The notes under the pieces: model-generated | The model's input: the letters and a program-made list of their open reading frames with translations, nothing else | What the model was told of the DNA's origin: nothing | Database searches by the model: none | Assembly: GCA_028554795.2 (NCBI GenBank) | Contig: CM068828.1 | Location: forward strand, 14,994,814 to 15,058,813 | Reading direction: 5' to 3' | Length of the DNA: 64,000 bases | Source: Sinohyriopsis cumingii | Taxonomy: Eukaryota > Mollusca > Bivalvia > Unionida > Unionidae | Shown: one piece after another, positions 1-64,000 of the stretch | Position numbering within the stretch: the first letter of the stretch is position 1 | Layout of the letters: the number at the start of each line of letters is the position of its first letter | Position numbers and translations under genes: made by a program

Positions 1-292
1 GCTTTGGATTGGACAGACAACATATCCCAATGTTTAGCTAAACGAGGAGGAAGTCCTTTCCTTTCCTTTTCTTTCCTTTTTAGCCGGAGAGTGGTGTGCA
101 CTTCTATTAGCGGACATCTTTGGGCGTTCAGGAGCACAAAAACACTAATCCCCATCCTTTACTGCAGGTCTCTTTTATACTGGAATGCGTAGCCACTGAT
201 TGTCTTTACTTCGTATCAACTTGATGACAGACATCACACGTAGTGGAGGGGTTCGCAAAGGACTAAATCGGGAATTTCTTTCTTGGACAAAT
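1..292. other. Non-coding, no recognisable feature
   Basis: I see no convincing gene here. It is probably part of the decayed Polinton-like element that runs off the left edge of the window. Confidence 0.3.
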
Positions 293-868
293 TCAGTAAA
301 CTCTGTAACATGCCCGATCTCTCTTGGACTTTGATTTTGGGGAGGATACTTTGTGATCAGCTGCCACTGCAGCTAAAGAGGATGAGGGCGTCACCGCTGG
401 GGAAGAAGATCTCGGAGATATGGCTTTCCATTGTTTCATAATATGAGGAAGAACGGGTGTCAAATTGGGTTTGGCAGGCAGCACCAACAACGGAGAAGTG
501 GAAGAACCATAGCTGCAGGTCGTGGTTTGCGAATGTAAGGTTGTATACTTACTGAAGTGCCTCTCTTGCGGGTAGAAACTGTTTTCTGTGGGCTTTTCTT
601 TTTCTGGGGACTTTTCGTTTTCTTTTTCTGTGGGTTTTCCTTTTTCTGGTGCTGTGACCTGGTCTTGACACCGTTTCTCTTTTTCATCTTTGGGTTCGTA
701 TGGCTTTTTTGGGAGTGACTTTTTTCTGGGAGAACTTTTGGGGGCATTGTGATCCCATTTGAATAGGGAGCAAATGATGACACCTCCTAGAGAACCGCTA
801 CCTCCAGGTTTCAAAATGATTTGCTTTTTGGTTTGAGTATCGATGCGGAAATCGGCCAGTTGCGTCAA
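293..868 (-). CDS. Lys/Pro/Glu-rich hypothetical protein of decayed Polinton
   Basis: This 191-residue reading frame is rich in Lys, Pro, Glu and Ser, with short repeated KEKPTE-like blocks at about residues 70-95. No domain is recognised. It lies downstream of the ATPase relic on the same strand, so by position it may be an accessory or virion gene of the decayed element. The frame begins at a TTG rather than an ATG, so the true start is uncertain. An overlapping shorter frame (460-783) is equally Lys-rich, so which frame was used is also unsure. Confidence 0.3.
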   Translation of the reverse strand: MTQLADFRIDTQTKKQIILKPGGSGSLGGVIICSLFKWDHNAPKSSPRKKSLPKKPYEPKDEKEKRCQDQVTAPEKGKPTEKENEKSPEKEKPTENSFYPQERHFSKYTTLHSQTTTCSYGSSTSPLLVLPAKPNLTPVLPHIMKQWKAISPRSSSPAVTPSSSLAAVAADHKVSSPKSKSKRDRACYRVY

Positions 869-984
869 GCTGCTTTGTTTCTGTCACAAACGCGTTTGGT
901 TTGATGAGGAATGTGAATGATGCCTTCCAGTAATTGACGTGCTGTCACCATAAACCATTGTAAAACTTCTTTGAAAATGGCTTC

Positions 985-1545
985 TTAGACACGAACACAC
1001 ATTTGTGGATATTTTTCGCGACTGAAGCTGTACAAGGCACGAATAAATTTGACGGGAAGATGAGACTGAAGGAACGTCATGTTGACGCTGTGTGAGATAG
1101 ACCCAAAATGACTTTTTGTTAAGTCGACGACGGGGACGTGTACACGACAGCCCCCACCCCCACCCCCGTCTTGGCACCAGTAATGAAACAGATGCGTCCG
1201 AAATCGCAAATAATCGGGAGTAGTGGGTTTTAAATCCACGAGTATATAGGCGTTTGGGGTTTGAGTGGCATCGTCGTACGCATGAGTCAGCCAAGGGGTT
1301 CCTAACTGTTTGGCTAAGACTTGCACTTGCGATTTATCTTTATGACTTTTAAACAAGACCACGTAATGTGTATTGAGACTGATGGTCCGATGGGCTTTAC
1401 TTCGTTGAAACAAATTTTGGGCGATGTAAATGACACTGGCATTACGATGATGTCCTTTGCGCGTAAACCACAGTTTAATTTCTTCTTCGTCTTCTCTTAA
1501 TATGTCGTCGAAGATGCCCAGATGGGTTTGACTGGGGTCAGACAA
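985..1545 (-). pseudogene. Packaging ATPase relic, C-terminal half (copy A)
   Basis: The translation carries a Walker-B-like LGIFDDI near its start, then a basic FTRKGHHRN stretch and ASVIYIAQNLF. This order (Walker B, Arg-finger-like region, sensor strand) is typical of FtsK/HerA-type genome-packaging ATPases of Polintons and adintoviruses. The Walker A half lies upstream at 2099-2332. The segment between about 1080 and 1579 recurs at about 1580-2078, so the 3' half of the gene has been tandemly duplicated. A C-rich tract near 1150 encodes a Gly run. The gene is broken and non-functional. Confidence 0.7.
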
Positions 1546-1579
1546 GATCCCGTCGTCTTCGCCAGGAATGCCTTACACA

Positions 1580-2098
1580 AATGTTGACGCTGTGTGAGAC
1601 AGACCCAAAATGACTTTTTGTTAAGTCGACGACGGGGGCGTGTACACGACAGCACCCCCCCCCCCTCGTCTTGGCACCAGTAATGAAACAGATGCGTCCG
1701 AAATCACAAATAATCGGGAGTAGTGGGTTTTAAATCCACGAGTATATAGGCGTTTGGGGTTTGAGTGGCATCGTCGTACGCATGAGTCAGCCAAGGGGTC
1801 CTAACTGTTTGGCTAAGAGTTGCACTTGCGATTTATCTCGAGGGCTTTTAAACAAGACCACGTAATGTGTATTGAGACTGATGGTGCGATGGGCTTTACT
1901 TCGTTGAAACAAATTTTGGATGATGTAAATGACACTGGCATTACGATGATGTCCTTTGCGCGTAAACTACAGTTTAATTTCTTCTTCGTCTTCTAACATG
2001 TCGTCGAAGATGCCCAGATGGGTTTGACTGGGGTCAGACAAGATCCCGTCGTCTTCGCCAGGAATGCCTTCCACAAACACGATGGAATCACCTTGACT
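1580..2098 (-). pseudogene. Packaging ATPase relic, duplicated segment (copy B)
   Basis: This is a near-copy of about 1080-1579, with scattered substitutions and small indels, including a different length of the poly-C tract near 1650. It sits directly next to the Walker-A part at 2099-2332, so it is probably the original continuation of the ATPase, while copy A is the duplicate. An in-frame stop separates it from the N-terminal part. The same IFDD Walker-B sequence is readable near 2000. Confidence 0.65.
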
Positions 2099-2332
2099 TT
2101 ATTGCAAAAGACCGTACGCCGATTGCCACTCTTTGTAACACCACACGATCCGTTGAGGTGAAAGATCGATCAAATAATGTTTATGTTCGGTCAAACGTTT
2201 GACAAATTCGGTTTCCCCAGAACCGCTGGGTCCGGCAATTAACATGTTAAAGGGATTGCGAAGATACAAGGCCTCGCAACGATCAAAGTCGATGACTTTG
2301 AAAGTGGAGGAAGAGGGAGCAGAGATAGCCAC
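2099..2332 (-). pseudogene. Packaging ATPase relic, N-terminal part with mutated Walker A
   Basis: The 77 residues include NMLIAGPSGSGETEF, which aligns with the P-loop GPSGSGKT of Polinton/adintovirus packaging ATPases. The invariant Lys is Glu here, so ATP binding would be lost. The frame stops after a GLLQ sequence and homology continues in the duplicated segments at lower coordinates. In the family, this ATPase pumps the genome into the capsid. Here it marks a dead minus-strand element. Confidence 0.75.
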
Positions 2333-2550
2333 TGTGTAGGGAATGTCACTTTTGACACAAAGACAAACAAGACAAGAGTTTTTATACTTTTTTCCGGACA
2401 GGTATATTGATTATTTACAATGGAAAAACACGAAAGACAAATATACATAAAAGCCACATGGTTAAGTACACCGATAAAATACACATTACAACGATCAAAG
2501 AGGAATATAAACAAGTCTCTGTACAGCATGTTTTTGGTAACCAATGTGTC

Positions 2551-2829
2551 CTAGGGACAGTGTGTAATGTTCTTACAGTATCTACATTGGTTACAGCCAC
2601 ACAGGTCTTTCGGGAATGTCCATGACAGTCCTGTCCTCAACAGAATGGTTGTCCTCGGTGGCTCTTCTTCTGAGACTGTCACTAACACAGGTTTAAAAGT
2701 TACTTTTTTCACCGGATGTTTGAATTGAGGATCAAAACTATCGGACATAATTACCCACTTCTTTGGTCCAAGCCTCGAAGCCCTCACTTTTCCAGTCAGG
2801 TACATCTTTCCAGTGAGGATGTAAGTTAC
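2551..2829 (-). pseudogene. Unrecognised gene remnant of decayed Polinton
   Basis: An 84-residue frame ends in a Cys-rich tail (CGCNQCRYC) and overlaps another short protein-like frame. No known domain is recognised. It lies between the ATPase and BIR relics on the same strand, so it may be an accessory gene of the element. The Cys pattern could be a zinc-binding end, but this is weak. Confidence 0.25.
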
Positions 2830-3681
2830 AAGCTACAACACACATCGTCGTACACATCTTCAGTACCTAAAAGTTGACGAATCTTTTTTCCCGTAAAGGT
2901 CGAGAAATATCCAGACCAAAACGCAAGGTTTTTAAATGTCTCTAGTAGACATTTAAATGGGCAACATTCGTGTTTTATTTGGTAGTAAGTACTGTTCGTA
3001 TACATTCAACAAGGAATCGGCTGGTAAACGAAACCCAGAAAGCAAGTCACTACAACGCACACCACACGTCGACCCAATTCAAACGGACACAGTTCTCGTA
3101 ATAAGTGTCGATAATCCTCCACCGTTTGAATACTCGCATTGATTTCCTTTCACGCAGTTTGTTGTATCACCACTGATAAAGGTCGTGGCATGGTAGCCCG
3201 TTTTATACCTCTTTTTGTCGGAGGCAATAAGTGTACTTTCTGCACAGAGATGATCGTACTTCACTTCTAATTGTCCTTATTTTATTTTATATCTTCTCCT
3301 AGAGCGAAAGTGAGTAATTTCTGACCACTGCAATTGAGGGTAACGGTCACGAATGTCAATAAAATCTTCTAATCTAAACAGTCTGAAGCGGAATAATCGG
3401 ATGAACGCAGACTTGATCCAGAGAAATCTGGCAAATTTGTTGACTTTTTTCACTTTCCTCTTGTGAATTTCTCAACACAAAAGTTCTACAGTCACCAGTT
3501 GATATTTTGCTCTGGCGAGTCCCTGCCAAAAAACATCCTTGTATATCTTCTCTTGCAGTTTGTTTGGTAATCCTTGAATATTACTTTTCAAATGGGCTTT
3601 AAATACTTGTATCGGTGTTGTTCAACGTATGACTCCTAGCCAAGCTGGTTTCTTAAACGACATGGTATGCCACGTCAATGA
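2830..3681. other. Decayed element DNA, no supportable gene
   Basis: Only short frames without recognisable motifs occur (for example 3079-3264 on the minus strand). This is probably eroded coding DNA of the Polinton-like element. Confidence 0.3.
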
Positions 3682-4017
3682 CTAGGGTCCCACTAAAGGT
3701 AGATATTTACAATGCGGAGACCATTGAGCATGTTCCAGATAAGCCGAATCTTTCTGCTCCCACTGGTGTAGTGACACACCGCAACTGAAGCACTTGACTT
3801 TATCCCCTTTGCTCAAGTGGATAAATCCGGCTCTGGCTAATTCTTCAGGGCTAGGTCCTCCCAGATGATTATGCCATTTTTCTTGGAAAGTTTGGAATCG
3901 ACTTTCAAAGTTGCAGTATTCAGGCAAAGGCACAGGGAACGAATATTCGCCTTTCACAGGTTCATTTCGATGAGGGTTCGGTGAAATCAGCAGGAGTTGC
4001 TCAGTTTTCGATGACAT
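3682..4017 (-). CDS. BIR-domain (IAP-like) protein
   Basis: The 111-residue frame holds one complete baculoviral IAP repeat. Visible features are the GxHxxxxGDKVKCFSCG core and the zinc ligands Cys76, Cys79, His96 and Cys103, with WEQKD and EHAQWSPHC around them. BIR proteins bind caspases or their regulators and block apoptosis, and several large DNA viruses and adintovirus-like elements carry them. No RING domain is seen. The frame starts at an ATG and the domain is uninterrupted, unlike its decayed neighbours. It may be a captured host IAP piece or a recently active viral gene. Function in host-cell survival is inferred from the family only. Confidence 0.75.
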   Translation of the reverse strand: MSSKTEQLLLISPNPHRNEPVKGEYSFPVPLPEYCNFESRFQTFQEKWHNHLGGPSPEELARAGFIHLSKGDKVKCFSCGVSLHQWEQKDSAYLEHAQWSPHCKYLPLVGP

Positions 4018-4399
4018 CCATAGGGTGTTAGCTGCATGGTTTCACGTAGAGGATGACATCCACCATGAAAACCAGTAAAGAATACACGATGAGTGTCATC
4101 GCTTTCGCATCCGTCAGGTTTGACACGCACAGCATCACTTTCCATGGTAGATGTAGTGGTCACAGCGTACGGCATCTCTCTCATCGCAAGGCACAGCATC
4201 GCACTCCACTTGATAATCACCGAATTTGAATGATGTCTATTTAAACGTATTCATCTTTCTCGCTTGGTCTTGCTAGTTACAATGAACTATCTGTCTTGGA
4301 CGTTGTCCGTTTTTATATTCTGATCAACACACACTCTCTTCTGGTACACGATTTGATACAGTTTTTCCAAGCGTCTACTGACGATTTAATGTGCGGGTA
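4018..4399. other. Spacer between BIR gene and polymerase relic
   Basis: There is no recognisable product. A short minus-strand frame at 3987-4220 has no motif. Confidence 0.3.
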
Positions 4400-7051
4400 A
4401 ACGTAGAATATTGTGCGGTTCGTAAGTGGTCATTTTAAAGTTTCCACTGTTGCGATAATTGAGAGTCAATCCTTTCACTTCACACTTTTCCTTGTTTGTC
4501 TCGGCATTCGTAGCCGTAATTTTTAGCAACCCCACTATCAAAACTTATAATCTTGTTGTCGTGGTGTTCCTCCGTCCAGGCTCCTAAACGGTCTCCTTCG
4601 ATGTCAAGGTGACGTTGACCCCAGGCGATCGATGTAGATGTAACTTTTCGTTTCAAAGTACAGGACGCGATCTCCTAATTGGTGTAACTTTTCGTACAAT
4701 TTTTAAGCAAACATATACTGTCACGTAAGCCACAATGATGACATTTCCAAATTCGTCGGCTTCTATAAAGTCCAGTTCTTATTCGTAACTGATCGGGATT
4801 AAATCCTCACGAACGACGTCCACGTGTTTCATGTATTTGGTTTTGTCATGAATCATCTGTAAGTATCAGGAAGGTTCTGTCAAATAGTTGAGTAAACACG
4901 GTCGTTGTGCCATTTTACCCCACAAACAATTCAACATCACTTTGGCAAACGATCGCCTACCTTCGTTTTTCTACACGTGGTCTAAACTGATGATTTCCTG
5001 CTCACATTATTTCTCTTTGAATTTCATTCGGTCTTCGGGAGTGTGGCACCAGAAAGGATAGCCACTGGTTTCTTGTTTCAGTTTCAAAAAGGCATCCACG
5101 TAGTCTGCGAAAATGCCTCGTCCCTCTTGTGATATTTTTCTGTCTTGGAAAAGGGGTAAATTTCGTACATTTTTAACAGTTGATATCCCATGTCCATAGC
5201 TTTAAACAATTCCATGCTGACCCACGTTCCCGTCAAGGCGCGTTCTTCCTGGGTTTGCTGACAAGGCTGATCTTGGCACAAGAACGGCACAAGGGAAACA
5301 TCAGTTTTCCTTGGCAATGGTGAGGTAAAGCGGGATGATACAAATCCGTGAGAGGCAAAACTGTGCACTTGGTCAAGCCTTCGTATTGTCGAATGTTGTC
5401 CCGGTCGATGTGTTCCATCAGCAATTGCGGGTGCCCTGTTGAAGAAGTGACAATATTTTCACACGTACGAATACAGTGAACACACGTCCAAGTAATTGAT
5501 TACTTCTCCTTTCTCCTCGTCGTCTTGGTACAGCAAACAGGTAGAATTTATCCGTCCTCCGTACAAACTATGTCACGGGTTCAGTGGGTCCACTAACTTG
5601 TAGCTTTCCACGATGCGTTTAAACTCGGGATCGGTTTTCAAACAGTGATCGTACTCATATTCCCACATTTCCACCACTTGGTATCCTTGTTGTTGTAACT
5701 TCAATCGCCGCTGACAAGTGGTCTAATACAAGTCTTCCATGGCCCGTTGTAAAAATTGATTTTTAGTGTCAAGTTCAGGGTAACAAAGGGGACATCCATC
5801 AAATAAGCAACTTTAAATTCGTACACGATCTTGGGGTTTTCTAAGTCCCAACCATCCACCAAATACGTTCCGATGGTCTTTTCGCCTCCCCGGTTGCAGA
5901 CCGGACATGTTGGATCCATTTGTCTTCCTTGCCGCACAAGTAATGTAGCCAGCGTAGGGCTTTGACTGAGTATTGACGTTTGACAAAGTTTGTCGTGTTG
6001 AGGGCTGATGAGAGCCAGGGTGTTTTCGGGTATGCATCATTGCCTGTACACTAAGGAACACGCTTTGGCAATGGTGAAGGCTTATTTCAAAGGATCGATC
6101 CCTCCGTGTTTCATGAACAGTTCTCGAAATTTTCCACAGCAGCGCCATAAAATGTCCACGTTGGAACGACAATACTGTAGCATTTCTTCCTGAAAGTCAA
6201 AGGGGTCTGAGGCGTGAGTCTGGTACCAAGCGTAGAAAGACTGTCGCTCTTCGGTACACATGTTGTCTGGGAGGCAGTCGTGAGCCTCAGGCAAATGAAG
6301 TATAACGGCATGTTGATTGGCTTCGGTATTCAAAAAGTGCGGAAATAGCTTTTAGCCATTTCTGTCATCCAAACATTTTAGGCATTAGACTCAAAGGAAT
6401 GGCCAAGTAACTCATCAAATCTTAAACTGCACTTGTCCCACATGCATGGAAATGAGTTTGGCTCCGTTCAAAATCACTTTCGGACGTTCGGTACTTTGTT
6501 CCGTATAGTATCTCAAAAGAAACTGTCCATCGTATCCCGAGAAATTGTGAGCCATAACCGTGGCATTCCGATGACAATCTGCATAACGTTCGATGTCCTC
6601 TTGGCTCCAGGTCTCATCGATGCGGTCTAGCATCCATTGGGCGAAATCGACTAGCGTGTTCGGTCCCCGAAAGTTTTTTCACGTCCTCTAGGAATCTTGC
6701 TGCAATGAGGGCAATGACTAAAGATAGGCTCATGGATGCACTTCTCGCACGCTCGATGAGCCACACAGAAATTAGGAATGTGAATGCCTGTATTTTGCTT
6801 GCATTCGAAATCGAAAAAGATGAAATTCCCTTTCTTCTTGTCATCTTCCTCCGCTTGTTTGGAATGGTATTTTTGAATGTATCATTCGTGTTAAAAGTCC
6901 ACGATTTGGTGACAGATGTGACATCGCATCTTTCCTGAATATACGTGTGCTTGAAATTGTTGATACGTATGCCTTGTCCACAAGTAGGGCACAATCCCAG
7001 GAGTTGACAAGCACTTTTCTTTAATAAGGACCTACACTCACGCATTGACAC
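4400..7051 (-). pseudogene. Protein-primed type family B DNA polymerase relic (Polinton PolB)
   Basis: Fragments in several minus-strand frames are collinear with a Polinton polymerase. From the N-terminal side they are: a Cys-rich segment near 6990-7040; Exo I FIFFDFEC near 6810; Exo II AHNFSGYDGQF near 6560; Exo III YCRSNVDIL near 6160; the GTYLVDGWD region at 5820-5890; motif A DVCSLY near 5490; the EERALTGTW region near 5250; a motif-B-like AKVMLNCLWGK near 4940; and a motif C decayed to YFETKS near 4660. The aspartates of the normal motif C are gone, and many frameshifts and stops split the gene. In the family this enzyme replicates the element and proofreads. The gene is long dead here. 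Confidence 0.85.
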
Positions 7052-7138
7052 ACGTACATCATAGGCAAAAATAAAGAATTTTCAGTTTTAATTTGATTTT
7101 GGCAAAATGAAAAGTATCACTTTTCGAGAGATGTGGGT

Positions 7139-7154
7139 GGTTCTGAAAAGGACC
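7139..7154 (-). terminator. Histone-mRNA-type 3' stem-loop (minus strand)
   Basis: The minus strand reads GGTCCTTTTCAGAACC followed by ACCCAC and, shortly after, CTCTCGAAAAG. This fits the metazoan histone 3' end: a 6-bp stem with a four-base loop, an ACCCA tail and a purine-rich downstream element. One stem pair is mismatched. It lies about 140 nt downstream of the minus-strand gene ending near 7292. Confidence 0.6.
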
Positions 7155-7192
7155 GTTGGGTGGGGGGTTTTATAATAAAAAAAACACCCAAC

Positions 7193-7208
7193 GGTCCTTT
7201 TTAGAACC
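7193..7208 (+). terminator. Histone-mRNA-type 3' stem-loop (plus strand, inverted partner)
   Basis: The sequence is GGTCCTTTTTAGAACC with the same ACCCAC tail and CTCTCGAAAAG block. It is the inverted copy of the 7139-7154 element and shares its single stem mismatch, so the two arose by inverted duplication. Confidence 0.55.
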
Positions 7209-7291
7209 ACCCACTTCTCTCGAAAAGTGATACTATTCATTTTGCCAAAATCAATTAAAACTCAAAATCCTTTTTTATAATATAAAAAAAC

Positions 7292-7887
7292 TCAGGAACG
7301 GGACGTAATCCGCTTTAACTGCCTTAAGCCTTTGCAACGACCAATGTATACTTCTCGACTGGTTCCTGTCGATGATTTGGTAGAAATCGCTAGGGTGGGC
7401 ATCTCAGGCATAGTAACAGGTTGGGCTCCTTGACCCGAGAAGGTCTTTTTCTCTTGGATCGTATTAAAGAAGTCTGATACATTTGTTTCAGACTCCTTAA
7501 CTCTGCTAAAATGTCTAAGAGTACCGTCACCGTTTGACTTTCACTGTCCTCCTTCTCTCTTAGACCTTGTTTCTTCTCTGCTTCTTCTTCGTGTCGTTTC
7601 CTTCTTGCTTCTTCTTCTTCTTCTTGCTGTTGAAGGAGAAAATCTTGTTCTGCTTCTTTCTGCTGATGTAAAAATTTATCCAATTCTTCTGTATGTCTCT
7701 GTTTAAGTGAGTAAGTAAGGACAACGTGGCGAAGATACTGGTACCGGAATAAATTCTTGCGAAGAAGGAAGAAAATCGACTAAATCCCAATTAAAATCAG
7801 TCTCTTTGGAAGTAAGACTGTGTTGACTTTGGTAGCCGCTGAAAATCCATCGCTTCGCTTCTCCACAGCCGGTAAACCCCAATTCAT
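7292..7887 (-). pseudogene. Coiled-coil Glu/Gln-rich protein of decayed Polinton, frameshifted
   Basis: The minus strand opens with an ATG at 7887 (MNWGLPAVEK...). It passes through a lesion near 7700 and continues as a Glu/Gln/Lys-rich coiled coil (7390-7683, with a QQQEEEEEARRKR run) followed by a RSLKQMYQ segment. A C-terminal frame ending near 7292 reads through an RCKGLRQLKR sequence. At least two frame changes break it. Similar coiled-coil genes occur beside the polymerase in Polintons, but no specific function can be assigned. Downstream lies a histone-type stem-loop. Confidence 0.45.
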
Positions 7888-7938
7888 CTTCTTCTTAGTT
7901 TCGGTCGCATGAATTCACGGCGCACAGACGCTAGCGCA

Positions 7939-7947
7939 TCTATATAG
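7939..7947. promoter_or_regulatory. TATA-like box between divergent genes
   Basis: The sequence TCTATATAG sits about 52 bp from the ATG of the minus-strand coiled-coil gene and about 80 bp from the plus-strand frame at 8026. It could serve either direction. This is suggestive only. Confidence 0.35.
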
Positions 7948-8025
7948 GGAATGTGAGGGAACAGGCAACTCTCTTCGGATTAGAAGACAGACTCCGTACT
8001 GTGACTGATTTCTGTAACGCCTCTA

Positions 8026-8364
8026 ATGATTGGTGAAGAAACTCAATCCGTTTTGATCCGCTTTTCAACTATTAATAACCCTGTTCACTTCATTCCCTTC
8101 ACCTGTTCTCGTCACAAGATGTGGAAAAACGTAGAATCATCTACCCTCCTATCGTCGATTCTTCCGTACGGACTTACCCATGAATGTCAGATCATCATGG
8201 ACAATTATCCGGATCACCGATATGAGCGCTTGGAAAAGACGAATATATGTGGAGAGACAAGGCTGTCTGAAGAGAGTCCTCATCTACGGCCCAGAGGTCA
8301 GAAGAAGTTTGAGGAAGAGAAAAAGACCTATGCTATGCCCTCTATGTTAACGGAATCATGTTAA
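8026..8364 (+). CDS. Hypothetical small protein followed by histone-type stem-loop
   Basis: A 112-residue frame runs from an ATG to a TAA just before the stem-loop at 8379. No domain is recognised. A second frame through the same DNA (from an ATG at 8222) is very basic (RRSLRKRKR). Which frame was used is unclear, and a frameshift between the two is possible. A TATA-like box about 80 bp upstream and the stem-loop 15 bp downstream give this stretch the layout of a compact histone-like transcription unit. The protein itself does not match any core histone that I can recognise. Confidence 0.35.
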   Translation: MIGEETQSVLIRFSTINNPVHFIPFTCSRHKMWKNVESSTLLSSILPYGLTHECQIIMDNYPDHRYERLEKTNICGETRLSEESPHLRPRGQKKFEEEKKTYAMPSMLTESC

Positions 8365-8378
8365 CAAAAACAAACAAG

Positions 8379-8394
8379 GGCCCTTTTCAGGGCC
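8379..8394 (+). terminator. Perfect histone-mRNA-type 3' stem-loop
   Basis: GGCCCTTTTCAGGGCC is a perfect 6-bp stem with a TTTC loop, preceded by an A/C-rich leader (AACAAACAA). It is followed by ACTC and, 10-15 nt on, CTCGAAAAGATT, which resembles the downstream element bound by U7 snRNA. It directly follows the stop codon of the frame at 8026-8364. Confidence 0.65.
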
Positions 8395-8669
8395 ACTCAT
8401 ATGCCTCGAAAAGATTTGCTTTCTTGTCTAAATATTTTTTAGTCGGTTGTATAGTTGTTTGTGTGATAGATTAATGTTCATCCATCTATGTCCGTATGTA
8501 TGCTGTATGTGTTATATATGTCTATGTCCCGCCAGTCCCACCCCGCCAAGCGTTCTAGGTTTTTCCCGCTCTTTGGTCCGATTGAGCTCAGCCCCTTGCT
8601 ACATTATTACCAATCTCCAGTACCATGACGTCACCTCACCTGTTCAAATCCTATTGTCTCTATACATCA

Positions 8670-8830
8670 CCTCCACTTCTCCTTGTCCGTATATCGTCCC
8701 AATATTCCCCATGTTCAATTCACATTGTCCGTATATCGTCCCAAGGTGTTTTTGACTGAGATTTCCATTGTCCGTATATCGTACCACGACCTTATTGACT
8801 GGATTTTCCATTGACTGTATAGTATCCCAC
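8670..8830. repeat. Short interspersed repeats of a TTGTCCGTATATCGTCCCA unit
   Basis: The unit recurs at least three times at intervals of about 45-55 bp, with variants near 8682, 8728 and 8770. No coding potential is seen. Confidence 0.5.
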
Positions 8831-8889
8831 TATACTACTGATATCTTGCATTTTGTTCCTGACATTTCGGGCTTGTGAACTCTGGTATG

Positions 8890-9700
8890 AAAGATGAAAG
8901 TTGCAGGATATCAAGTGTGTCACTGTTATCAATTGTCTAAAACAGCATTTCTGCGGAGACGGGATAATAAAAAGTAAAAATTTTTTGTACAGTCATCGGA
9001 TAATAGAAAGTGACAACGGAAAAGCATTAGTCCATACATGCGATAATAGAAAGCGACAACGGAACAGTATTTCTCCATACATGGGATAATAGAAAGTGTC
9101 AGCATCATTTCTGCAGAAATGGGATAATATAAATTTACAACGGAACACTATTTCTCAATACACAGGATAATAGAAAGTGACAACGGAACAGCCTTTCTCC
9201 AGATATGGGATAATAGAAAGTGACATGAGAAAAGCATTCTCTTCAGACACAAGATAATAGAAAGTGGCAACAGAACAGTATTGTCCCAGACATGAGATAA
9301 CATAAAGTGACAAAGGAACAACATTTCTCCTGACATGGGATAATAGAAAGTGGCAACGGAATAGCATTTCTCCAGACACGCGATGAGAGAAAGCGACAAC
9401 TGAAAAGCAGTTCTCCATAAATGGGATAATAGAAAGCGACAACGGAAAAGCATTTCTGCAGACACGGGATAATATATAGTAGCGACAAAGGAAAATTATT
9501 TGAACAGACATGGAATAATCAAAAGTGACAAAGGATCAGTGTGTTTCAAGTATGGGATAACAGAAAGTGACTACGGAACAGCATTTCTCTAGACATGTGA
9601 TAACAAGTGATAACTGAACAGCGTTTCTCCAAACATGAGATAACAGAAAGCGAATACAAAAGAGCATTTCTCCATACCTGAGATAATAGGGAGTGAAAAT
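8890..9700. repeat. Minisatellite, about 42-43 bp unit
   Basis: About 19 imperfect copies of a unit containing CATTTCTCCA, ATGGGATAATAGAAAGTGACA and ACGGAACAG. The copies diverge noticeably, so the array is old. Long minus-strand reading frames here (for example 9148-9511) are products of the periodicity, not genes. Confidence 0.85.
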
Positions 9701-11640
9701 GAAAATGAGTATGCCTGAGAGGAGTTTCGACATTCTCAACAGGCCTACAGTCATTGATATGTACAGTCATTTCAAAGGTGCCCTCGAAACAACGAGTTTG
9801 CTAAATGAACTGTTCAAACATTGAAAAGGCTCTTGAAAAGCATGCATTTGATAACAACATGCATCCTTGGCTAGTTTTGCATGACAGAGGAATACACACC
9901 AGTCAGCCACTGGATTGTGACCAGGGCAGTTATTTATGTTGAAATATTAATCTCGACTTCCTAACGCAGCAATCACCTTTTTCCATACCGATATATGTTA
10001 ACACTGTACTTTAAATTAAAGTTGCTATTTGTGGTATATTCATCCTGTCTAATTGTTAATTTGCTATATCTTTATTATCAACAGAAATTTTAAATTGTAC
10101 TTGTTTAATATGTATAATATGTCTTTTAATATTGCCCTACATACACCCTTTCATACTAGATGCATATTAAGAAAGATCTCTCCCTCTCTATTCCTCTCTT
10201 TCGTATCAATATAATCACACAATATTTTACACAGCTGATAATATATTTACATCTTGTTTCTCCTCTACAATGTTCTTATTGTTTACAATCCGCAATTGAA
10301 ACACTAATAACACTAAGATCGCGTTACATATTCTACAACAGTATATACTTATACTTACCTATCTTGAGAACTTCTTCTGCCAAAGCAATCCAGAAAATAG
10401 TCATAACGAATGTAATCATCCAAAGAATATGACCATACATGTTTAGATTTTTAACGTATAATTGAACATAGGAATCCAAAAAGAGTAACTGCTGCTGAGT
10501 TCGATCCTTAAGTCCTGATATACAAGTCCGATAATATGATCGTTAAGCCTTAAAAACTAATTTGGTAAGATCAATATGTCATTTCTGCAATCTGTGTGCA
10601 ACATTGGGGAACTTAGGTGGAATTACAGATTATGTTTAAGTTTCCAATTAGTACATATCAATGGGGCGTTTGAATTTTTCTCTTTGGATTAAAGATACCT
10701 TCCTTTGCTGATGTAAATGAAATTTCCATAACCTTTTGTCTCCGTGATAATTATCAGATTTCTATCCAGTCCCTTATTATTAAGTTGGTGAAATGTATTG
10801 GTGTGCCCGTTATTAAGCTTTTGTGTGCAAACAGGTAAGTTGTGTGAACTGAGCGTGAATGGATTCATTGATCCCGTCTCCGATCCAACTACAATCAAAC
10901 GGGGTCACAATTAATCAACAACCCAATAAATTCATTTGCACTTCTAAATTGTTGCTATCAGTTCTGTTTTAGATTGTTCTGGAAGATGTACTCCTTTTTG
11001 TTCTGTGTTCAGTTTTGTGCACCCAAGATCAATCAAATGACAAAAATATTGACTCGTAATTAATGTTTGTTTTCACAGAACTATTCACTAGAGTAATAGA
11101 TTCAATTACCATGAATAATTAAATATCTGTCTTATGACAAACGTCCACAGTAATATGGTATAGATAACAGAGCATAAGGAGATTTATATAGAAATACTGC
11201 ATTGATTAAAATGAGGTACATGTTTAATCAATCACTGCACTGTTCTTCGGAGTGTTGAATTCAGGTCATCAGTTTATTCGTAGGACCCTGTGGCAATATA
11301 TTAATATTCACTTAAAAGCAGTATGAGTGTTAAAATTTGAACAGGGTCAATACCATTATTGTAATGTGTGTATGAAACTAAATTCCCCATCAGGGAACGA
11401 AACTCATGGAATACGTTATTCATCACAGACAAAATACACTGGTCAACAGTGAAATCATTACTGACTTGAAAAGGCCCTAATCTGTAGTATTTTGGTGTGC
11501 CGAACACGAATATAACCGTGAAAAATTTGTATTGGCTCTCGTTTTGAAGATATTCATATACCTCATTTTCTATGTTTCACTGTGTAAATTTCTCCAGTAG
11601 GACTGCAGCAACATCCGGAATAATGATGTAACATTGCATA
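9701..11640. other. AT-rich non-coding DNA
   Basis: No gene, RNA or recognisable mobile element was found. Short open frames such as 10160-10432 lack any protein-like features. Confidence 0.4.
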
Positions 11641-11698
11641 ATACCATCATGCTCACATCATCCACAGTTGATTGCATCATTTTTTGATGCAATGCAAT

Positions 11699-11817
11699 AC
11701 TAATGCCATGCGGCTGCTGAAGTAAGTTGACGTCAGCAGTGTACTATACATGTGTAGGCCTATTATACTAATGCCAGGCGGCTGCTGAAGCTGACGTAAG
11801 CAGTGTACTATATAAAG
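11699..11817 (+). promoter_or_regulatory. Duplicated CRE-like promoter with TATA box
   Basis: Two copies, at about 11699 and 11767, of ACTAATGCCA(T/G)GCGGCTG continue into a cAMP-response-like TGACGTCA (first copy) or TGACGTAA (second), then CAGTGTACTATA. The second ends in a good TATA box, TATATAAAG at 11809-11817. The ATG of the next gene is 114 bp downstream. A GATTGCATCA/TGATGCAAT palindrome lies just upstream, near 11670-11692. Confidence 0.6.
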
Positions 11818-11930
11818 CCCAATCAGATAGGTTCAGCATTTAAAATATTTTAGACGTTGTGCGAGACAGTTCAAGCTACTGTTACATAAAACTTATTATT
11901 TTATCCATTTACGTACAATAAAGAACAGTA

Positions 11931-13619
11931 ATGCCTCGAAAGTGTGTTAATACCGCGGACAATTTTTGCTATATTTGTGGGGAAGTGACATTTGCCAACC
12001 AGAAGAAAAGTATCAATTCTCAAGTGAAGAAGGCATATCATCTTTACTTCGGATGCAAGGTTGGTGACCAAGACAAGCCTTGGGCTCCGCATATATGCTG
12101 TGCTACATGTACAACACAGCTTTCACAGTGGTTGAATTGCAAAAGGTCATCAATGCCGTTTGCAGTCCCAATGGTGTGGAGAGAGCCAAGCAACCACCTA
12201 AATGACTGTTACTTCTGCTTGGTTCCTCCTCTTTCCGGCGGAATAACGAAGCGAAAGAAGTCGAGAATAGTCTACCCAAACATTCCGTCTGCATTGAGAC
12301 CAGTTCCACATGGTGAGGGACTTCCTATTCCAGAACCTCCAGCAGAATATTCTCTTGATTCATCTGACGAAGACAAAGGTGAGTCGACCTGTTCTTCTCC
12401 TGGTCCATCAGCATGCAGTGATCCAGATTTTCACTGTGGTGCATCATCAACCCCACACAGAATAACACAGGAAGAACTAAATGACCTGATTCGTGATTTG
12501 GACTTATCAAAGAACAAGGCAGAATTGCTAGGATCAAGACTCCAACAATGGAATCTTCTAGAAGAAGATGTCACAATTACTGCATATCGAAAGCGCCACC
12601 AGCAATTGGAGCCTTTCTTCAGAAAGGAAAGTAATCTGATATTCTGTTCCGATATTGAGGGCCTCATGAATGCTTTAAAAATCACTCATGACCCACAAGA
12701 ATGGAGACTATTTGTGGACTCTTCGAAACTGAGTCTCAAGGCTGTGCTTTTGCACAATGGAAACATTCTTCCATCTATTCCAGTAGCGTATGCTGTCCAC
12801 ATGAAAGAGACATACGATAACTTAAGGCAGCTACTGAATTCCATTGAGTATAACAAGTACAGCTGGCACCTCTGTGGTGATTTGAAGGTAGTTGCCCTTT
12901 TAATGGGACTGCAGCAAGGATATACAAAATACATGTGTTTCTTATGCGAGTGGGATAGCCGAGCAAGGGAAATGCACTACATGAGGAAGGAATGGACTCA
13001 CAGGCAGAATGTAGCCATTGGAGAGAAGAATATCCAACACCCAGCTCTGGTTGAGGCTCAGAAAATCTTGCTACCACCCCTTCACATCAAACTAGGTTTG
13101 ATGAAGAACTTCGTGAAAGCCATTGACCGTACTTTGCCAGCATTCCGATACCTGCATGAAAAATTCCCTCGACTCAGCGAAGCAAAGATTAAAGAGGGAG
13201 TTTTTGTGGGTCCTCAGATTCGAGAGCTTTTCAAAGATGACCGGTTCAACAACTTGCTGGAAGGTGACGCGAAACAAGCATGGAATGCTTTTCGCCTAGT
13301 TTCTACAAACTTCCTCGGAAATGTTAGGGCAGAAAACTATAAGGAACTAGTAGAAGACATGTTGATGAAGTATAAGAAACTTGGCTGCAATATGTCTCTA
13401 AAGATTCACTTCCTTCATTCCCATTTGGATTTCTTTCCTAGCAACTGTGGTATTGTTAGTGATGAACACGGCGAACGTTTTCATCAAGATATCGCAACAA
13501 TGGAACAAAGATACCAGGGAAAATGGTCCACTACAATGCTGGCTGACTACTGCTGGACACTCCTCAGAGATGCTCCCGAACAGCTGTACAAGAGACAGGC
13601 GAAGAAATCTAAGATGTAG
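11931..13619 (+). CDS. Cys-rich, possibly transposase-derived protein, 562 aa
   Basis: An intact intronless gene. Residues 10-90 have a zinc-binding look: CYICGE, CCATC and CYFC pairs around the sequence GCKVGDQDKPWAPHICC. A Ser/Asp/Pro-rich linker (about 135-175) follows. The long C-terminal part has LFVDSSKLSLKAVLLHNG, then CGDLKVVALLMGLQQG with a CFLCEWDSR pair, and near the end EHGERFHQD and QRYQGKW. The spaced Asp, Asp and Glu with a Cys/His pair between them could be an RNase-H-fold transposase core, but this is inference. I recall similar multi-copy proteins in many invertebrate genomes, usually unnamed. No terminal repeats were found around it, so it may be a domesticated copy. The promoter at 11699-11817 suggests it is transcribed. 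Confidence 0.6.
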   Translation: MPRKCVNTADNFCYICGEVTFANQKKSINSQVKKAYHLYFGCKVGDQDKPWAPHICCATCTTQLSQWLNCKRSSMPFAVPMVWREPSNHLNDCYFCLVPPLSGGITKRKKSRIVYPNIPSALRPVPHGEGLPIPEPPAEYSLDSSDEDKGESTCSSPGPSACSDPDFHCGASSTPHRITQEELNDLIRDLDLSKNKAELLGSRLQQWNLLEEDVTITAYRKRHQQLEPFFRKESNLIFCSDIEGLMNALKITHDPQEWRLFVDSSKLSLKAVLLHNGNILPSIPVAYAVHMKETYDNLRQLLNSIEYNKYSWHLCGDLKVVALLMGLQQGYTKYMCFLCEWDSRAREMHYMRKEWTHRQNVAIGEKNIQHPALVEAQKILLPPLHIKLGLMKNFVKAIDRTLPAFRYLHEKFPRLSEAKIKEGVFVGPQIRELFKDDRFNNLLEGDAKQAWNAFRLVSTNFLGNVRAENYKELVEDMLMKYKKLGCNMSLKIHFLHSHLDFFPSNCGIVSDEHGERFHQDIATMEQRYQGKWSTTMLADYCWTLLRDAPEQLYKRQAKKSKM

Positions 13620-13985
13620 TCAATGACTTGATTTTTTATAGGTAGGCTATTACAGTTGACCTTTTACTATTGGAATGCATTTCGTTATGTAAACATTAAT
13701 TTCTTGCAGATTACAAAAAAACTAGAGCCAATTTTGCAATTTGACTGTCATATTCGTGTTCAGCACATAAAAATTGATAAGAATTGACTAATTTTATTTC
13801 AGTAACATGACTTTTGTAAAAATTTGTTGTCCAGTGATATTTACCTTTCCTTTATTAATGAGACAAAATTAAAGTCGATTTTCTGAAATGGCAATGCAAC
13901 TAAAACAAGTTTAGAATGACATTAAGACAATGGCATGATAGAAATAATGTGAAGTGATATAACACGTTAACTGACATTAGACAGA
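13620..13985. other. 3' flank of the Cys-rich gene, no other feature
   Basis: AT-rich DNA with several AATAAA-like and ATTAAA sites that could serve as polyadenylation signals. Nothing else is seen. Confidence 0.3.
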
Positions 13986-13989
13986 TGCA

Positions 13990-13994
13990 ATGTT

Positions 13995-14045
<51 letters not shown>

Positions 14046-14050
14046 TTACT
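13990..14050. repeat. (TTTA)n microsatellite
   Basis: About 14 uninterrupted copies of the tetranucleotide TTTA/ATTT. Confidence 0.95.
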
Positions 14051-14085
14051 GTAGTTGTTTTATTTATTGTTTGTTTGTTTGCATG

Positions 14086-14345
14086 ATTTTTGTTGTTGTT
14101 GTGGGGTTTAACGCCTTTTTTCAGTACAAGATAGGCTATACATGGCAGCCAGAATAAATGGAAGAGGAAGAACCTGCGAAAACCCCGGAAAGAACCACCG
14201 ACCCACGAAATGCTGCTGGCAAGCTTTCTCACGTACCCACATCGGCCGAACCTGAGACTCGAGCTCACGCAGACAGAGGTGAGATGAAAATGATTCGTAG
14301 CGGTGAGCACTTTAGACCACTCGGCCACTCGGGGCCCTTGCTTGT
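14086..14345 (-). mobile_element. tRNA-derived SINE, family A, copy 1
   Basis: Read on the minus strand, this has a tRNA-like head (GGCCGAGTGGTCTAAAGTGC...), a body with GGTTCTTTCCGGGGTTTTC, and a tail GGCGTTAAACCCCACAACAAC with (AAC)n. The same element occurs at 15650-15842, 34518-34770 and, degraded, at 45780-45885. Confidence 0.8.
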
Positions 14346-14349
14346 ATGA

Positions 14350-15530
14350 ATGTCCTCTGTTAGTTCTTCATGGAATTACAGTAGGTTCTGGGGATTGGTG
14401 GAAGGTAATATAATTCTTTGCTTGTTTTCTTCCTTTCTTGCTATGTATCTATGTAGTTTTTGTTCTTACTAATTTTATTTATATGTTTGTTCGCTTTTTT
14501 GCATTATATATTCTTTGATTATTAATATGTACAAATCGCATGTGTCATGATAGTTCACTTGCTCCGGGAGACTTAAAAGTGCAACTGCTAATAATCACAA
14601 TTTTATTTCCAATTCTGGGTCTTTTGAAATACTTCATCCTGAGAGAATTATGGTGGATGATACTCTATTTGCTTTAATCGACAAGCAACTTATAATTTCT
14701 AAAATGGCATTATATGTGTGAATTTCATTTCATATGAGGTGTTGCACCAAAACATCACTCCCTTCAGTGTTATATTCTGGATAAGTCTTCCCATACATTC
14801 TTTAAAATCTATCTAGTTTTGTCATAATACAAATCAATAAATATGAGAGATTAATGAATAATTGATATATTAATTATGCTTAAGCTGGGTGCGATTTTCA
14901 ATGTGTATCCGAATTGATTCTCTTGAACGCTGTGTATTTTTAGGAAAGGAAATCAATAGATGCATTGCTGTTCAGTGTTTGTTTTATTATATGCCAGTGA
15001 ATGGATTGTATTACAAATATTCGTCGAAACGTACATGGATAACGAATTTATCTCCGGCAAATTAATTTGTGAATTGGAAAGAGGAGTAGAAATTGTTATT
15101 GAATATAATAAAATATTCCATTTTTCCACTAGAATATATTTATGCGACGGTGACCCGTCGGTGCTTTCATATGAATTCGTTATTAAACGAGACAAAACCC
15201 TTTTTGTGCCAATAAACTCGTCAATACTCCAGGGGCGCAAGGATTACTTCCTTTATAGTTAGAAGTCGTTAGTTTACAACCAGATCGAGTTGACTGACCA
15301 GACATCAGTTGCTTCTGTCTCTAAAGTTAATTTTTTGGTTAAAAACACACACAAAATGTACAATTTCACTAGTGAATAGTGCTTGCAATTATATGGGTTA
15401 TTTCTGATTTCCTTTTCATATGGCTAATCATATTACAGGAAATAAATTCATGGAGGGAAAGGCATCTAATGAATACCTATAATCCATCTACGAGTCAAGT
15501 TTATCCTCTGGAACAGTATTTAGATGATAA
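14350..15530. other. AT-rich non-coding DNA
   Basis: No supportable gene. The 100-residue frame at 14960-15262 has no motif and is probably a chance frame. Confidence 0.35.
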
Positions 15531-15534
15531 CTAA

Positions 15535-16030
15535 TCCTCCAATGACCCATTCAAACTTTGACAAGGATCATACAAAAGAGGCAGTCAAATTGACAAGGAT
15601 CATCCTAAAAGAGGCAGTCATATTGTTAAGGATCAACCCTAAAGAGGCAGTTGTTGTTGTTGTTGTTGTAGGGTTTAACGCCATTTTCAGCACACGATAG
15701 GCTATACATGGCGACCAGTATTAATGGTGGAGGAAGAACCCGGGAAAACCCCGGATAGAACCACCGACCCACGAGAAGCTACTGGCAAGCTTTCTCACAT
15801 ACCCACATTGGCTGAATCCGAGACTCGAACCCATGCAGATAAAGAGGCAGTTAAAATGACAATGATCATCAAAAAAAAGCAACCAAATTGACAAGGATTA
15901 TCTCATAACGCACTCAAATCGACAAGAATCACCCACAAAACGGCAGTTAAATTGAAAAGAATCATTCCAAAGAGGCAGTCAATTTGACAAGGATCAATTC
16001 CAAAAAGGCAGTCAAATTGAACTCAATATT
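15535..16030. repeat. Simple tandem repeat, about 34 bp unit, split by a SINE
   Basis: Imperfect copies of AAAGAGGCAGTCAAATTGACAAGGATCATCC-type units flank the SINE copy at 15650-15842. The sequence AAAGAGGCAGTT occurs directly on both sides of the SINE, so the SINE inserted into the array. Confidence 0.7.
15650..15842 (-). mobile_element. tRNA-derived SINE, family A, copy 2 (5'-truncated)
   Basis: Same body and (AAC)n tail as the copy at 14086-14345, but the distal part of the tRNA head is missing. It is inserted in a simple repeat. Confidence 0.75.
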
Positions 16031-17050
16031 TTCAAACCTTGAAGATATTTACAAGAACAAAATTAAAAACCAGAAGCCAGTGAAACACCAGAAGATAAAT
16101 ACAAACCGTATGAAATCATAGATACAAGATGCCAGCACGTGGTCAACGGCTACATGTAATCTAATTAAAAATTATTTTTAAAAAAATTGGTCATTAAGAG
16201 TAATCAAAAAACTATTAAAAATATTGATCATTTTGTCTATTTAAAAACCAATTTCCACTCCACGAAATCTTTCAAAGCTAAGACAAAACTAAGTAGATCC
16301 AAAATCGCAAAAGCTAAAAATCTAAAATAACCAGTAGCAGAACTATTTGCAATTCCAAAATTTTGAAGACATAATGTCAACATGCATATTCCAAAGCTTT
16401 TGAAACTCTAAATAGGAAATACGAAAAGTGATTGATTGTCACTCTCATAACACTCAGACCTGCCGTTGCAGCTAAATATAATACAGGTAGCACGTTCATT
16501 TAGTCCAAAGGAGTTGTAGGCAACTAGTACCAACGTTGACATGTCATGCTCTCTGGGTAGGCACGCGGTACGGTACGAGTTGTAGTTTTGTACTCTGTGC
16601 ACTAAATACAGTAATTAAATTTAAGGGTTGAATATGACTTAGCACGAAACACTCAACGATTGAGCGAACATGGCATATCAGTTCTTAAAGGACGCAGATG
16701 CATGATGGGAATTTTAGATTATGTAATAGTAATACAATAACTAGTCCACTAACCATTGCTACATCTTACAGTTATCACTGTAACAATTCCATTTAGAATA
16801 TAGTGTTGTAATAATTATCCGGAATGTATAAAGTTCCAGACAACTATCCATATTGTACTTGATCGACAAAGATAAGACCATTTCACGGGTGGCACTTGTA
16901 TCGTCAAATAAATCACCCATTCTTTTTCTTTTCCCACCCTTTAGAACCTGGAGTATTGTGATCACCAACGTGTACTCAACCGTCAGTTTCTTCATTCATC
17001 AGTCCATTATCGCATTTCTTCCTAAATCAAATACTTGAACTTCACGTAAC
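16031..17050. other. Non-coding, no recognisable feature
   Basis: AT-rich DNA without recognisable genes. Short frames such as 16759-16995 lack motifs. Confidence 0.35.
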
Positions 17051-17059
17051 TTTGTTAGT

Positions 17060-17261
17060 TATCTCTCTGTACGGTACCCATGGCTAGAGGTAGATGTCTC
17101 CCAATATGGTAACCCCTGGCGAGATGTATCTATCTCGTCAGATTACAACCCTGGGCGATAAGTGGTTCTTTTTCCATGAGGCAACCCTGGATAACAGGCA
17201 GTTATCTTTCCATATCGTGACATTAGGCGAAAGGTAATTACCCCTCGATTTAGTAACCTGG
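17060..17261. repeat. Degenerate minisatellite at the element insertion site
   Basis: About five diverged units of roughly 40 bp built on a CTGGCGAGAGGTAGTTATCTCC-like theme, each with a GGTAAC(C)CTGG junction. The array continues on the far side of the 16.3-kb element (33575-33625), so the element inserted inside it. Confidence 0.6.
17257..17261. repeat. Left target-site duplication CCTGG
   Basis: CCTGG directly precedes the left terminal inverted repeat and directly follows the right one (33575-33579). Polinton-class integrases make 5-6 bp duplications. A 6-bp CCTGGA reading is also possible because the element itself starts with A. Confidence 0.7.
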
Positions 17262-17518
17262 AGCAGCAGAGAGACTGAGCCCACCAACCACTTCGTTAAA
17301 CAGGACCATCTATCGAAAACATTTCTGATAGAAGTTCTTATTTCACAAAATAACCCTTCTATCCAGAAACTATGATGACTAAATCCTCTTTTCTGGCTAG
17401 AAGGATTATTTCGACAGCGATAACTCACTATAAAAAATGTTTCTTCGCGGGGTGACGTCGACGACGACGTTGGTGGCTCAGTCTCTCTGCTGCTATCATG
17501 TAAAATATTTTAGGATTT
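17262..17518 (+). repeat. Left terminal inverted repeat (257 bp)
   Basis: It matches the complement of 33318-33574 with about six mismatches. It has internal symmetry: the outer 27 bp (17262-17288) recur inverted at 17469-17494 with one base missing, and a 21-bp arm pair (17349-17369 and 17390-17410) forms a hairpin with a 20-nt loop. Confidence 0.9.
17349..17410. repeat. Nested hairpin within the left TIR
   Basis: The arms 17349-17369 and 17390-17410 (AATAACCCTTCTATCC... against ...GGCTAGAAGGATTATT) pair with two mismatches around a 20-nt loop. The mirror copy is in the right TIR at about 33426-33487. Confidence 0.8.
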
Positions 17519-17550
17519 CTGTTGTGAATTAAAAATTTAAGTTAACAATA

Positions 17551-18204
17551 ATGGCCAACATCGGAGAAGCACATTCTGCTAGACTAGCTCGAGAGCGACT
17601 AGAAGCAATAAAAAAATTTCTTCCTGTACGAGATAGTGTAAGACAAAAATTACAGGCACGGCAGCAAGCACAAGTTGAATTTGCAACAGGTGCAGAAGAA
17701 TTATTTAAACCCGTTACAACAACTACTGAAAAAGCTGCTGAAAAGGCTGCGATGGTTGCTGAGCGAGCTTTACTGGGAGAGCCTAAGACTTATGAAGATG
17801 TGGCGGATGTTGAGGAGCGGGAGCGGAAGAGAAAGAAACAGGAAGAGAAACGGAGAAGGGGTATTCTTCCATTGATAAAGGAAACAAGAGAGATTTTACG
17901 AACGCTTCCAGCTGATATAGCTGCAGCTCAACCTCCGCCCGTCGTTGCAGCTCAACCTCCGCCCGTTGCTGAAGTCGCCGAAGCTGCTGCACCCAAAGCA
18001 GCAAAGGGAATTGTTGAACTAACTGCAAAATTTAATTCGGATTTTGTTAAACTCCTTAAAAACACACCAGAGGAAAATTTACCTGAATTGATATTAGATG
18101 GTTTATATAAAAGGGAAAAAATTTTAAAAGAGAAATATAAGTCCACGGCTGATGACAATTTTATTAGGTGGGTGTATCGTGTATACTACAAAAAAAGTGG
18201 TTAA
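17551..18204 (+). CDS. Ala/Glu-rich coiled-coil protein, candidate virion/scaffold component
   Basis: First gene inside the left TIR, starting at an ATG 33 bp from the TIR edge. Its 217 residues are Ala/Glu/Arg/Lys-rich, with likely helical coiled coil at about 10-120 and a highly charged ERERKRKKQEEKRRR run. Two AAQPPPV repeats follow (about 128-141), then a more ordered C-terminal part ending RWVYRVYYKKSG. No known domain is recognised. It is the leader of the virion gene block and overlaps the next frame by 53 bp, so a structural or scaffold role is a guess. A frameshift between this frame and the next, making one longer protein, cannot be excluded. Confidence 0.6.
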   Translation: MANIGEAHSARLARERLEAIKKFLPVRDSVRQKLQARQQAQVEFATGAEELFKPVTTTTEKAAEKAAMVAERALLGEPKTYEDVADVEERERKRKKQEEKRRRGILPLIKETREILRTLPADIAAAQPPPVVAAQPPPVAEVAEAAAPKAAKGIVELTAKFNSDFVKLLKNTPEENLPELILDGLYKREKILKEKYKSTADDNFIRWVYRVYYKKSG

Positions 18205-18568
18205 ATCTAACGATCTAAAATTTGCAAAAATTATAAGGGCAATGCAGGAGATTGACAAAAGTAGACGAGGAGGGCTTCCACCTCCCTATTCACCGCCATC
18301 AGAGAAGCGTCCAGATGAAAGAGGTGATGTTCTCGAAGATCTTGGCTTTGAGACTACAGGTAGTGGTCTTGGTGGCCACATTCCCTGCCCTGATAATGTC
18401 ATCAATGATGTATCACGGCTAGAAGTTCTCATTGGGGGGAAACGTGCCGGAAATAATTCGCCAGAAATAATTAATGAAGCTGCTGATATCTGTCAACGAC
18501 TATTTCGTGGTGGCATCATGGATTCCCATATCTACAGAGAACTTATTGATGAGCTAATCGACGATTAG
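18152..18568 (+). CDS. Conserved small protein of the virion block
   Basis: A 138-residue frame overlaps the end of the preceding gene. An internal ATG at 18242 would give a shorter product without most of the overlap. The middle has a LPPPYSPP stretch, which contains a PPPY late-domain-like motif. The C-terminus RLEVLIGGKRAGNNSPEI followed by a helical tail resembles a domain I recall from Polinton-like elements of cnidarians (pattern L...I.G...AGNN). Its function is unknown. Its position before the capsid genes suggests a virion or assembly role. Confidence 0.55.
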   Translation: MTILLGGCIVYTTKKVVKSNDLKFAKIIRAMQEIDKSRRGGLPPPYSPPSEKRPDERGDVLEDLGFETTGSGLGGHIPCPDNVINDVSRLEVLIGGKRAGNNSPEIINEAADICQRLFRGGIMDSHIYRELIDELIDD

Positions 18569-18589
18569 AGAAATAATAATAATAAATAA

Positions 18590-19027
18590 ATGATAGTACA
18601 TAATTCTCAACGCAGACCAGCCATGGTCAGAGTGATAAATTCAAGACTACCTGTATACAGAATGACTTACGGAGACGGATTTGGCGATGTTGTTACGGGT
18701 TTATTTGCGGGAGTGGCACCTAAGTCAATACCGATCGTAAAACAATTAGGCATGAAAGCCTTTGATGTTATTAAAGATAGCGCTATTAACACTGCTGGTA
18801 GCGCTGCCGGTAAAGCATTCACGGCGATCAAGGGCAGAATAGCACGACTGATGCGCAGAAGGAAAACCCCGCGAGTAACGTTACCAGCCACCGCAGACAT
18901 GCCAGCGGATGTCAGTAGCGTAATAAACGAAGCTGCAAATCAAAAGCTAGCCGCGCTAGTCAACGAAATTCCTGAACAAATAAATACGAGTTTGGTCGCG
19001 GGAAGTGGTCTTCGTTTTAGACGATAA
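18590..19027 (+). CDS. Small basic virion-associated protein (adenovirus pVI/pX-like guess)
   Basis: The frame is 145 residues, with a plausible start at 18590 or at the internal ATG at 18623. It has a Gly/Ala-rich, amphipathic segment GDGFGDVVTGLFAGVAPK and a following IKDSAINTAGSAAGKAF, then a basic cluster GRIARLMRRRKTPR. Small proteins of this composition lie just upstream of the capsid gene in Polintons and are compared with adenovirus minor core or membrane-active proteins. The assignment rests on composition and position only. The stop overlaps the start region of the capsid gene (true ATG 19041). Confidence 0.5.
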   Translation: MIVHNSQRRPAMVRVINSRLPVYRMTYGDGFGDVVTGLFAGVAPKSIPIVKQLGMKAFDVIKDSAINTAGSAAGKAFTAIKGRIARLMRRRKTPRVTLPATADMPADVSSVINEAANQKLAALVNEIPEQINTSLVAGSGLRFRR

Positions 19028-19040
19028 TTTTTACAATAAA

Positions 19041-20417
19041 ATGTACAAATATGAGTCCGACACAGCATTCGCCATAACCGAGCCAGCCTCTAAAAATGTA
19101 TCAGTGCGTGATTATCAGTATTACTGTTATGACGCACGAGAACCAAACAAGTGGGGGCGAATTGAACTTCAGGTTCAGGATACCAGTAGATATTTCCTGC
19201 CCGCTGAAGCATTTATTGAGGTAGAAGGGAAAATTATAAGAGACAATAACACAGATTATGGAGCCGGTGTTAAAGTCGGTTTTGTCAACAACGGAATTAT
19301 GGCGTTGTTTAACAGCGCTGTTTATATGATTGATGGAAAAAATATCGAAGCGATTCAGAATGATGTCGATGTTGCCACAACAATAATTGGTTTAGCGAGA
19401 TATTCTGATGATTATACAAGATCATCTGGTCCATCAATGATGTTTACCAAGGATACTTCTAATAATCCCGACAGTGATCAGTACAATATTAGACGACCAA
19501 GAAACCATGCCGACAACGCTGACGCTGATATCGAAGACATGATTGTTGATGCTAATTCTAACTTTAATTTAGGTTTCGCTCCACGCAGACAAATGCTAAA
19601 GGGTAATAGCAGAAATTTTTCATGTGCGATTCCGTTGTCTCATATCTTTGGATTTTGCCGGGAGGTCAGAAAGGTAATTTTCGGAGCAAAACATACAGTC
19701 GTGCTTGTTAGAAAACCCGATGACAATGATGCGATATGGCGACCTATGGGTGACCCTGGTAAAGTAGAAATAACAAAACTATCACTGTGGATGCCAGTGA
19801 TGTCCCCTGCAATTGCCCAAGAACAACAGCTGCTTTCTTTCATGGATCAGGGCAGTAAAAAGCTGCTATCGTGGCTTACAACAACCTCAGATAGTATTCA
19901 AAGTAACGTCAATGGTATATTCACGTGGAATATAGCAACACAGCAGGGGGTTTCAGCGCCGCGACATATTTTCATTGCTTTTCAGGATGCTGCACGAGTA
20001 GGTAATCAAGTACATTCGCATATGATATTTGATCGACTTGGTGTCACTGACGTTTCTCTGAAAATAAACGGGCATCAAGAACAAGCTGAAAATATACAAT
20101 TAAATTTTGATAACAACCATGTTGCACGTGCATATCACTGATTGACAAAGTATCTAGCGCGTGATCTAAATATCGACACTGGTTTGCAAATATCACAGTT
20201 GGGTTTTATATCTCATTATCCAATCTATTGCTTCTCGCTGGAGTATCTTGATTTAACCAGACAGTCTGTCGTTGATATTCACTTTCGGGCTACCGTGAAT
20301 AGAGGAGCTATAGCTAATTACAGGGCCATCGCGGTCATACTTTCCGATAAAGCAATGTTACTTGAGGGTGCTGGCGGCCGAATGATAGTCGTTGATGCAC
20401 CAGTAGAAAACCTTTAG
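19041..20417 (+). pseudogene. Major capsid protein (double jelly-roll type), interrupted by in-frame TGA
   Basis: I take the ATG at 19041 (MYKYESDTAF) as the start, not an upstream GTG. The frame runs 366 codons to a TGA at 20139-20141 and then continues in the same frame for 91 codons to TAG at 20417, total about 458. Features recalled from Polinton capsid proteins include the N-terminal FAITEPASKNVSV, YFLPAEAFIEVEG, the FNSAVYMIDGKNIE segment, APRHIFIAFQDA, and after the TGA SHYPIYCFSLEYLDLT and NYRAIAVIL. The region after the stop contains conserved strands, so truncation should inactivate the protein unless the stop is read through. The gene sits at the centre of the virion block, 63 bp before the next gene. 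Confidence 0.85.
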
Positions 20418-20480
20418 GTTTTCCAAAAACCTGTAACATTGTTTTAATAGCGCAATTAGATCAATATCGTATTAAATAAA

Positions 20481-20924
20481 ATGTCATACAGTCATGTTAA
20501 TGTCACACTGACTCCTGGTCAGGTGAAGAAATTACAATCGAAAAACGCGAGCACATGTGGGACATCAATAACGTTAAAACATGATCAGCTAGCGGGTGGT
20601 CCAAACAAACTGTCATTGACCAAAACTCAGCTAAAACATTTCAGCAGCGCGAGGCAGGGCACGACTGGAGTTCGACTTGATCTCTCTCCAGCCGCGATCA
20701 AAGATATGGTCAAAAAAACCGGCGGAATACTTCCATTTCTTCCAATAATTGCCGCAGCACTAGCACCAGCAGCAGCCGCAGCAGCAAAGGCAGCCGCGTT
20801 AGGAGCAGTTGGAATCGCTGCTGGAATGGCACTAAAGAAAGCCACCGGGAAAGGATACAAAAAAAAGGGATCCGGTCTCAGACTACCGGGAACTCCGGCG
20901 TCATGGTACCCAAAAAAGTTTTAA
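20481..20924 (+). CDS. Minor virion protein with membrane-active segment
   Basis: The 147-residue protein has LTPGQVKKLQ and LTKTQLKHF repeats, LDLSPAAIKDMVKKTGGILPFLP, then a strongly hydrophobic Ala-rich stretch (about 90-122) and a basic Gly/Lys tail. The repeated LT..Q..(K/R)L pattern followed by a GG-I-LP-hydrophobic segment is a hallmark of a small virion protein family found next to capsid genes in Polinton-class elements. By analogy with adenovirus pVI/pX it may be packaged in the virion and cleaved by the protease whose gene overlaps it. That role is inferred. Confidence 0.65.
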   Translation: MSYSHVNVTLTPGQVKKLQSKNASTCGTSITLKHDQLAGGPNKLSLTKTQLKHFSSARQGTTGVRLDLSPAAIKDMVKKTGGILPFLPIIAAALAPAAAAAAKAAALGAVGIAAGMALKKATGKGYKKKGSGLRLPGTPASWYPKKF

Positions 20925-21394
20925 GTGTTTTCGAAAACGCTAGCGTTTCCACACCGTTGTTGAAGCTTCCAGCGAGTAATTTTGATTTGCTTGATGCTGT
21001 TGCGCAGTTACGTATAAAGAATTTCAGAGGTGTATTTATGCGAGATGAATTACCAGCACGACCGAATAGCACAGAAACCGGTATTATTAATCTCGACAAC
21101 AAGGAAGGTCCTGGAACTCACTGGGTTGCTTACGCGATCGATCCACGTGGAATTATCTATTTCGATTCGTACGGGCTAGCACCGCCAGTTGAGTTTTTCA
21201 GGTACGTCCAAAGATTTTCCAACATTCCAGTTTGGCAGTCAACGTTACCAACACAAACACTGATTGATCCTCCGATATGCGGTCGACAAGTACTGAATGT
21301 TCTTGATGCGATCTCGAAATCAGCGAGTCCTCCTCACAAAGTCGTGCATGAATACACGTCGAAAAATCATCGATTTTTCCAATCACATCTGTGA
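20903..21394 (+). CDS. Adenain-type cysteine protease (maturation protease)
   Basis: 163 residues, about the usual length for Polinton/adenovirus proteases. Catalytic candidates are His73 in GTHWVAY, Asp88 in YFDSYG, Gln118 and Cys126 in PPICGRQVLNV. The LPARPNSTETGIINLD region before the His is typical. In the family this enzyme cuts capsid and core precursors during virion maturation. It overlaps the minor virion protein gene by 22 bp and ends 31 bp before the fibre-like gene, indicating a compact operon-like block. All catalytic residues are present and the frame is intact. Confidence 0.88.
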   Translation: MVPKKVLSVFENASVSTPLLKLPASNFDLLDAVAQLRIKNFRGVFMRDELPARPNSTETGIINLDNKEGPGTHWVAYAIDPRGIIYFDSYGLAPPVEFFRYVQRFSNIPVWQSTLPTQTLIDPPICGRQVLNVLDAISKSASPPHKVVHEYTSKNHRFFQSHL

Positions 21395-21425
21395 TTTCCA
21401 AATTTAAACAACCACGTAACAGATA

Positions 21426-22430
21426 ATGGTTGATATTTACGGAAGATCAGGCAGAACCAAGGAAGAAAAAAAAGATATCGATTTATCAGCGTATGCGACT
21501 AAAGATGAAATTGATGATCTTTTAAATCTGACGGGGATAGATCCAGATGAGGTTGTTATTTTTCAGGACAGGCACGGCAAGCTAAAAACCAGTAACATTA
21601 AGTGGAATGACATAATTCGCAGGGTTATTGGAGCTGTCACGGACAACATCGTTGTATTCACTGACAGCGGCAGAATCAGAGATTCGTCGATATCAATTGC
21701 GATGCTGCGAGATGATGCACAAAAAGTCTCAACGGAGCGTGTAGCGAAGACCGGTGATACAATGACAGGTGAACTCAACATGAACAGCAACAAAATAACC
21801 GTTCTAAAAGATCCGGAAGGTCCCGAAGATTCCGCAAACAAACAATATGTAGATACCGTTGACGGTAAACTAACTACGTTGCGGGTTGAGTATGATGTTC
21901 ACGTGGGCGCGTTTGCAAGATTTCGAAGAAACTTTCAAAATACTGATGAGACCGTGGATAAGTTCTTTGGGACTCCTCCAGTCATCGACATGAAACTTTC
22001 TGAAATCAAGACCAACACTGACACGATCAAACAAACACATCAAGATATCGTATCGGGTATTCCTGAGATCGTTAACAAAACCAGTCTGATTAAAGTCCCC
22101 ACTGGAGTTACCCCCGGGCATATCACCAACATCGTATACACGGTATCATCGGGATTCGCAACATGGTCCCGACAAAATAATACTATCAAATACACAGCAA
22201 CAGCCACTGGCGTGTACAGGTTGTCTGTGTTTTCCGCCGCTAAATTTGAAATCTTCACAACATATCCCTGGAGACATTCCACCGACAGATTTTCCGGGGT
22301 TGTAACTATAATACTAAACAGCGGAACCGAAGAAATATTTATACTTGAAGCCGCAGACAAGAAATTAACCGCAACATCCTACTGGTGGTGTTTGGAATTC
22401 GTCGCAGAAACGCCTCAATTGGTTACGTAA
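21426..22430 (+). CDS. Fibre-like protein with phage-tail-type repeat
   Basis: The 334 residues include a phage/viral fibre signature at about 115-142: KTGDTMTGELNMNSNKI followed by ...SANKQYVD. This short repeat is common in trimeric tail-fibre and spike stalks. The N-terminus carries DLSAYATKDEIDDL, which looks like a short triple-stranded attachment segment. The C-terminal 110 residues are rich in beta-prone sequence (TGVYRLSVFSAAKFE) and may be a head domain. The protein is probably displayed on the virion surface. Which receptor it binds, if any, cannot be told from sequence. Confidence 0.7.
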   Translation: MVDIYGRSGRTKEEKKDIDLSAYATKDEIDDLLNLTGIDPDEVVIFQDRHGKLKTSNIKWNDIIRRVIGAVTDNIVVFTDSGRIRDSSISIAMLRDDAQKVSTERVAKTGDTMTGELNMNSNKITVLKDPEGPEDSANKQYVDTVDGKLTTLRVEYDVHVGAFARFRRNFQNTDETVDKFFGTPPVIDMKLSEIKTNTDTIKQTHQDIVSGIPEIVNKTSLIKVPTGVTPGHITNIVYTVSSGFATWSRQNNTIKYTATATGVYRLSVFSAAKFEIFTTYPWRHSTDRFSGVVTIILNSGTEEIFILEAADKKLTATSYWWCLEFVAETPQLVT

Positions 22431-22442
22431 ATAATAATAAAA

Positions 22443-23057
22443 ATGAAATCAGCATCAATGACCACGTCATCAATGACAACATTAGATGCCCAGCAATACC
22501 GGTATGATCAGGTACGCGAATGGCAATCAACGTTGAAAAACACCATTGACAGATGCGCAACAAAAATAAAAAAATACAAACGGCGTGTAACCGTGCTAGA
22601 CACAATAGTGTATTCGGTATCCGCGGTAGTTGCATCCACGGGTGTGTTATTATCAGCGCTGACACCAGTAACTGCTGCAATCGCGATCACAATCACAATT
22701 TCAGCATCAACGACGATCGCAGGAGTTGCTAATATTATCGCGAAAAAAATATCTTCGTGCGCGATAACAAAATTACACGAGTATACGCGGGTAGCCAACG
22801 CGGCCAACAGCGCCTACTCGAAATTGTCCTCGTTGATATCATCCAGCCTTGACGACACAACAATATCAGATTCCGAATTCACGTTGATGTCCGGTATATA
22901 CAACGATTACGAGCGCGCAAATAATCTTAATTTGAAAACGATGAAGAACAATAATGACGGAGATACTTCAGCATCGAGCACTACTCGACATAGCCGCGAA
23001 TACAGCTCCGGTAAAAACATCAATGATATCAATATCCTCGACGCAACCAGAATTTAA
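22443..23057 (+). CDS. Two-segment membrane protein of the virion block
   Basis: 204 residues. A helical N-terminal region (about 15-60) is followed by two hydrophobic segments (about 57-78, VYSVSAVVASTGVLLSAL, and 79-100, AAIAITITISASTTIAGVA), then a helical segment with SDDTTISDSEF-like spacing (ISDSEF at about 139-144) and a Ser-rich tail. The I.DSEF element after a pair of membrane segments resembles a conserved small membrane protein I recall from cnidarian Polinton-like elements. Its role is unknown. The last 104 bp overlap the penton-like gene in another frame. Confidence 0.6.
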   Translation: MKSASMTTSSMTTLDAQQYRYDQVREWQSTLKNTIDRCATKIKKYKRRVTVLDTIVYSVSAVVASTGVLLSALTPVTAAIAITITISASTTIAGVANIIAKKISSCAITKLHEYTRVANAANSAYSKLSSLISSSLDDTTISDSEFTLMSGIYNDYERANNLNLKTMKNNNDGDTSASSTTRHSREYSSGKNINDINILDATRI

Positions 23058-24417
23058 TGTTAATTTTCCAACTGCAATTCCAGTTACCGAAATAGCGCTG
23101 GCACAATTACGAGTATATCACAGTTGGCCCATCATCAGGTCGACATTATTTCACGGACAATCGCCGAATAATTCATTTGTATTTTCATATCAGAATAAAC
23201 CCAGTGCCGATGGCACCGACGGCACACCAGATTGGAATACTATTACACTTCCCACTGGGAGTTATCAGATAGAAGAAATCAACAAGGAAATACAGCGCCA
23301 AATAAAACGTGTCACCGGAAAAGAATCAAAGATCAGCATATCAGCACACGAGCCAACGTTGTCAACGATCATCGAAATCTCAACGCCGGGTTACCACGTA
23401 GACATTTATAACAGTTCAATCAGAACAGTATTAGGATGGCCTAAAAATCCACCACCAACACCACCGATAGCACCTGCACCCGAAAAGTCTGATTACATGA
23501 CTGACTCGCAGTCATATCACACAATTACACCGCTACACCGAGAACGTCTTGATGAGATCCGCAAGGATAATTTACAAGGTAAGATTTTTCCTGTCGCGCG
23601 CGGTGTCGATATCATATTTAATTTTACTCGTGACGACGACGCAGGGTGGGTGCGTGTTGGAGTTACTATGTATCTGAACGACATCGTTGAGTACCTGAAA
23701 GGTATTAATGACGCGCATGGAACGCACCGAGGGTATCTACGGCAACACTTCCAAGAACATATATCCGCGGTGCACACCGCGATGATAGGTTCACGCGGAG
23801 AAATTATTAAACAAATTGAGGTATTAAATCAACTTGCCTCAGATATGGAGTATATCAACAAGCACGTGGTTCAGGCGGTAATCGGCAGCATATCCCCCGA
23901 TAAACAAAAGTTTCTGAATAAGTACTCGCTGACCGAAGCTGAACTACCGAATTTTAAATTACCAGGATATGTTTCCCCGGTCATCTTACGAAAATACGTC
24001 ACTGATATCGTCGATGAATACTTCGATGACATACTTGCACAATGGAAAAAAATACTACCAGAACCCGTTATCTTAGCACACAATAATTCCACAGCGAGCG
24101 ATGGCCGGCATATTTCTCCGGGCATCGTAAATATCACTGATGTCGTCGCGGTCAATCTTGTATGTGATGTCATTGATGGCAGTTACAACATAGACACGAC
24201 AACATCGAATCAAGCCCAGCAAGGGTTTATACTATACTCATTTACTCCTAGAGAACCGCCTGTATTTTTGATTGTGCAAGAACCAATCAATCCAGTATTT
24301 CTGCGGTGTCATAACCCTACGCTGACAAGGATGAATTTTAAAGTCACTGACCAACAACATAGACTGTTGGACCTGCGTGGCGAGACGGTTAGTATTAATT
24401 TGCTGGTGAAATCTTAA
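22954..24417 (+). CDS. Penton-like minor capsid protein
   Basis: 487 residues. The first third has WNTITLPTGSYQIEEINKEI, a pattern I associate with Polinton penton proteins, where a ready-made strand-turn-helix precedes a jelly roll. The C-terminus REPPVFLIVQEPIN ... DQQHRLLDLRGETVSINL matches the conserved end (...D..G..L.D.RGE.I.I.L) of the family. The middle (about 240-370) is helical and has no recognised domain. In the family it occupies the icosahedral vertices, where the fibre attaches. Overlap with the membrane protein gene shows tight packing. Confidence 0.78.
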   Translation: MTEILQHRALLDIAANTAPVKTSMISISSTQPEFNVNFPTAIPVTEIALAQLRVYHSWPIIRSTLFHGQSPNNSFVFSYQNKPSADGTDGTPDWNTITLPTGSYQIEEINKEIQRQIKRVTGKESKISISAHEPTLSTIIEISTPGYHVDIYNSSIRTVLGWPKNPPPTPPIAPAPEKSDYMTDSQSYHTITPLHRERLDEIRKDNLQGKIFPVARGVDIIFNFTRDDDAGWVRVGVTMYLNDIVEYLKGINDAHGTHRGYLRQHFQEHISAVHTAMIGSRGEIIKQIEVLNQLASDMEYINKHVVQAVIGSISPDKQKFLNKYSLTEAELPNFKLPGYVSPVILRKYVTDIVDEYFDDILAQWKKILPEPVILAHNNSTASDGRHISPGIVNITDVVAVNLVCDVIDGSYNIDTTTSNQAQQGFILYSFTPREPPVFLIVQEPINPVFLRCHNPTLTRMNFKVTDQQHRLLDLRGETVSINLLVKS

Positions 24418-24485
24418 AGGATTTTCGTCGTGAAAATACGAAGTATTTTTTAGGGACTTTCAATTAATAATATCATATCATAATA

Positions 24486-24806
24486 ATGTCCAAAAAATCT
24501 TCGAATTACCAGAAGTATGATGATGATGATGAAGATGAAAATGTCTCCGACATTTCCACTGACAGTGAAACACAAAGTGTTTCCGACGCTAGCGTAGAAA
24601 CACAATGTGTTTGTGAATCACAAAGTGATTTTGACAGTGATTTTGTTGTCAGTGATGAAGATGTCTCTGACAGTGATTTCGCTGACAGTGACAGTGAAAC
24701 ACAAAGTGATTGTGAATCACAAAGCGATTCCGATGATAGCACTGTGGGAAACGCTAACGACATCACCATCAGCGACAGTACTGTCGTAATAAATTATATT
24801 AAATGA
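24486..24806 (+). CDS. Acidic Ser/Asp-rich low-complexity protein
   Basis: 106 residues, dominated by Asp, Ser, Glu, Gln and Val in SDSETQSD-like repeats. It begins with a Lys/Ser segment and a DDDDEDE run. No domain is recognised. Because the DNA is repetitive (GTGATTGTGAATCACAAAG-like), length may vary between copies. It lies at the 3' end of the virion block. Similar acidic tails bind basic proteins or DNA-mimic partners, but nothing here proves that. Confidence 0.45.
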   Translation: MSKKSSNYQKYDDDDEDENVSDISTDSETQSVSDASVETQCVCESQSDFDSDFVVSDEDVSDSDFADSDSETQSDCESQSDSDDSTVGNANDITISDSTVVINYIK

Positions 24807-24822
24807 ACGCGAAAATAATAGT

Positions 24823-25143
24823 ATGTATCAACACGTGAAATGTTCCATCGTTGACAAGCGCGCGCTTGAAGAATTCATCCGAAAAATATTTACCGGAAAT
24901 CATTTCCCTGGCATTGTTAAAATAATCATCGATAAGTACGGCAATGATGATTTTTTACTGACAGATTTTCAGCTGAAGCAATTCCGCGAAAACAATATCA
25001 CGATGATTACTTGTGACGCAGACCAAATCCTCAATGTTGCTCACTCGTGCATTTCACGGGATCATCTCGATAAGATACTGCAGCGAAAATCCTTTGGATT
25101 TTTAAAAATGTCTTTGACATTTCCATCCCTTAGGATTTTTTAA
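24823..25143 (+). CDS. Hypothetical protein, 106 aa
   Basis: No domain is recognised. Predicted helical segments (DKRALEEFIRKIF, FPGIVKIIIDKYG, LTDFQLKQFRENNI) look like a small folded domain. The last 15 or so residues (KSFGFLKMSLTFPSLRIF) fall in a palindromic AAAATCC...GGATTTT repeat, so the natural end may be just before it. It is the last plus-strand gene of the virion half. Confidence 0.45.
   Translation: MYQHVKCSIVDKRALEEFIRKIFTGNHFPGIVKIIIDKYGNDDFLLTDFQLKQFRENNITMITCDADQILNVAHSCISRDHLDKILQRKSFGFLKMSLTFPSLRIF
25086..25103. repeat. AAAATCC-NNN-GGATTTT palindrome, copy 1
   Basis: A short perfect palindrome. Sister copies at 26721-26737 and 30821-30837 share the same arms with different centres. 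Confidence 0.7.
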
Positions 25144-25632
25144 AATATCGAAGATATTTCCATCCTTTAAAAATATTTTACTTTATACACATTTTTTTTA
25201 CCACTGACCAAAGTCACGGATTTGATGGGGTATTTGCTAGTAAAAATTAACAAAACAGACCAAAGTCACGGATTTGATGGGGTATTTGCTGGTAAAAATT
25301 AACAAAATCGGACAATTGCATAATTTTATTATATATATTTTTTTGAAAATCGAAGATTTTTTCACTGACCATTTCACTGATCCTGACAGGGTATTTGCTA
25401 GTAGCAATCAGTGAAATCGGACAGTTGCATAATTTACACAGTAAAAAAAATTATTACTTTTTTTTTACTTTCGATTTCACTTCTAGGTACCCGATTTCAC
25501 TTCCAAGTATTTGAAGAAGTCAAGGTGAGGTTTTTACCTCCCGTTGACTTCGTCAAGGTGAATGACTTCGTCATCCGTGACAAAGCTATCATTGATTTCA
25601 TCCTTGATTTCATCCTTGACTTCATCCTTGAC
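25144..25632. repeat. Intergenic iterated block between convergent genes
   Basis: A 52-bp unit (GACCAAAGTCACGGATTTGA... ending in AATTAACAAAAC) occurs twice in tandem at 25206-25309. A third, partial and diverged copy with GGGTATTTGCTAGTA and CGGACAGTTGCATAATTT lies at 25370-25440. Next come a GATTTCACTT(C)-AGGTAC pair (25470-25510) and a 12-bp TTGATTTCATCC-like array (25590-25650). No gene is seen. The layout, iterons between convergent genes, could be regulatory or an origin-like region, which is inference. Confidence 0.55.
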
Positions 25633-25995
25633 TTAGTCATCCTTGACTTCGTCAACGGACATACAATGCTTTAATTTCCGGACCCGATTGTTAATTATCT
25701 TCTTTGTTTCATACTCGGCTGCCAGTGCCAGCCTGATCTTTTCGATTGCACGAGACAGTGGAACAAATTCATTTATTTGTGTCTCCGCTACGCTGGCCAG
25801 CGATTTATACAAATTATTTTGGATCATCTTTATGAATCGATATTGAGCAGGAAGAATATAACGCCCTGCGCACTTAGCTTCGTATAATGATTCAAAATCA
25901 GACAGAATAGTTTCAACATTTAGTAATATTTTAAATCCTTGTTTTTCTAATTTTTGAATAGCATCAATCACATTATTGATATTTTCTTGATTCAT
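25633..25995 (-). CDS. Hypothetical helical protein, 120 aa
   Basis: Begins at an ATG at 25995 preceded by a strongly AT-rich leader (TATATATATTTTTAAATA). The predicted structure is almost all helix (IDAIQKLEKQGF, VETILSDFESLYEAK, YRFIKMIQNNLYKSLA, PLSRAIEKIRLALAAEYETKK). No known domain. The last residues (SVDEVKDD) fall in the iterated intergenic block. It runs towards the virion block and is the first minus-strand gene of the element. Confidence 0.5.
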   Translation of the reverse strand: MNQENINNVIDAIQKLEKQGFKILLNVETILSDFESLYEAKCAGRYILPAQYRFIKMIQNNLYKSLASVAETQINEFVPLSRAIEKIRLALAAEYETKKIINNRVRKLKHCMSVDEVKDD

Positions 25996-26279
25996 ATTTA
26001 TATATATTTTTAAATATTTAAAATAAATAAAAATAAACAGCAGTCATTAATGAGCGGTTAGTCTTATACTGGCTTATGGGTCTCCACGAGGTCCTTTCAG
26101 ACTTGATTTTGTCACTTTGTGGTTTGAAACACTTTGTGTTTTAGGTGATTTTTTTATTTTTCAGATTTTTTTATCTCAGTCTTACAGAGCTTTTCCATAG
26201 CTTCTCGGCATCCTCGTGATCGGTTCTTTTAGCCATTTTGTTTTTTGACCGTAGAGCTTATACATCCAATGACTGCTGT

Positions 26280-26400
26280 TTATTTTTGGGAGCTCCGTGT
26301 GCATATATCCCCCCCAAATCGAATCCCAGGGGTAAAACGTACCTCCACGATTCGTGGAGGAGGATAATGCACACAAGGCCCCTGCTGGAGCCCCCAACTA
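26280..26400. repeat. Large interrupted hairpin
   Basis: The outer arms TTGGGAGCTCCGTGTGCAT (26285-26303) and ATGCACAC...GGAGCCCCCAA (26367-26397) are inverted copies with an insertion on one side. An inner perfect stem CCTCCACGA-T-TCGTGGAGG lies at 26342-26360. It could be a structured RNA, a cruciform or a small foldback insertion. Confidence 0.5.
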
Positions 26401-26424
26401 TTATAAAAACCCTATAAATCGGGC

Positions 26425-26520
26425 CCGTCGAACAATATGTCCGTAACGAGGATTCGAACATGACATTTGATAGCGCCGGGACGAAAGTCAAACGCGTTAT
26501 CATTGTGCCACTTTCCAATC
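26425..26520 (-). other. tRNA-like sequence (degenerate, pol III box-like)
   Basis: The minus strand has an A-box-like TGGCACAATGATAACG and a B-box GTTCGAATCC with appropriate spacing. It also has a TTTGA...TCAAA stem that could be an anticodon arm, but with a loop of 18 nt. The T-stem and acceptor do not pair well, so this is not a standard functional tRNA. It may be a decayed tRNA gene, a tRNA-like structure or an internal pol III promoter. Confidence 0.35.
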
Positions 26521-26720
26521 TGATAATACAGGGTTTAAAAAATATCATATACTGATCTACCTGTGAAATCAGGTAGTTATTTACTTCCTTGTGCAGAAAA
26601 TCGTCTGCTCGCACCTGTAAAGTGTTATAGCGCTCTGTTGACAAAGTCACCTTGACAGCGTCACCTTGACAAGGTCACCTTGACAGCGTCAAGGGGGAAA
26701 TAATTGTATCATTGACTTAA

Positions 26721-26737
26721 AAAATCCGAAGGATTTT
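26721..26737. terminator. Palindrome at the end of the HNH gene
   Basis: AAAATCCGAAGGATTTT is a perfect palindromic hairpin that touches the stop codon of the minus-strand HNH gene. It is the second member of the AAAATCC repeat family and could act in transcript ending. Confidence 0.45.
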
Positions 26738-27270
26738 CACACAGTCACTGCAGAGTTATCTCCGTTTGGAAAATTCTCGTGATAACGAAATATAATTTTC
26801 TGATTATTATACTCTTTTGACAACGCGGATTTATTTATTTTTTCTGCAATTCTTCGTACCGAAGCCGTACAAATATCAAAATGCTTACTGGCTGCATTCA
26901 TCGATTGAAGTTCTCTCTCTTCATTCGTATCTAAATTTATAGATATAACTCTCCTGGCGATCTTATTGTTACGGCCAGTATTACCAGCCTTGCAATTTTC
27001 GCTCTGCGTCACAGCTCTCAGATTGGATAAATTATTATTAAGTTTATCTCCATCAATATGATCAATTACAAAGCCGTTTTTGATCTCTCCGCGGAAACAC
27101 TCGAACACAAACTTGTGATTAAGATACTTCTTTTTCCCAACAGCAAATCTTAGATAACCAGTATTACTAACAACACCAACTGGTTTTTTCAACCTGCTAT
27201 TTCTAACTATTCCCTGTCGTGATGCTTCATAATTTTTAATGGTTGGATGTGAGACAAATTCTTGGCTCAT
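26737..27270 (-). CDS. HNH homing-endonuclease-like protein (NUMOD/HNH type)
   Basis: 177 residues, intact. It starts with SHPTIKNYEASRQGIVRNSR (NUMOD4-like beginning), then a HNH_3-type core HKFVFECFRGEI...FVIDHIDGDKLNNNLSNLRAVT at about 71-106, and ends with a DNA-binding repeat NLDTNEERELQSMNAASKHF (NUMOD1-like, about 125-152). Free-standing nucleases of this type are mobile genes in phages and large DNA viruses. Here the gene sits inside the Polinton-like element on the minus strand, between the structured intergenic region and the small zinc protein gene. It may be a selfish passenger or may serve in element DNA cutting. Confidence 0.85.
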   Translation of the reverse strand: MSQEFVSHPTIKNYEASRQGIVRNSRLKKPVGVVSNTGYLRFAVGKKKYLNHKFVFECFRGEIKNGFVIDHIDGDKLNNNLSNLRAVTQSENCKAGNTGRNNKIARRVISINLDTNEERELQSMNAASKHFDICTASVRRIAEKINKSALSKEYNNQKIIFRYHENFPNGDNSAVTV

Positions 27271-27339
27271 TTATATAATAATGTATTTGTCTAATTTATA
27301 ATTTGTCTGAAAACCTAGTTATATAATCACTCTCGGATT

Positions 27340-27576
27340 TTAGCGCGTCTCCGTTACTTTTTTATTGTAATATCGCTTGAGTTCACGGTATCGTTTCTCC
27401 CCACACCCCGCACATAATTGTGTTTTACCCCTGACACCAATGCCACATCGCAGGCAACGAATAGGTCCTGTGCTTCCTCGTTTGATGCTCTGTATATGTT
27501 CACCGCAGAATTCCTTCCTGCAGGGCTTACCACAGACTGTTACGGATCCAACTTTTAACCATCTGCAGTTGTTCAT
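27340..27576 (-). CDS. Small Cys-rich zinc-binding protein
   Basis: 78 residues with regularly spaced cysteine pairs: CGKPCRKEFCGEH, CLRCGIGV and CAGCGEKRY. This probably folds as two zinc knuckles or a zinc-ribbon pair, with a basic C-terminus (YRELKRYYNKK). A role in nucleic-acid binding or gene control is inferred. The ATG (27576) faces the start of the large plus-strand fusion gene across a 46-bp AT-rich gap. Confidence 0.55.
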   Translation of the reverse strand: MNNCRWLKVGSVTVCGKPCRKEFCGEHIQSIKRGSTGPIRCLRCGIGVRGKTQLCAGCGEKRYRELKRYYNKKVTETR

Positions 27577-27622
27577 TGTATATATAATATTTTCTTATTT
27601 AAATATTTGTCTTAAATATAAC
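27577..27622. promoter_or_regulatory. Divergent AT-rich promoter region
   Basis: The 46 bp between the two divergent start codons are almost pure A/T, with TATATATAAT and TTAAATATAA blocks that could be TATA-like elements for each direction. Confidence 0.45.
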
Positions 27623-28498
27623 ATGGAAGAGTTTTCGAAATTATCCGCAGTTGGCGCTGGGAGATTCGATCTTGACAGGCTAAACCCGGATCCACGACGA
27701 CGTCATCTAACTGATCTGTTTAATATTATCAACGAGGGTAAAAAAGAATTCAGCGACGATGGCGCATCTCATGCATGGTCGTCATTTAAAATTATCCGCG
27801 ACGCTGACGATGTCAATGTCGTTGACGATGTCAACGATGAGAACATCATCGATGCTACAATGACTGATGCCCGAGCAAAAACAATTATTGATTATATTGA
27901 TTTTCATCAACTTGACAAGAAATATTTTTTCAGAATAAAATTTATTGTCAACGTCGATGACGATACGTGGATTATCCGTGACAAACTCGATCCTGTTCTT
28001 GCTAACGGAAAGACAATTCTGTTAAGCAGCAATTGTAAACCAGGAATGCTGACCGGAATTGATAAACCATATTACGCTCGAGCGTATCCTGTAACCGCAG
28101 TCATTTATGGAATATATCCTGTAAAAAAAACAAAAATTGATAAACTCGCTCCGATGCGAATGACTGCGTCGACGTTGAATTGTGTAGCCGAGCGAGTAAT
28201 GGAACATTTTAAAAACGCAAAACGAGGAAACGGTTTAACCGATCTGCGACGTGAAAAAATAGCATCATGGGGTGAATCGGTTAAGAATACCGGGGCAACA
28301 ATAAATGATGTTACTGCGCTATCAAGTAAATTAAAATGTTCAATAACAGTAAAAACACTAACCGGAGAAATATTATACAGTTCGAAGCATTATAAAAAGT
28401 CAGGAACACCGATTGAAATTACTGATCATAATTCGCACGCGTGGACTGATGCGGTTACAATATTTCCACGAGACCGTGTTGTCAAGTTTTATTCTTGA
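27623..28498 (+). CDS. Fusion replication protein, part 1: N-terminal domain
   Basis: The ATG at 27623 (MEEFSKLSAV) opens a 291-codon frame ending in TGA at 28496-28498. The next part (28499 onwards) is in the same frame, so this TGA is an in-frame nonsense codon in a longer gene. Residues 60-90 are Asp-rich with a DVNVVDDVNDEN repeat. The rest is a folded-looking domain with FRIKFIVNVDDDTWIIRDKL and, near the end, ITVKTLTGEIL and ITDHNSHAW. No exonuclease motif of ordinary PolB (DxE, NxxxD) is apparent, so this N-terminal domain replaces or precedes the polymerase part. Its function is unknown. Confidence 0.6.
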   Translation: MEEFSKLSAVGAGRFDLDRLNPDPRRRHLTDLFNIINEGKKEFSDDGASHAWSSFKIIRDADDVNVVDDVNDENIIDATMTDARAKTIIDYIDFHQLDKKYFFRIKFIVNVDDDTWIIRDKLDPVLANGKTILLSSNCKPGMLTGIDKPYYARAYPVTAVIYGIYPVKKTKIDKLAPMRMTASTLNCVAERVMEHFKNAKRGNGLTDLRREKIASWGESVKNTGATINDVTALSSKLKCSITVKTLTGEILYSSKHYKKSGTPIEITDHNSHAWTDAVTIFPRDRVVKFYS

Positions 28499-30136
28499 AA
28501 CATATACGAGGTTATTTACGCGCTGAGTAAAACCGACCCTGTGTCGGTGTGGTTATTTAGCAGCTGTGAAGATTCCGAGTATGATCAATTTGTGAGACCC
28601 AACGGAGAATTATACAGAACAGAATCGTTGCAACAACAAATGAAAAAACTCGCAAAAACGTATATGAGAGATGCTAGCGATGAGCAGTTATTGGTTAATT
28701 GTTTTACAGTTCCAAGTGTTGCCGCTCACGCCGCCAAAGAAAGAAATTCGTGGAGACCAATCCGAAGTCAGTTTCTTTCGGATATACAGCTAAGTTGTGT
28801 CGAGTATGGTCATGGCGGGTTGTGGAATACCCGATATGACTACCGGGATATGATTTCCGTGGATATGATTGCCTGCTACCCAGGAAGCTTTCTTGGGAAC
28901 GGCGAGTGCCGCGAATACTTTGCGCGGTTTGGACATCCCACGAACTCGATGACACGAGTCGCCGCAAACGGCGTTTTACCCGATGCTGACCTGACAGGAT
29001 TTGCTCGTGTGACTTCGTTTGAATTCGCCACGGGACTTCATCCGATTTGTTATGTTTGGTTTGGCAGACATTTCGTCGAAAAGTGCTGGGTACCAATAGT
29101 GTTATTGCGATACATGCGTGACAGCGGTATACTGGTATCGTTGACTGTCAGCGAAGCAATCATATGTTATCGACCGCAGACATCAGTTTGGTTGCCAACA
29201 CCCGAGCATGTTACCCTCGAAGAAGTTATCGGCGAGTATGCACGAGAGTGTCCAAATACCCCGATGGATGTCATTGTCAGTGAGGCTCCTAAAATTCTCA
29301 ATTTTAAACTCAAAAACAGTGAAATCACAGCGAAAGATCTTGGACGAAGAATAATCGGTAAATTTACTCAGGGTGCAGCATTTGATCATAAAATGCATCA
29401 CTCGCGGTTGATTATCGATGAAGCTGAATTGGATTTTATAATCGCCGACGCGGTTGCCAGAGACATATTTTTTAACAGGGAGGATGTGTTCTTGTCCGAC
29501 GGGAAAAAGTTGGGCACAATTGTAAGTTATATCGACGGAGAATCGCCTCAATACACACATTTGAGATCTTCAGTGCTGGCTTATGTTTCTATAAATTTGT
29601 TATCGATGGTAAATCGATTTCCTGGCCCATACCATACTGGTAACGCAGTCAGAGTTGCCACGGATTCATTTTATATCAATAAAAAATATTCAGAATCACT
29701 GACCGGTATAATGAAATTCTGCGGCGGAGATGAATGGAGTTCGTGGAGAATAAAAGCGGAGATGTTACACGAGTATTGTGAATCCGCTGATGTTGCAACA
29801 GAGGATGATTATTATAAATCAACGATGCCAGAAATATCTTCCTCACCATCTGTGGATGATCCAATCACCAGACACAAAACTGTTTATTTGAACGGGCCGG
29901 GCGGGTCTGGTAAAACAACTCGAGCGATTGAATTATTTCGAAATTCAGATATGATTGTGCTAACACCTACACACAGACTTGCCAGAGAGATGAAACAACG
30001 AGGAGTCAGTTCTTGTACTTATCACAGCTTTTTCAAATACAGCGGCGGTACGTGGACGCCAGATCGAATGGGAACAAAATATATCAATGATATAATAATT
30101 TGGGATGAGATATGTACGGTACCGCTGAAACGTTAA
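28499..30136 (+). pseudogene. Fusion replication protein, part 2: PolB-like palm and SF1 helicase N-half
   Basis: The frame runs on from the TGA at 28496 to a stop at 30134-30136; a GTG near 28541 could only re-start it inefficiently. Motif-A-like SVDMIACYPGSF occurs at about 28853-28890. GRRIIGKFTQGAAF (29344-29385) stands where motif B would be. Then LRSSVLAYVSINLL (29564) and VATDSFYI (29653-29676) match the region before motif C and motif C itself, with Ala in place of its first Asp. This suggests a divergent palm of the phi29/Polinton PolB class. It continues as an SF1 helicase: Walker A GPGGSGKTTRA at 29896, LTPTHRLAREM, Walker B IIWDEICTV at 30097. A frameshift near 30120 then breaks the frame. 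Confidence 0.75.
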
Positions 30137-31155
30137 AAACATTTCTTGATTGGCTGTTAACGAAAAATACTGCAGTGATTATGTGCGGCGATCACGGTCA
30201 ACCACCTCCGTTTGTCGGTGCATCTCCGCATGATTGGCTGAGGAATTTTGTTGATTATCACGAAGAAGTGTCTGATGATTACCGAGCACTTGATGCAGCG
30301 CTGAAAGAATTTAAAACACTAATCAGGCTACAACCGAATAAAATTCAATGTGAAATCATGCGCGAGATGATTCCTGAAACTTCGATGAGTGACTTTTTAC
30401 GAGTGTGGAAACCAGACGATTTGATAGTGGCAAGTAGAAAGATAGTCAGAGACACACTTCAACAAGAGCTATTTCGGTTGCAACAAAAAAAGTTTCCAAT
30501 GCTGCCAACGCCGTTATGTTATAGACCAGCTGATACGCGGTTACAAAATATAGATGTTGATATTCCAGGAAAGACAGAGAAACAGAATTTAGTATTGAAT
30601 GATATTGTGTTAGTTGACATCGATGCTGTCGAGGATGCACTAGCGATGAATAAATCCCCGTGGACGCTAGGATACGCTATGACAATTCATTGTTCTCAAG
30701 GACTGACTATTTCAGATACAACTGTCTGGATCATTGATGATCGAATCGAATGGTCAAACTTAGTCTACTTAGCGGTGTCCAGAGTCAGAAGAATATCTCA
30801 ACTGCGAAGAATTGTCTTGAAAAATCCTTCGGATTTTCATTCAAACGCTGATAGCGATGAAAACAACAGCATCACCGATGGTGATGTAATAAGAAAAAAA
30901 CTCACCGGTTACAAACAGAGTGACAAAAAAAATAATCGCGATTTTGATCTTGACGATGACTTCCTTGTTGCGCTGAAACAACAACAGAATAATCACTGCG
31001 CGAGCTGTAACTGCATAATGCTATGGCAGTATTCGAATAAAAATTCAAGACAATTTACCGTAGACAGAAAAGATAACAGTCGCGGTCATACACGTGATAA
31101 TGTCATGTTGACCTGTCTTGAGTGTAATCGACGTCGGGGGGCCAGTGCTAGTTAA
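30112..31155 (+). pseudogene. Fusion replication protein, part 3: helicase C-half and HNH nuclease
   Basis: Homology resumes one frame over, just past Walker B (ETLKTFLDWL at about 30125). Visible helicase motifs: motif III VIMCGDHGQPPP, motif V GYAMTIHCSQGLTI, motif VI VYLAVSRVRRIS. The overall type is SF1, RecD/Pif1/TraI-like. After an Asp-rich linker (30830-30960) with an AAAATCC palindrome, a C-terminal nuclease-like domain has a CASC pair, FTVDRKDNSRGHTRDNV and CLECNRRRG. That fits an HNH finger with two Cys pairs. The gene ends one base before the integrase stop, so the two genes converge. Confidence 0.75.
30821..30837. repeat. AAAATCC-NNN-GGATTTT palindrome inside the fusion gene
   Basis: This copy lies within the reading frame at the helicase-HNH linker. 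It contributes LKNPSDFHS-like residues without breaking the frame. Confidence 0.65.
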
Positions 31156-31156
31156 G

Positions 31157-32110
31157 TCACTTCAGTGATTTTGGCGGCAATTGTGTGTCCTCGGGAATTA
31201 CCTGAAGTTGCTCACGTGTGAATCCGCGTTGAGGAGCAGTTGAATCCAACCTGTAGATTACTGGTCTGCCAGTGGATCTTGTCACGGTGGATATCTTATG
31301 TGTGGTAACACTCCAAATGAGATCAGTCGCTCTTCGTTTACCACCTTCAAGTTCGCCTGGTTCGTATAAATATCTAACTGTGACACTACCCAACACTGGC
31401 TGTGTTGAAATATTATTTCGTTGTATTTGTATATATTTTTTTGTGATCGCGATGGAAGGTTTCATGTTGGTTGTTCGAGTTATTTCATTATTTAGCGCAG
31501 CTATCACGCTTGGTAATCTTGCAACCCATTCGCGCGATCTCGCATCTTGAATGAATTCTTTCGCGTATTGATATCCAAATAACCGCTCAGCAAGTGTTCC
31601 ATTGAATCGCTCAACAATTGCATGATCACGGTGAATTTCAGTGTGTCCTCGTCGTATGGTGACGTTATGTTGTTTCATCAACGATGATACTGCACCTTGA
31701 AATTCTTTGCCAGGATCAACTTGTAATAAGTTTGGCCATCGCAGAGGTCCTCGCCGATAAATTCTTTCAAACGCAGAAGCAACCTCAGATGCTGTTTTAG
31801 TTGTTAACGGTTCCGCATCTTTGCATCTACTGGCAACATCAACTATGGTTAACGCGTACTTGTATGTGCGTCTTCGGATAGTATCATGTGGCAGAAATAA
31901 TATATCAGCCTGATGAACCTCATTTGGTACACTAACATCGAAATGCGCGAAGTGAATTTGTTTGGGGCGCGGTAGATAAATTTGCCATATTGCCTGTCGG
32001 GATAACCAATTTTTGGCAGTAACCGCCGTAACCTTTGCTGCTTCAGCGAGTTTACTAATTGCTGTGTTACCTCTCCAGTATCCGCCTGGGGAATAATAAA
32101 TCGACTCCAT
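31157..32110 (-). CDS. Retroviral-type DDE integrase (rve)
   Basis: 317 residues, intact. Catalytic candidates are Asp69 in HQADILFL, Asp132 in QVDPGKEFQ and Glu167 in HAIVERFNGTLAER, with 34 residues between the second Asp and the Glu, close to the D,D-35-E spacing. A helical N-terminal domain (SPGGYWRGNTAISKLAEAAKVT) precedes it, and the C-terminus (VRYLYEPGELEGGKRRATDLIWS) looks like the SH3-like DNA-binding domain. In Polintons this enzyme inserts the element with 5-6 bp duplications, consistent with the CCTGG seen here. The ATG shares one base with the stop of the upstream phospholipase-like gene (TAATG). Confidence 0.92.
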   Translation of the reverse strand: MESIYYSPGGYWRGNTAISKLAEAAKVTAVTAKNWLSRQAIWQIYLPRPKQIHFAHFDVSVPNEVHQADILFLPHDTIRRRTYKYALTIVDVASRCKDAEPLTTKTASEVASAFERIYRRGPLRWPNLLQVDPGKEFQGAVSSLMKQHNVTIRRGHTEIHRDHAIVERFNGTLAERLFGYQYAKEFIQDARSREWVARLPSVIAALNNEITRTTNMKPSIAITKKYIQIQRNNISTQPVLGSVTVRYLYEPGELEGGKRRATDLIWSVTTHKISTVTRSTGRPVIYRLDSTAPQRGFTREQLQVIPEDTQLPPKSLK

Positions 32111-32609
32111 TATATACCAGTACCTAACGCTAATTTACCTTTCATTGCGGATTTTATCAACCAGGATGCTAACTTTTCCTTGAAAGATTTATCAGGGATG
32201 GCATTTAACGCATGAATTAATTTCACGTCCGCGAGATGGCGCTGTTGCAAATCTTTGCTTCGCTAAGCTACATCATGAGCATGGCACGCGCTATCAATAG
32301 CGTTTATCGGATACTCACCGGGTTTTGGTTGATCCTGAGCATCAAGTCTGATATCAAGTCGGGTTCCTGGACCACAGTAATTATATCCTGGAAGATGTTT
32401 TTCTCCTGGGTATTTAGCCCACGGAGCTCCTGGTAATTTTCCTAACTTGGCTGCGATATCACCTCGGCTTTTTTTAAAATAAATCTAAATTTTTTTGTGC
32501 CGCATCGTTCACACTTGCCTGTAAGCGCTTGTCGATTATTTTTTGTTGTAATTGTTGTTGTATCCGTAGTTGGGGTACGTGCTCGGCATTTCACACAATA
32601 TAAATCCAT
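32110..32609 (-). pseudogene. Zinc-ribbon plus phospholipase-A2-like protein, broken (cryptic gene)
   Basis: From an ATG at 32609 the minus strand reads a small zinc-ribbon: CVKCRART near residue 5 and CERCGTKKFRF near residue 35. A frame change in an A7 tract (T7 on the plus strand, 32469-32475) follows. In the next frame come LPGYNYCGPGTRLD, IDSACHAHDVA (catalytic-type Cys-His-Asp) and, after an in-frame TAG at 32263-32265, RHLADVKLIHAL. The YxYCGPGT/ACxxHD order matches viral-type phospholipase A2 domains known from parvovirus capsids and some Polintons, where they breach membranes. Two lesions make it dead here. Its stop overlaps the integrase start by one base. Confidence 0.75.
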
Positions 32610-32618
32610 ATTTATTTT

Positions 32619-33317
32619 ATGATATATCTAATGTCAAAGACATTTCAAATGGAGATCACTGACTTTTCCGCGACAAAGCGACGAGAACCAATCAAACATA
32701 ACTCAGTGCTATCGAATTCTATCCGAATGATTATCATAGGTCCATCTGGGTCGGGTAAGACACAGTTGTTACTTAATTTGATAATGAAGTGGATGAAGTG
32801 GGATAAATTATATTTGATAGCCCCGTCTGTGGACGATCAGCGGTGTTATCAAGTGCTAAAAGATTTTAACGAGAGTGCAAAAGCAATCAGTGAGAATGAT
32901 GAAAACGTAGTTGAATTCATAACTGATGTCAATGATGCACCTGGCATTGATGACATCGATGGATCAATTAACAATCTAGTTGTGTACGACGACGTGATGT
33001 TGGATAAACAAACAAACCCGGCGAGAATATTTTCCCGTGGGCGGCATAAAAACACTGATGTCATTTATGTGACACAACGTTATACACAAATTCCGAAAGT
33101 GATCAGAGACAATTGTAACATCCTTGCAGTGTTCAACGGAGTTGACGTACACACGTTACGAAATATTCATCAGACTTGGTGCAGCGGTGACATGGACATA
33201 AATAAATTTAAAAATTTCTTTAGTCATGCTCAACGAAAACCACACGGGTTTGTGACGATAAATTTACATGATCCTCGGACACGATATCGAGTTGGGTTAG
33301 ATACATTTTTTAACTAA
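32619..33317 (+). CDS. FtsK/HerA-type packaging ATPase (A32-like)
   Basis: 232 residues, intact, with ATGs at 32619 and 32631 as candidate starts. Walker A is GPSGSGKT at 41-48, Walker B VVYDD at 121-125, and a GRHKNTDVIYVTQRY sensor/arginine region follows at 141-155. The C-terminus NNCHTLR-like middle and RTRYRVGLDTF end match Polinton ATPases. In the family it moves the genome into the capsid. It is the outermost gene before the right TIR. Only 9 bp separate its start from that of the divergent phospholipase-like gene, so their promoters must overlap the coding ends. Confidence 0.92.
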   Translation: MIYLMSKTFQMEITDFSATKRREPIKHNSVLSNSIRMIIIGPSGSGKTQLLLNLIMKWMKWDKLYLIAPSVDDQRCYQVLKDFNESAKAISENDENVVEFITDVNDAPGIDDIDGSINNLVVYDDVMLDKQTNPARIFSRGRHKNTDVIYVTQRYTQIPKVIRDNCNILAVFNGVDVHTLRNIHQTWCSGDMDINKFKNFFSHAQRKPHGFVTINLHDPRTRYRVGLDTFFN

Positions 33318-33574
33318 AAATCCTAAAATATTTTACATGATAGCAACAGAGAGACTGAGCCACCAACGTCGTCGTCGACGTCACCCCGCAAAGAAACATT
33401 TTTTATAGTGAGTTATCGCTCTCGAAATAACCCTTCTAGCCAGAAAAGAGGATTTAGTCATCATAGTTTCTGGATAGAAGGGTTATTTTGTGAAATAAGA
33501 ACTTCTATCAGAAATGTTTTCGATAGATGGTCCTGTTTAACGAAGTGGTTGGTGGGCTCATACTCTCTGCTGCT
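33318..33574 (-). repeat. Right terminal inverted repeat (257 bp)
   Basis: Inverted partner of 17262-17518, ending CTCTCTGCTGCT. About six differences by eye. It contains the same nested hairpin (about 33426-33487). The ATPase stop codon lies at 33315-33317, immediately before its inner edge. Confidence 0.9.
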
Positions 33575-33579
33575 CCTGG
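33575..33579. repeat. Right target-site duplication CCTGG
   Basis: Direct copy of 17257-17261. Downstream, the degenerate minisatellite that precedes the element resumes (33580-33625). Confidence 0.7.
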
Positions 33580-33625
33580 ACGAGAGGTAGTTATCTCCCC
33601 ATGTGGTAACCTAGGGACAGAAGTA

Positions 33626-34510
33626 CTATTTGTAGCACTCTCACCAGGGTCCTTGGAATGGGGTCAAAAGTTAGACTGAATAAAATGTCCATTAAAGTGA
33701 AAAGTTTAACATTTTTCACCAAACTTTGTTTATGTGGTTGTAGCAGAGTTACGTGTAATACTTAGAGAATATCAAATTGTTACACCTGGGTCCTGGGAAA
33801 ACGTTCACGTGGGTTAAGTGATATCAGGGTGCGTCGATATATAATAAAATGCATGTGGGTTGCCTTTGTGAGCCAGTCATGTGGCTCTCGTGTTTCTTTG
33901 TTGGTCAGGTGATTAATGCCTGAATATGCTGTACAATCTGGACATCATTCAATGTATCGTGCCATTCGTTAATTGATAACTGTAGATTTAAACCAAAACA
34001 GCACGTCCAGTGTAATAGATTTCAAGAAAATAGTTAAAAGCAACCTTCAGTCTCAATTCTCTATTGCATATAAAAATCCCAGTTGGGAAAGAGGTTGCTA
34101 AAAGCCATTTACTTTACAAGAGGATGATATAAAGCATGTATATTTTCTAAGACGACGATGATATTTTAACAGAAAAATGTGCACCATAAGGAAAGGAACT
34201 GCTTATATCGAGTCTGTAGCCCGTAATACGCCTACCGTCCTCAACAAACATGGGTTTTACATATAAATGAGGCAAACTTTTACTGCCGAATTACAAGATC
34301 TTACACCATGCTTTCTTGGTCCAAAAGGCTGGCTGTCGAGAATTCACGACACCGAACTTCTGAGTTCATGACCTTCCCTGCTCTAATACGTGTTTTCAAC
34401 TTACTGACGTCCGATCTGGTTAAGCTAGCAAAAGGTTGTGACAGAACTAAAGCTAATGTCACATTAGTGTACTTTATTCAGTAATTTAGGCCACCGGCCC
34501 ATATTACAAA
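33626..34510. other. Non-coding, no recognisable feature
   Basis: Host-like AT-rich DNA with no supported gene. Confidence 0.35.
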
Positions 34511-34517
34511 ATACAAG

Positions 34518-34770
34518 CAGGGACCCCGAGTGGTCGAGTGGTCTAAAGCGCTCACCGTTACGGATCACTGCCATCTCACCTCTGTCTGCATGAGTTCGAG
34601 TCTCAGGCTCGGCTAACGTGGGTATGTGAGAAAGCCTGCCAGTAGCTTCTCGTGGGTCGGTGGTTCTTCCCGGGGTTTTCCAGGGTTCTTCCTCCACCAA
34701 TTATACTGGCCGCCATGTATAGCCTATCTTGTGCTGAAAAATGGCGTTAAACCATACAACAACAAAATAC
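34518..34770 (+). mobile_element. tRNA-derived SINE, family A, copy 3 (full length)
   Basis: Begins GGACCCCGAGTGGTCGAGTGG with pol III A-box-like and GAGTTCGAGTCTC B-box-like sequences. The body has GGTTCTTCCCGGGGTTTTCC and the end GGCGTTAAACCATACAACAAC. It is the best copy in this window for defining the family. Confidence 0.85.
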
Positions 34771-34779
34771 AACACAAGT

Positions 34780-35750
34780 AAATATAAAGTGCGCCATGGT
34801 GTAATGAAATTAAATATGGGTGTTATCCGTCTGTTAAAATTGTTCATCCCTCATGAGTCAAAGTAATATAATATTTAATTTCATTACACCCAGGAAAAAT
34901 AATGTGGATTTGGTAGAAGATGAATTCCATTTGTTGTTTTTTTTTTTTAGCTTATGACCATTTAAGAAAGAAATACTTTAATGAAGTTTATTATCTATCC
35001 ATCTGTTAAAATTGTTCATCCCTCATGAGTCAAAGTAATATAATAATTATTATAAATCATTCTTAATACATCAATTCGGCTATTCGTCCTAGACAATCTT
35101 TGATAACTCGAATCTTTGATAACTCGAACGAATGGTGAGTAATATACTTAGAGGTAGTAACATCTTTATAAAATAATGCACCGATTATTACATACACAAT
35201 TTCCTATAATCGGTGCATCTTCTACCAAATCCACATTATTTTTCCTGCATACCTTACAAGACCTATTATTTCTCTCAATCCTGCTATGTCCACCGGTCTC
35301 TATTTTCAACGCATGTGCTCAGCATCTAAATTTAGCAAGCAACTTCCTAATAAAATATGATAATCCACATGAGGCATTTTCCTGTTCTGTTTCTGTTTTA
35401 TGCATGCTATGATATCACACGTTTATGTGACTTGTTAGTATCACTTTGTTGATATGTTGAATCCTTAATTGTTTGCACAAATAGTGAGAAAAATTGTTTT
35501 GCGTCTCCAATATCTTGATTTAGCTACACACACTGCCAAATAAAGTAAAATTCACGGTTCATGAGGTCTAGTTTACAGATTGTTTCTTTGTCAGACATAA
35601 ATAAAGATGTTGCCCACTATGCTCCCTAAAAAGGTGGCCAGGTCAAATTTACGGTTTCTTTGTGGGGAAGTCAGTAGAGTTAATGTCAGCTGAGCTTGTC
35701 TAGTCAGTGTGTTTTCTTAGTTAATTACTGTAAAACACAAGACGATGGTC
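34780..35750. other. Non-coding DNA with a short local duplication
   Basis: A 50-bp stretch (ATCTGTTAAAATTGTTCATCC... ending AAGTAATATAAT) occurs at about 34827-34875 and again at about 34998-35048. A T11 tract lies at about 34940. No gene is seen. Confidence 0.4.
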
Positions 35751-36366
35751 TCCAAGTTTATCTCATGGACTTACCAAAAACCAATTTTCTAGTAGAATAT
35801 ATTTCTTCAATAACACTTACCCGATCATGATACCATAGAAGAACTACTACTAACTATCAAAACCAGCCCTCCCAAACTATACATTGTAAGCTACAAAGCT
35901 AGAAGTTATCTGCCCACAAAGGTGGCAGTTAGTTCGGGTTATCGCCCTTTAATAACAAGAACGGCGCCAAGTTCCATGAATACTTTAGTTAATACTGGAG
36001 CAGAAGGCACGCTTTCTATATGGAGGTAACTGGCGGGAGGTGGGGGGGTATGTGTATTATGATCGGGAAAATATTACTGCAGAAAGATATTTAACAGGAC
36101 AAAATCGGTTTCTTCTTCAAATACGTTACCAGATAACAATACCTTAGAACAGTTAATATAGGAGGATGGGTTTACATCTTCTAAGGTATAAGAGAGCTTC
36201 TAGATAACCCGACTGGATAACAGACTCCATATGTCGGGAAGCGGCTTCGAAACGGAACCCCCCTCGCAGATACAGCGGAAGTCGTGAAGCCGCGTCCTTA
36301 TGAAGCTGTCGAACGACCCGGGCAATTAACCTGTAGCACCATGGCTAAAAGTCCCACCACGCTGAG

Positions 36367-36370
<4 letters not shown>

Positions 36371-36401
<31 letters not shown>
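36371..36401. repeat. (GT)n microsatellite
   Basis: About 15 uninterrupted GT dinucleotides. Confidence 0.95.
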
Positions 36402-36402
<1 letters not shown>

Positions 36403-36404
36403 TT

Positions 36405-36709
36405 TAGGTTGTTAACGTAGCTTTAACAATTGTTCAGTCATATCGCTATGGTGTCTGCAGTGTGACAGTTTATAGTGATGTTTAGCACTAGGGCATCATG
36501 CCGCAGACATATAGCATGATGTCCCACCCAGTCACATTATCCTGACACCAGGCCGGCCAGTCCTAACACCAAACTCTTAATGCTGAACGCCAAGCGAGGC
36601 AGCTGTTAGTACCATTTTTAAAAGTCTTTGGTATGACTCAGCCGGGGTTCGAACCCGCGACCTCCCGCATCCGAGGCGGACGCTCTACCACTAAGCCACC
36701 GGAGTGGTC
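36405..36709 (-). mobile_element. tRNA-derived SINE, family B, copy 1
   Basis: The minus strand starts GACCACTCCGGTGGCTTAGT and shows a cloverleaf-like head with loop CTCGGAT (Pro-CGG-like anticodon) and GGTTCGAACCCC B-box. The body includes a GTCATACC motif and the tail GTTAACAAC. Other copies: 42143-42439, 46179-46300 and 60025-60305. Confidence 0.85.
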
Positions 36710-37203
36710 TCCGCTGAGGCATTTAGGGATTAAATATCTCCAAGATAAATGTTGGAGAACGTGGACTTGATCTCCATCACAAGGCATAGATAATATCAGT
36801 TTGAGAACAGTTTCTCTCAAATGCAATGATTGTGGCGACTGCACTAACTTCGTAAAGAGATATGCGCAGCAAATTCATTTGATTTGGGGTTATTTCACGA
36901 TATGCTGAACGAATAGCCCACTTTATCCAAGACGAAAGTGACTGTGCTGATACGTTATCCCGTCCCACTTTGAGGGGTAAGTATGTGAGTGATCTCCCTT
37001 GACACAACGGCTCGGTAGTTTTTCAGTACCACTCCAGAACTCGCACTCGATCCTGTAGACGACCTTGTGTTGAAGTGTGCTAAGTATTAGTAGTGTTAAG
37101 TGCTAAACAAAATTGTTTTTAAGAAAACTCAGTCTACAGTCTGTAGCGGCCAATGCAGTTAGTTGGCCAGCTTGAACAATTTAGAGAAACTGTGTTGGGG
37201 TTA

Positions 37204-37960
37204 GATACAATTTTCCACAGCCCAGCGGTATTGGGTATCTCCGCTCCAAAATAAGAATTTTCATCGACATAATCTCTGCTATTTTACCAGATTTCTTATC
37301 TCTCACATAATGCTGCATTAGGGTTTCAAATCCAACAATACAACAGCCTGTTTGTTCAGAGGTATTTTTATGAAATAAATATTTTCATTTTTAAATTTCG
37401 TTTCAGATTCATGTTTATTCAGTTTTTCTTAATCCTTTTAGGACTATATAGCTTTGAAACATAAGATCCAGCAGGGCTAAACTATTTGAGAAAAGGAATG
37501 AAAACTGTATTCTATTTTTAAATTGTCTGTAATTAAGCTTAATATTCTGCCTTGTCCACATTTAAAAATAACGCCAACAAGGGGACTTACCGTTATGCTG
37601 TCTATTTTTGTCCATCTAGTATGTACATCAGACTTGTATTTAACACTATTTTCAGGCACTAAATCACTAAATTGTATATCTAATAACACTTTCCCAGCTC
37701 CAATAATCTGATATGCCTCATAAAATTATCATCAGCACTATAATGAGCCACTATTTCCTGAAGAAAATTGTCATCTGAAAATGAACCATGTTGGGAATCG
37801 GCCATTTGGGGTTTTCTAGGTTTTGCCCATATTTTAAACACAGATTTGTAAAACTACTTTTAATGTCAGAACTTAGAAAGCTTTCTTAACCATACAAATT
37901 CAGTTTTAACAACCATTCATGTCAAGCCAAAGATGCCAGATGTGTAAACAGTTGCCAACA
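37204..37960. repeat. Unclassified dispersed repeat, copy 1
   Basis: Aligns by eye with 53547-54410 across most of its length. The best-conserved block is AATAACACTTTCCCAGCTCC followed by AATAATCTGATAT. Both copies also share the TCAGCCATTTGG/TCGGCCATTTGG stretch and the CAACTATTCATGTC/CAACCATTCATGTC end. No protein domain is recognised. Confidence 0.55.
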
Positions 37961-38009
37961 AGAAAAAGATTTTGTGACAATGTATCATACCAACAAGAAA
38001 GCAATGCAT

Positions 38010-38277
38010 ACAATGTATTGCCATTTTCTTCTTTAAGTTCTCGCAATTCAGCAAACAATGTATTGCCATTTTCTTCTTTAAGTTCTCACAATTCAGCAAA
38101 CAATGTATTGCCATTTTCTTCTTTAAGTTCTCACAATTCAGCAAACAATGTATTGCCATTTTCTTCTTTAAGTTCTCACAATTCAGCAAACAATGTATTG
38201 CCATTTTCTTCTTTAAGTTCTCACAATTCAGCAAACAATGTATTGCCATTTTCTTCTTTAAGTTCTCACAATTCATT
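38010..38277. repeat. 45-bp minisatellite, six copies
   Basis: Nearly identical copies of GCAAACAATGTATTGCC... ending CACAATTCA. The unit length is a multiple of three and both strands stay open, giving 15-residue protein repeats in frames at 37919-38320 (+) and 37917-38348 (-). Homogeneity suggests recent expansion. No evidence of a gene. Confidence 0.85.
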
Positions 38278-38514
38278 TGCCTTGCAGTTATATTACCAAT
38301 CTGATTATGGAAATTTTTAGATCTGTCTGTCATGGTGTACACCATCAATACTGTAAGACTCTGAACAAGAGAAATGCATTACTGATGAAGTATAGAAAGT
38401 ACTCCCTCACTATAATGCCCTTTACTGTAAAACTGTTACTGTTAAAATGTCCAGATGGTAATGGATCTCATTTAAGTATATAGCAGTGAAATTATATACA
38501 TGATATACTTCTTT

Positions 38515-39330
38515 GTATGCCCACTATATGGCAGTATAGTAACAGGCTTCTATGGACTGCTTTCTATGGCAGTATAGTATCAGGCTTCTATGGACTGCTT
38601 TCCAATTCTCACTATATGGCAGTATGGTATCAGGCTTCTACGGACTGCTTTCCAATTCTCACTATAGGGCAGTATGGTATCAGGCTTCTACGGACTGCTT
38701 TCCAATTCTCACTATAGGGCAGTATGGTATCAGGCTTCTATGGACTGCTTTCCAATTCTCACTATAGGGCAGTATGGTATCAGGCTTCTATGGACTGCTT
38801 TCCAATTCTCACTATAGGGCAGTATGGTATCAGGTTTCTCTATGGACCGCTTTCCAATTCTCACTATATGGCAGTATAGTATCAGGCTTCTATGGACTGC
38901 TTTCCAATTTTCTCTATATGGCAGTACAGTATCAGGCTTCTATGGCCTGCTTTCCAATTCTCACTATATGGCAGTATAGTATCAGGCTTCTATGGACTGC
39001 TTTCTGATTCTCACTATATGGCAGTATAGTAACAGGCTTCTATGGACTGCTTTCTATGGCAGTATAGTATCAGGCTTCTATGGACTGCTGTCTAATTCTC
39101 ACTATATGGCAGTATAGTATCAGGCTTCTATAGACTGCTTTCTAATTCTCACTATATGGCAGTATAGCATCAGGCTTCAAGGGACTGCTTTCTAACTCAC
39201 TCTGGCAAGATAGTCTAAGGTTTCCATGGACAGCACAATAATTTTCACTAGATGGCAGGATAGTCTAAGGTTTCCAGGGACAGCACAATAATTCTCATTA
39301 GATGGCAGTATAGTGTATGGCTTCTACTGA
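38515..39330. repeat. 50-bp minisatellite, about 15 copies
   Basis: Units built on GACTGCTTTCCAATTCTCAC then TATAGGGCAGTATGGTATCA and GGCTTCTATG. Inner copies are near-identical; the 3' copies (after 39180) diverge. Reading frames here are by-products. Confidence 0.9.
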
Positions 39331-39339
39331 CAGCATAAT

Positions 39340-39880
39340 TATGTCAGAGTACTGGAAATACAGATGCCTAACATAACTATGGGAGAATACATATACCATC
39401 TGAATGAAAGACATTATTGTTTCACCAGGAGCTGATTAATCAAAAGTGGTATCTTCCACATCTAGTAAACTAGAAAAGAACTTGGCAAAACTTCAATTTC
39501 AACATAAAAAATAACATGAAGACGTGATAAATTCTTCAAATATTGTATTCCAGTTTAAATATAATGCATGCAAAATTGCATTTGAAGTTTTAAAAGAAAT
39601 GCCACTGGCAAAATGGTGTTGAAAAGTCACACAAATATATATTTTCATGCCAAAGATGATTTTATTTATAACCTAAATGTTTTTACAAACCATCAGCTTA
39701 TCTATTAATCTATCATCTTAAGGCACTGCTTACCTGATTTTTAAAGTGTAATATTTCACAACACAAACTATATTATATATCACTTATCACTGTCTTATAC
39801 CATGTATACAACACAAACTAATCAGAGATATAACTGTATATCAGGTATAACAGTCATATATATGATGATCTGTGGACACT
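39340..39880. other. Non-coding, no recognisable feature
   Basis: AT-rich DNA, nothing supported. Confidence 0.3.
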
Positions 39881-40009
39881 GCAGGTTTGATATTTCTTCT
39901 TTAAACTCGTCTGGATCATACCTAATTCAACAAGTAACTAATGACAATATTAAATCAAACTCAGACTGTACATTCTGGAGTCCCTCAAGGCTCTGTTTTA
40001 GGCCTTCTC

Positions 40010-41427
40010 CAGGGATGGTCCTGGCTTTTAAAAAGCTGTCGCCAAAATAATAGCCAACCTCAATATTTTGTCGCCAATTTTCAAAAAGTGTCGCCAAAAA
40101 AAGTAGTGTACATTTTTCCAAGTGTTAATTTAGTCTATTAATGTAACAGGCAATGAAAATTACAAAAGATGGATTAGTTAATACTTTAATTACAACAAGC
40201 ATTAACAAAATGTTACAAAGTGTTACATGAAGATCCGTCGCGATTTTAGGGCTGCCCACTTGTTGAACGCAGTTTCAAAGTCTAATTTTTCACATCTGTA
40301 CATGCTGATTCTCATTAAATTCTCGAGAGATGAGATGCAGAGCTTATTTCTGATGTCAGTTTTTATGAGGTTCATCTTACTGAATCCACGTTCACAGTCC
40401 TCAGTGCTGACAGGTGACACCAGTAGTCTCTCAGCAGCCCCCCCCCCCCCCCCCCTTATGGCTAGCTTCACAAAGCTTGTAGAATTGCTTCCTAAATCCC
40501 AAGAATGATCACTGAATGCTGTATAAATTTTCTCGACAAGAAAAATAGGATCTCCATTCCCACGAATGAAACTTACACAAGTCAACACCTGGCAATATTG
40601 GACCGTATATATAAGCGTAAATTCACACCCAATTTAGGGATTCTTTCACTCCTGTATTTTGAGAAATAAATAATTATTATTAATTATGCAAAACTGTTTT
40701 TTTTTTTTTTTTTTTTTGGCTATTTCTTGTTGCGGAGTTTAAGTCTCTGCAGCCGTAACACGGGACTGATGGCAAAAGAAAAAGATCAATGAGTAAAATG
40801 CTGCACTGGCGACAGATTAGTACTAATATTAGTACCCTTACTCGTACCTCGTGGAAGTTGAGGCTACGACATCGTAGCTAGCGACAGATGTAATTGTGAT
40901 TGAGATTTTTTCCATTTGCTTTGTATTTATACACAGTAGTCGGTAGTTCAAAGGTTATCAGTTTTCTATGAAGGTTCAGCAAAACTATTGTATTGGTATC
41001 TGTATAAAAAAAAAACAGAAGGATTAGCCATACAATTAATTGTATCTGTTCTATTCACGTCTTCAGAAGTCGGTCAGTTGTAGGTATAGTGCGGTAGCAT
41101 GATTGACTGTATCGCAGCATACAGTACTCAGCCCAGATGTCTGCATAAGCAGATTATGATGTAACAATGCACTGTAAAGATAGGGTTGTCAATAAGAACA
41201 AAGGATCGTTTGTGTAACAGATTGATTCCAATGCATAGCTTAGTCAAGTTTATGGCTTCCTTTCGTTCTGGCTTTAAATTTATTCAGTCCAAATCCATGA
41301 CTGTATGTACAAATTAAATAACCAAAAAGTATGTCGCCAAAAAAATTGCCAGATGGGATATTTTTGTCGCCAATAAGGAAAAAAAAATCGCAATTTGCGA
41401 CATTGGCAAAGCCCAGGACGATCCCTG
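40010..41427. mobile_element. hAT-like DNA transposon inserted in the LINE
   Basis: The ends are inverted: CAGGGATGGTCCTGG at the left and, complemented, CAGGGATCGTCCTGG at the right. Both ends carry subterminal GTCGCCA repeats. A direct CTTCTC flanks both ends (40004-40009, 41428-41433). Removing the element and one CTTCTC makes the LINE frame continuous. Inside is a minus-strand hAT dimerisation-domain relic (40223-40588). The 6-bp duplication is shorter than the 8 bp typical of hAT. Confidence 0.8.
40223..40588 (-). pseudogene. hAT transposase C-terminal dimerisation-domain relic
   Basis: The frame includes PVSTEDCERGFSKMNLIKTD and IRNKLCISSLENLMRIS, typical of the hAT C-terminal dimerisation region of ZNF862-like transposases. 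A (C)15 tract at about 40438-40453 adds a Gly run in the translation and probably marks slippage. The rest of the transposase is missing. Confidence 0.8.
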
Positions 41428-42142
41428 CTTCTCTTATTTATGTAATTGACTTCTCATTATGTAATAAAGTCACATATACAGATTTGTTTACAGATGATGC
41501 AACCCTGTATACATCTAGTTCTCATACTGAAGTTATCCAAAAAAGATTAGGCTCTGGCCTAATTTAAGTTTACAGTTGTGCAGAAAACACTAGGATGGTA
41601 ATTAATGAAAGTAAACAAAATTATTTCTTACAATACAAATGTTAGTTTGAAAATGACCATCTTGGCAATAATTGTAAAATACCAACATTCAAATTGTCTC
41701 ACTCGGTAGAACCAAGAAATATTTAACAACAGTAACTCAGTCTATACCACAAGCCATATTCTTCCAACAATGGATTATTCTTCAATTATATGGTGAACTG
41801 CCAAATCTAAGCTTGACTTGATGTGAATTTTAGAAATAGGCAGCATGCATTTTGTTATGCATCTATTGATTGTATATCAAAAGCATTGTTTACAGAACTA
41901 CAATGGTTTACAATGTATGAAAGATCGATTTTCACAAGGTAGATCTTGTATATCAATTTATAAATGAAGCTGAACCACAGTCTATATATCTTTATTCTGA
42001 CCTTATTCAAAACTTTACCATACGAGCTCAACACCACATGGAAACTTGCACCCACCAAAATCAAGAACATGACAATTTCAGAAAAGTTTCCAATACTACA
42101 GAAAGTTTTACAGTATTTAAGCATTTGTGTTTCACTGCTTTT

Positions 42143-42439
42143 AACATAGCTTTAACAATCTGAGTCATATCGTTACAAAGTCTGCAGTGTGACAGTTTTT
42201 AGTGAGGTCTAGCACTTGGGGCATCATGCCGCAGACATGTGGCATCCTGTCCCACCCAGTCATATTATCCTGACACCAGGCCGACCAGTTCTATCACTAA
42301 CCTCTTAATGCTGAACATCTAGAGAGGCAGCTGCTTGTACCATTTTTATAAGTCTCTGGTATGACTCGGCCAGGGTTTTGAACCCATGTGACCTCTCACA
42401 ACAGAAGATGCTCTAAACACTTAATCCACCGGAGTGGTC
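42143..42439 (-). mobile_element. tRNA-derived SINE, family B, copy 2
   Basis: Same structure as 36405-36709. The tRNA head has mutations in the anticodon arm region. Confidence 0.75.
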
Positions 42440-42663
42440 ACAGTATTTAAGAAAAGATATCACTAAATGTAATATATATATGTGTTACTAATGGATTATA
42501 GTAGAACTTATTGTTTATAATACTAAAGACATGTTCAAAATACATATGTGTATATCAAATTGGGGGACAATATACACAAGCCACTAACATATACCAACAC
42601 ACCAGCAAACTGGTGTCTACAATGTGTTGAGCTGGGGACATGATATACACTAGCCATTGGGAT

Positions 42664-42875
42664 CTACGGTAAATATTTGCTTATAAGACGAGTCCTATGG
42701 CAAAATGCACAGACGCTGATCAGCCATCGCATAATGTACCAACAGATTTGGGTCTCTGCAGTTTGTTTTGAGTAATCAGTAGAAAACCAGTACATGCCCT
42801 GATCTGCAGGCACATTATGCTACTGTAGATCAGGGTTTTTGTTCGTTGCAGTATGACTCAACTTAGAAGTGAGTA
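42664..42875. repeat. Dispersed repeat C, copy 1
   Basis: Related by eye to 44170-44390. Shared blocks: CATAATGT(A/G)C, CAGATTTGGGTCT/CAGATCTGGGTCT, TCTGCAGGCACATTATGCTAC, and a GACTCAACTT end. Probably a small MITE-like element. There is no coding sequence. Confidence 0.45.
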
Positions 42876-42894
42876 TACATGGTACAGTGTGCTG

Positions 42895-43285
42895 AGATGG
42901 GGACATGCACTAGCCATGGCATGGGGACATATATACTAGCCATGACATGGAGACATACATACTAGCCATGGCATGGGGACATACATACTAGCCATGACAT
43001 GGGGACATAATACATACTAGCCATGACATGGGGACATAATACATACTAGCAATGACATGGGGACATGATACATACTAGCCATGACATGGGGACATAATAC
43101 ATACCAGCCGTGACATGGGGACATAATACATACTAGCCATGACATGGGGACATGATACATACTAGCCATGACATGGGGACATGATACATACTAGCCATGA
43201 CATGGGGGCATGATATATACTAGCCATGACATGGGGACATGTATACTAGCCATGAGATGGGGACTACATACTAGCCATTACCGTC
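42895..43285. repeat. Minisatellite, about 29 bp unit
   Basis: About 13 copies of CATGACATGGGGACATAATACATACTAGC-like units, with length variants of 25-31 bp. Confidence 0.9.
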
Positions 43286-43289
43286 TGTT

Positions 43290-44160
43290 GAACTTTTCAG
43301 TATTGCGGTAAATAAAGATCATGCAAATACACCATAAGTTTGATAAGTACTGCAGCTAATAAATCTATCATTTTAATTCCTCTTTAGATAATTATCCTGG
43401 TTAAATATAGATACAAATATTGTATTATCTGTGATTGGGAAAATAAATTTTATGTAACTTGGAGTCATCCATATAATAAACAAAAATATAGATCTATGAT
43501 GGGAAAAATGGATTTCATTTGAGTGCTCATGCACATGATAAGAATTTATGAAAGTTTCCAAAATTATAAATCTTCAAAACTCTGGCATTATAGAACATAC
43601 AATATATTATGTGATCTTGATTGATACACGGTGAGTTTATAATAATGTTTCTAAAAATGAAATGCGTCTTCTATGAACACACAACTCTCATTTCATATAA
43701 ACATGTACATATAATACTGATTAAATGTATTAAGCAGTTTTATTTCCGAAAATGGCTTTCTTTCAATAGCAAAATAAAATAAAATCAAGACAGTGTTATC
43801 TTTTTGTTGTTGCTATGGTAGCTTTTGGCCCTGCTTAATTCTACAGCATGATGATATCAACTACAGGATAGATAACTCTGTCAGAGATTTTCATGAATTG
43901 GCTTATACGATTCATTAGAATAGATTTTTTCCAAATTACTTCCCTTAGGTAGCATCTCAGCAAACTCTAAGCCTTTTTCCCAAGCATTAATGACAACTAC
44001 ATGCAGTGGTCCTAGCATTATGGCAGGGAAATCAAACAGGATGATTTCCTGTCAGGTTTAATATATCTAAGCTAGACAATATAAAGGTTATTATCAACAG
44101 ATTTTATCAGTATGTTTATATTTTTGCTGGAAATAACTTTTATCACATCTGTTTAATTAG
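43290..44160. other. Non-coding, no recognisable feature
   Basis: AT-rich DNA with no supported gene. Confidence 0.3.
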
Positions 44161-44169
44161 ACTACCATA

Positions 44170-44390
44170 TCTACCCACTTATAAGTCAACTCCAAATGTA
44201 AATTGTACGGACCCAGACCTGCCATCACATAATGTGCTGGCAGATCTGGGTCTGTGCAGTTTGTTTGGAGTAATCAGGAAAACAAACAAAACAGAACCGA
44301 TCTGCAGGTGCATTATGCTACGGCATATCGGGCTCTTGTTTGCAGTTTGACTCAACTTGTATGCAAGAAATTATCTTATTTATAAGTCAC
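44170..44390. repeat. Dispersed repeat C, copy 2
   Basis: Second copy of the element at 42664-42875, in the same orientation. Its internal CCAGACCTGCCATCACATAA and TTATGTGATGG-type pairing is only partial. Confidence 0.45.
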
Positions 44391-44394
44391 TCAT

Positions 44395-45770
44395 AAAAAG
44401 CTAGGTGGTTGTGAATATGAACTGAGGCATTCTGCCATCTCCAACAGAGAAAAAACCACCTTTAAAATGCATTGGGTCAAGTAAATTTGATTTGAATGTA
44501 AGCTCATTCTTTTAAAATGGTCTTTGATCACAGACAGATATGGCAAGGGCATGTGAACTTGACGAGCAGCAGGATTTGACAAATATACCACAAACCACAC
44601 TCAAAATAAAATTAAAATAAAATCATTTATTACTAAATTACTCAGGAGTCCATGATTGTCGCTTGTATAAAAAATAAAAAGTCTTTCCAAGTCGATACTG
44701 ACTTGTCGTAAACGGAGACCCTTTTATAATTCAGGCTATTGATTCATAACTAAATGTAGCACAAGTCTGGTAGGAAATTAAACTCTTGGTATTTCAGAAA
44801 TCTCCAACTGGAAATGATCATTTTTAATTCAGATAATGGCCCATACTTCATTTTTAAAAAACTATGACAAAATAATATGAATCAATTTATTTTAAGCAAC
44901 CACCAATATGTATTATATCAGAAGCATCCTAGCAAGCCAGGGTTCCGATATGATAATCCTATCTACAACTTGGCAGATCAAACATATTTTAGTTTTTTGT
45001 CCTAGCAACATCCATCAGATTTCATGAGTTGCCTCCCCTATTATGTAATGCCAACTATGGTTACCAATAGCATGCAACAGTGGTGCATTGTACATCGACC
45101 TGAAATGGTGGTGGCAATTGACTTAAAAAGAATATTTTGTGAGTTTAACGTCGAAAGTGTGACTATGTACCAGAGCAAAGCCATTATAGGAGCATCTGAG
45201 AGAAATGTATTTGTACAAACATGGACCAGCAGTGAAAAAACTGGTTATTCATCAGTCCATTCAAATTATGTGCTCCCTTTGTCTCGAAAATGTAGGAAGA
45301 GTGTTCAAATTTGAACAACTTAATTTTAATTGAATGCAGTAGCTTGCTACCACATCCAATGAAATTCACAGACCCAAAGCACAGAAATATCTGCTCAATA
45401 TGCCAAGGTGCAGATAGGGTGTATATATATATATTTCATGAATCGCTCAAATGAATTATTTTAAACAAGCATCTTACAATGATGTTTATATTATTGAACA
45501 GTAATTTTCTAAATTGTAATTGAATTTGATAACATTTATTTCTTTGTATTTCAATATGGAGGAACTGAATCTCCATAACAATCCCGTTATCTTCCGTAAG
45601 ATCAGTGTGATAGTTCCATGTCCTTGCCCTCATTATGCCATGGTTTATTTTTCATGATGCCATCTACGAATTCTTCTGGGGTATCTTAATGGTCACCTGT
45701 AAAACAAATGATAATGCACGTGCAATTCGAAACAAATGTTTTTCAGGTATATATGTTTTTGTTGCTTGCG
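44395..45770. other. Non-coding, no recognisable feature
   Basis: The frames at 45024-45314 and nearby have no recognisable domain. Nothing is supported. Confidence 0.3.
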
Positions 45771-45779
45771 TTTAATTCC

Positions 45780-45885
45780 ATTTTTCATTGCATGTTTGGC
45801 CCTATATAGTTGTCATTAAACCTGGCAGAGGAAGAACCCAGGAAAGCCAACCACTGACCCACAGGAAGCTACCAGACCTGCCAAC
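45780..45885 (-). mobile_element. Degraded fragment of SINE family A
   Basis: Shares GGAAGAACCCAGGAAAG-like and ACCACTGACCCACAGGAAGC-like blocks with the better copies at 34518-34770 and 14086-14345. Confidence 0.5.
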
Positions 45886-46178
45886 CCTCATGATTTTGAT
45901 GTGAATTTCATGACTCTTGATAGCTGTTCATGGAGTTGCGCTGCATGCACACAAAAAATCACAAACCCCTGAATTCTCAATCAGTTTATATCAGGAATAA
46001 AATAACTTTCATCCCATTAAGTTTTAGTCAAAATAGCAGCAGCGGTCACGGATACCAATAATGGTCTTGTATTGCTAGTCACAATATTAGAACTATATTC
46101 AACTGTTACAGTTTACCATGTAGCAAGCACTGTAAAGTATATAATCTATACTTTGAATAGTGTTTTTGTTTTTTGGAT

Positions 46179-46300
46179 TTTTAACGCAGCTTTAAAAAAT
46201 TTTCAGTCATATCACTACAATTTCTGCAGTGTGGCTATTTATAGTGATATCTAGCACTGGTGCATTATGCCGCGTGATGTCCCACCCCAAAATGTTTTTA
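46179..46300 (-). mobile_element. SINE family B, truncated copy 3
   Basis: Retains the tail half (TTAACGCAGCTTTAAAA and TCAGTCATATCACTAC) but lacks the tRNA head. Confidence 0.65.
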
Positions 46301-46855
46301 CCTCCAAGGAAAAAGACGTGTATTCCACAAAAAGTGTACAGATTGAAGTACACCAAAAATTGGCCTTATATTTAGCCCTTAAACATTGATGTACGTTATT
46401 TTTTTGCACAGTAGTGTGCCATGAATTTTAGAAATGGTAATGTGCTCAGGGGCTCATATCGTTGCTTACAATTCACCTGTCATATACGTACTATATAATA
46501 TTATTATAGCAGATGTATGACATAAATTGTAGGCAATGATGTAAGCCCCTGTGGGCATGTGGCAAAATGATGAGAAAAAGCACACTGCTAGCTAAAACCA
46601 TATAAAGTATTGGGAAAATGAGGAGCACCCCCAGCTGATTTCAGCTCTGGATTACTTTGAGTCACCGACTCAAGTCCTGCAAGCTACCAATGCATAAGCA
46701 TTGTTTGTGGTTTTATTTTAAATATAACCTTTCTTTCTCAGCTGGAGATCAGGAATAGTGACAGTGAAAGAGTATTTCCTATTGTGAGGAAAAATAAGAC
46801 AACCTTTAAGTGCCTCCTAAGGTGCTGAAAATTTGCAACAATTTTAGTCACCATG
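46301..46855. other. Non-coding, no recognisable feature
   Basis: No supported gene. Confidence 0.3.
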
Positions 46856-46858
46856 ATT

Positions 46859-47748
46859 AACCAACAGGCAAAAGCCTGAACTGTTTTGAAACCAAATTTA
46901 CCATACTGAGGAAGTTCAAGTCTACCACAGCAACATAGTATGTCTAATAGTGTAAAGTTTGTATATATCAGTATATTTGGCAGTAGATAAGGATCTCTAT
47001 TATGTACATACTGTACCAGTAGATAAGAATCTCTTACTATGTACATACTGTACCAGTAGATAAGGATCTCTATTATGTATGTACTGTACCAGTAGACAAG
47101 GATCTCTATTATGTACTGTACCAGTAGATAAGGATCTCTATTATGCATGTACTGTACCAGTAGATAAGAATCTCTTACTATGTACATACTGTGCCAGTAA
47201 GATAAGGATCTCTATTACATACTTTGCCAGTAGATAAGGATCTCTATTATGTACATATTGTACCAGTAGATAAGGATCTCTATTACATACATACTGTACC
47301 AGTAACCAACAGGCAAAAGCCTGAACTGTTTTGAAACCAAATTTACCATACTGAGGAAGTTCAAGTCTACCACAGCAACATAGTATGTCTAATAGTGTAA
47401 AGTTTGTATATATCAGTATATTTGGCAGTAGATAAGGATCTCTATTATGTACATACTGTACCAGTAGATAAGAATCTCTTACTATGTACATACTGTACCA
47501 GTAGATAAGGATCTCTATTATGTATGTACTGTACCAGTAGACAAGGATCTCTATTATGTACTGTACCAGTAGATAAGGATCTCTATTATGCATGTACTGT
47601 ACCAGTAGATAAGAATCTCTTACTATGTACATACTGTGCCAGTAAGATAAGGATCTCTATTACATACTTTGCCAGTAGATAAGGATCTCTATTATGTACA
47701 TATTGTACCAGTAGATAAGGATCTCTATTACATACATACTGTACCAGT
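46859..47748. repeat. Tandem 445-bp direct duplication
   Basis: 46859-47303 and 47304-47748 look identical by eye, including a unique 115-bp segment (CAGGCAAAAGCCTGAACTG...) that precedes the minisatellite units. This is a recent duplication or an assembly artefact. Confidence 0.8.
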
Positions 47749-49930
47749 AGACAAGGATCTCTATTATGTACTGTACCAGTAGACAAGGATCTCTATTATG
47801 TACTGTACCAGTAGACAAGGATCTCTATTATGTACTGTACCAGTAGACAAGGATCTCTATTATGTACTGTACCAGTAGACAAGGATCTCTATTATGTACT
47901 GTACCAGTAGACAAGGATCTCTATTATGTACTGTACCAGTAGACAAGGATCTCTATTATGTACTGTACCAGTAGACAAGGATCTCTATTATGTACTGTAC
48001 CAGTAGATAAGGATCTCTATTATGTACATACTGTACCAGTAGATAAGAATCTCTTACTATGTACATACTGTACCAGTAGATAAGAATCTCTTACTATGTA
48101 CATACTGTACCAGTAAGATAAGGATCTCTATTATGTACATACTGTACCAGTAAGATAAGGATCTCTATTACATACATACTGTACCAGTAGACAAGGATCT
48201 CTATTATGTACATACTGTACCAGTAGATAAGGATCTCTATTATGTACATACTGTACCAGTAGATAAGAATCTCTTACTATGTACATACTGTACCAGTAGA
48301 TAAGGATCTCTATTATGTACATACTGTACCAGTAGATAAGGATCTCTATTATGTACATACTGTACCAGTAGATAAGAATCTCTTACTATGTACATACTGT
48401 ACCAGCAGATAAGGATCTCTATTATGTACATACTGTACCAGTAGATAAGGATCTCTATTATGTACATACTGTACCAGTAGATAAGGATCTCTATTATGTA
48501 CATACTGTACCAGTAGATAAGGATCTCTATTATGTACATACTGTACCAGTAGATAAGGATCTCTATTATGTACATACTGTACCAGTAGATAAGGATCTCT
48601 ATTATGTACATACTGTACCAGTAGATAAGGATCTCTATTATGCATGTACTGTACCAGTAGATAAGAATCTCTTACTATGTACATACTGTGCCAGTAAGAT
48701 AAGGATCTCTATTACATACTTTGCCAGTAGATAAGGATCTCTATTATGTACATATTGTACCAGTAGATAAGGATCTCTATTACATACATACTGTACCAGT
48801 AGACAAGGATCTCTATTATGTATGTACTGTACCAGCAGATAAGGATCTCTATTATGTACATACTGTACCAGTAGATAAGGATCTCTATTACATACTTTGC
48901 CAGTAGATAAGGATCTCTATTATGTACATATTGTACCAGTAGATAAGGATCTCTATTACATACATACTGTACCAGTAGACAAGGATCTCTATTATGTATG
49001 TACTGTACCAGTAGATAAGGATCTCTATTATGTACATACTGTACCAGTAGATAAGGATCTCTATTACATACGTACTGTACCAGCAAATAAGGATCTCTAT
49101 TATGTACATACTGTATCAGCAGATAAGGATCTCTATTATGTATGTACTGTACCAGCAGATAAGGATCTCTTATGTACATACTGTGCCAGTAGGTAAGGAT
49201 CTCTATTACATATGTACTGTACCAGTAGACAAGGATCTCTATTATGTACTGTACCAGCAGATAAGGATCTCTATTATGTACATACTGTAACAGTAGATAA
49301 GGATCTCTATTATGTACATACTGTACCAGCAGATAAGGATCTCTATTATGTACATACTGTACCAGCAGATAAGGATCTCTATTATGTATGTACTGTACCA
49401 GCAGATAAGGATCTCTATTATGTACATACTGTACCAGTAGATGAGGATCTCTATTATGTATGTACTGTACCAGCAGATGAGGATCTCTATTATGTATATA
49501 CTGTACCAGTAGATAAGGATCTCCAATTATGTACATACTGTACCAGTAGATAAGGATCTCTATTATGTACATACTGTACCAGTAGATGAGGATCTCTATT
49601 ATGTATGTACTGTACCAGTAGATAAGGATCTCTACTATGCATGTACTGTACCAGTAGATAAGGATCTCTATTACATATGTACTGTACCAGTAGACAAGGA
49701 TTTCTATTATGTATGTACTGCACCAGCAGATAAGGATCTCTATTATGTACATACTGTACCAGTAGATGAGGATCTCTATTATATACATACTGTACCAGTA
49801 AGATAAGGATCTCTATTACATACGTACTGTACCAGTAGACAAGGATCTCTATTATGTATGTACTGTACCAGCAGATAAGGATCTCTATTATGTACATACT
49901 GTACCAGTAGATAAGAATCTCTATTATGTA
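46975..49930. repeat. 3-kb minisatellite, 32-36 bp unit
   Basis: More than 80 copies of CTGTACCAGTAGATAAGGAT then CTCTATTATGTACATA, with a shorter 32-bp variant lacking the CATA step. A homogeneous run of nine short variants lies at 47740-48000. A block at 48630-48805 repeats a specific order of variants also seen at 47125-47300 and 47570-47750, so there is higher-order structure. The unit makes long open frames in several phases, which are not genes. Confidence 0.95.
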
Positions 49931-50700
49931 CGTTTTGTACCATTAGAGCAATGCATAAACATGGTTCCTGACAATTTCCTGTCTTATTTCGCTGCAAAAT
50001 GGTTCAAACACTAGTTATTTCAGGCAAACAGTAACTTTCTTCTTAATTTCCCAGTGAAAACAAACGTTCTTTCATCAATTAACCAACTACATTTACACTA
50101 CTTGAATACTGTATATTAACTGCTTTTAATATGTTCAAATTGCTTAATCCATCGTGTCCACAAAAGTGGTCACAATATGACATTCTAGGTTTCACGTTTA
50201 TGATGGTTATGTAACGATTTCACTGAATGATTTCACATGCTATATCACAATAAAAAACTTAAATCTAGCAACATCACCATACAATAATCAAAGTCAACAA
50301 ATGTTATTAAAGCATAACGACTTAACTGACCTCAATAATATCCCACAATTAACAATGTATCCCTTGATGATCACCATACTGATGACACAGGTCGGCAGAT
50401 GCAAAATAAACATCCCACATTTTGTGCAACATTCAGTGATGACAACATTACTTATTCAGTACAGTTTAAACATCCTGCCAAACAAAATGCACATCACAGG
50501 ATGCATGGGAATAGATCTGATTAGGAAGTTAATGGAATTGAGAACCAGGCACCTTTGTGTACTATCATGAACAACATGGCTTCCAAAATAACAGAGGAAT
50601 GTAAAATTTTGTTTTATGCAGAGTTTTTATTTTTTTCAAATGTTTTTTTTTTATCACCAATATTGATTTAACTACATGGTTTTATAGCTAAAACTTTCCA
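49931..50700. other. Non-coding, no recognisable feature
   Basis: No supported gene or element. Confidence 0.3.
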
Positions 50701-51480
50701 CTTCATCCTAATCACTCTTCATGAAGTGTACATGGGTCAAATGACCATGTATATCTCTTCACATTTTCTACCTCAAACAGTCAGCTATCCAACCACCCCT
50801 AAACATGGTCACATTTACACTGGATTCTTCATAGACCTGATGATAATATTCTACAGCCTTCACTGGTGTCCCATGAACTTACATCAGATCACCTCTGCAT
50901 CAAATGCCATTTTCACATATCGGCCCCAAATGCTCCATCTCTGTTTGATACTAAGTGAAACTACCAGGTGATAAATAGAACCAAAGTAATGCATGACATC
51001 CAAGCATGCTTAGCAATTTCGTTACCTCATACAGCATTACAATTTGACAAGTGCTTGAGTTTCTTGCTTAACAAACCTGCCCCAACAAACAAGTGCAGAG
51101 TAAAGTTTCAAAAGTGTTCTCCATGGTATAGCAGTGTTAGGGAGCTTTGCACTGCTAAAAGAGAATGCCATAGGACAGATCATTTGGTTTCCACCAGCCT
51201 CACTATTTATAAGCAGATCTATCAAGCTCCTAAGAAGAATATAATGCAGTTCATGCAGCAAAATCAAGCTGCTACAATACTAGGATTACTGAAAGCTAGA
51301 GTTGCTACAATACTTGGATTACTGAAAGCTCTAGCTGCAAAGAGCTCAGATTTTAAACAGAAATGTACACCATTTCAACTACCTTCTCTATGGTCGACCT
51401 TCCAGACTTGTTTGCCAATTTCTTCAATGGCAAAGCTCAGTGTATTAGAGATGGGTGTGATGACAACACAATAGAGTTCA
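50700..51480 (+). mobile_element. LINE (CR1/L2-like) ORF2 relic, endonuclease-RT linker region
   Basis: The plus strand has a TPKHGHIYTGFFIDL stretch that resembles the end of the LINE endonuclease (HGHTLDL-type). Then SPWYSSVRELCTAKRECHR and LPDLFANFFNGKAQCIR resemble the linker before the reverse transcriptase in CR1/L2 elements. A local TACAATACTAGGATTACTGAAAGCT duplication lies at 51274-51333. Only a fragment is left. Confidence 0.5.
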
Positions 51481-51677
51481 TATTACATATTGGACAGAAA
51501 CAAGCACATGTGTTGAGTAACCAAACGATTTTAATTTCTGCAATAATTAACTCAATATTGACCTTAAAAGATAGATCTATACCATGTCCCAACAAAAATG
51601 CTGACCAGAAAGTAAGCTCAGCTAGGTACAAATTTCTTTTTAAATATAAATGCATACAATGAAAGCAAAGAACTTAC

Positions 51678-51717
51678 TGTTTTGATTTCTGTATACTCGT
51701 GGAGGGCATATTCACCT
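51678..51717 (-). CDS. ALDH1-family exon, penultimate (EYALHEYTEIKT)
   Basis: 40-bp exon, with acceptor TTTGCAG at its upstream side and donor GTAAGT downstream. Phase joins perfectly with the exon at 52083. It encodes the C-terminal ALDH signature GEYALHEYTEIKT. The last short coding exon should lie at lower coordinates but was not located. Confidence 0.85.
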
Positions 51718-52082
51718 CTGCAAACAGAATAATTATATTTTTTTAAATAAAAGTCAGATTTTCTTTTGTAACTAGCTTACTTTTATAGAACACTCAAAAA
51801 AAAAGTTGTCATTATAAATGTTTGTTCAAAATTTTATTATAAAAATGTTGGAACTATTTATGTAATTTTTTAATGCTTTTTTCTCAGGAAGAATTAATAT
51901 GCAAATCCTGCCTATCTGTACATGAGATATGTAAATATACAGAAATGGAATAATAGGAATAGATACAACCTGCTTTGTAAAAACTGATACACTGGAAAGA
52001 ATTTAGTGATGCACATAAAGAGATGTCGATTTTGTCATGGATTATACTGAAATTGTTCATAATCTATCATAAGTGAACTTAC

Positions 52083-52157
52083 AATTCTCTTCCATGTCCC
52101 GACATTTTGAACCCTCCAAATGGTGTCTGAGCTGTAACAATATCGTAACAGTTGACC
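52083..52157 (-). CDS. ALDH1-family exon (VNCYD / FGGFKMSGHGRE)
   Basis: 75-bp exon bounded by TTTTACAG and GTAAGT. It encodes VNCYDIVTAQTPFGGFKMSG and HGREL, part of the substrate-cleft and C-terminal oligomerisation region. FKMSG with a following G-R-E-L-G favours ALDH1A-like over ALDH2 (which has FGGYKMSG). Confidence 0.9.
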
Positions 52158-52264
52158 CTGTAAAATTACACAAATACTAAACAAATCAGCTCCAAAAGAT
52201 TTCCTGGCCCATGCTGCATGTTTTGTCTACAAAATGAATGTAGCCTCCTCACAATTTATTCCTA

Positions 52265-52580
52265 AATTTGATATTTTTTTATCTTTCTTATTGATTAGTT
52301 TTTAACAGTGTGAGATTTTTAATCTTTCTTACTGATTAGTTGTTAACTGAGATTGTTTAATCTTTCTTGCTGATTAGTTGTTAACAGTGTGAGACATTTT
52401 AATCTGATTAGTTGTGAACAGTGAAATTTTTAAATCTTTCTTACTGATTAGTTATTAACAGTGTGCGATTTTTTAATCTTTTTCCTTGATTAGTTGTTAA
52501 CAGTGAGATTTCTGAACATCTTTCTTAATGATTAGTTGGTAATGGCACAAAATGTTTTGAATATCTTTGTTATTGTTTAG
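52265..52580. repeat. Intronic repeat, about 45 bp unit
   Basis: Six imperfect copies of TCTTTCTTACTGATTAGTTG then TTAACAGTGTGAGATTTTTA. Confidence 0.75.
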
Positions 52581-53546
52581 TTGGTGACTGACGTTTCACA
52601 GAATATTCAGCTAGTATCGGGGATTAAAATACAGACAAAATCTTGAATTTTCCCTGGAGGAATATTGTCTTATCTCTGAGGAAACTGAGGATTTTCTTAA
52701 TTTTAAGGAATTCCTAAATTCCTTTCCTGAGATTAAATGGTACTGATATGTTAAATTTTAACACTCAAAAGTGATTTAACATTCTTGCTCAATCTATGAC
52801 AAAAATATTAATGTCATCTTATGCAAGTGAATGTAGAACCTGAGGATATATTTTGAGAATTTTGGTTAAACCAGGTCCAGGTTCCTGAACAAGTATTGGA
52901 GGATGACAAAAAAGGTTAGCTTCATATCTAGTTTTTCTTTCATTTTTTAAACTTATAATTAGAGTATGGCTACCTTATGTTGTGAAAGCCTGGAATCTGC
53001 TAATGCACTGCCAATAATTAGGTAAAATGACAGAGGCAATTATTCAACTGAGGCCCAGTATGGCTTTTAAGTCCAGGAGATCAGCTTTCACACATCTATT
53101 GACTTATTGTATGTGGTTATAAAATGTTTAAACAACTAGAAAAACAATATGAAGGAATGACTGCATAGGATAGGTCTCTTTTGGCACTTGTCATAAAGGC
53201 CTGAGAGATGCTTCCAGCATTTTATTTAAAAAGGATTCCTACCCCCCCAAAGTATCCAAATTAAGGAGGACAAAAAAGGGAGATTTCCACAGTTCAACAT
53301 TTACCCAATGTATATAAATCAGTTTCTCTTTTTTCCTGCTCCACTAAATTAGGGCTCTACTAAAATCAAAACCTTTAAATGATCTTCCCATTAGCCGTAA
53401 AAGCATTAATTACTGATGGTTTCTGAGCTTAATCTACCCCTTATCCATGTATGAATCTTGTTCTCTACTGAGAACCCACTTCATGCTTGTCTGAAGGAGC
53501 ATATGTATTGCTATCTAAGCCAACTTGTTCTGTAAGGTTGTTATGT

Positions 53547-54410
53547 ACAATTTTCCACGGCTAATTGGTGTCGGTTCTTCGACATTTCTGCTCGGAAAAA
53601 ATATTTATCAGTAACATGAATTCTGCCAAAGGTTTCACTTTCTTGAATCGCTACATGGCTGACTACTATACCAGATTTCTTATTGGTTCGATAATGGTTT
53701 ATTATTGTCTTAAATTCATCAGTGTCATAGCGGGTTTGAAGTCCATCAATGTCCTAGTCTGCTTGGTCCGAGTTAGCTTGATAAAATAAATACACCTATT
53801 CTTAGCTTCCTTTCAGATTCATCTTTATCTATTTTAACCCTTAGAGTTCTGCAGCACAAAATTACACCATGATGAATGGTTTCAGAAAAGAAAGGGAAAT
53901 TGCATTCAACTTTTAAATTGCCAGCATTTTAATTAGGTTTAGTATTCTCCATTTCTACATTTCAAAATAACACTGAATGGGGGGTGGGGGTGACCAGAAT
54001 ACTGATTGCAATCAACCAGTTTGTACATGGCACTCGTATTCAGCATCATTTGTGAGCTAAAATTTGCTCAATGGCATGTCCAATAACACTTTCCCAGCTC
54101 CAATAATCTGATATTATCTGATAATCCAAATCTCAAACACTTAAAAACTTTCACAATTATTGTCATCATCACTATCATCAGCCAGCATTGAAATAAGTGA
54201 ATGACATCTGATGATGTACCATGCCGGGAGTCAGCCATTTGGTATTTTCTTGGCAGCCCTCAAATTTAAAGAAGCACTTGTAAAACTTCATACATGCAAG
54301 GTCAGAACTATGACAAAATGCTTGTTCCAGGGCCAATGTACCAATAAAATTTAGTTTAACAACTATTCATGTCCAGCAGAAGTACCCATATCTGTAAAGA
54401 GTTGCCTCCC
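53547..54410. repeat. Unclassified dispersed repeat, copy 2 (intronic)
   Basis: Second copy of the element at 37204-37960, in the same orientation. It lies in an ALDH intron. Confidence 0.55.
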
Positions 54411-55125
54411 TGAAAAGACATGTCGCAACAAGTCTATGAGACCAAGCAAAAGTTATGGCAAGCATGATTAGGGTTGACAGCTCAAAAGAAAATTTTACAA
54501 TGCACAAAGTACATTTCATGCAAGTCTGAGATGTTCTGCCTGAGCCCTTTTGCATTACTGCTTTACAAATTCATGAACCTGTACAATTTGTACATTCATA
54601 TGAAACCTGCTACAGACACAAAATTCACATTTACAAACTGGATATAGTCTTGCAACAATTCAAATACATTACATAATTTATGGAAGAAGTCCAGAACACC
54701 ATCATACTATTTTTACTTTGAGCAGATAAATGAATTATATTGCACTTCTTTTAAAAAATCAGCTTTTGTCATCTTCATAATTATCAGCAGTAATAATAGT
54801 AATTTTCACAGTCGCATGATTTAAATCCGTTATTCTAACATCTAAATGACATCAAATTACAGACAAAATGAAATGATTTGCCAACAAAAAGTATAAAGAA
54901 AAAATTTATTTTGTACAAATATATTATGACAGGGATTCCTACAAAATCTATTAGATCTGTAATAGGGATTTTATTCAGAAATAAACCTTGGGGTAGGATG
55001 TGAAATATAGGCAGCAAACATTTTACAAACTGTCAAACAGACATACAGAAAACTGTACAGATAGCTTGCAAAGTAGCTAGTAAGTGGCAGGATTGAAGGA
55101 AGTAAACTCAACAGAAATATCATAC

Positions 55126-55283
55126 CAGACACTTCCCGCCTCTAGACTATGAGCCATCATCAGGGCCTTGTTGATATCTTTGGTAATGACTCCTGCGCCA
55201 AGACCATAAGTGGTTCTGTTAGCCCGCTCTATTACCTCGCTTGCATCCTTGAATTTTATGATGGACTGAACTGGACCAAAGAT
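55126..55283 (-). CDS. ALDH1-family exon (IFGPVQSI)
   Basis: 158-bp exon, with acceptor TATATTCAG and donor GTATGA. It encodes [20 protein letters not shown], then [20 protein letters not shown] and [10 protein letters not shown], the conserved ALDH region with the Glu399/Phe401-type NAD-contact motif EIFGP, whose first Glu is supplied by the exon at 57387. Confidence 0.92.
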
Positions 55284-55344
55284 CTGAATATAGGGCAGAG
55301 CAAAGGATCAGCATCCAAATATTTTAGGGCTTTGATATCTTGAT

Positions 55345-55745
55345 CTGTCAATATGTCAATTATACTGCATGATTAGTCCATATCAGTCAATTATACTGCA
55401 TGATTAGTCCATATCAGTCAATTATACTGCATGATTGGTTAATAAAAGTCAATTATACTGCATGATTTGTCCATATCAGTCAATTATACTGCATGATTAG
55501 TCAATAAAAGTCAATTATACTGCATGATTAGTCCATATCAGTCAATTATACTGCATGATTAGTCCATATCAGTCAATTATACTGCATGATTAGTCCATAT
55601 CAGTCAATTATACTGCATGATTAGTCCATATCAGTCAATTATAATGCATGATTAATCCATATCAGTCAATTATACTGCATGATTAGTCCATATCAGTCAA
55701 TTATACTGCATGATTAGTCAATATCAGTCAATTATTCTGCATGAT
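55345..55745. repeat. Intronic minisatellite, 31 bp unit, about 13 copies
   Basis: Units CATGATTAGTCCATATCAGT then CAATTATACTG, with a variant CAATAAAAGT in place of CCATATCAGT. Confidence 0.9.
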
Positions 55746-56684
55746 TAAGATTCTGTTTAAAAGTTCTGGAGAATTCTTTGAAACAAATTTCATCTACCAA
55801 TGGTGTCCTTAATGGGTATAAATGTAAATTATTAACACATTTCAATGGAAAGAAACAAGATATACTAAGAAATGAAAAGAGCGGAGATAAATTTTTACAT
55901 TAAGCCCATCCATGTGCAAGCCAGGACATTAATAAATAATCATTATGTATTTAAAAATATTGTAGAACTTACTTGCTACAATATATAAAATGATGTCATG
56001 TCTTCCATTCCAGAGTGCTAAGGATGTCTCAAAAGCTGGTTAAAAAATGCTAAATATAGAGAGTATGGGGTCTGCCATCTCACCCGGTCTCTTTCTCTCA
56101 AACACACACACACACACAAACACTAAGAAAAGCGTGATAGGATATGCATGTTGGAGCAACAACAAAGCATGCTGGAGTCTATTCATGGTAGTTAGAATAT
56201 AACCTATACAAATTCTGTGATGTGAAATGTTGGTAAAGGGAGATAACCTGTATATCAGGTAACAGAGACAATAGCCCATGTCAATGTGGAACTGATATAG
56301 TCTCATTATTATCGGGTCTATGTAATGTTTAAATACAACATGCATCTGGAGTGAAATAGGAACAAAATCAAGTAAAGAACAGAAGACTATTTTCTTCAAA
56401 TTTTGATTTCTTCCTTACAGCTGTTCCAATAAAACATACATGGGACCCAGGGAAGGCACTTTAAAGTGGGGCTACTCACCCATAGATGCATTTAGAATTT
56501 TCTTATCATTTTAATATGAATTCTGTAAAACCAAAGTATCCTGGCATATTTTTATTAAAAACTGCCTTCCCTGGGTACCATGTATGTCTAAATGGAACAG
56601 CCCTTAGAATAAAGTTAAATGAGCTGCTACCTAATACTAATTATAAATCTTAGTCTGTTGGCATGGCCCTCCTGTTCTAACTGA

Positions 56685-57310
56685 TACATCAAAGGATTCC
56701 GTTTTTGACACAGCCATCTTGTAAGCTTGTCACCCACTGCTAAAACAACTTGTTTTGGAATGGAGCTCTTGCAAGCTTGTAACCCACTGCTAAAACAACT
56801 TGTTTTGGCATGGCCCTCCTGCAAGCTTGTAACCGACTGCTAAAACAGCTTGTTTTGGCATGGCCCTCCTGCAAGCTTATAACCCACTGCTAAAACAGCT
56901 TGTTTTGGCATGGCCCTCCTGCAAGCTTGTAACCCACTGCTAAAACAATTTGTTTTGTCACAGCCCTCTTGCAAGCTTGTAACCCACTGCTAAAACAACT
57001 TGTTTTGGCATGGCCCTCCTGCAAGCTTGTCACCCACTGCTAAAACAATTTGTTTTGTCACAGCCCTCTTGCAAGCTTGTAACCCACTGCTAAAACAACT
57101 TGTTTTGGCATGGCCCTCCTGCAGGCTTGTCACCCACTGCTAAAACAACTTGTTTTATCACAGCCCTCTTGCAAGCTTGTAACCCACTGCAAAAACAACT
57201 TGTTTTGGCATGGCACTCTTGCAAGCTTGTCACCCACTGCAAAAACAACTTGTTTTGGCATGGCCCTCCTGCAAGCTTGTCACCGAATGCTAAAACAACT
57301 TGTCCACTCA
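56685..57310. repeat. Intronic minisatellite, 50 bp unit, about 12 copies
   Basis: Units AAGCTTGTAACCCACTGCTA, AAACAACTTG, TTTTGGCATGGCCCTCCTGC. An alternative unit type (TTTTGTCACAGCCCTCTTGC) alternates with it at about 56950-57180. The array ends about 80 bp from the exon at 57387. Confidence 0.9.
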
Positions 57311-57386
57311 AGATATCAGTATAAATACATTTACTTACAAATATGTAACTGATGTTGAGGAAACTGGGCAGAAAAATTGACCTTAC

Positions 57387-57551
57387 CTCTTCTTTGGCAA
57401 TTTTCATGTCATCTGTCACATCAGAGAAAACTGTTGGTTTTACAAAATAGCCCTTGCTACCCAGTCTCTCTCCCCCTGACTGTAATGTGGCACCCTCTTT
57501 CTTGGCACTCTCAATGTATCCCATGATCTTGTTAAGCTGCTCTTCATCAAT
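57387..57551 (-). CDS. ALDH1-family exon ([17 protein letters not shown])
   Basis: 165-bp exon (55 codons, phase 0 both ends), with acceptor TTTTCTCCAG and donor GTAAGG. It encodes [20 protein letters not shown] through [13 protein letters not shown] to MKIAKEE. Confidence 0.93.
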
Positions 57552-57924
57552 CTGGAGAAAATTCAAAGGACAAATACAATTAATGTTTTCAAAGACATCA
57601 TTCCTTATGGAAAAGACTTCAATCTGTGTTTAGAAAACAAACATGCCCCACTGCAGACCACTGAATGCGTGCAAAAAAGCCAAAATGACAAGAAACCCTG
57701 ATCAAATTATTTACATATAAATACAAACATGTCCACCAAATTTCATTTGTCTAGCTGATGCTGTCAATAATATCCTAGTTCAAAAATTTCAAAAAATGCA
57801 AAACAAAGAAAAATTGCTGTACTGTCCCTAAAAATCTATTCAGGTTATCTACATATGAATATAAATATGCATGCTAAATTTACCTTGTTTATTAGACTCA
57901 GTTTCTTTATAATCATGCTAACAA

Positions 57925-58035
57925 TGTTTTTATTACAAGAGTTTAAAAGTGTGTGATAACAATGTTTTTATTACAAGAGCTTAAAAGTGTGTGATAGCAA
58001 TGTTTTTATTATAAGAGATCAAATGTGTGTGATAA
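57925..58035. repeat. Intronic tandem repeat, about 48 bp unit, three copies
   Basis: Copies of AACAATGTTTTTATTACAAG then AG(T/C)TTAAAAGTGTGTGATA. Confidence 0.7.
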
Positions 58036-58579
58036 GTTGAAATGCTAATAATGGCCTGAAAATTTAATCAGGTAATCTACATATGAAAATAAGATAACAA
58101 AATTTAAATTGGCTATGCTAAGTGGATGTTGGTAATCTTGTGAACATGCTTCTTTGGACAGACAGAGAGACAAAGCCAATTACGATCCTCGCCGTGCAAC
58201 ATGTGTGGCATAAACTCAGATGCTACCTGAATACCAACAAGGCCATGCTTGATAATTGGTCCATACTCTATTCTACCTTTATAAAATTTACCAAAATTTA
58301 TTAAGAATGTCTTCGTCCCTTTATAAACCCATCAAATACTTTTGGAAACATTTTAGGATGGTCATCCCACTCCCATCTATGTTTATCATAAAGAAATACA
58401 TTATATGACAATGACAAAAATGAAATGATTGACACTCTGCACTAAAGTTTTAAATATTCTGATACTGACAGTAAAAAACTGAAAATGAAATAGAATCCAC
58501 AATATGACACTATATGAAAATGTAGTTTATAATGACTATAAAAAAAAAAATATTTTAAAAAAATATTAAATTCACTTAG

Positions 58580-58951
58580 CTCATTTGGCTCCAGAGATTT
58601 TTGTGCCCAACTTATCCTAGTTTTTGCAAAGGTTCACCTGTCTGTGTGCAGTTCAGACTGGTCTGCCTTAGATCTGAGGCCAAAAGGTCTAAACTCCGGA
58701 CACAAAATCGCAATCCGACCACGAGAGAATTTTGAGGGGAAAAAAACTGGGTCAAAAAAATGAGGTTTTTCCCTCTGTATTTTGTAGTGCAACTAGAACT
58801 TCCAGATTATTTGGTATCATTTTAGAGCTATAGCTGTCTGCTTTTTTGTAATGCCACCCATGTTGGTGTATCTTAAATGACCTTGATGCTGCAGAGCTCG
58901 AAAATAGGGTACAGCCTCATCATGCCTACAGGCAGGATTGGGCTGAATGAG
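58580..58951. mobile_element. TTAA-type MITE, copy 1
   Basis: Ends CTCATTTGGCTCC (left) and GGGCTGAATGAG (right). TTAA follows on the right; the left flank is TTAG. It is related by its ends and by the GTTTTTG, CCTTAGATCTGAGG region to the copy at 59091. Confidence 0.55.
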
Positions 58952-59090
58952 TTAATCAAGTTTATGGAAATTTCTTAGAATTTATCAAAAAATGGCTCTT
59001 TTTGTAACTTAGGTGCAATTCTGATGCACAAATGATGAAATAAATAAGTAATATTCAGATTTGGTGATGTCACCAAAATTCTCCCATTAA

Positions 59091-59382
59091 CTCATTCGGC
59101 CCCAGAGGTTTTTGTCATTTTCGCCTGAAATGTGCATAGGAAAGACATTTGGGGGGCCTATTTCTGAATACATCATAATACATCGGCTTTTGACAGATTT
59201 TCCATGAGACTAATGTCTAGTTGTATTAGAAACATCATTTTCCATTGGTTATTCTGCTTGCACATGAGCAGAAGGGTAAAACTTGGAGCTTTTTTGTTTT
59301 GCTTAATGGACCGATCATTTTCATATGGAGACCGCTCTTTATTCCAAATGCCCACCTTATCCTAGGATTGGGGTCGAATGAG
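59091..59382. mobile_element. TTAA-type MITE, copy 2
   Basis: Starts CTCATTCGGCCCC and ends GGGGTCGAATGAG (13-bp TIRs, one mismatch), flanked on both sides by TTAA (59087-59090, 59383-59386). Size and target fit a piggyBac/Kolobok-like non-autonomous element. Confidence 0.75.
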
Positions 59383-59662
59383 TTAATAATAATCACATTA
59401 AATTTAAATCCTATTAATCTCAATCAGTATATGCAATGGCTTTGATCTTTGGACTCGCAGAATCAACTTAAATGAAGGTGTGACAAATTTTGATGGAGAC
59501 CATTTGGTCTTAATTTCAATACGAAAGAAATCAGAATACAAAGCCACAACAGTGTAAATCCGACAAAAATTAACATTTTCTCTTAAATTTTGCAAGAAAA
59601 AATTATTTTCAAGAATTTTCTCGCATAACTTATTTTTGTGGTTACCAGGACAACCTGCATAC

Positions 59663-59847
59663 CTGAGGACCCTGTTGAGTTATGGCATCATAAGGGTCCC
59701 CAACAATCCTGTTTTCGGCCATGTATTTTGCTTTCTCAACAAAAGCATCATAAATAGCTTCCTCCACAAATGTCCTTGAGCCTGCAACGCAGTTCTGTCC
59801 ATGATTATTCATTGCAGCTGCATGTGCCCACATAGCTGCATCATCCA
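59663..59847 (-). CDS. ALDH1-family exon with catalytic Cys
   Basis: 185-bp exon, with acceptor TTTCTAG and donor GTATGC. It encodes DDAAMWAHAAAMNNHGQNCV then AGSRTFVEEAIYDAFVEKAK and IVGDPYD. The catalytic cysteine is in GQNCVAGSR, where many ALDH1/2 enzymes have GQCCCAGSR, so one or both neighbouring Cys are replaced but the nucleophile position is kept. The gene is therefore expected to code for an active dehydrogenase that oxidises aldehydes with NAD(P)+ (retinal or aliphatic aldehydes in the ALDH1A group). Confidence 0.93.
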
Positions 59848-60024
59848 CTAGAAACAAAGAATTTTTAGATCCAGTTATTATCTACATGAAATACAAAATA
59901 GATACAAGAGGACTTGTTCCTGAGGAATATCTTATTTTATTATACCTCACATACAAGTAGCAGTGACAATGATTGGCTAAAAATGTCATACTTCCAAGAC
60001 AAATAAAAAGCGTCTACATATTTC

Positions 60025-60305
60025 GGACCGCGCCAGTGGCCTAGTGGTTAGAGCGTCCGCCTCGGATGCAGGAGGTCGTGGGTTCGATCCTGGCCAAGTC
60101 ATACCAAAGACTTAAAAAAAAATGGTACTAACAGCTGTCTCGTTTAGCGCTCAGCATTAACAGGTTAGTGTTAGGACTGGTCAGCTTGGTGTCAGGATAA
60201 TGTGACTGCAGCATGATACCCCAGTGCTAGTCATCACTATAAACTGTCACACTGCAGACATCATAGCGATATGACTGAAAAATTGTTAAAGCTACGTTAA
60301 GAATC
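60025..60305 (+). mobile_element. tRNA-derived SINE, family B, copy 4 (intronic)
   Basis: Begins GGACCGCGCCAGTGGCCTAGTGG with a good A box and GGTTCGATCC B box, and ends AAAGCTACGTTAA. Near full length, inserted in an ALDH intron. Confidence 0.85.
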
Positions 60306-60784
60306 CAAATCTACATATTCATGCCTCATCCAATCACATCTACCTCATTTGATTGCATTTCCCTGCCTTGTATCATTTGTTATAATAAACAATGTATAGT
60401 TGTTTGGTAGAAGCATGGAGATATGTTCAAGTGTGACATTCCTTTTTCATAACATTGGCAATAAACGTATAATAATAAGTGTATAATAATCAACAAACCG
60501 AATAAACAAAAGGCAAGGAACCACTGTAATCTATATCTGCAATGCAATATATCTAATCTTACCCTTAACCCTTTACCTCATGCAAGCGCCTTTTGACACC
60601 TCTATTCCATTCGCATGGAAGCGCCTTTTGATGCCTCTATATGTCTAATAATCAACAAACTGAATAAACATAAGGCAAGGAACCACTGTAATTTCTATCT
60701 GCAATGCAATATATCTAATCTTACCCTTAAAGCAACACTTGTATCAATCATTTTTTTTACAATTTTCAACAAGAAATACAGCAT

Positions 60785-61010
60785 GTCAACAGACAGAGAT
60801 GGAGTCTGACAGACAAACAGACAGAGATGAAGATTGACAGTCAACAGACAGAGATGGAGGATGATATTCAACAGAGAGAGAGAGAAAGATGGAGATTGAC
60901 AGTCAAAAGACAAAGAGTTGGAGACTGACAGTCAAAAGGCAATGAGAGAGAAGTAGATTGACAGAGAGAATGAAACTGACAGTCAACAGATGGTGAGATG
61001 GAAACTTGAC
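60785..61010. repeat. Purine-rich repeat, GACAGTCAACAGACAGAGATGG-like unit
   Basis: Degenerate copies of ACAGTCAACAGACAGAGATG-type units, AG-rich on the plus strand. Confidence 0.7.
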
Positions 61011-61449
61011 AAATGAATGGTTGGATGGAGTTTTAGATGGATGGAAGAAAGGATGGACAGAAAATAGACAGACTTAAAGACCATGTAACTGCTGTGATGC
61101 ATTTTCTAATATTCACTACAGGCAAGACAAAAATACAATTCAGTATAATTTAGTACTCCTACTTTAAAGTGCTATTCATGGACGCCATAACCTTTCAAAT
61201 TCTATGAGAAAGGCATGCTCTAACAAGACTGTTATAATAACACATAAAAACAATAAAACAGGATATATAATGATGAAACAGTACACTATATCTATTTTTT
61301 TCATTTTGCTAAAAACTAAAGTAAAATAAATTAAGTAGCAATGATAAAAAAAGGAAATTAAGGGAAACAATTTAATGGGATTCATGACTATGAAAGAGGG
61401 GCATGTGTAAAAAGGGGTATAGTGTACATTAAGTAACTAATATACTTAC

Positions 61450-61552
61450 AATCAGCATCAGCAAAAATAATAAGCGGACTCTTTCCACCCATTTCCAGGG
61501 ACACCCTCTTCAGGTTGCTTTTTCCTGCTGCCTGCATCACCAGATGTCCAAC
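61450..61552 (-). CDS. ALDH1-family exon with catalytic Glu
   Basis: 103-bp exon, acceptor TTCTTATAG, donor GTAAGT; it begins in phase 0 and ends with one base, which joins the next exon. It encodes [20 protein letters not shown] then [14 protein letters not shown]. The general base Glu (LEMGGKSP) is present. This is the most upstream exon in the window; exons 5' of it lie beyond 64000 or in unrecognised form. Confidence 0.93.
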
Positions 61553-61559
61553 CTATAAG

Positions 61560-62375
61560 AAATTATGGCATACATGAAGCTACTGTAGAAATACATGTAC
61601 ACCTCTCCCTCAATGTCTTGTGAACAACAGGATCCAAAACAGACTGCAATTTAAGCAAGAGTTTGAGTTGCCAAGGGACCTCAGAAAATTTGAGGAGATG
61701 CAGTGAATCCTAGCTGGACACTGAACATGAAAAGACTGGGCAGGAGGGGGTACCTGTTAAATGGTTTAATCCTCATTTTATAATTGTGTTGGGAATAACT
61801 GTCAATAAAATGCTTTTGCAAATGAAGTTAACTTTTCATTATAAATTACCTTGATTTTCAAAATAACCAACATCTGAGTCATTGAAAACACTACTCCATG
61901 AGGTTTTGAGACACATCACATCTCCCACCAAAACAATGTATTACATAACTGCTCTTGACATGATGTATTCAAGTGTTACTGATGATTAACAACAAAACAA
62001 TATTTCTTTTTATTAAAAAAACAAGGGATATTTAATTCATGAAACAACAATCTTCAACATCAAAACTTGATTGTAAAAAATATTGTTCTATTAGTACAAT
62101 ATTGATGCCATATCTCAATTGCAATGAAGTGATATTTCTGCACATCCTTGAGCAAATATCACCGAATATTGTTATTTAGTGTACTGAGAATGTTTGTTGT
62201 ATAGAAAACGAAAAAATATGTGACCTCTTATTAAAAATTGTGAATTTAATGATGTTGAATCAAATTTCCTGGCAAAAACCACCATTTCTGAAAAATGGAA
62301 TATACCAAAGCTTTATTTATTAGATGTGATCAAGATTTTCTTCAGGTTCAACAAATAGGGTGAGATCTCACTTGC
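61560..62375. other. Intron or intergenic DNA, no recognisable feature
   Basis: Presumably ALDH intron. No exon or element was recognised. Confidence 0.35.
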
Positions 62376-62379
62376 TAAA

Positions 62380-64000
62380 ATACCATTTTTCTTGTAAAAT
62401 ATGTTTCTTCAAATATGTTACCTGATCATAATATCTTAGGATGACTACTACCTCATAAATCCAGCACCCAGAAGCTAAACTTTTCAACTATGATGCTAAA
62501 AGTTAACGGCCAAAATAGGTGGCAGTTAGAGTGATCTCCCATTGATAAAGTACTCCAAAAGTTACTACAGGAGTGGAAATCACGCTCTCTATATGGATGT
62601 AACTGCAGGGAAGGATGGAGAGTGTATATGTATCACGACTGGGTAAGTATTACTGACGAAACATTTTACTAGAAAACCTTGGTATCTTCTGCAAATACGT
62701 TACCCACTTATAATACCTTGGGAGAATAGGAAAGAGGTGGAGGGGAATACATCACTTTAAACCTGAGACACTGTCTCTGATCCCCCAACGTGTGTGAGGC
62801 AGATTCAAGATATAACTTGGCTGGATGATAGACTCCATATGCCAAGGAGTGGCTTCTGCACACAAAAATTCCCTCAGACAAATGGAAGTCGGGAAGCCAC
62901 ATCCTTAGCAAGCTACCAAATTACCAAGAAAGATTACCTTTTGTACAGCAGCAGTAAGCCCCACCAGGATTAGCTCTGCCTTTTGAGATGAAAGATCTCT
63001 GAGGTAAAACCTGCAAAATGTCAACTCGGATCTCCAACCCAAGGTGTGTATAATCTCGCATAGAGAACAGTTTTGCTTGATTGCAATGCCTGTCGCAACT
63101 ACCCTAACTTCATGAGACAAGATGCATAGCAAGTTCATTTGATGTGGGGCTAATTCTGTAAGGATGACTACTACCTCACTACTCTTACCTATTCCAATAT
63201 ACTGCATGGATATGCCCATATGCTGCAAGGACATGCCCATATGCTGCATGGATATGCCCATATGCTGCATGGATATGCCCATATGCTGCAAGGATAGCTC
63301 ATTTTGTCCAGGACTAGACTGCCAGCAATTAAATGTTGTCCATGCCCTCCTTGAGAAGCAGAAAGCTCTCACTCAATGCATTGGCAAGGATCTCTTCGGG
63401 TACCACGTCAGAGCTCTTACTGGGTACTATATATAACCTTGAGATGAATTGTCCAGAGCAGAAAGGGTTGCACCACAAACATTGGAGTGGAAGCCTGTTC
63501 TTAGCAATAAAAGCAGTGGCTATTACGAGTGTCACTGGCCCATCCTGTTGGAAATGCAAGTAGTTCAGGTCAACTGATCAGGCATGTATCTCACCAATTC
63601 TGACTGCCGTCACTAGTGTGAGTAGGAAGCAGGTTTTATGAGAAGTGAACCAATGAAGCCCTTGAGAGAGGTTCAAACGGTGTCTTATTCAGCCAGGTGA
63701 GAACCCATGATAGATCCCACAAAGGACACAGGGACAATGTCTTTGTATGTGCTAAATGAAAATATGACAGAAGAGATAGGTCTTTGTTGTGTGCAATATC
63801 CTCTCTTTCAATGATGATGCAACATGTCAGTGATCATGGAAAGGTAGCTTTTATCACAATTAGCACTGTTTCTTGTCAAAGAGCCAAAGTATGATTTTAG
63901 CTATTTGAGGTATTAATGTGTTCAGTGGTATGTGTTCTCATACGAATGTGAGAAAATGGTTTGTTTCCCTTTCTACACTCTCATAAAGGCGGGCTGTATT
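62380..64000 (-). mobile_element. DIRS-type retrotransposon relic, copy 2
   Basis: Minus-strand sequences include YPVRALTW (near 63410), HQMNLLCILSHEVRVVATGI (near 63110), CEIIHTLGW, and FCRFYLRDLS (near 62995). The H-x-x-R and FYLRD motifs fit a DIRS/Ngaro-like tyrosine recombinase, whose nucleophile is the Tyr in FYLRD. A 21-bp repeat (ATGCTGCATGGATATGCCCAT, 63205-63295) is inserted in the frame. The copy probably runs beyond the window edge. It matches 35760-37060. Confidence 0.65.
63205..63295. repeat. 21-bp tandem repeat in the DIRS relic
   Basis: Four to five copies of ATGCTGCATGGATATGCCCAT-like units, giving HMGISMQ repeats in the minus-strand translation. Confidence 0.8.

What the first reader, a model, noticed from the sequence alone, without database searches (positions are those of the whole stretch)
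17262..33574. 16.3-kb Polinton-class element with a non-standard replication module
Seen: paired 257-bp TIRs, CCTGG target duplication, capsid, penton-like, adenain, ATPase and DDE integrase genes in one block. Known: canonical Polintons/Mavericks pair these with a protein-primed PolB that has Exo I-III motifs. Here that polymerase is missing and a PolB-like/SF1 helicase/HNH fusion is in its place. Inference: this is a distinct lineage of capsid-encoding mobile elements that replicates by another route.
Basis: partly seen in the sequence, partly recalled or inferred. Interest (0 to 1): 0.88.

Follow-up and report, generated by a model that had tools for sequence, protein, structure and literature searches.

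The report
Capsid-encoding transposon with polymerase-helicase fusion
This is one copy of a large, recently active family of virus-like mobile elements in an animal genome, probably a freshwater mussel, which replaces the usual Polinton polymerase with a shortened polymerase joined to a helicase, a design so far reported mainly from viruses of microbes.

Summary
The element is real: 257-bp terminal inverted repeats (6 mismatches), a CCTGG target duplication, a double-jelly-roll capsid gene, an adenain-like protease, a packaging ATPase and an rve integrase. The penton call is unproven. The repeats recur in the 2.9-Gb host genome: among 40 scored copies there are 12 facing pairs, nine of 16.0-16.6 kb; 11 of 12 have exact 5-bp duplications. 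The fusion gene is in 14 of 15 repeat-anchored stretches, with dN/dS well below 1.

The interpretation needs correcting. The protein-primed polymerase is not missing but derived: probable terminal-protein-like and OTU-like folds, phi29-type palm without exonuclease, SF1 helicase, HNH. That is the published 'Tlr1-like helicase' (pPolB-S1H) of polinton-like viruses, transpovirons and Tlr1. Protein-primed replication remains the best guess.

What appears new is the setting: a young, multi-copy pPolB-S1H plus rve-integrase element in an animal, beside a separate family of canonical Polintons with long open PolB frames. I place it as a new variant of a known kind.

The parts
17257..17261 (.). left target-site duplication CCTGG
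17262..17518 (+). left terminal inverted repeat, 257 bp
   Evidence: the 40 scored genomic copies (window's two included) are 93-100% identical
17551..18204 (+). ORF, 217 aa, function unknown
   Evidence: no Pfam match over cut-off
18152..18568 (+). ORF, 138 aa, function unknown
   Evidence: not scanned against Pfam
18590..19027 (+). ORF, 145 aa, basic, candidate virion core protein
   Evidence: no Pfam match; role inferred
19041..20141 (+). major capsid protein (DJR, PF21738), ends early in this copy; homology runs on to 20414
20481..20924 (+). ORF, 147 aa, hydrophobic/basic with a GGILP stretch like one in the canonical Polinton; candidate minor core protein
   Evidence: inference
20903..21394 (+). 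adenain-like cysteine protease
   Evidence: ASFV S273R 4.1e-05, PF00770 0.007 below cut-off
21426..22430 (+). ORF, 334 aa, phage-tail-fibre-like segment; candidate spike/fibre
   Evidence: phrog_2710 3.8e-07; weak PDB tail fibres, E 0.12 and 0.29
22443..23057 (+). ORF, 204 aa, with a long hydrophobic stretch; function unknown
   Evidence: only sub-threshold Pfam hits
22954..24417 (+). ORF, 487 aa, penton candidate (unproven)
   Evidence: PF19254 0.0012 below cut-off; named relatives in unionid mussels; no PDB or penton match
26737..27270 (-). free-standing HNH_3 homing endonuclease
   Evidence: PF13392 5e-15; found in 13 of 15 copies, best pieces 50-93% identical
27623..28495 (+). replicase piece 1: probable terminal-protein-like fold plus OTU-like protease fold
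28640..30136 (+). replicase piece 2: protein-primed PolB palm (motif A VDM, motif C ATDS) and start of SF1 helicase
30112..31155 (+). replicase piece 3: rest of SF1 helicase and C-terminal HNH
31157..32110 (-). DDE integrase (rve), no chromodomain hit
32619..33317 (+). A32/FtsK-like genome-packaging ATPase
33318..33574 (-). right terminal inverted repeat
33575..33579 (.). right target-site duplication CCTGG

Best explanation
The element is an integrated, now decayed copy of a Polinton-like virus/transposon of the Tlr1 type (pPolB-S1H plus rve integrase) that has multiplied in an animal genome, most likely a unionid freshwater mussel. Shown: a TIR-bounded block of about 16 kb with DJR capsid, protease, packaging ATPase, DDE integrase and one replicase gene, repeated in many copies with 5-bp target duplications. 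Inferred: the replicase copies the linear element by protein priming. The terminal-protein domain primes at the TIR ends, the OTU-like domain releases it, the palm without exonuclease synthesises, and the fused SF1 helicase opens the duplex. The integrase then inserts the linear DNA, making 5-bp duplications, and the capsid genes package it into particles.
Confidence: 0.82

Rival explanations
1. A canonical Polinton that lost its own PolB, with the fusion gene captured by chance in this one copy.
For: A decayed canonical Polinton lies 10 kb upstream in the window, and one 53-kb TIR pair holds a canonical PolB.
Against: The fusion is in 14 of 15 TIR-anchored stretches elsewhere and all 86 scored palm places are 92% or more identical; 0 of 75 scored canonical PolB places lie within 100 kb of them.
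Confidence: 0.03
2. The palm is dead and the gene works as a helicase only; the element is copied by host or co-resident Polinton polymerase (a satellite of the canonical Polintons).
For: First Asp of motif C is missing in 34 of 34 rows; its loss was once taken as inactivation (passage). Long open canonical PolB frames are common in the same genome.
Against: Motif A Asp and second motif C Asp are conserved; palm dN/dS 0.17-0.39; PMC11071308 names active polymerases lacking the same Asp.
Confidence: 0.12
3. The fusion uses a route without terminal protein (for example helicase-driven, RNA-primed copying).
For: The N-terminal model is of modest confidence and its matches are weak; the middle domain is variable among PLVs.
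Against: The palm best matches protein-primed phi29 polymerase; Pol eta little-finger matches fall at the expected place; linear element with long TIRs.
Confidence: 0.1

Closest known systems
Tlr1 element (Tetrahymena) and pPolB-S1H polinton-like viruses
   Same: rve integrase (Tlr1), DJR capsid, packaging ATPase, and a palm-S1H replicase with upstream vOTU and a C-terminal homing endonuclease (passages of PMC11071308; of PMC4642659; of PMC12721341)
   Different: Animal host; C-terminal HNH where Tlr1 has GIY-YIG; Tlr1's middle domain is described as unique while here it weakly matches the Pol eta little finger. No direct sequence comparison with Tlr1 was made.
Canonical Polinton/Maverick (same genome, L061-L063)
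   Same: Integrase 30% and ATPase 28% identical; MCP related by profile (hhalign probability 97.7, 14% identity)
   Different: The canonical copy has a 1354-aa PolB with DTDS and a chromodomain integrase; the element's palm has no significant BLASTP match to that PolB (best E 3.1); TSD 5 bp here, 6 bp given for Polintons in PMC10045372 (passage)
Transpovirons
   Same: pPolB-S1H replicase (passages)
   Different: They lack the structural module according to the same passages; here capsid, protease, ATPase and integrase are present

Membership tests
Polinton/Maverick (strict sense) | exonuclease-bearing protein-primed PolB | tested here: not met
   No PF03175 hit in the 17 ORFs scanned, of 20 listed; tblastn of a canonical PolB hits the window only at 4332-7021
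Polinton/Maverick (strict sense) | rve integrase | tested here: met
Polinton/Maverick (strict sense) | 6-bp target duplication | tested here: not met
   5 bp in 11 of 12 TIR pairs; the 12th matches at 3 of 5. The TSD of canonical Polintons in this genome was not measured.
pPolB-S1H ('Tlr1-like helicase') elements | protein-primed palm without exonuclease | tested here: met
   motifs
pPolB-S1H ('Tlr1-like helicase') elements | fused SF1 helicase C-terminal to the palm | tested here: met
   AAA_19, RecD/TraA motif matches under cut-off; one of the 15 stretches has a single 1177-aa frame from N-terminus to HNH, and relatives show palm, helicase and HNH in one protein
pPolB-S1H ('Tlr1-like helicase') elements | vOTU domain with conserved Cys and His | tested here: inconclusive
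pPolB-S1H ('Tlr1-like helicase') elements | terminal-protein domain | tested here: inconclusive
Polinton-like viruses / Tlr1 | MCP groups with PLV/Tlr1 MCPs | not tested
   no PLV or Tlr1 MCP sequence was at hand
DJR virus (Preplasmiviricota-like) | DJR major capsid, packaging ATPase, protease | tested here: met
   (protease by a 4e-05 match)
DJR virus (Preplasmiviricota-like) | single jelly-roll penton | tested here: inconclusive

The most novel reading that the evidence does not exclude
An animal lineage that joins the Polinton integration and capsid module to a pPolB-S1H replicase still carrying the ancestral little-finger-type terminal protein: a living intermediate between Polintons and polinton-like viruses, recently mobile and possibly still forming particles with a fibre-like spike, and amplified beside canonical Polintons in the same mollusc genome.
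Probability: 0.35. Interest if true: 0.75.

Novelty: new variant of a known kind. Interest (0 to 1): 0.52.

Why it matters
The passages I read place pPolB-S1H replicases in polinton-like viruses, the ciliate Tlr1 element and transpovirons (PMC11071308), and one survey states that cnidarians were the only animals whose capsid genes fell outside its main Maverick-Polinton cluster (PMC10120064). A young, multi-copy animal family with this replicase, many open frames and a co-resident canonical Polinton family gives a direct comparison of the two replication modules in one host. It also bears on how polinton-like viruses arose from Polintons.

Tried and rejected
Rejected: loss of PolB in a single copy. 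Rejected: CCTGG as chance (11 of 12 pairs have their own exact 5-bp duplication).

Led nowhere: viral-contig scans with the MCP and replicase alignments found no relatives. Penton by Pfam, PDB and profile comparison. MCP profile against PDB sequences; palm against PDB sequences. Foldseek for both models gave no E<0.001. NCBIfam gave only matches under cut-off, among them IS481, IS3 and IS30 transposases for the integrase and RecD/TraA for the helicase piece. Counting TIR ends by pattern and searching the genome with the fibre-like ORF did not complete.

Limits of counts: genome searches score only the best candidates (40 of 1119 for the TIR, 86 of 27544 for the palm, 125 of 48037 for the integrase, 112 of 31541 for the MCP, 75 of 21499 for PF03175), so they are not copy numbers and lean to close relatives. 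In one search I entered all 86 palm and 40 TIR places and one match for each of the 75 PolB places, but only 40 of 125 integrase places, picked by eye with an eye to shared contigs, so the 29 of 86 palm-integrase neighbours is a lower bound and not a random sample. The 15 stretches belong to 15 of the 16 non-window TIRs among L001-L030 that I judged by eye to be right ends; L022 was left out because its element's other end was used. Papers were seen as search listings unless passages are named; none was read whole.

Full report
Observation. The block 17262-33574 is bounded by 257-bp terminal inverted repeats with 6 mismatches and flanked by CCTGG on both sides. Within it, Pfam recognises a double-jelly-roll capsid (PF21738, 1.8e-16), an A32-type ATPase (1.4e-14), an rve integrase (3.3e-07, just under its cut-off), an HNH_3 endonuclease on the minus strand and an AAA_19 (SF1-type) domain. 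The protease matches ASFV S273R at 4.1e-05. The penton assignment could not be confirmed. In this copy the replicase is broken into three pieces and the MCP ends early relative to its relatives.

Genome context. The window lies in a 2.9-Gb, 1138-contig genome whose identity is not given. The best-scoring relatives are mostly unnamed; the best named ones are from the freshwater mussel Sinanodonta woodiana for both MCP and replicase (55% and 51% identity), with Potamilus streckersoni next for the MCP. The window's palm groups with Sinanodonta sequences (support 1.000). Contigs C1-C19 appear chromosome-sized from the coordinates seen. A unionid mussel is therefore likely, but this is inference; no host gene was used to test it.

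Copies. The TIR search scored 40 of 1119 candidates, all 93% or more identical in the direct orientation. Twelve pairs face each other: nine of 15,999-16,624 bp, the window's own 16,313-bp pair included (on C5, C12, C10, C2, C4 twice, C3, C17, C775), two of about 12.5 kb and one of 53 kb. Nine pairs were read for TSDs and three: 11 of 12 have an identical 5-bp duplication, and the twelfth (C13:34.6M) agrees at 3 of 5 bases. The two TIRs of nine pairs differ by 0-6 mismatches, which points to recent insertion. The palm piece: 86 scored places, the window's at 100%, the others 92-96% identical; 70 of 86 have no stop in the matched stretch, and open frames reach 1257 aa. The integrase: 125 scored places at 89% or more. 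The MCP: 112 scored places, others 76-89%, with open frames up to 493 aa, commonly 475-482.

Link of fusion and TIRs. I took 6.8-kb stretches next to 15 right-end TIRs. Replicase pieces are present in 14 of 15, incompletely in some, and the integrase in 15 of 15. The exception, L037, lies in the 53-kb pair; there the stretch holds a canonical Polinton PolB 95% identical to that of L061, while a palm of this family lies 11 kb from the pair's left TIR (C13:3976962). A canonical Polinton nested in the element is the simplest reading; its borders were not examined. Palms with an integrase downstream and convergent: at least 29 of 86 (only 40 of 125 integrase places entered). One of the 15 stretches has one uninterrupted 1177-aa frame from the N-terminus to the HNH.

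Canonical Polintons are a separate family here. PF03175 gave matches at all 75 scored candidates, with frames up to 1363 aa. None of the 75 lies within 100 kb of the 86 listed palms or within 20 kb of the 40 listed TIRs; the decayed one in the window and the one in L037 are not among the 75. One copy read in pieces (L061, L063) has PolB 1354 aa, ATPase, an integrase with a chromodomain, and a 437-aa protein related by profile to the element's MCP. Its proteins are far from the element's: integrase 30%, ATPase 28%, palm no significant match, MCP 14% identity by profile (probability 97.7).

Constraint. Between the window copy and 14-15 others, median dN/dS is 0.45 (N-terminus), 0.33 (palm), 0.21 (S1H-HNH) and 0.37 (integrase), with median dS 0.07-0.12. 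The window copy and several others are decayed, which raises these values. The result favours past function of palm as well as helicase.

Mechanism. Shown: element borders, gene set, multi-copy linkage, TSD length, selection. Inferred: protein-primed copying from the TIR ends, release of the terminal protein by the OTU-like domain, strand separation by the fused helicase, integration by the DDE integrase, and packaging.

Comparison and novelty. In strict terms it is not a Polinton: the exonuclease-bearing PolB is absent and the TSD is 5 bp, against 6 bp given for Polintons (PMC10045372, passage). It works like, and probably belongs with, pPolB-S1H elements such as Tlr1; this rests on the replicase, as no Tlr1 or PLV sequences were at hand for trees. 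Among the titles and abstract starts listed by the searches (20 of 10,230 papers, 20 of 680) I saw none that reports a pPolB-S1H element from a mollusc; Mavericks as such are known in bivalves (PMC10294476, passages). PMC10120064 (passages) says cnidarian MCPs were the only animal ones outside its main Maverick-Polinton cluster. Krupovic 2016 (vew019) is not held and was seen only as a cited title, so an animal example there cannot be excluded.

Relatives of the replicase occur in Elysia sea slugs and in arbuscular mycorrhizal fungi, and an MCP relative in Hydra, so the lineage is wider than mussels; whether the fungal ones carry capsid genes was not examined.

Noticed in passing
window 1-7021 (minus strand): Decayed canonical Polinton: PolB pieces 4332-7021, ATPase pieces 1168-2335 apparently duplicated, further protein 178-1080.
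   Followed up: partly
window 21426-22430: ORF with a phage tail-fibre-like segment (phrog_2710, 3.8e-07) beside protease and capsid: possible spike protein of the element.
   Followed up: partly
G000 C13:3965836-4018988, L037: TIR pair of this family 53 kb apart; it contains a canonical Polinton PolB, apparently a nested insertion.
   Followed up: partly
own genome: Among top-scored copies the MCP differs more from the window's (76-89% identity) than palm (92-96%) or integrase (89-96%); faster capsid evolution, module exchange, or an odd MCP in the window copy.
   Followed up: no
window 33420-33493 and TIRs: Each TIR is itself partly self-complementary (inverted repeat I2; 68-72% match to the reverse complement); possible hairpin at the element ends.
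   Followed up: no
window 26737-27270: Free-standing HNH_3 gene next to the replicase, more variable among copies (best pieces 50-93%) than its neighbours.
   Followed up: no
P0057, P0117, P0131 and others: Replicase relatives filed under Candidatus Thiodiazotropha MAGs; possibly host (bivalve) DNA in symbiont assemblies.
   Followed up: no
P0071, P0075, P0080, P0119: Replicase relatives in arbuscular mycorrhizal fungi form one group (support 1.000).
   Followed up: partly
window 46981-49947: 83 copies of a 36-bp tandem repeat.
   Followed up: no
window 36634-36706 and 57093-57629: tRNA-Pro and an aldehyde dehydrogenase piece in the flank.
   Followed up: no
window 11922-13616: 565-codon open frame without a Pfam match at E 0.1.
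   Followed up: no
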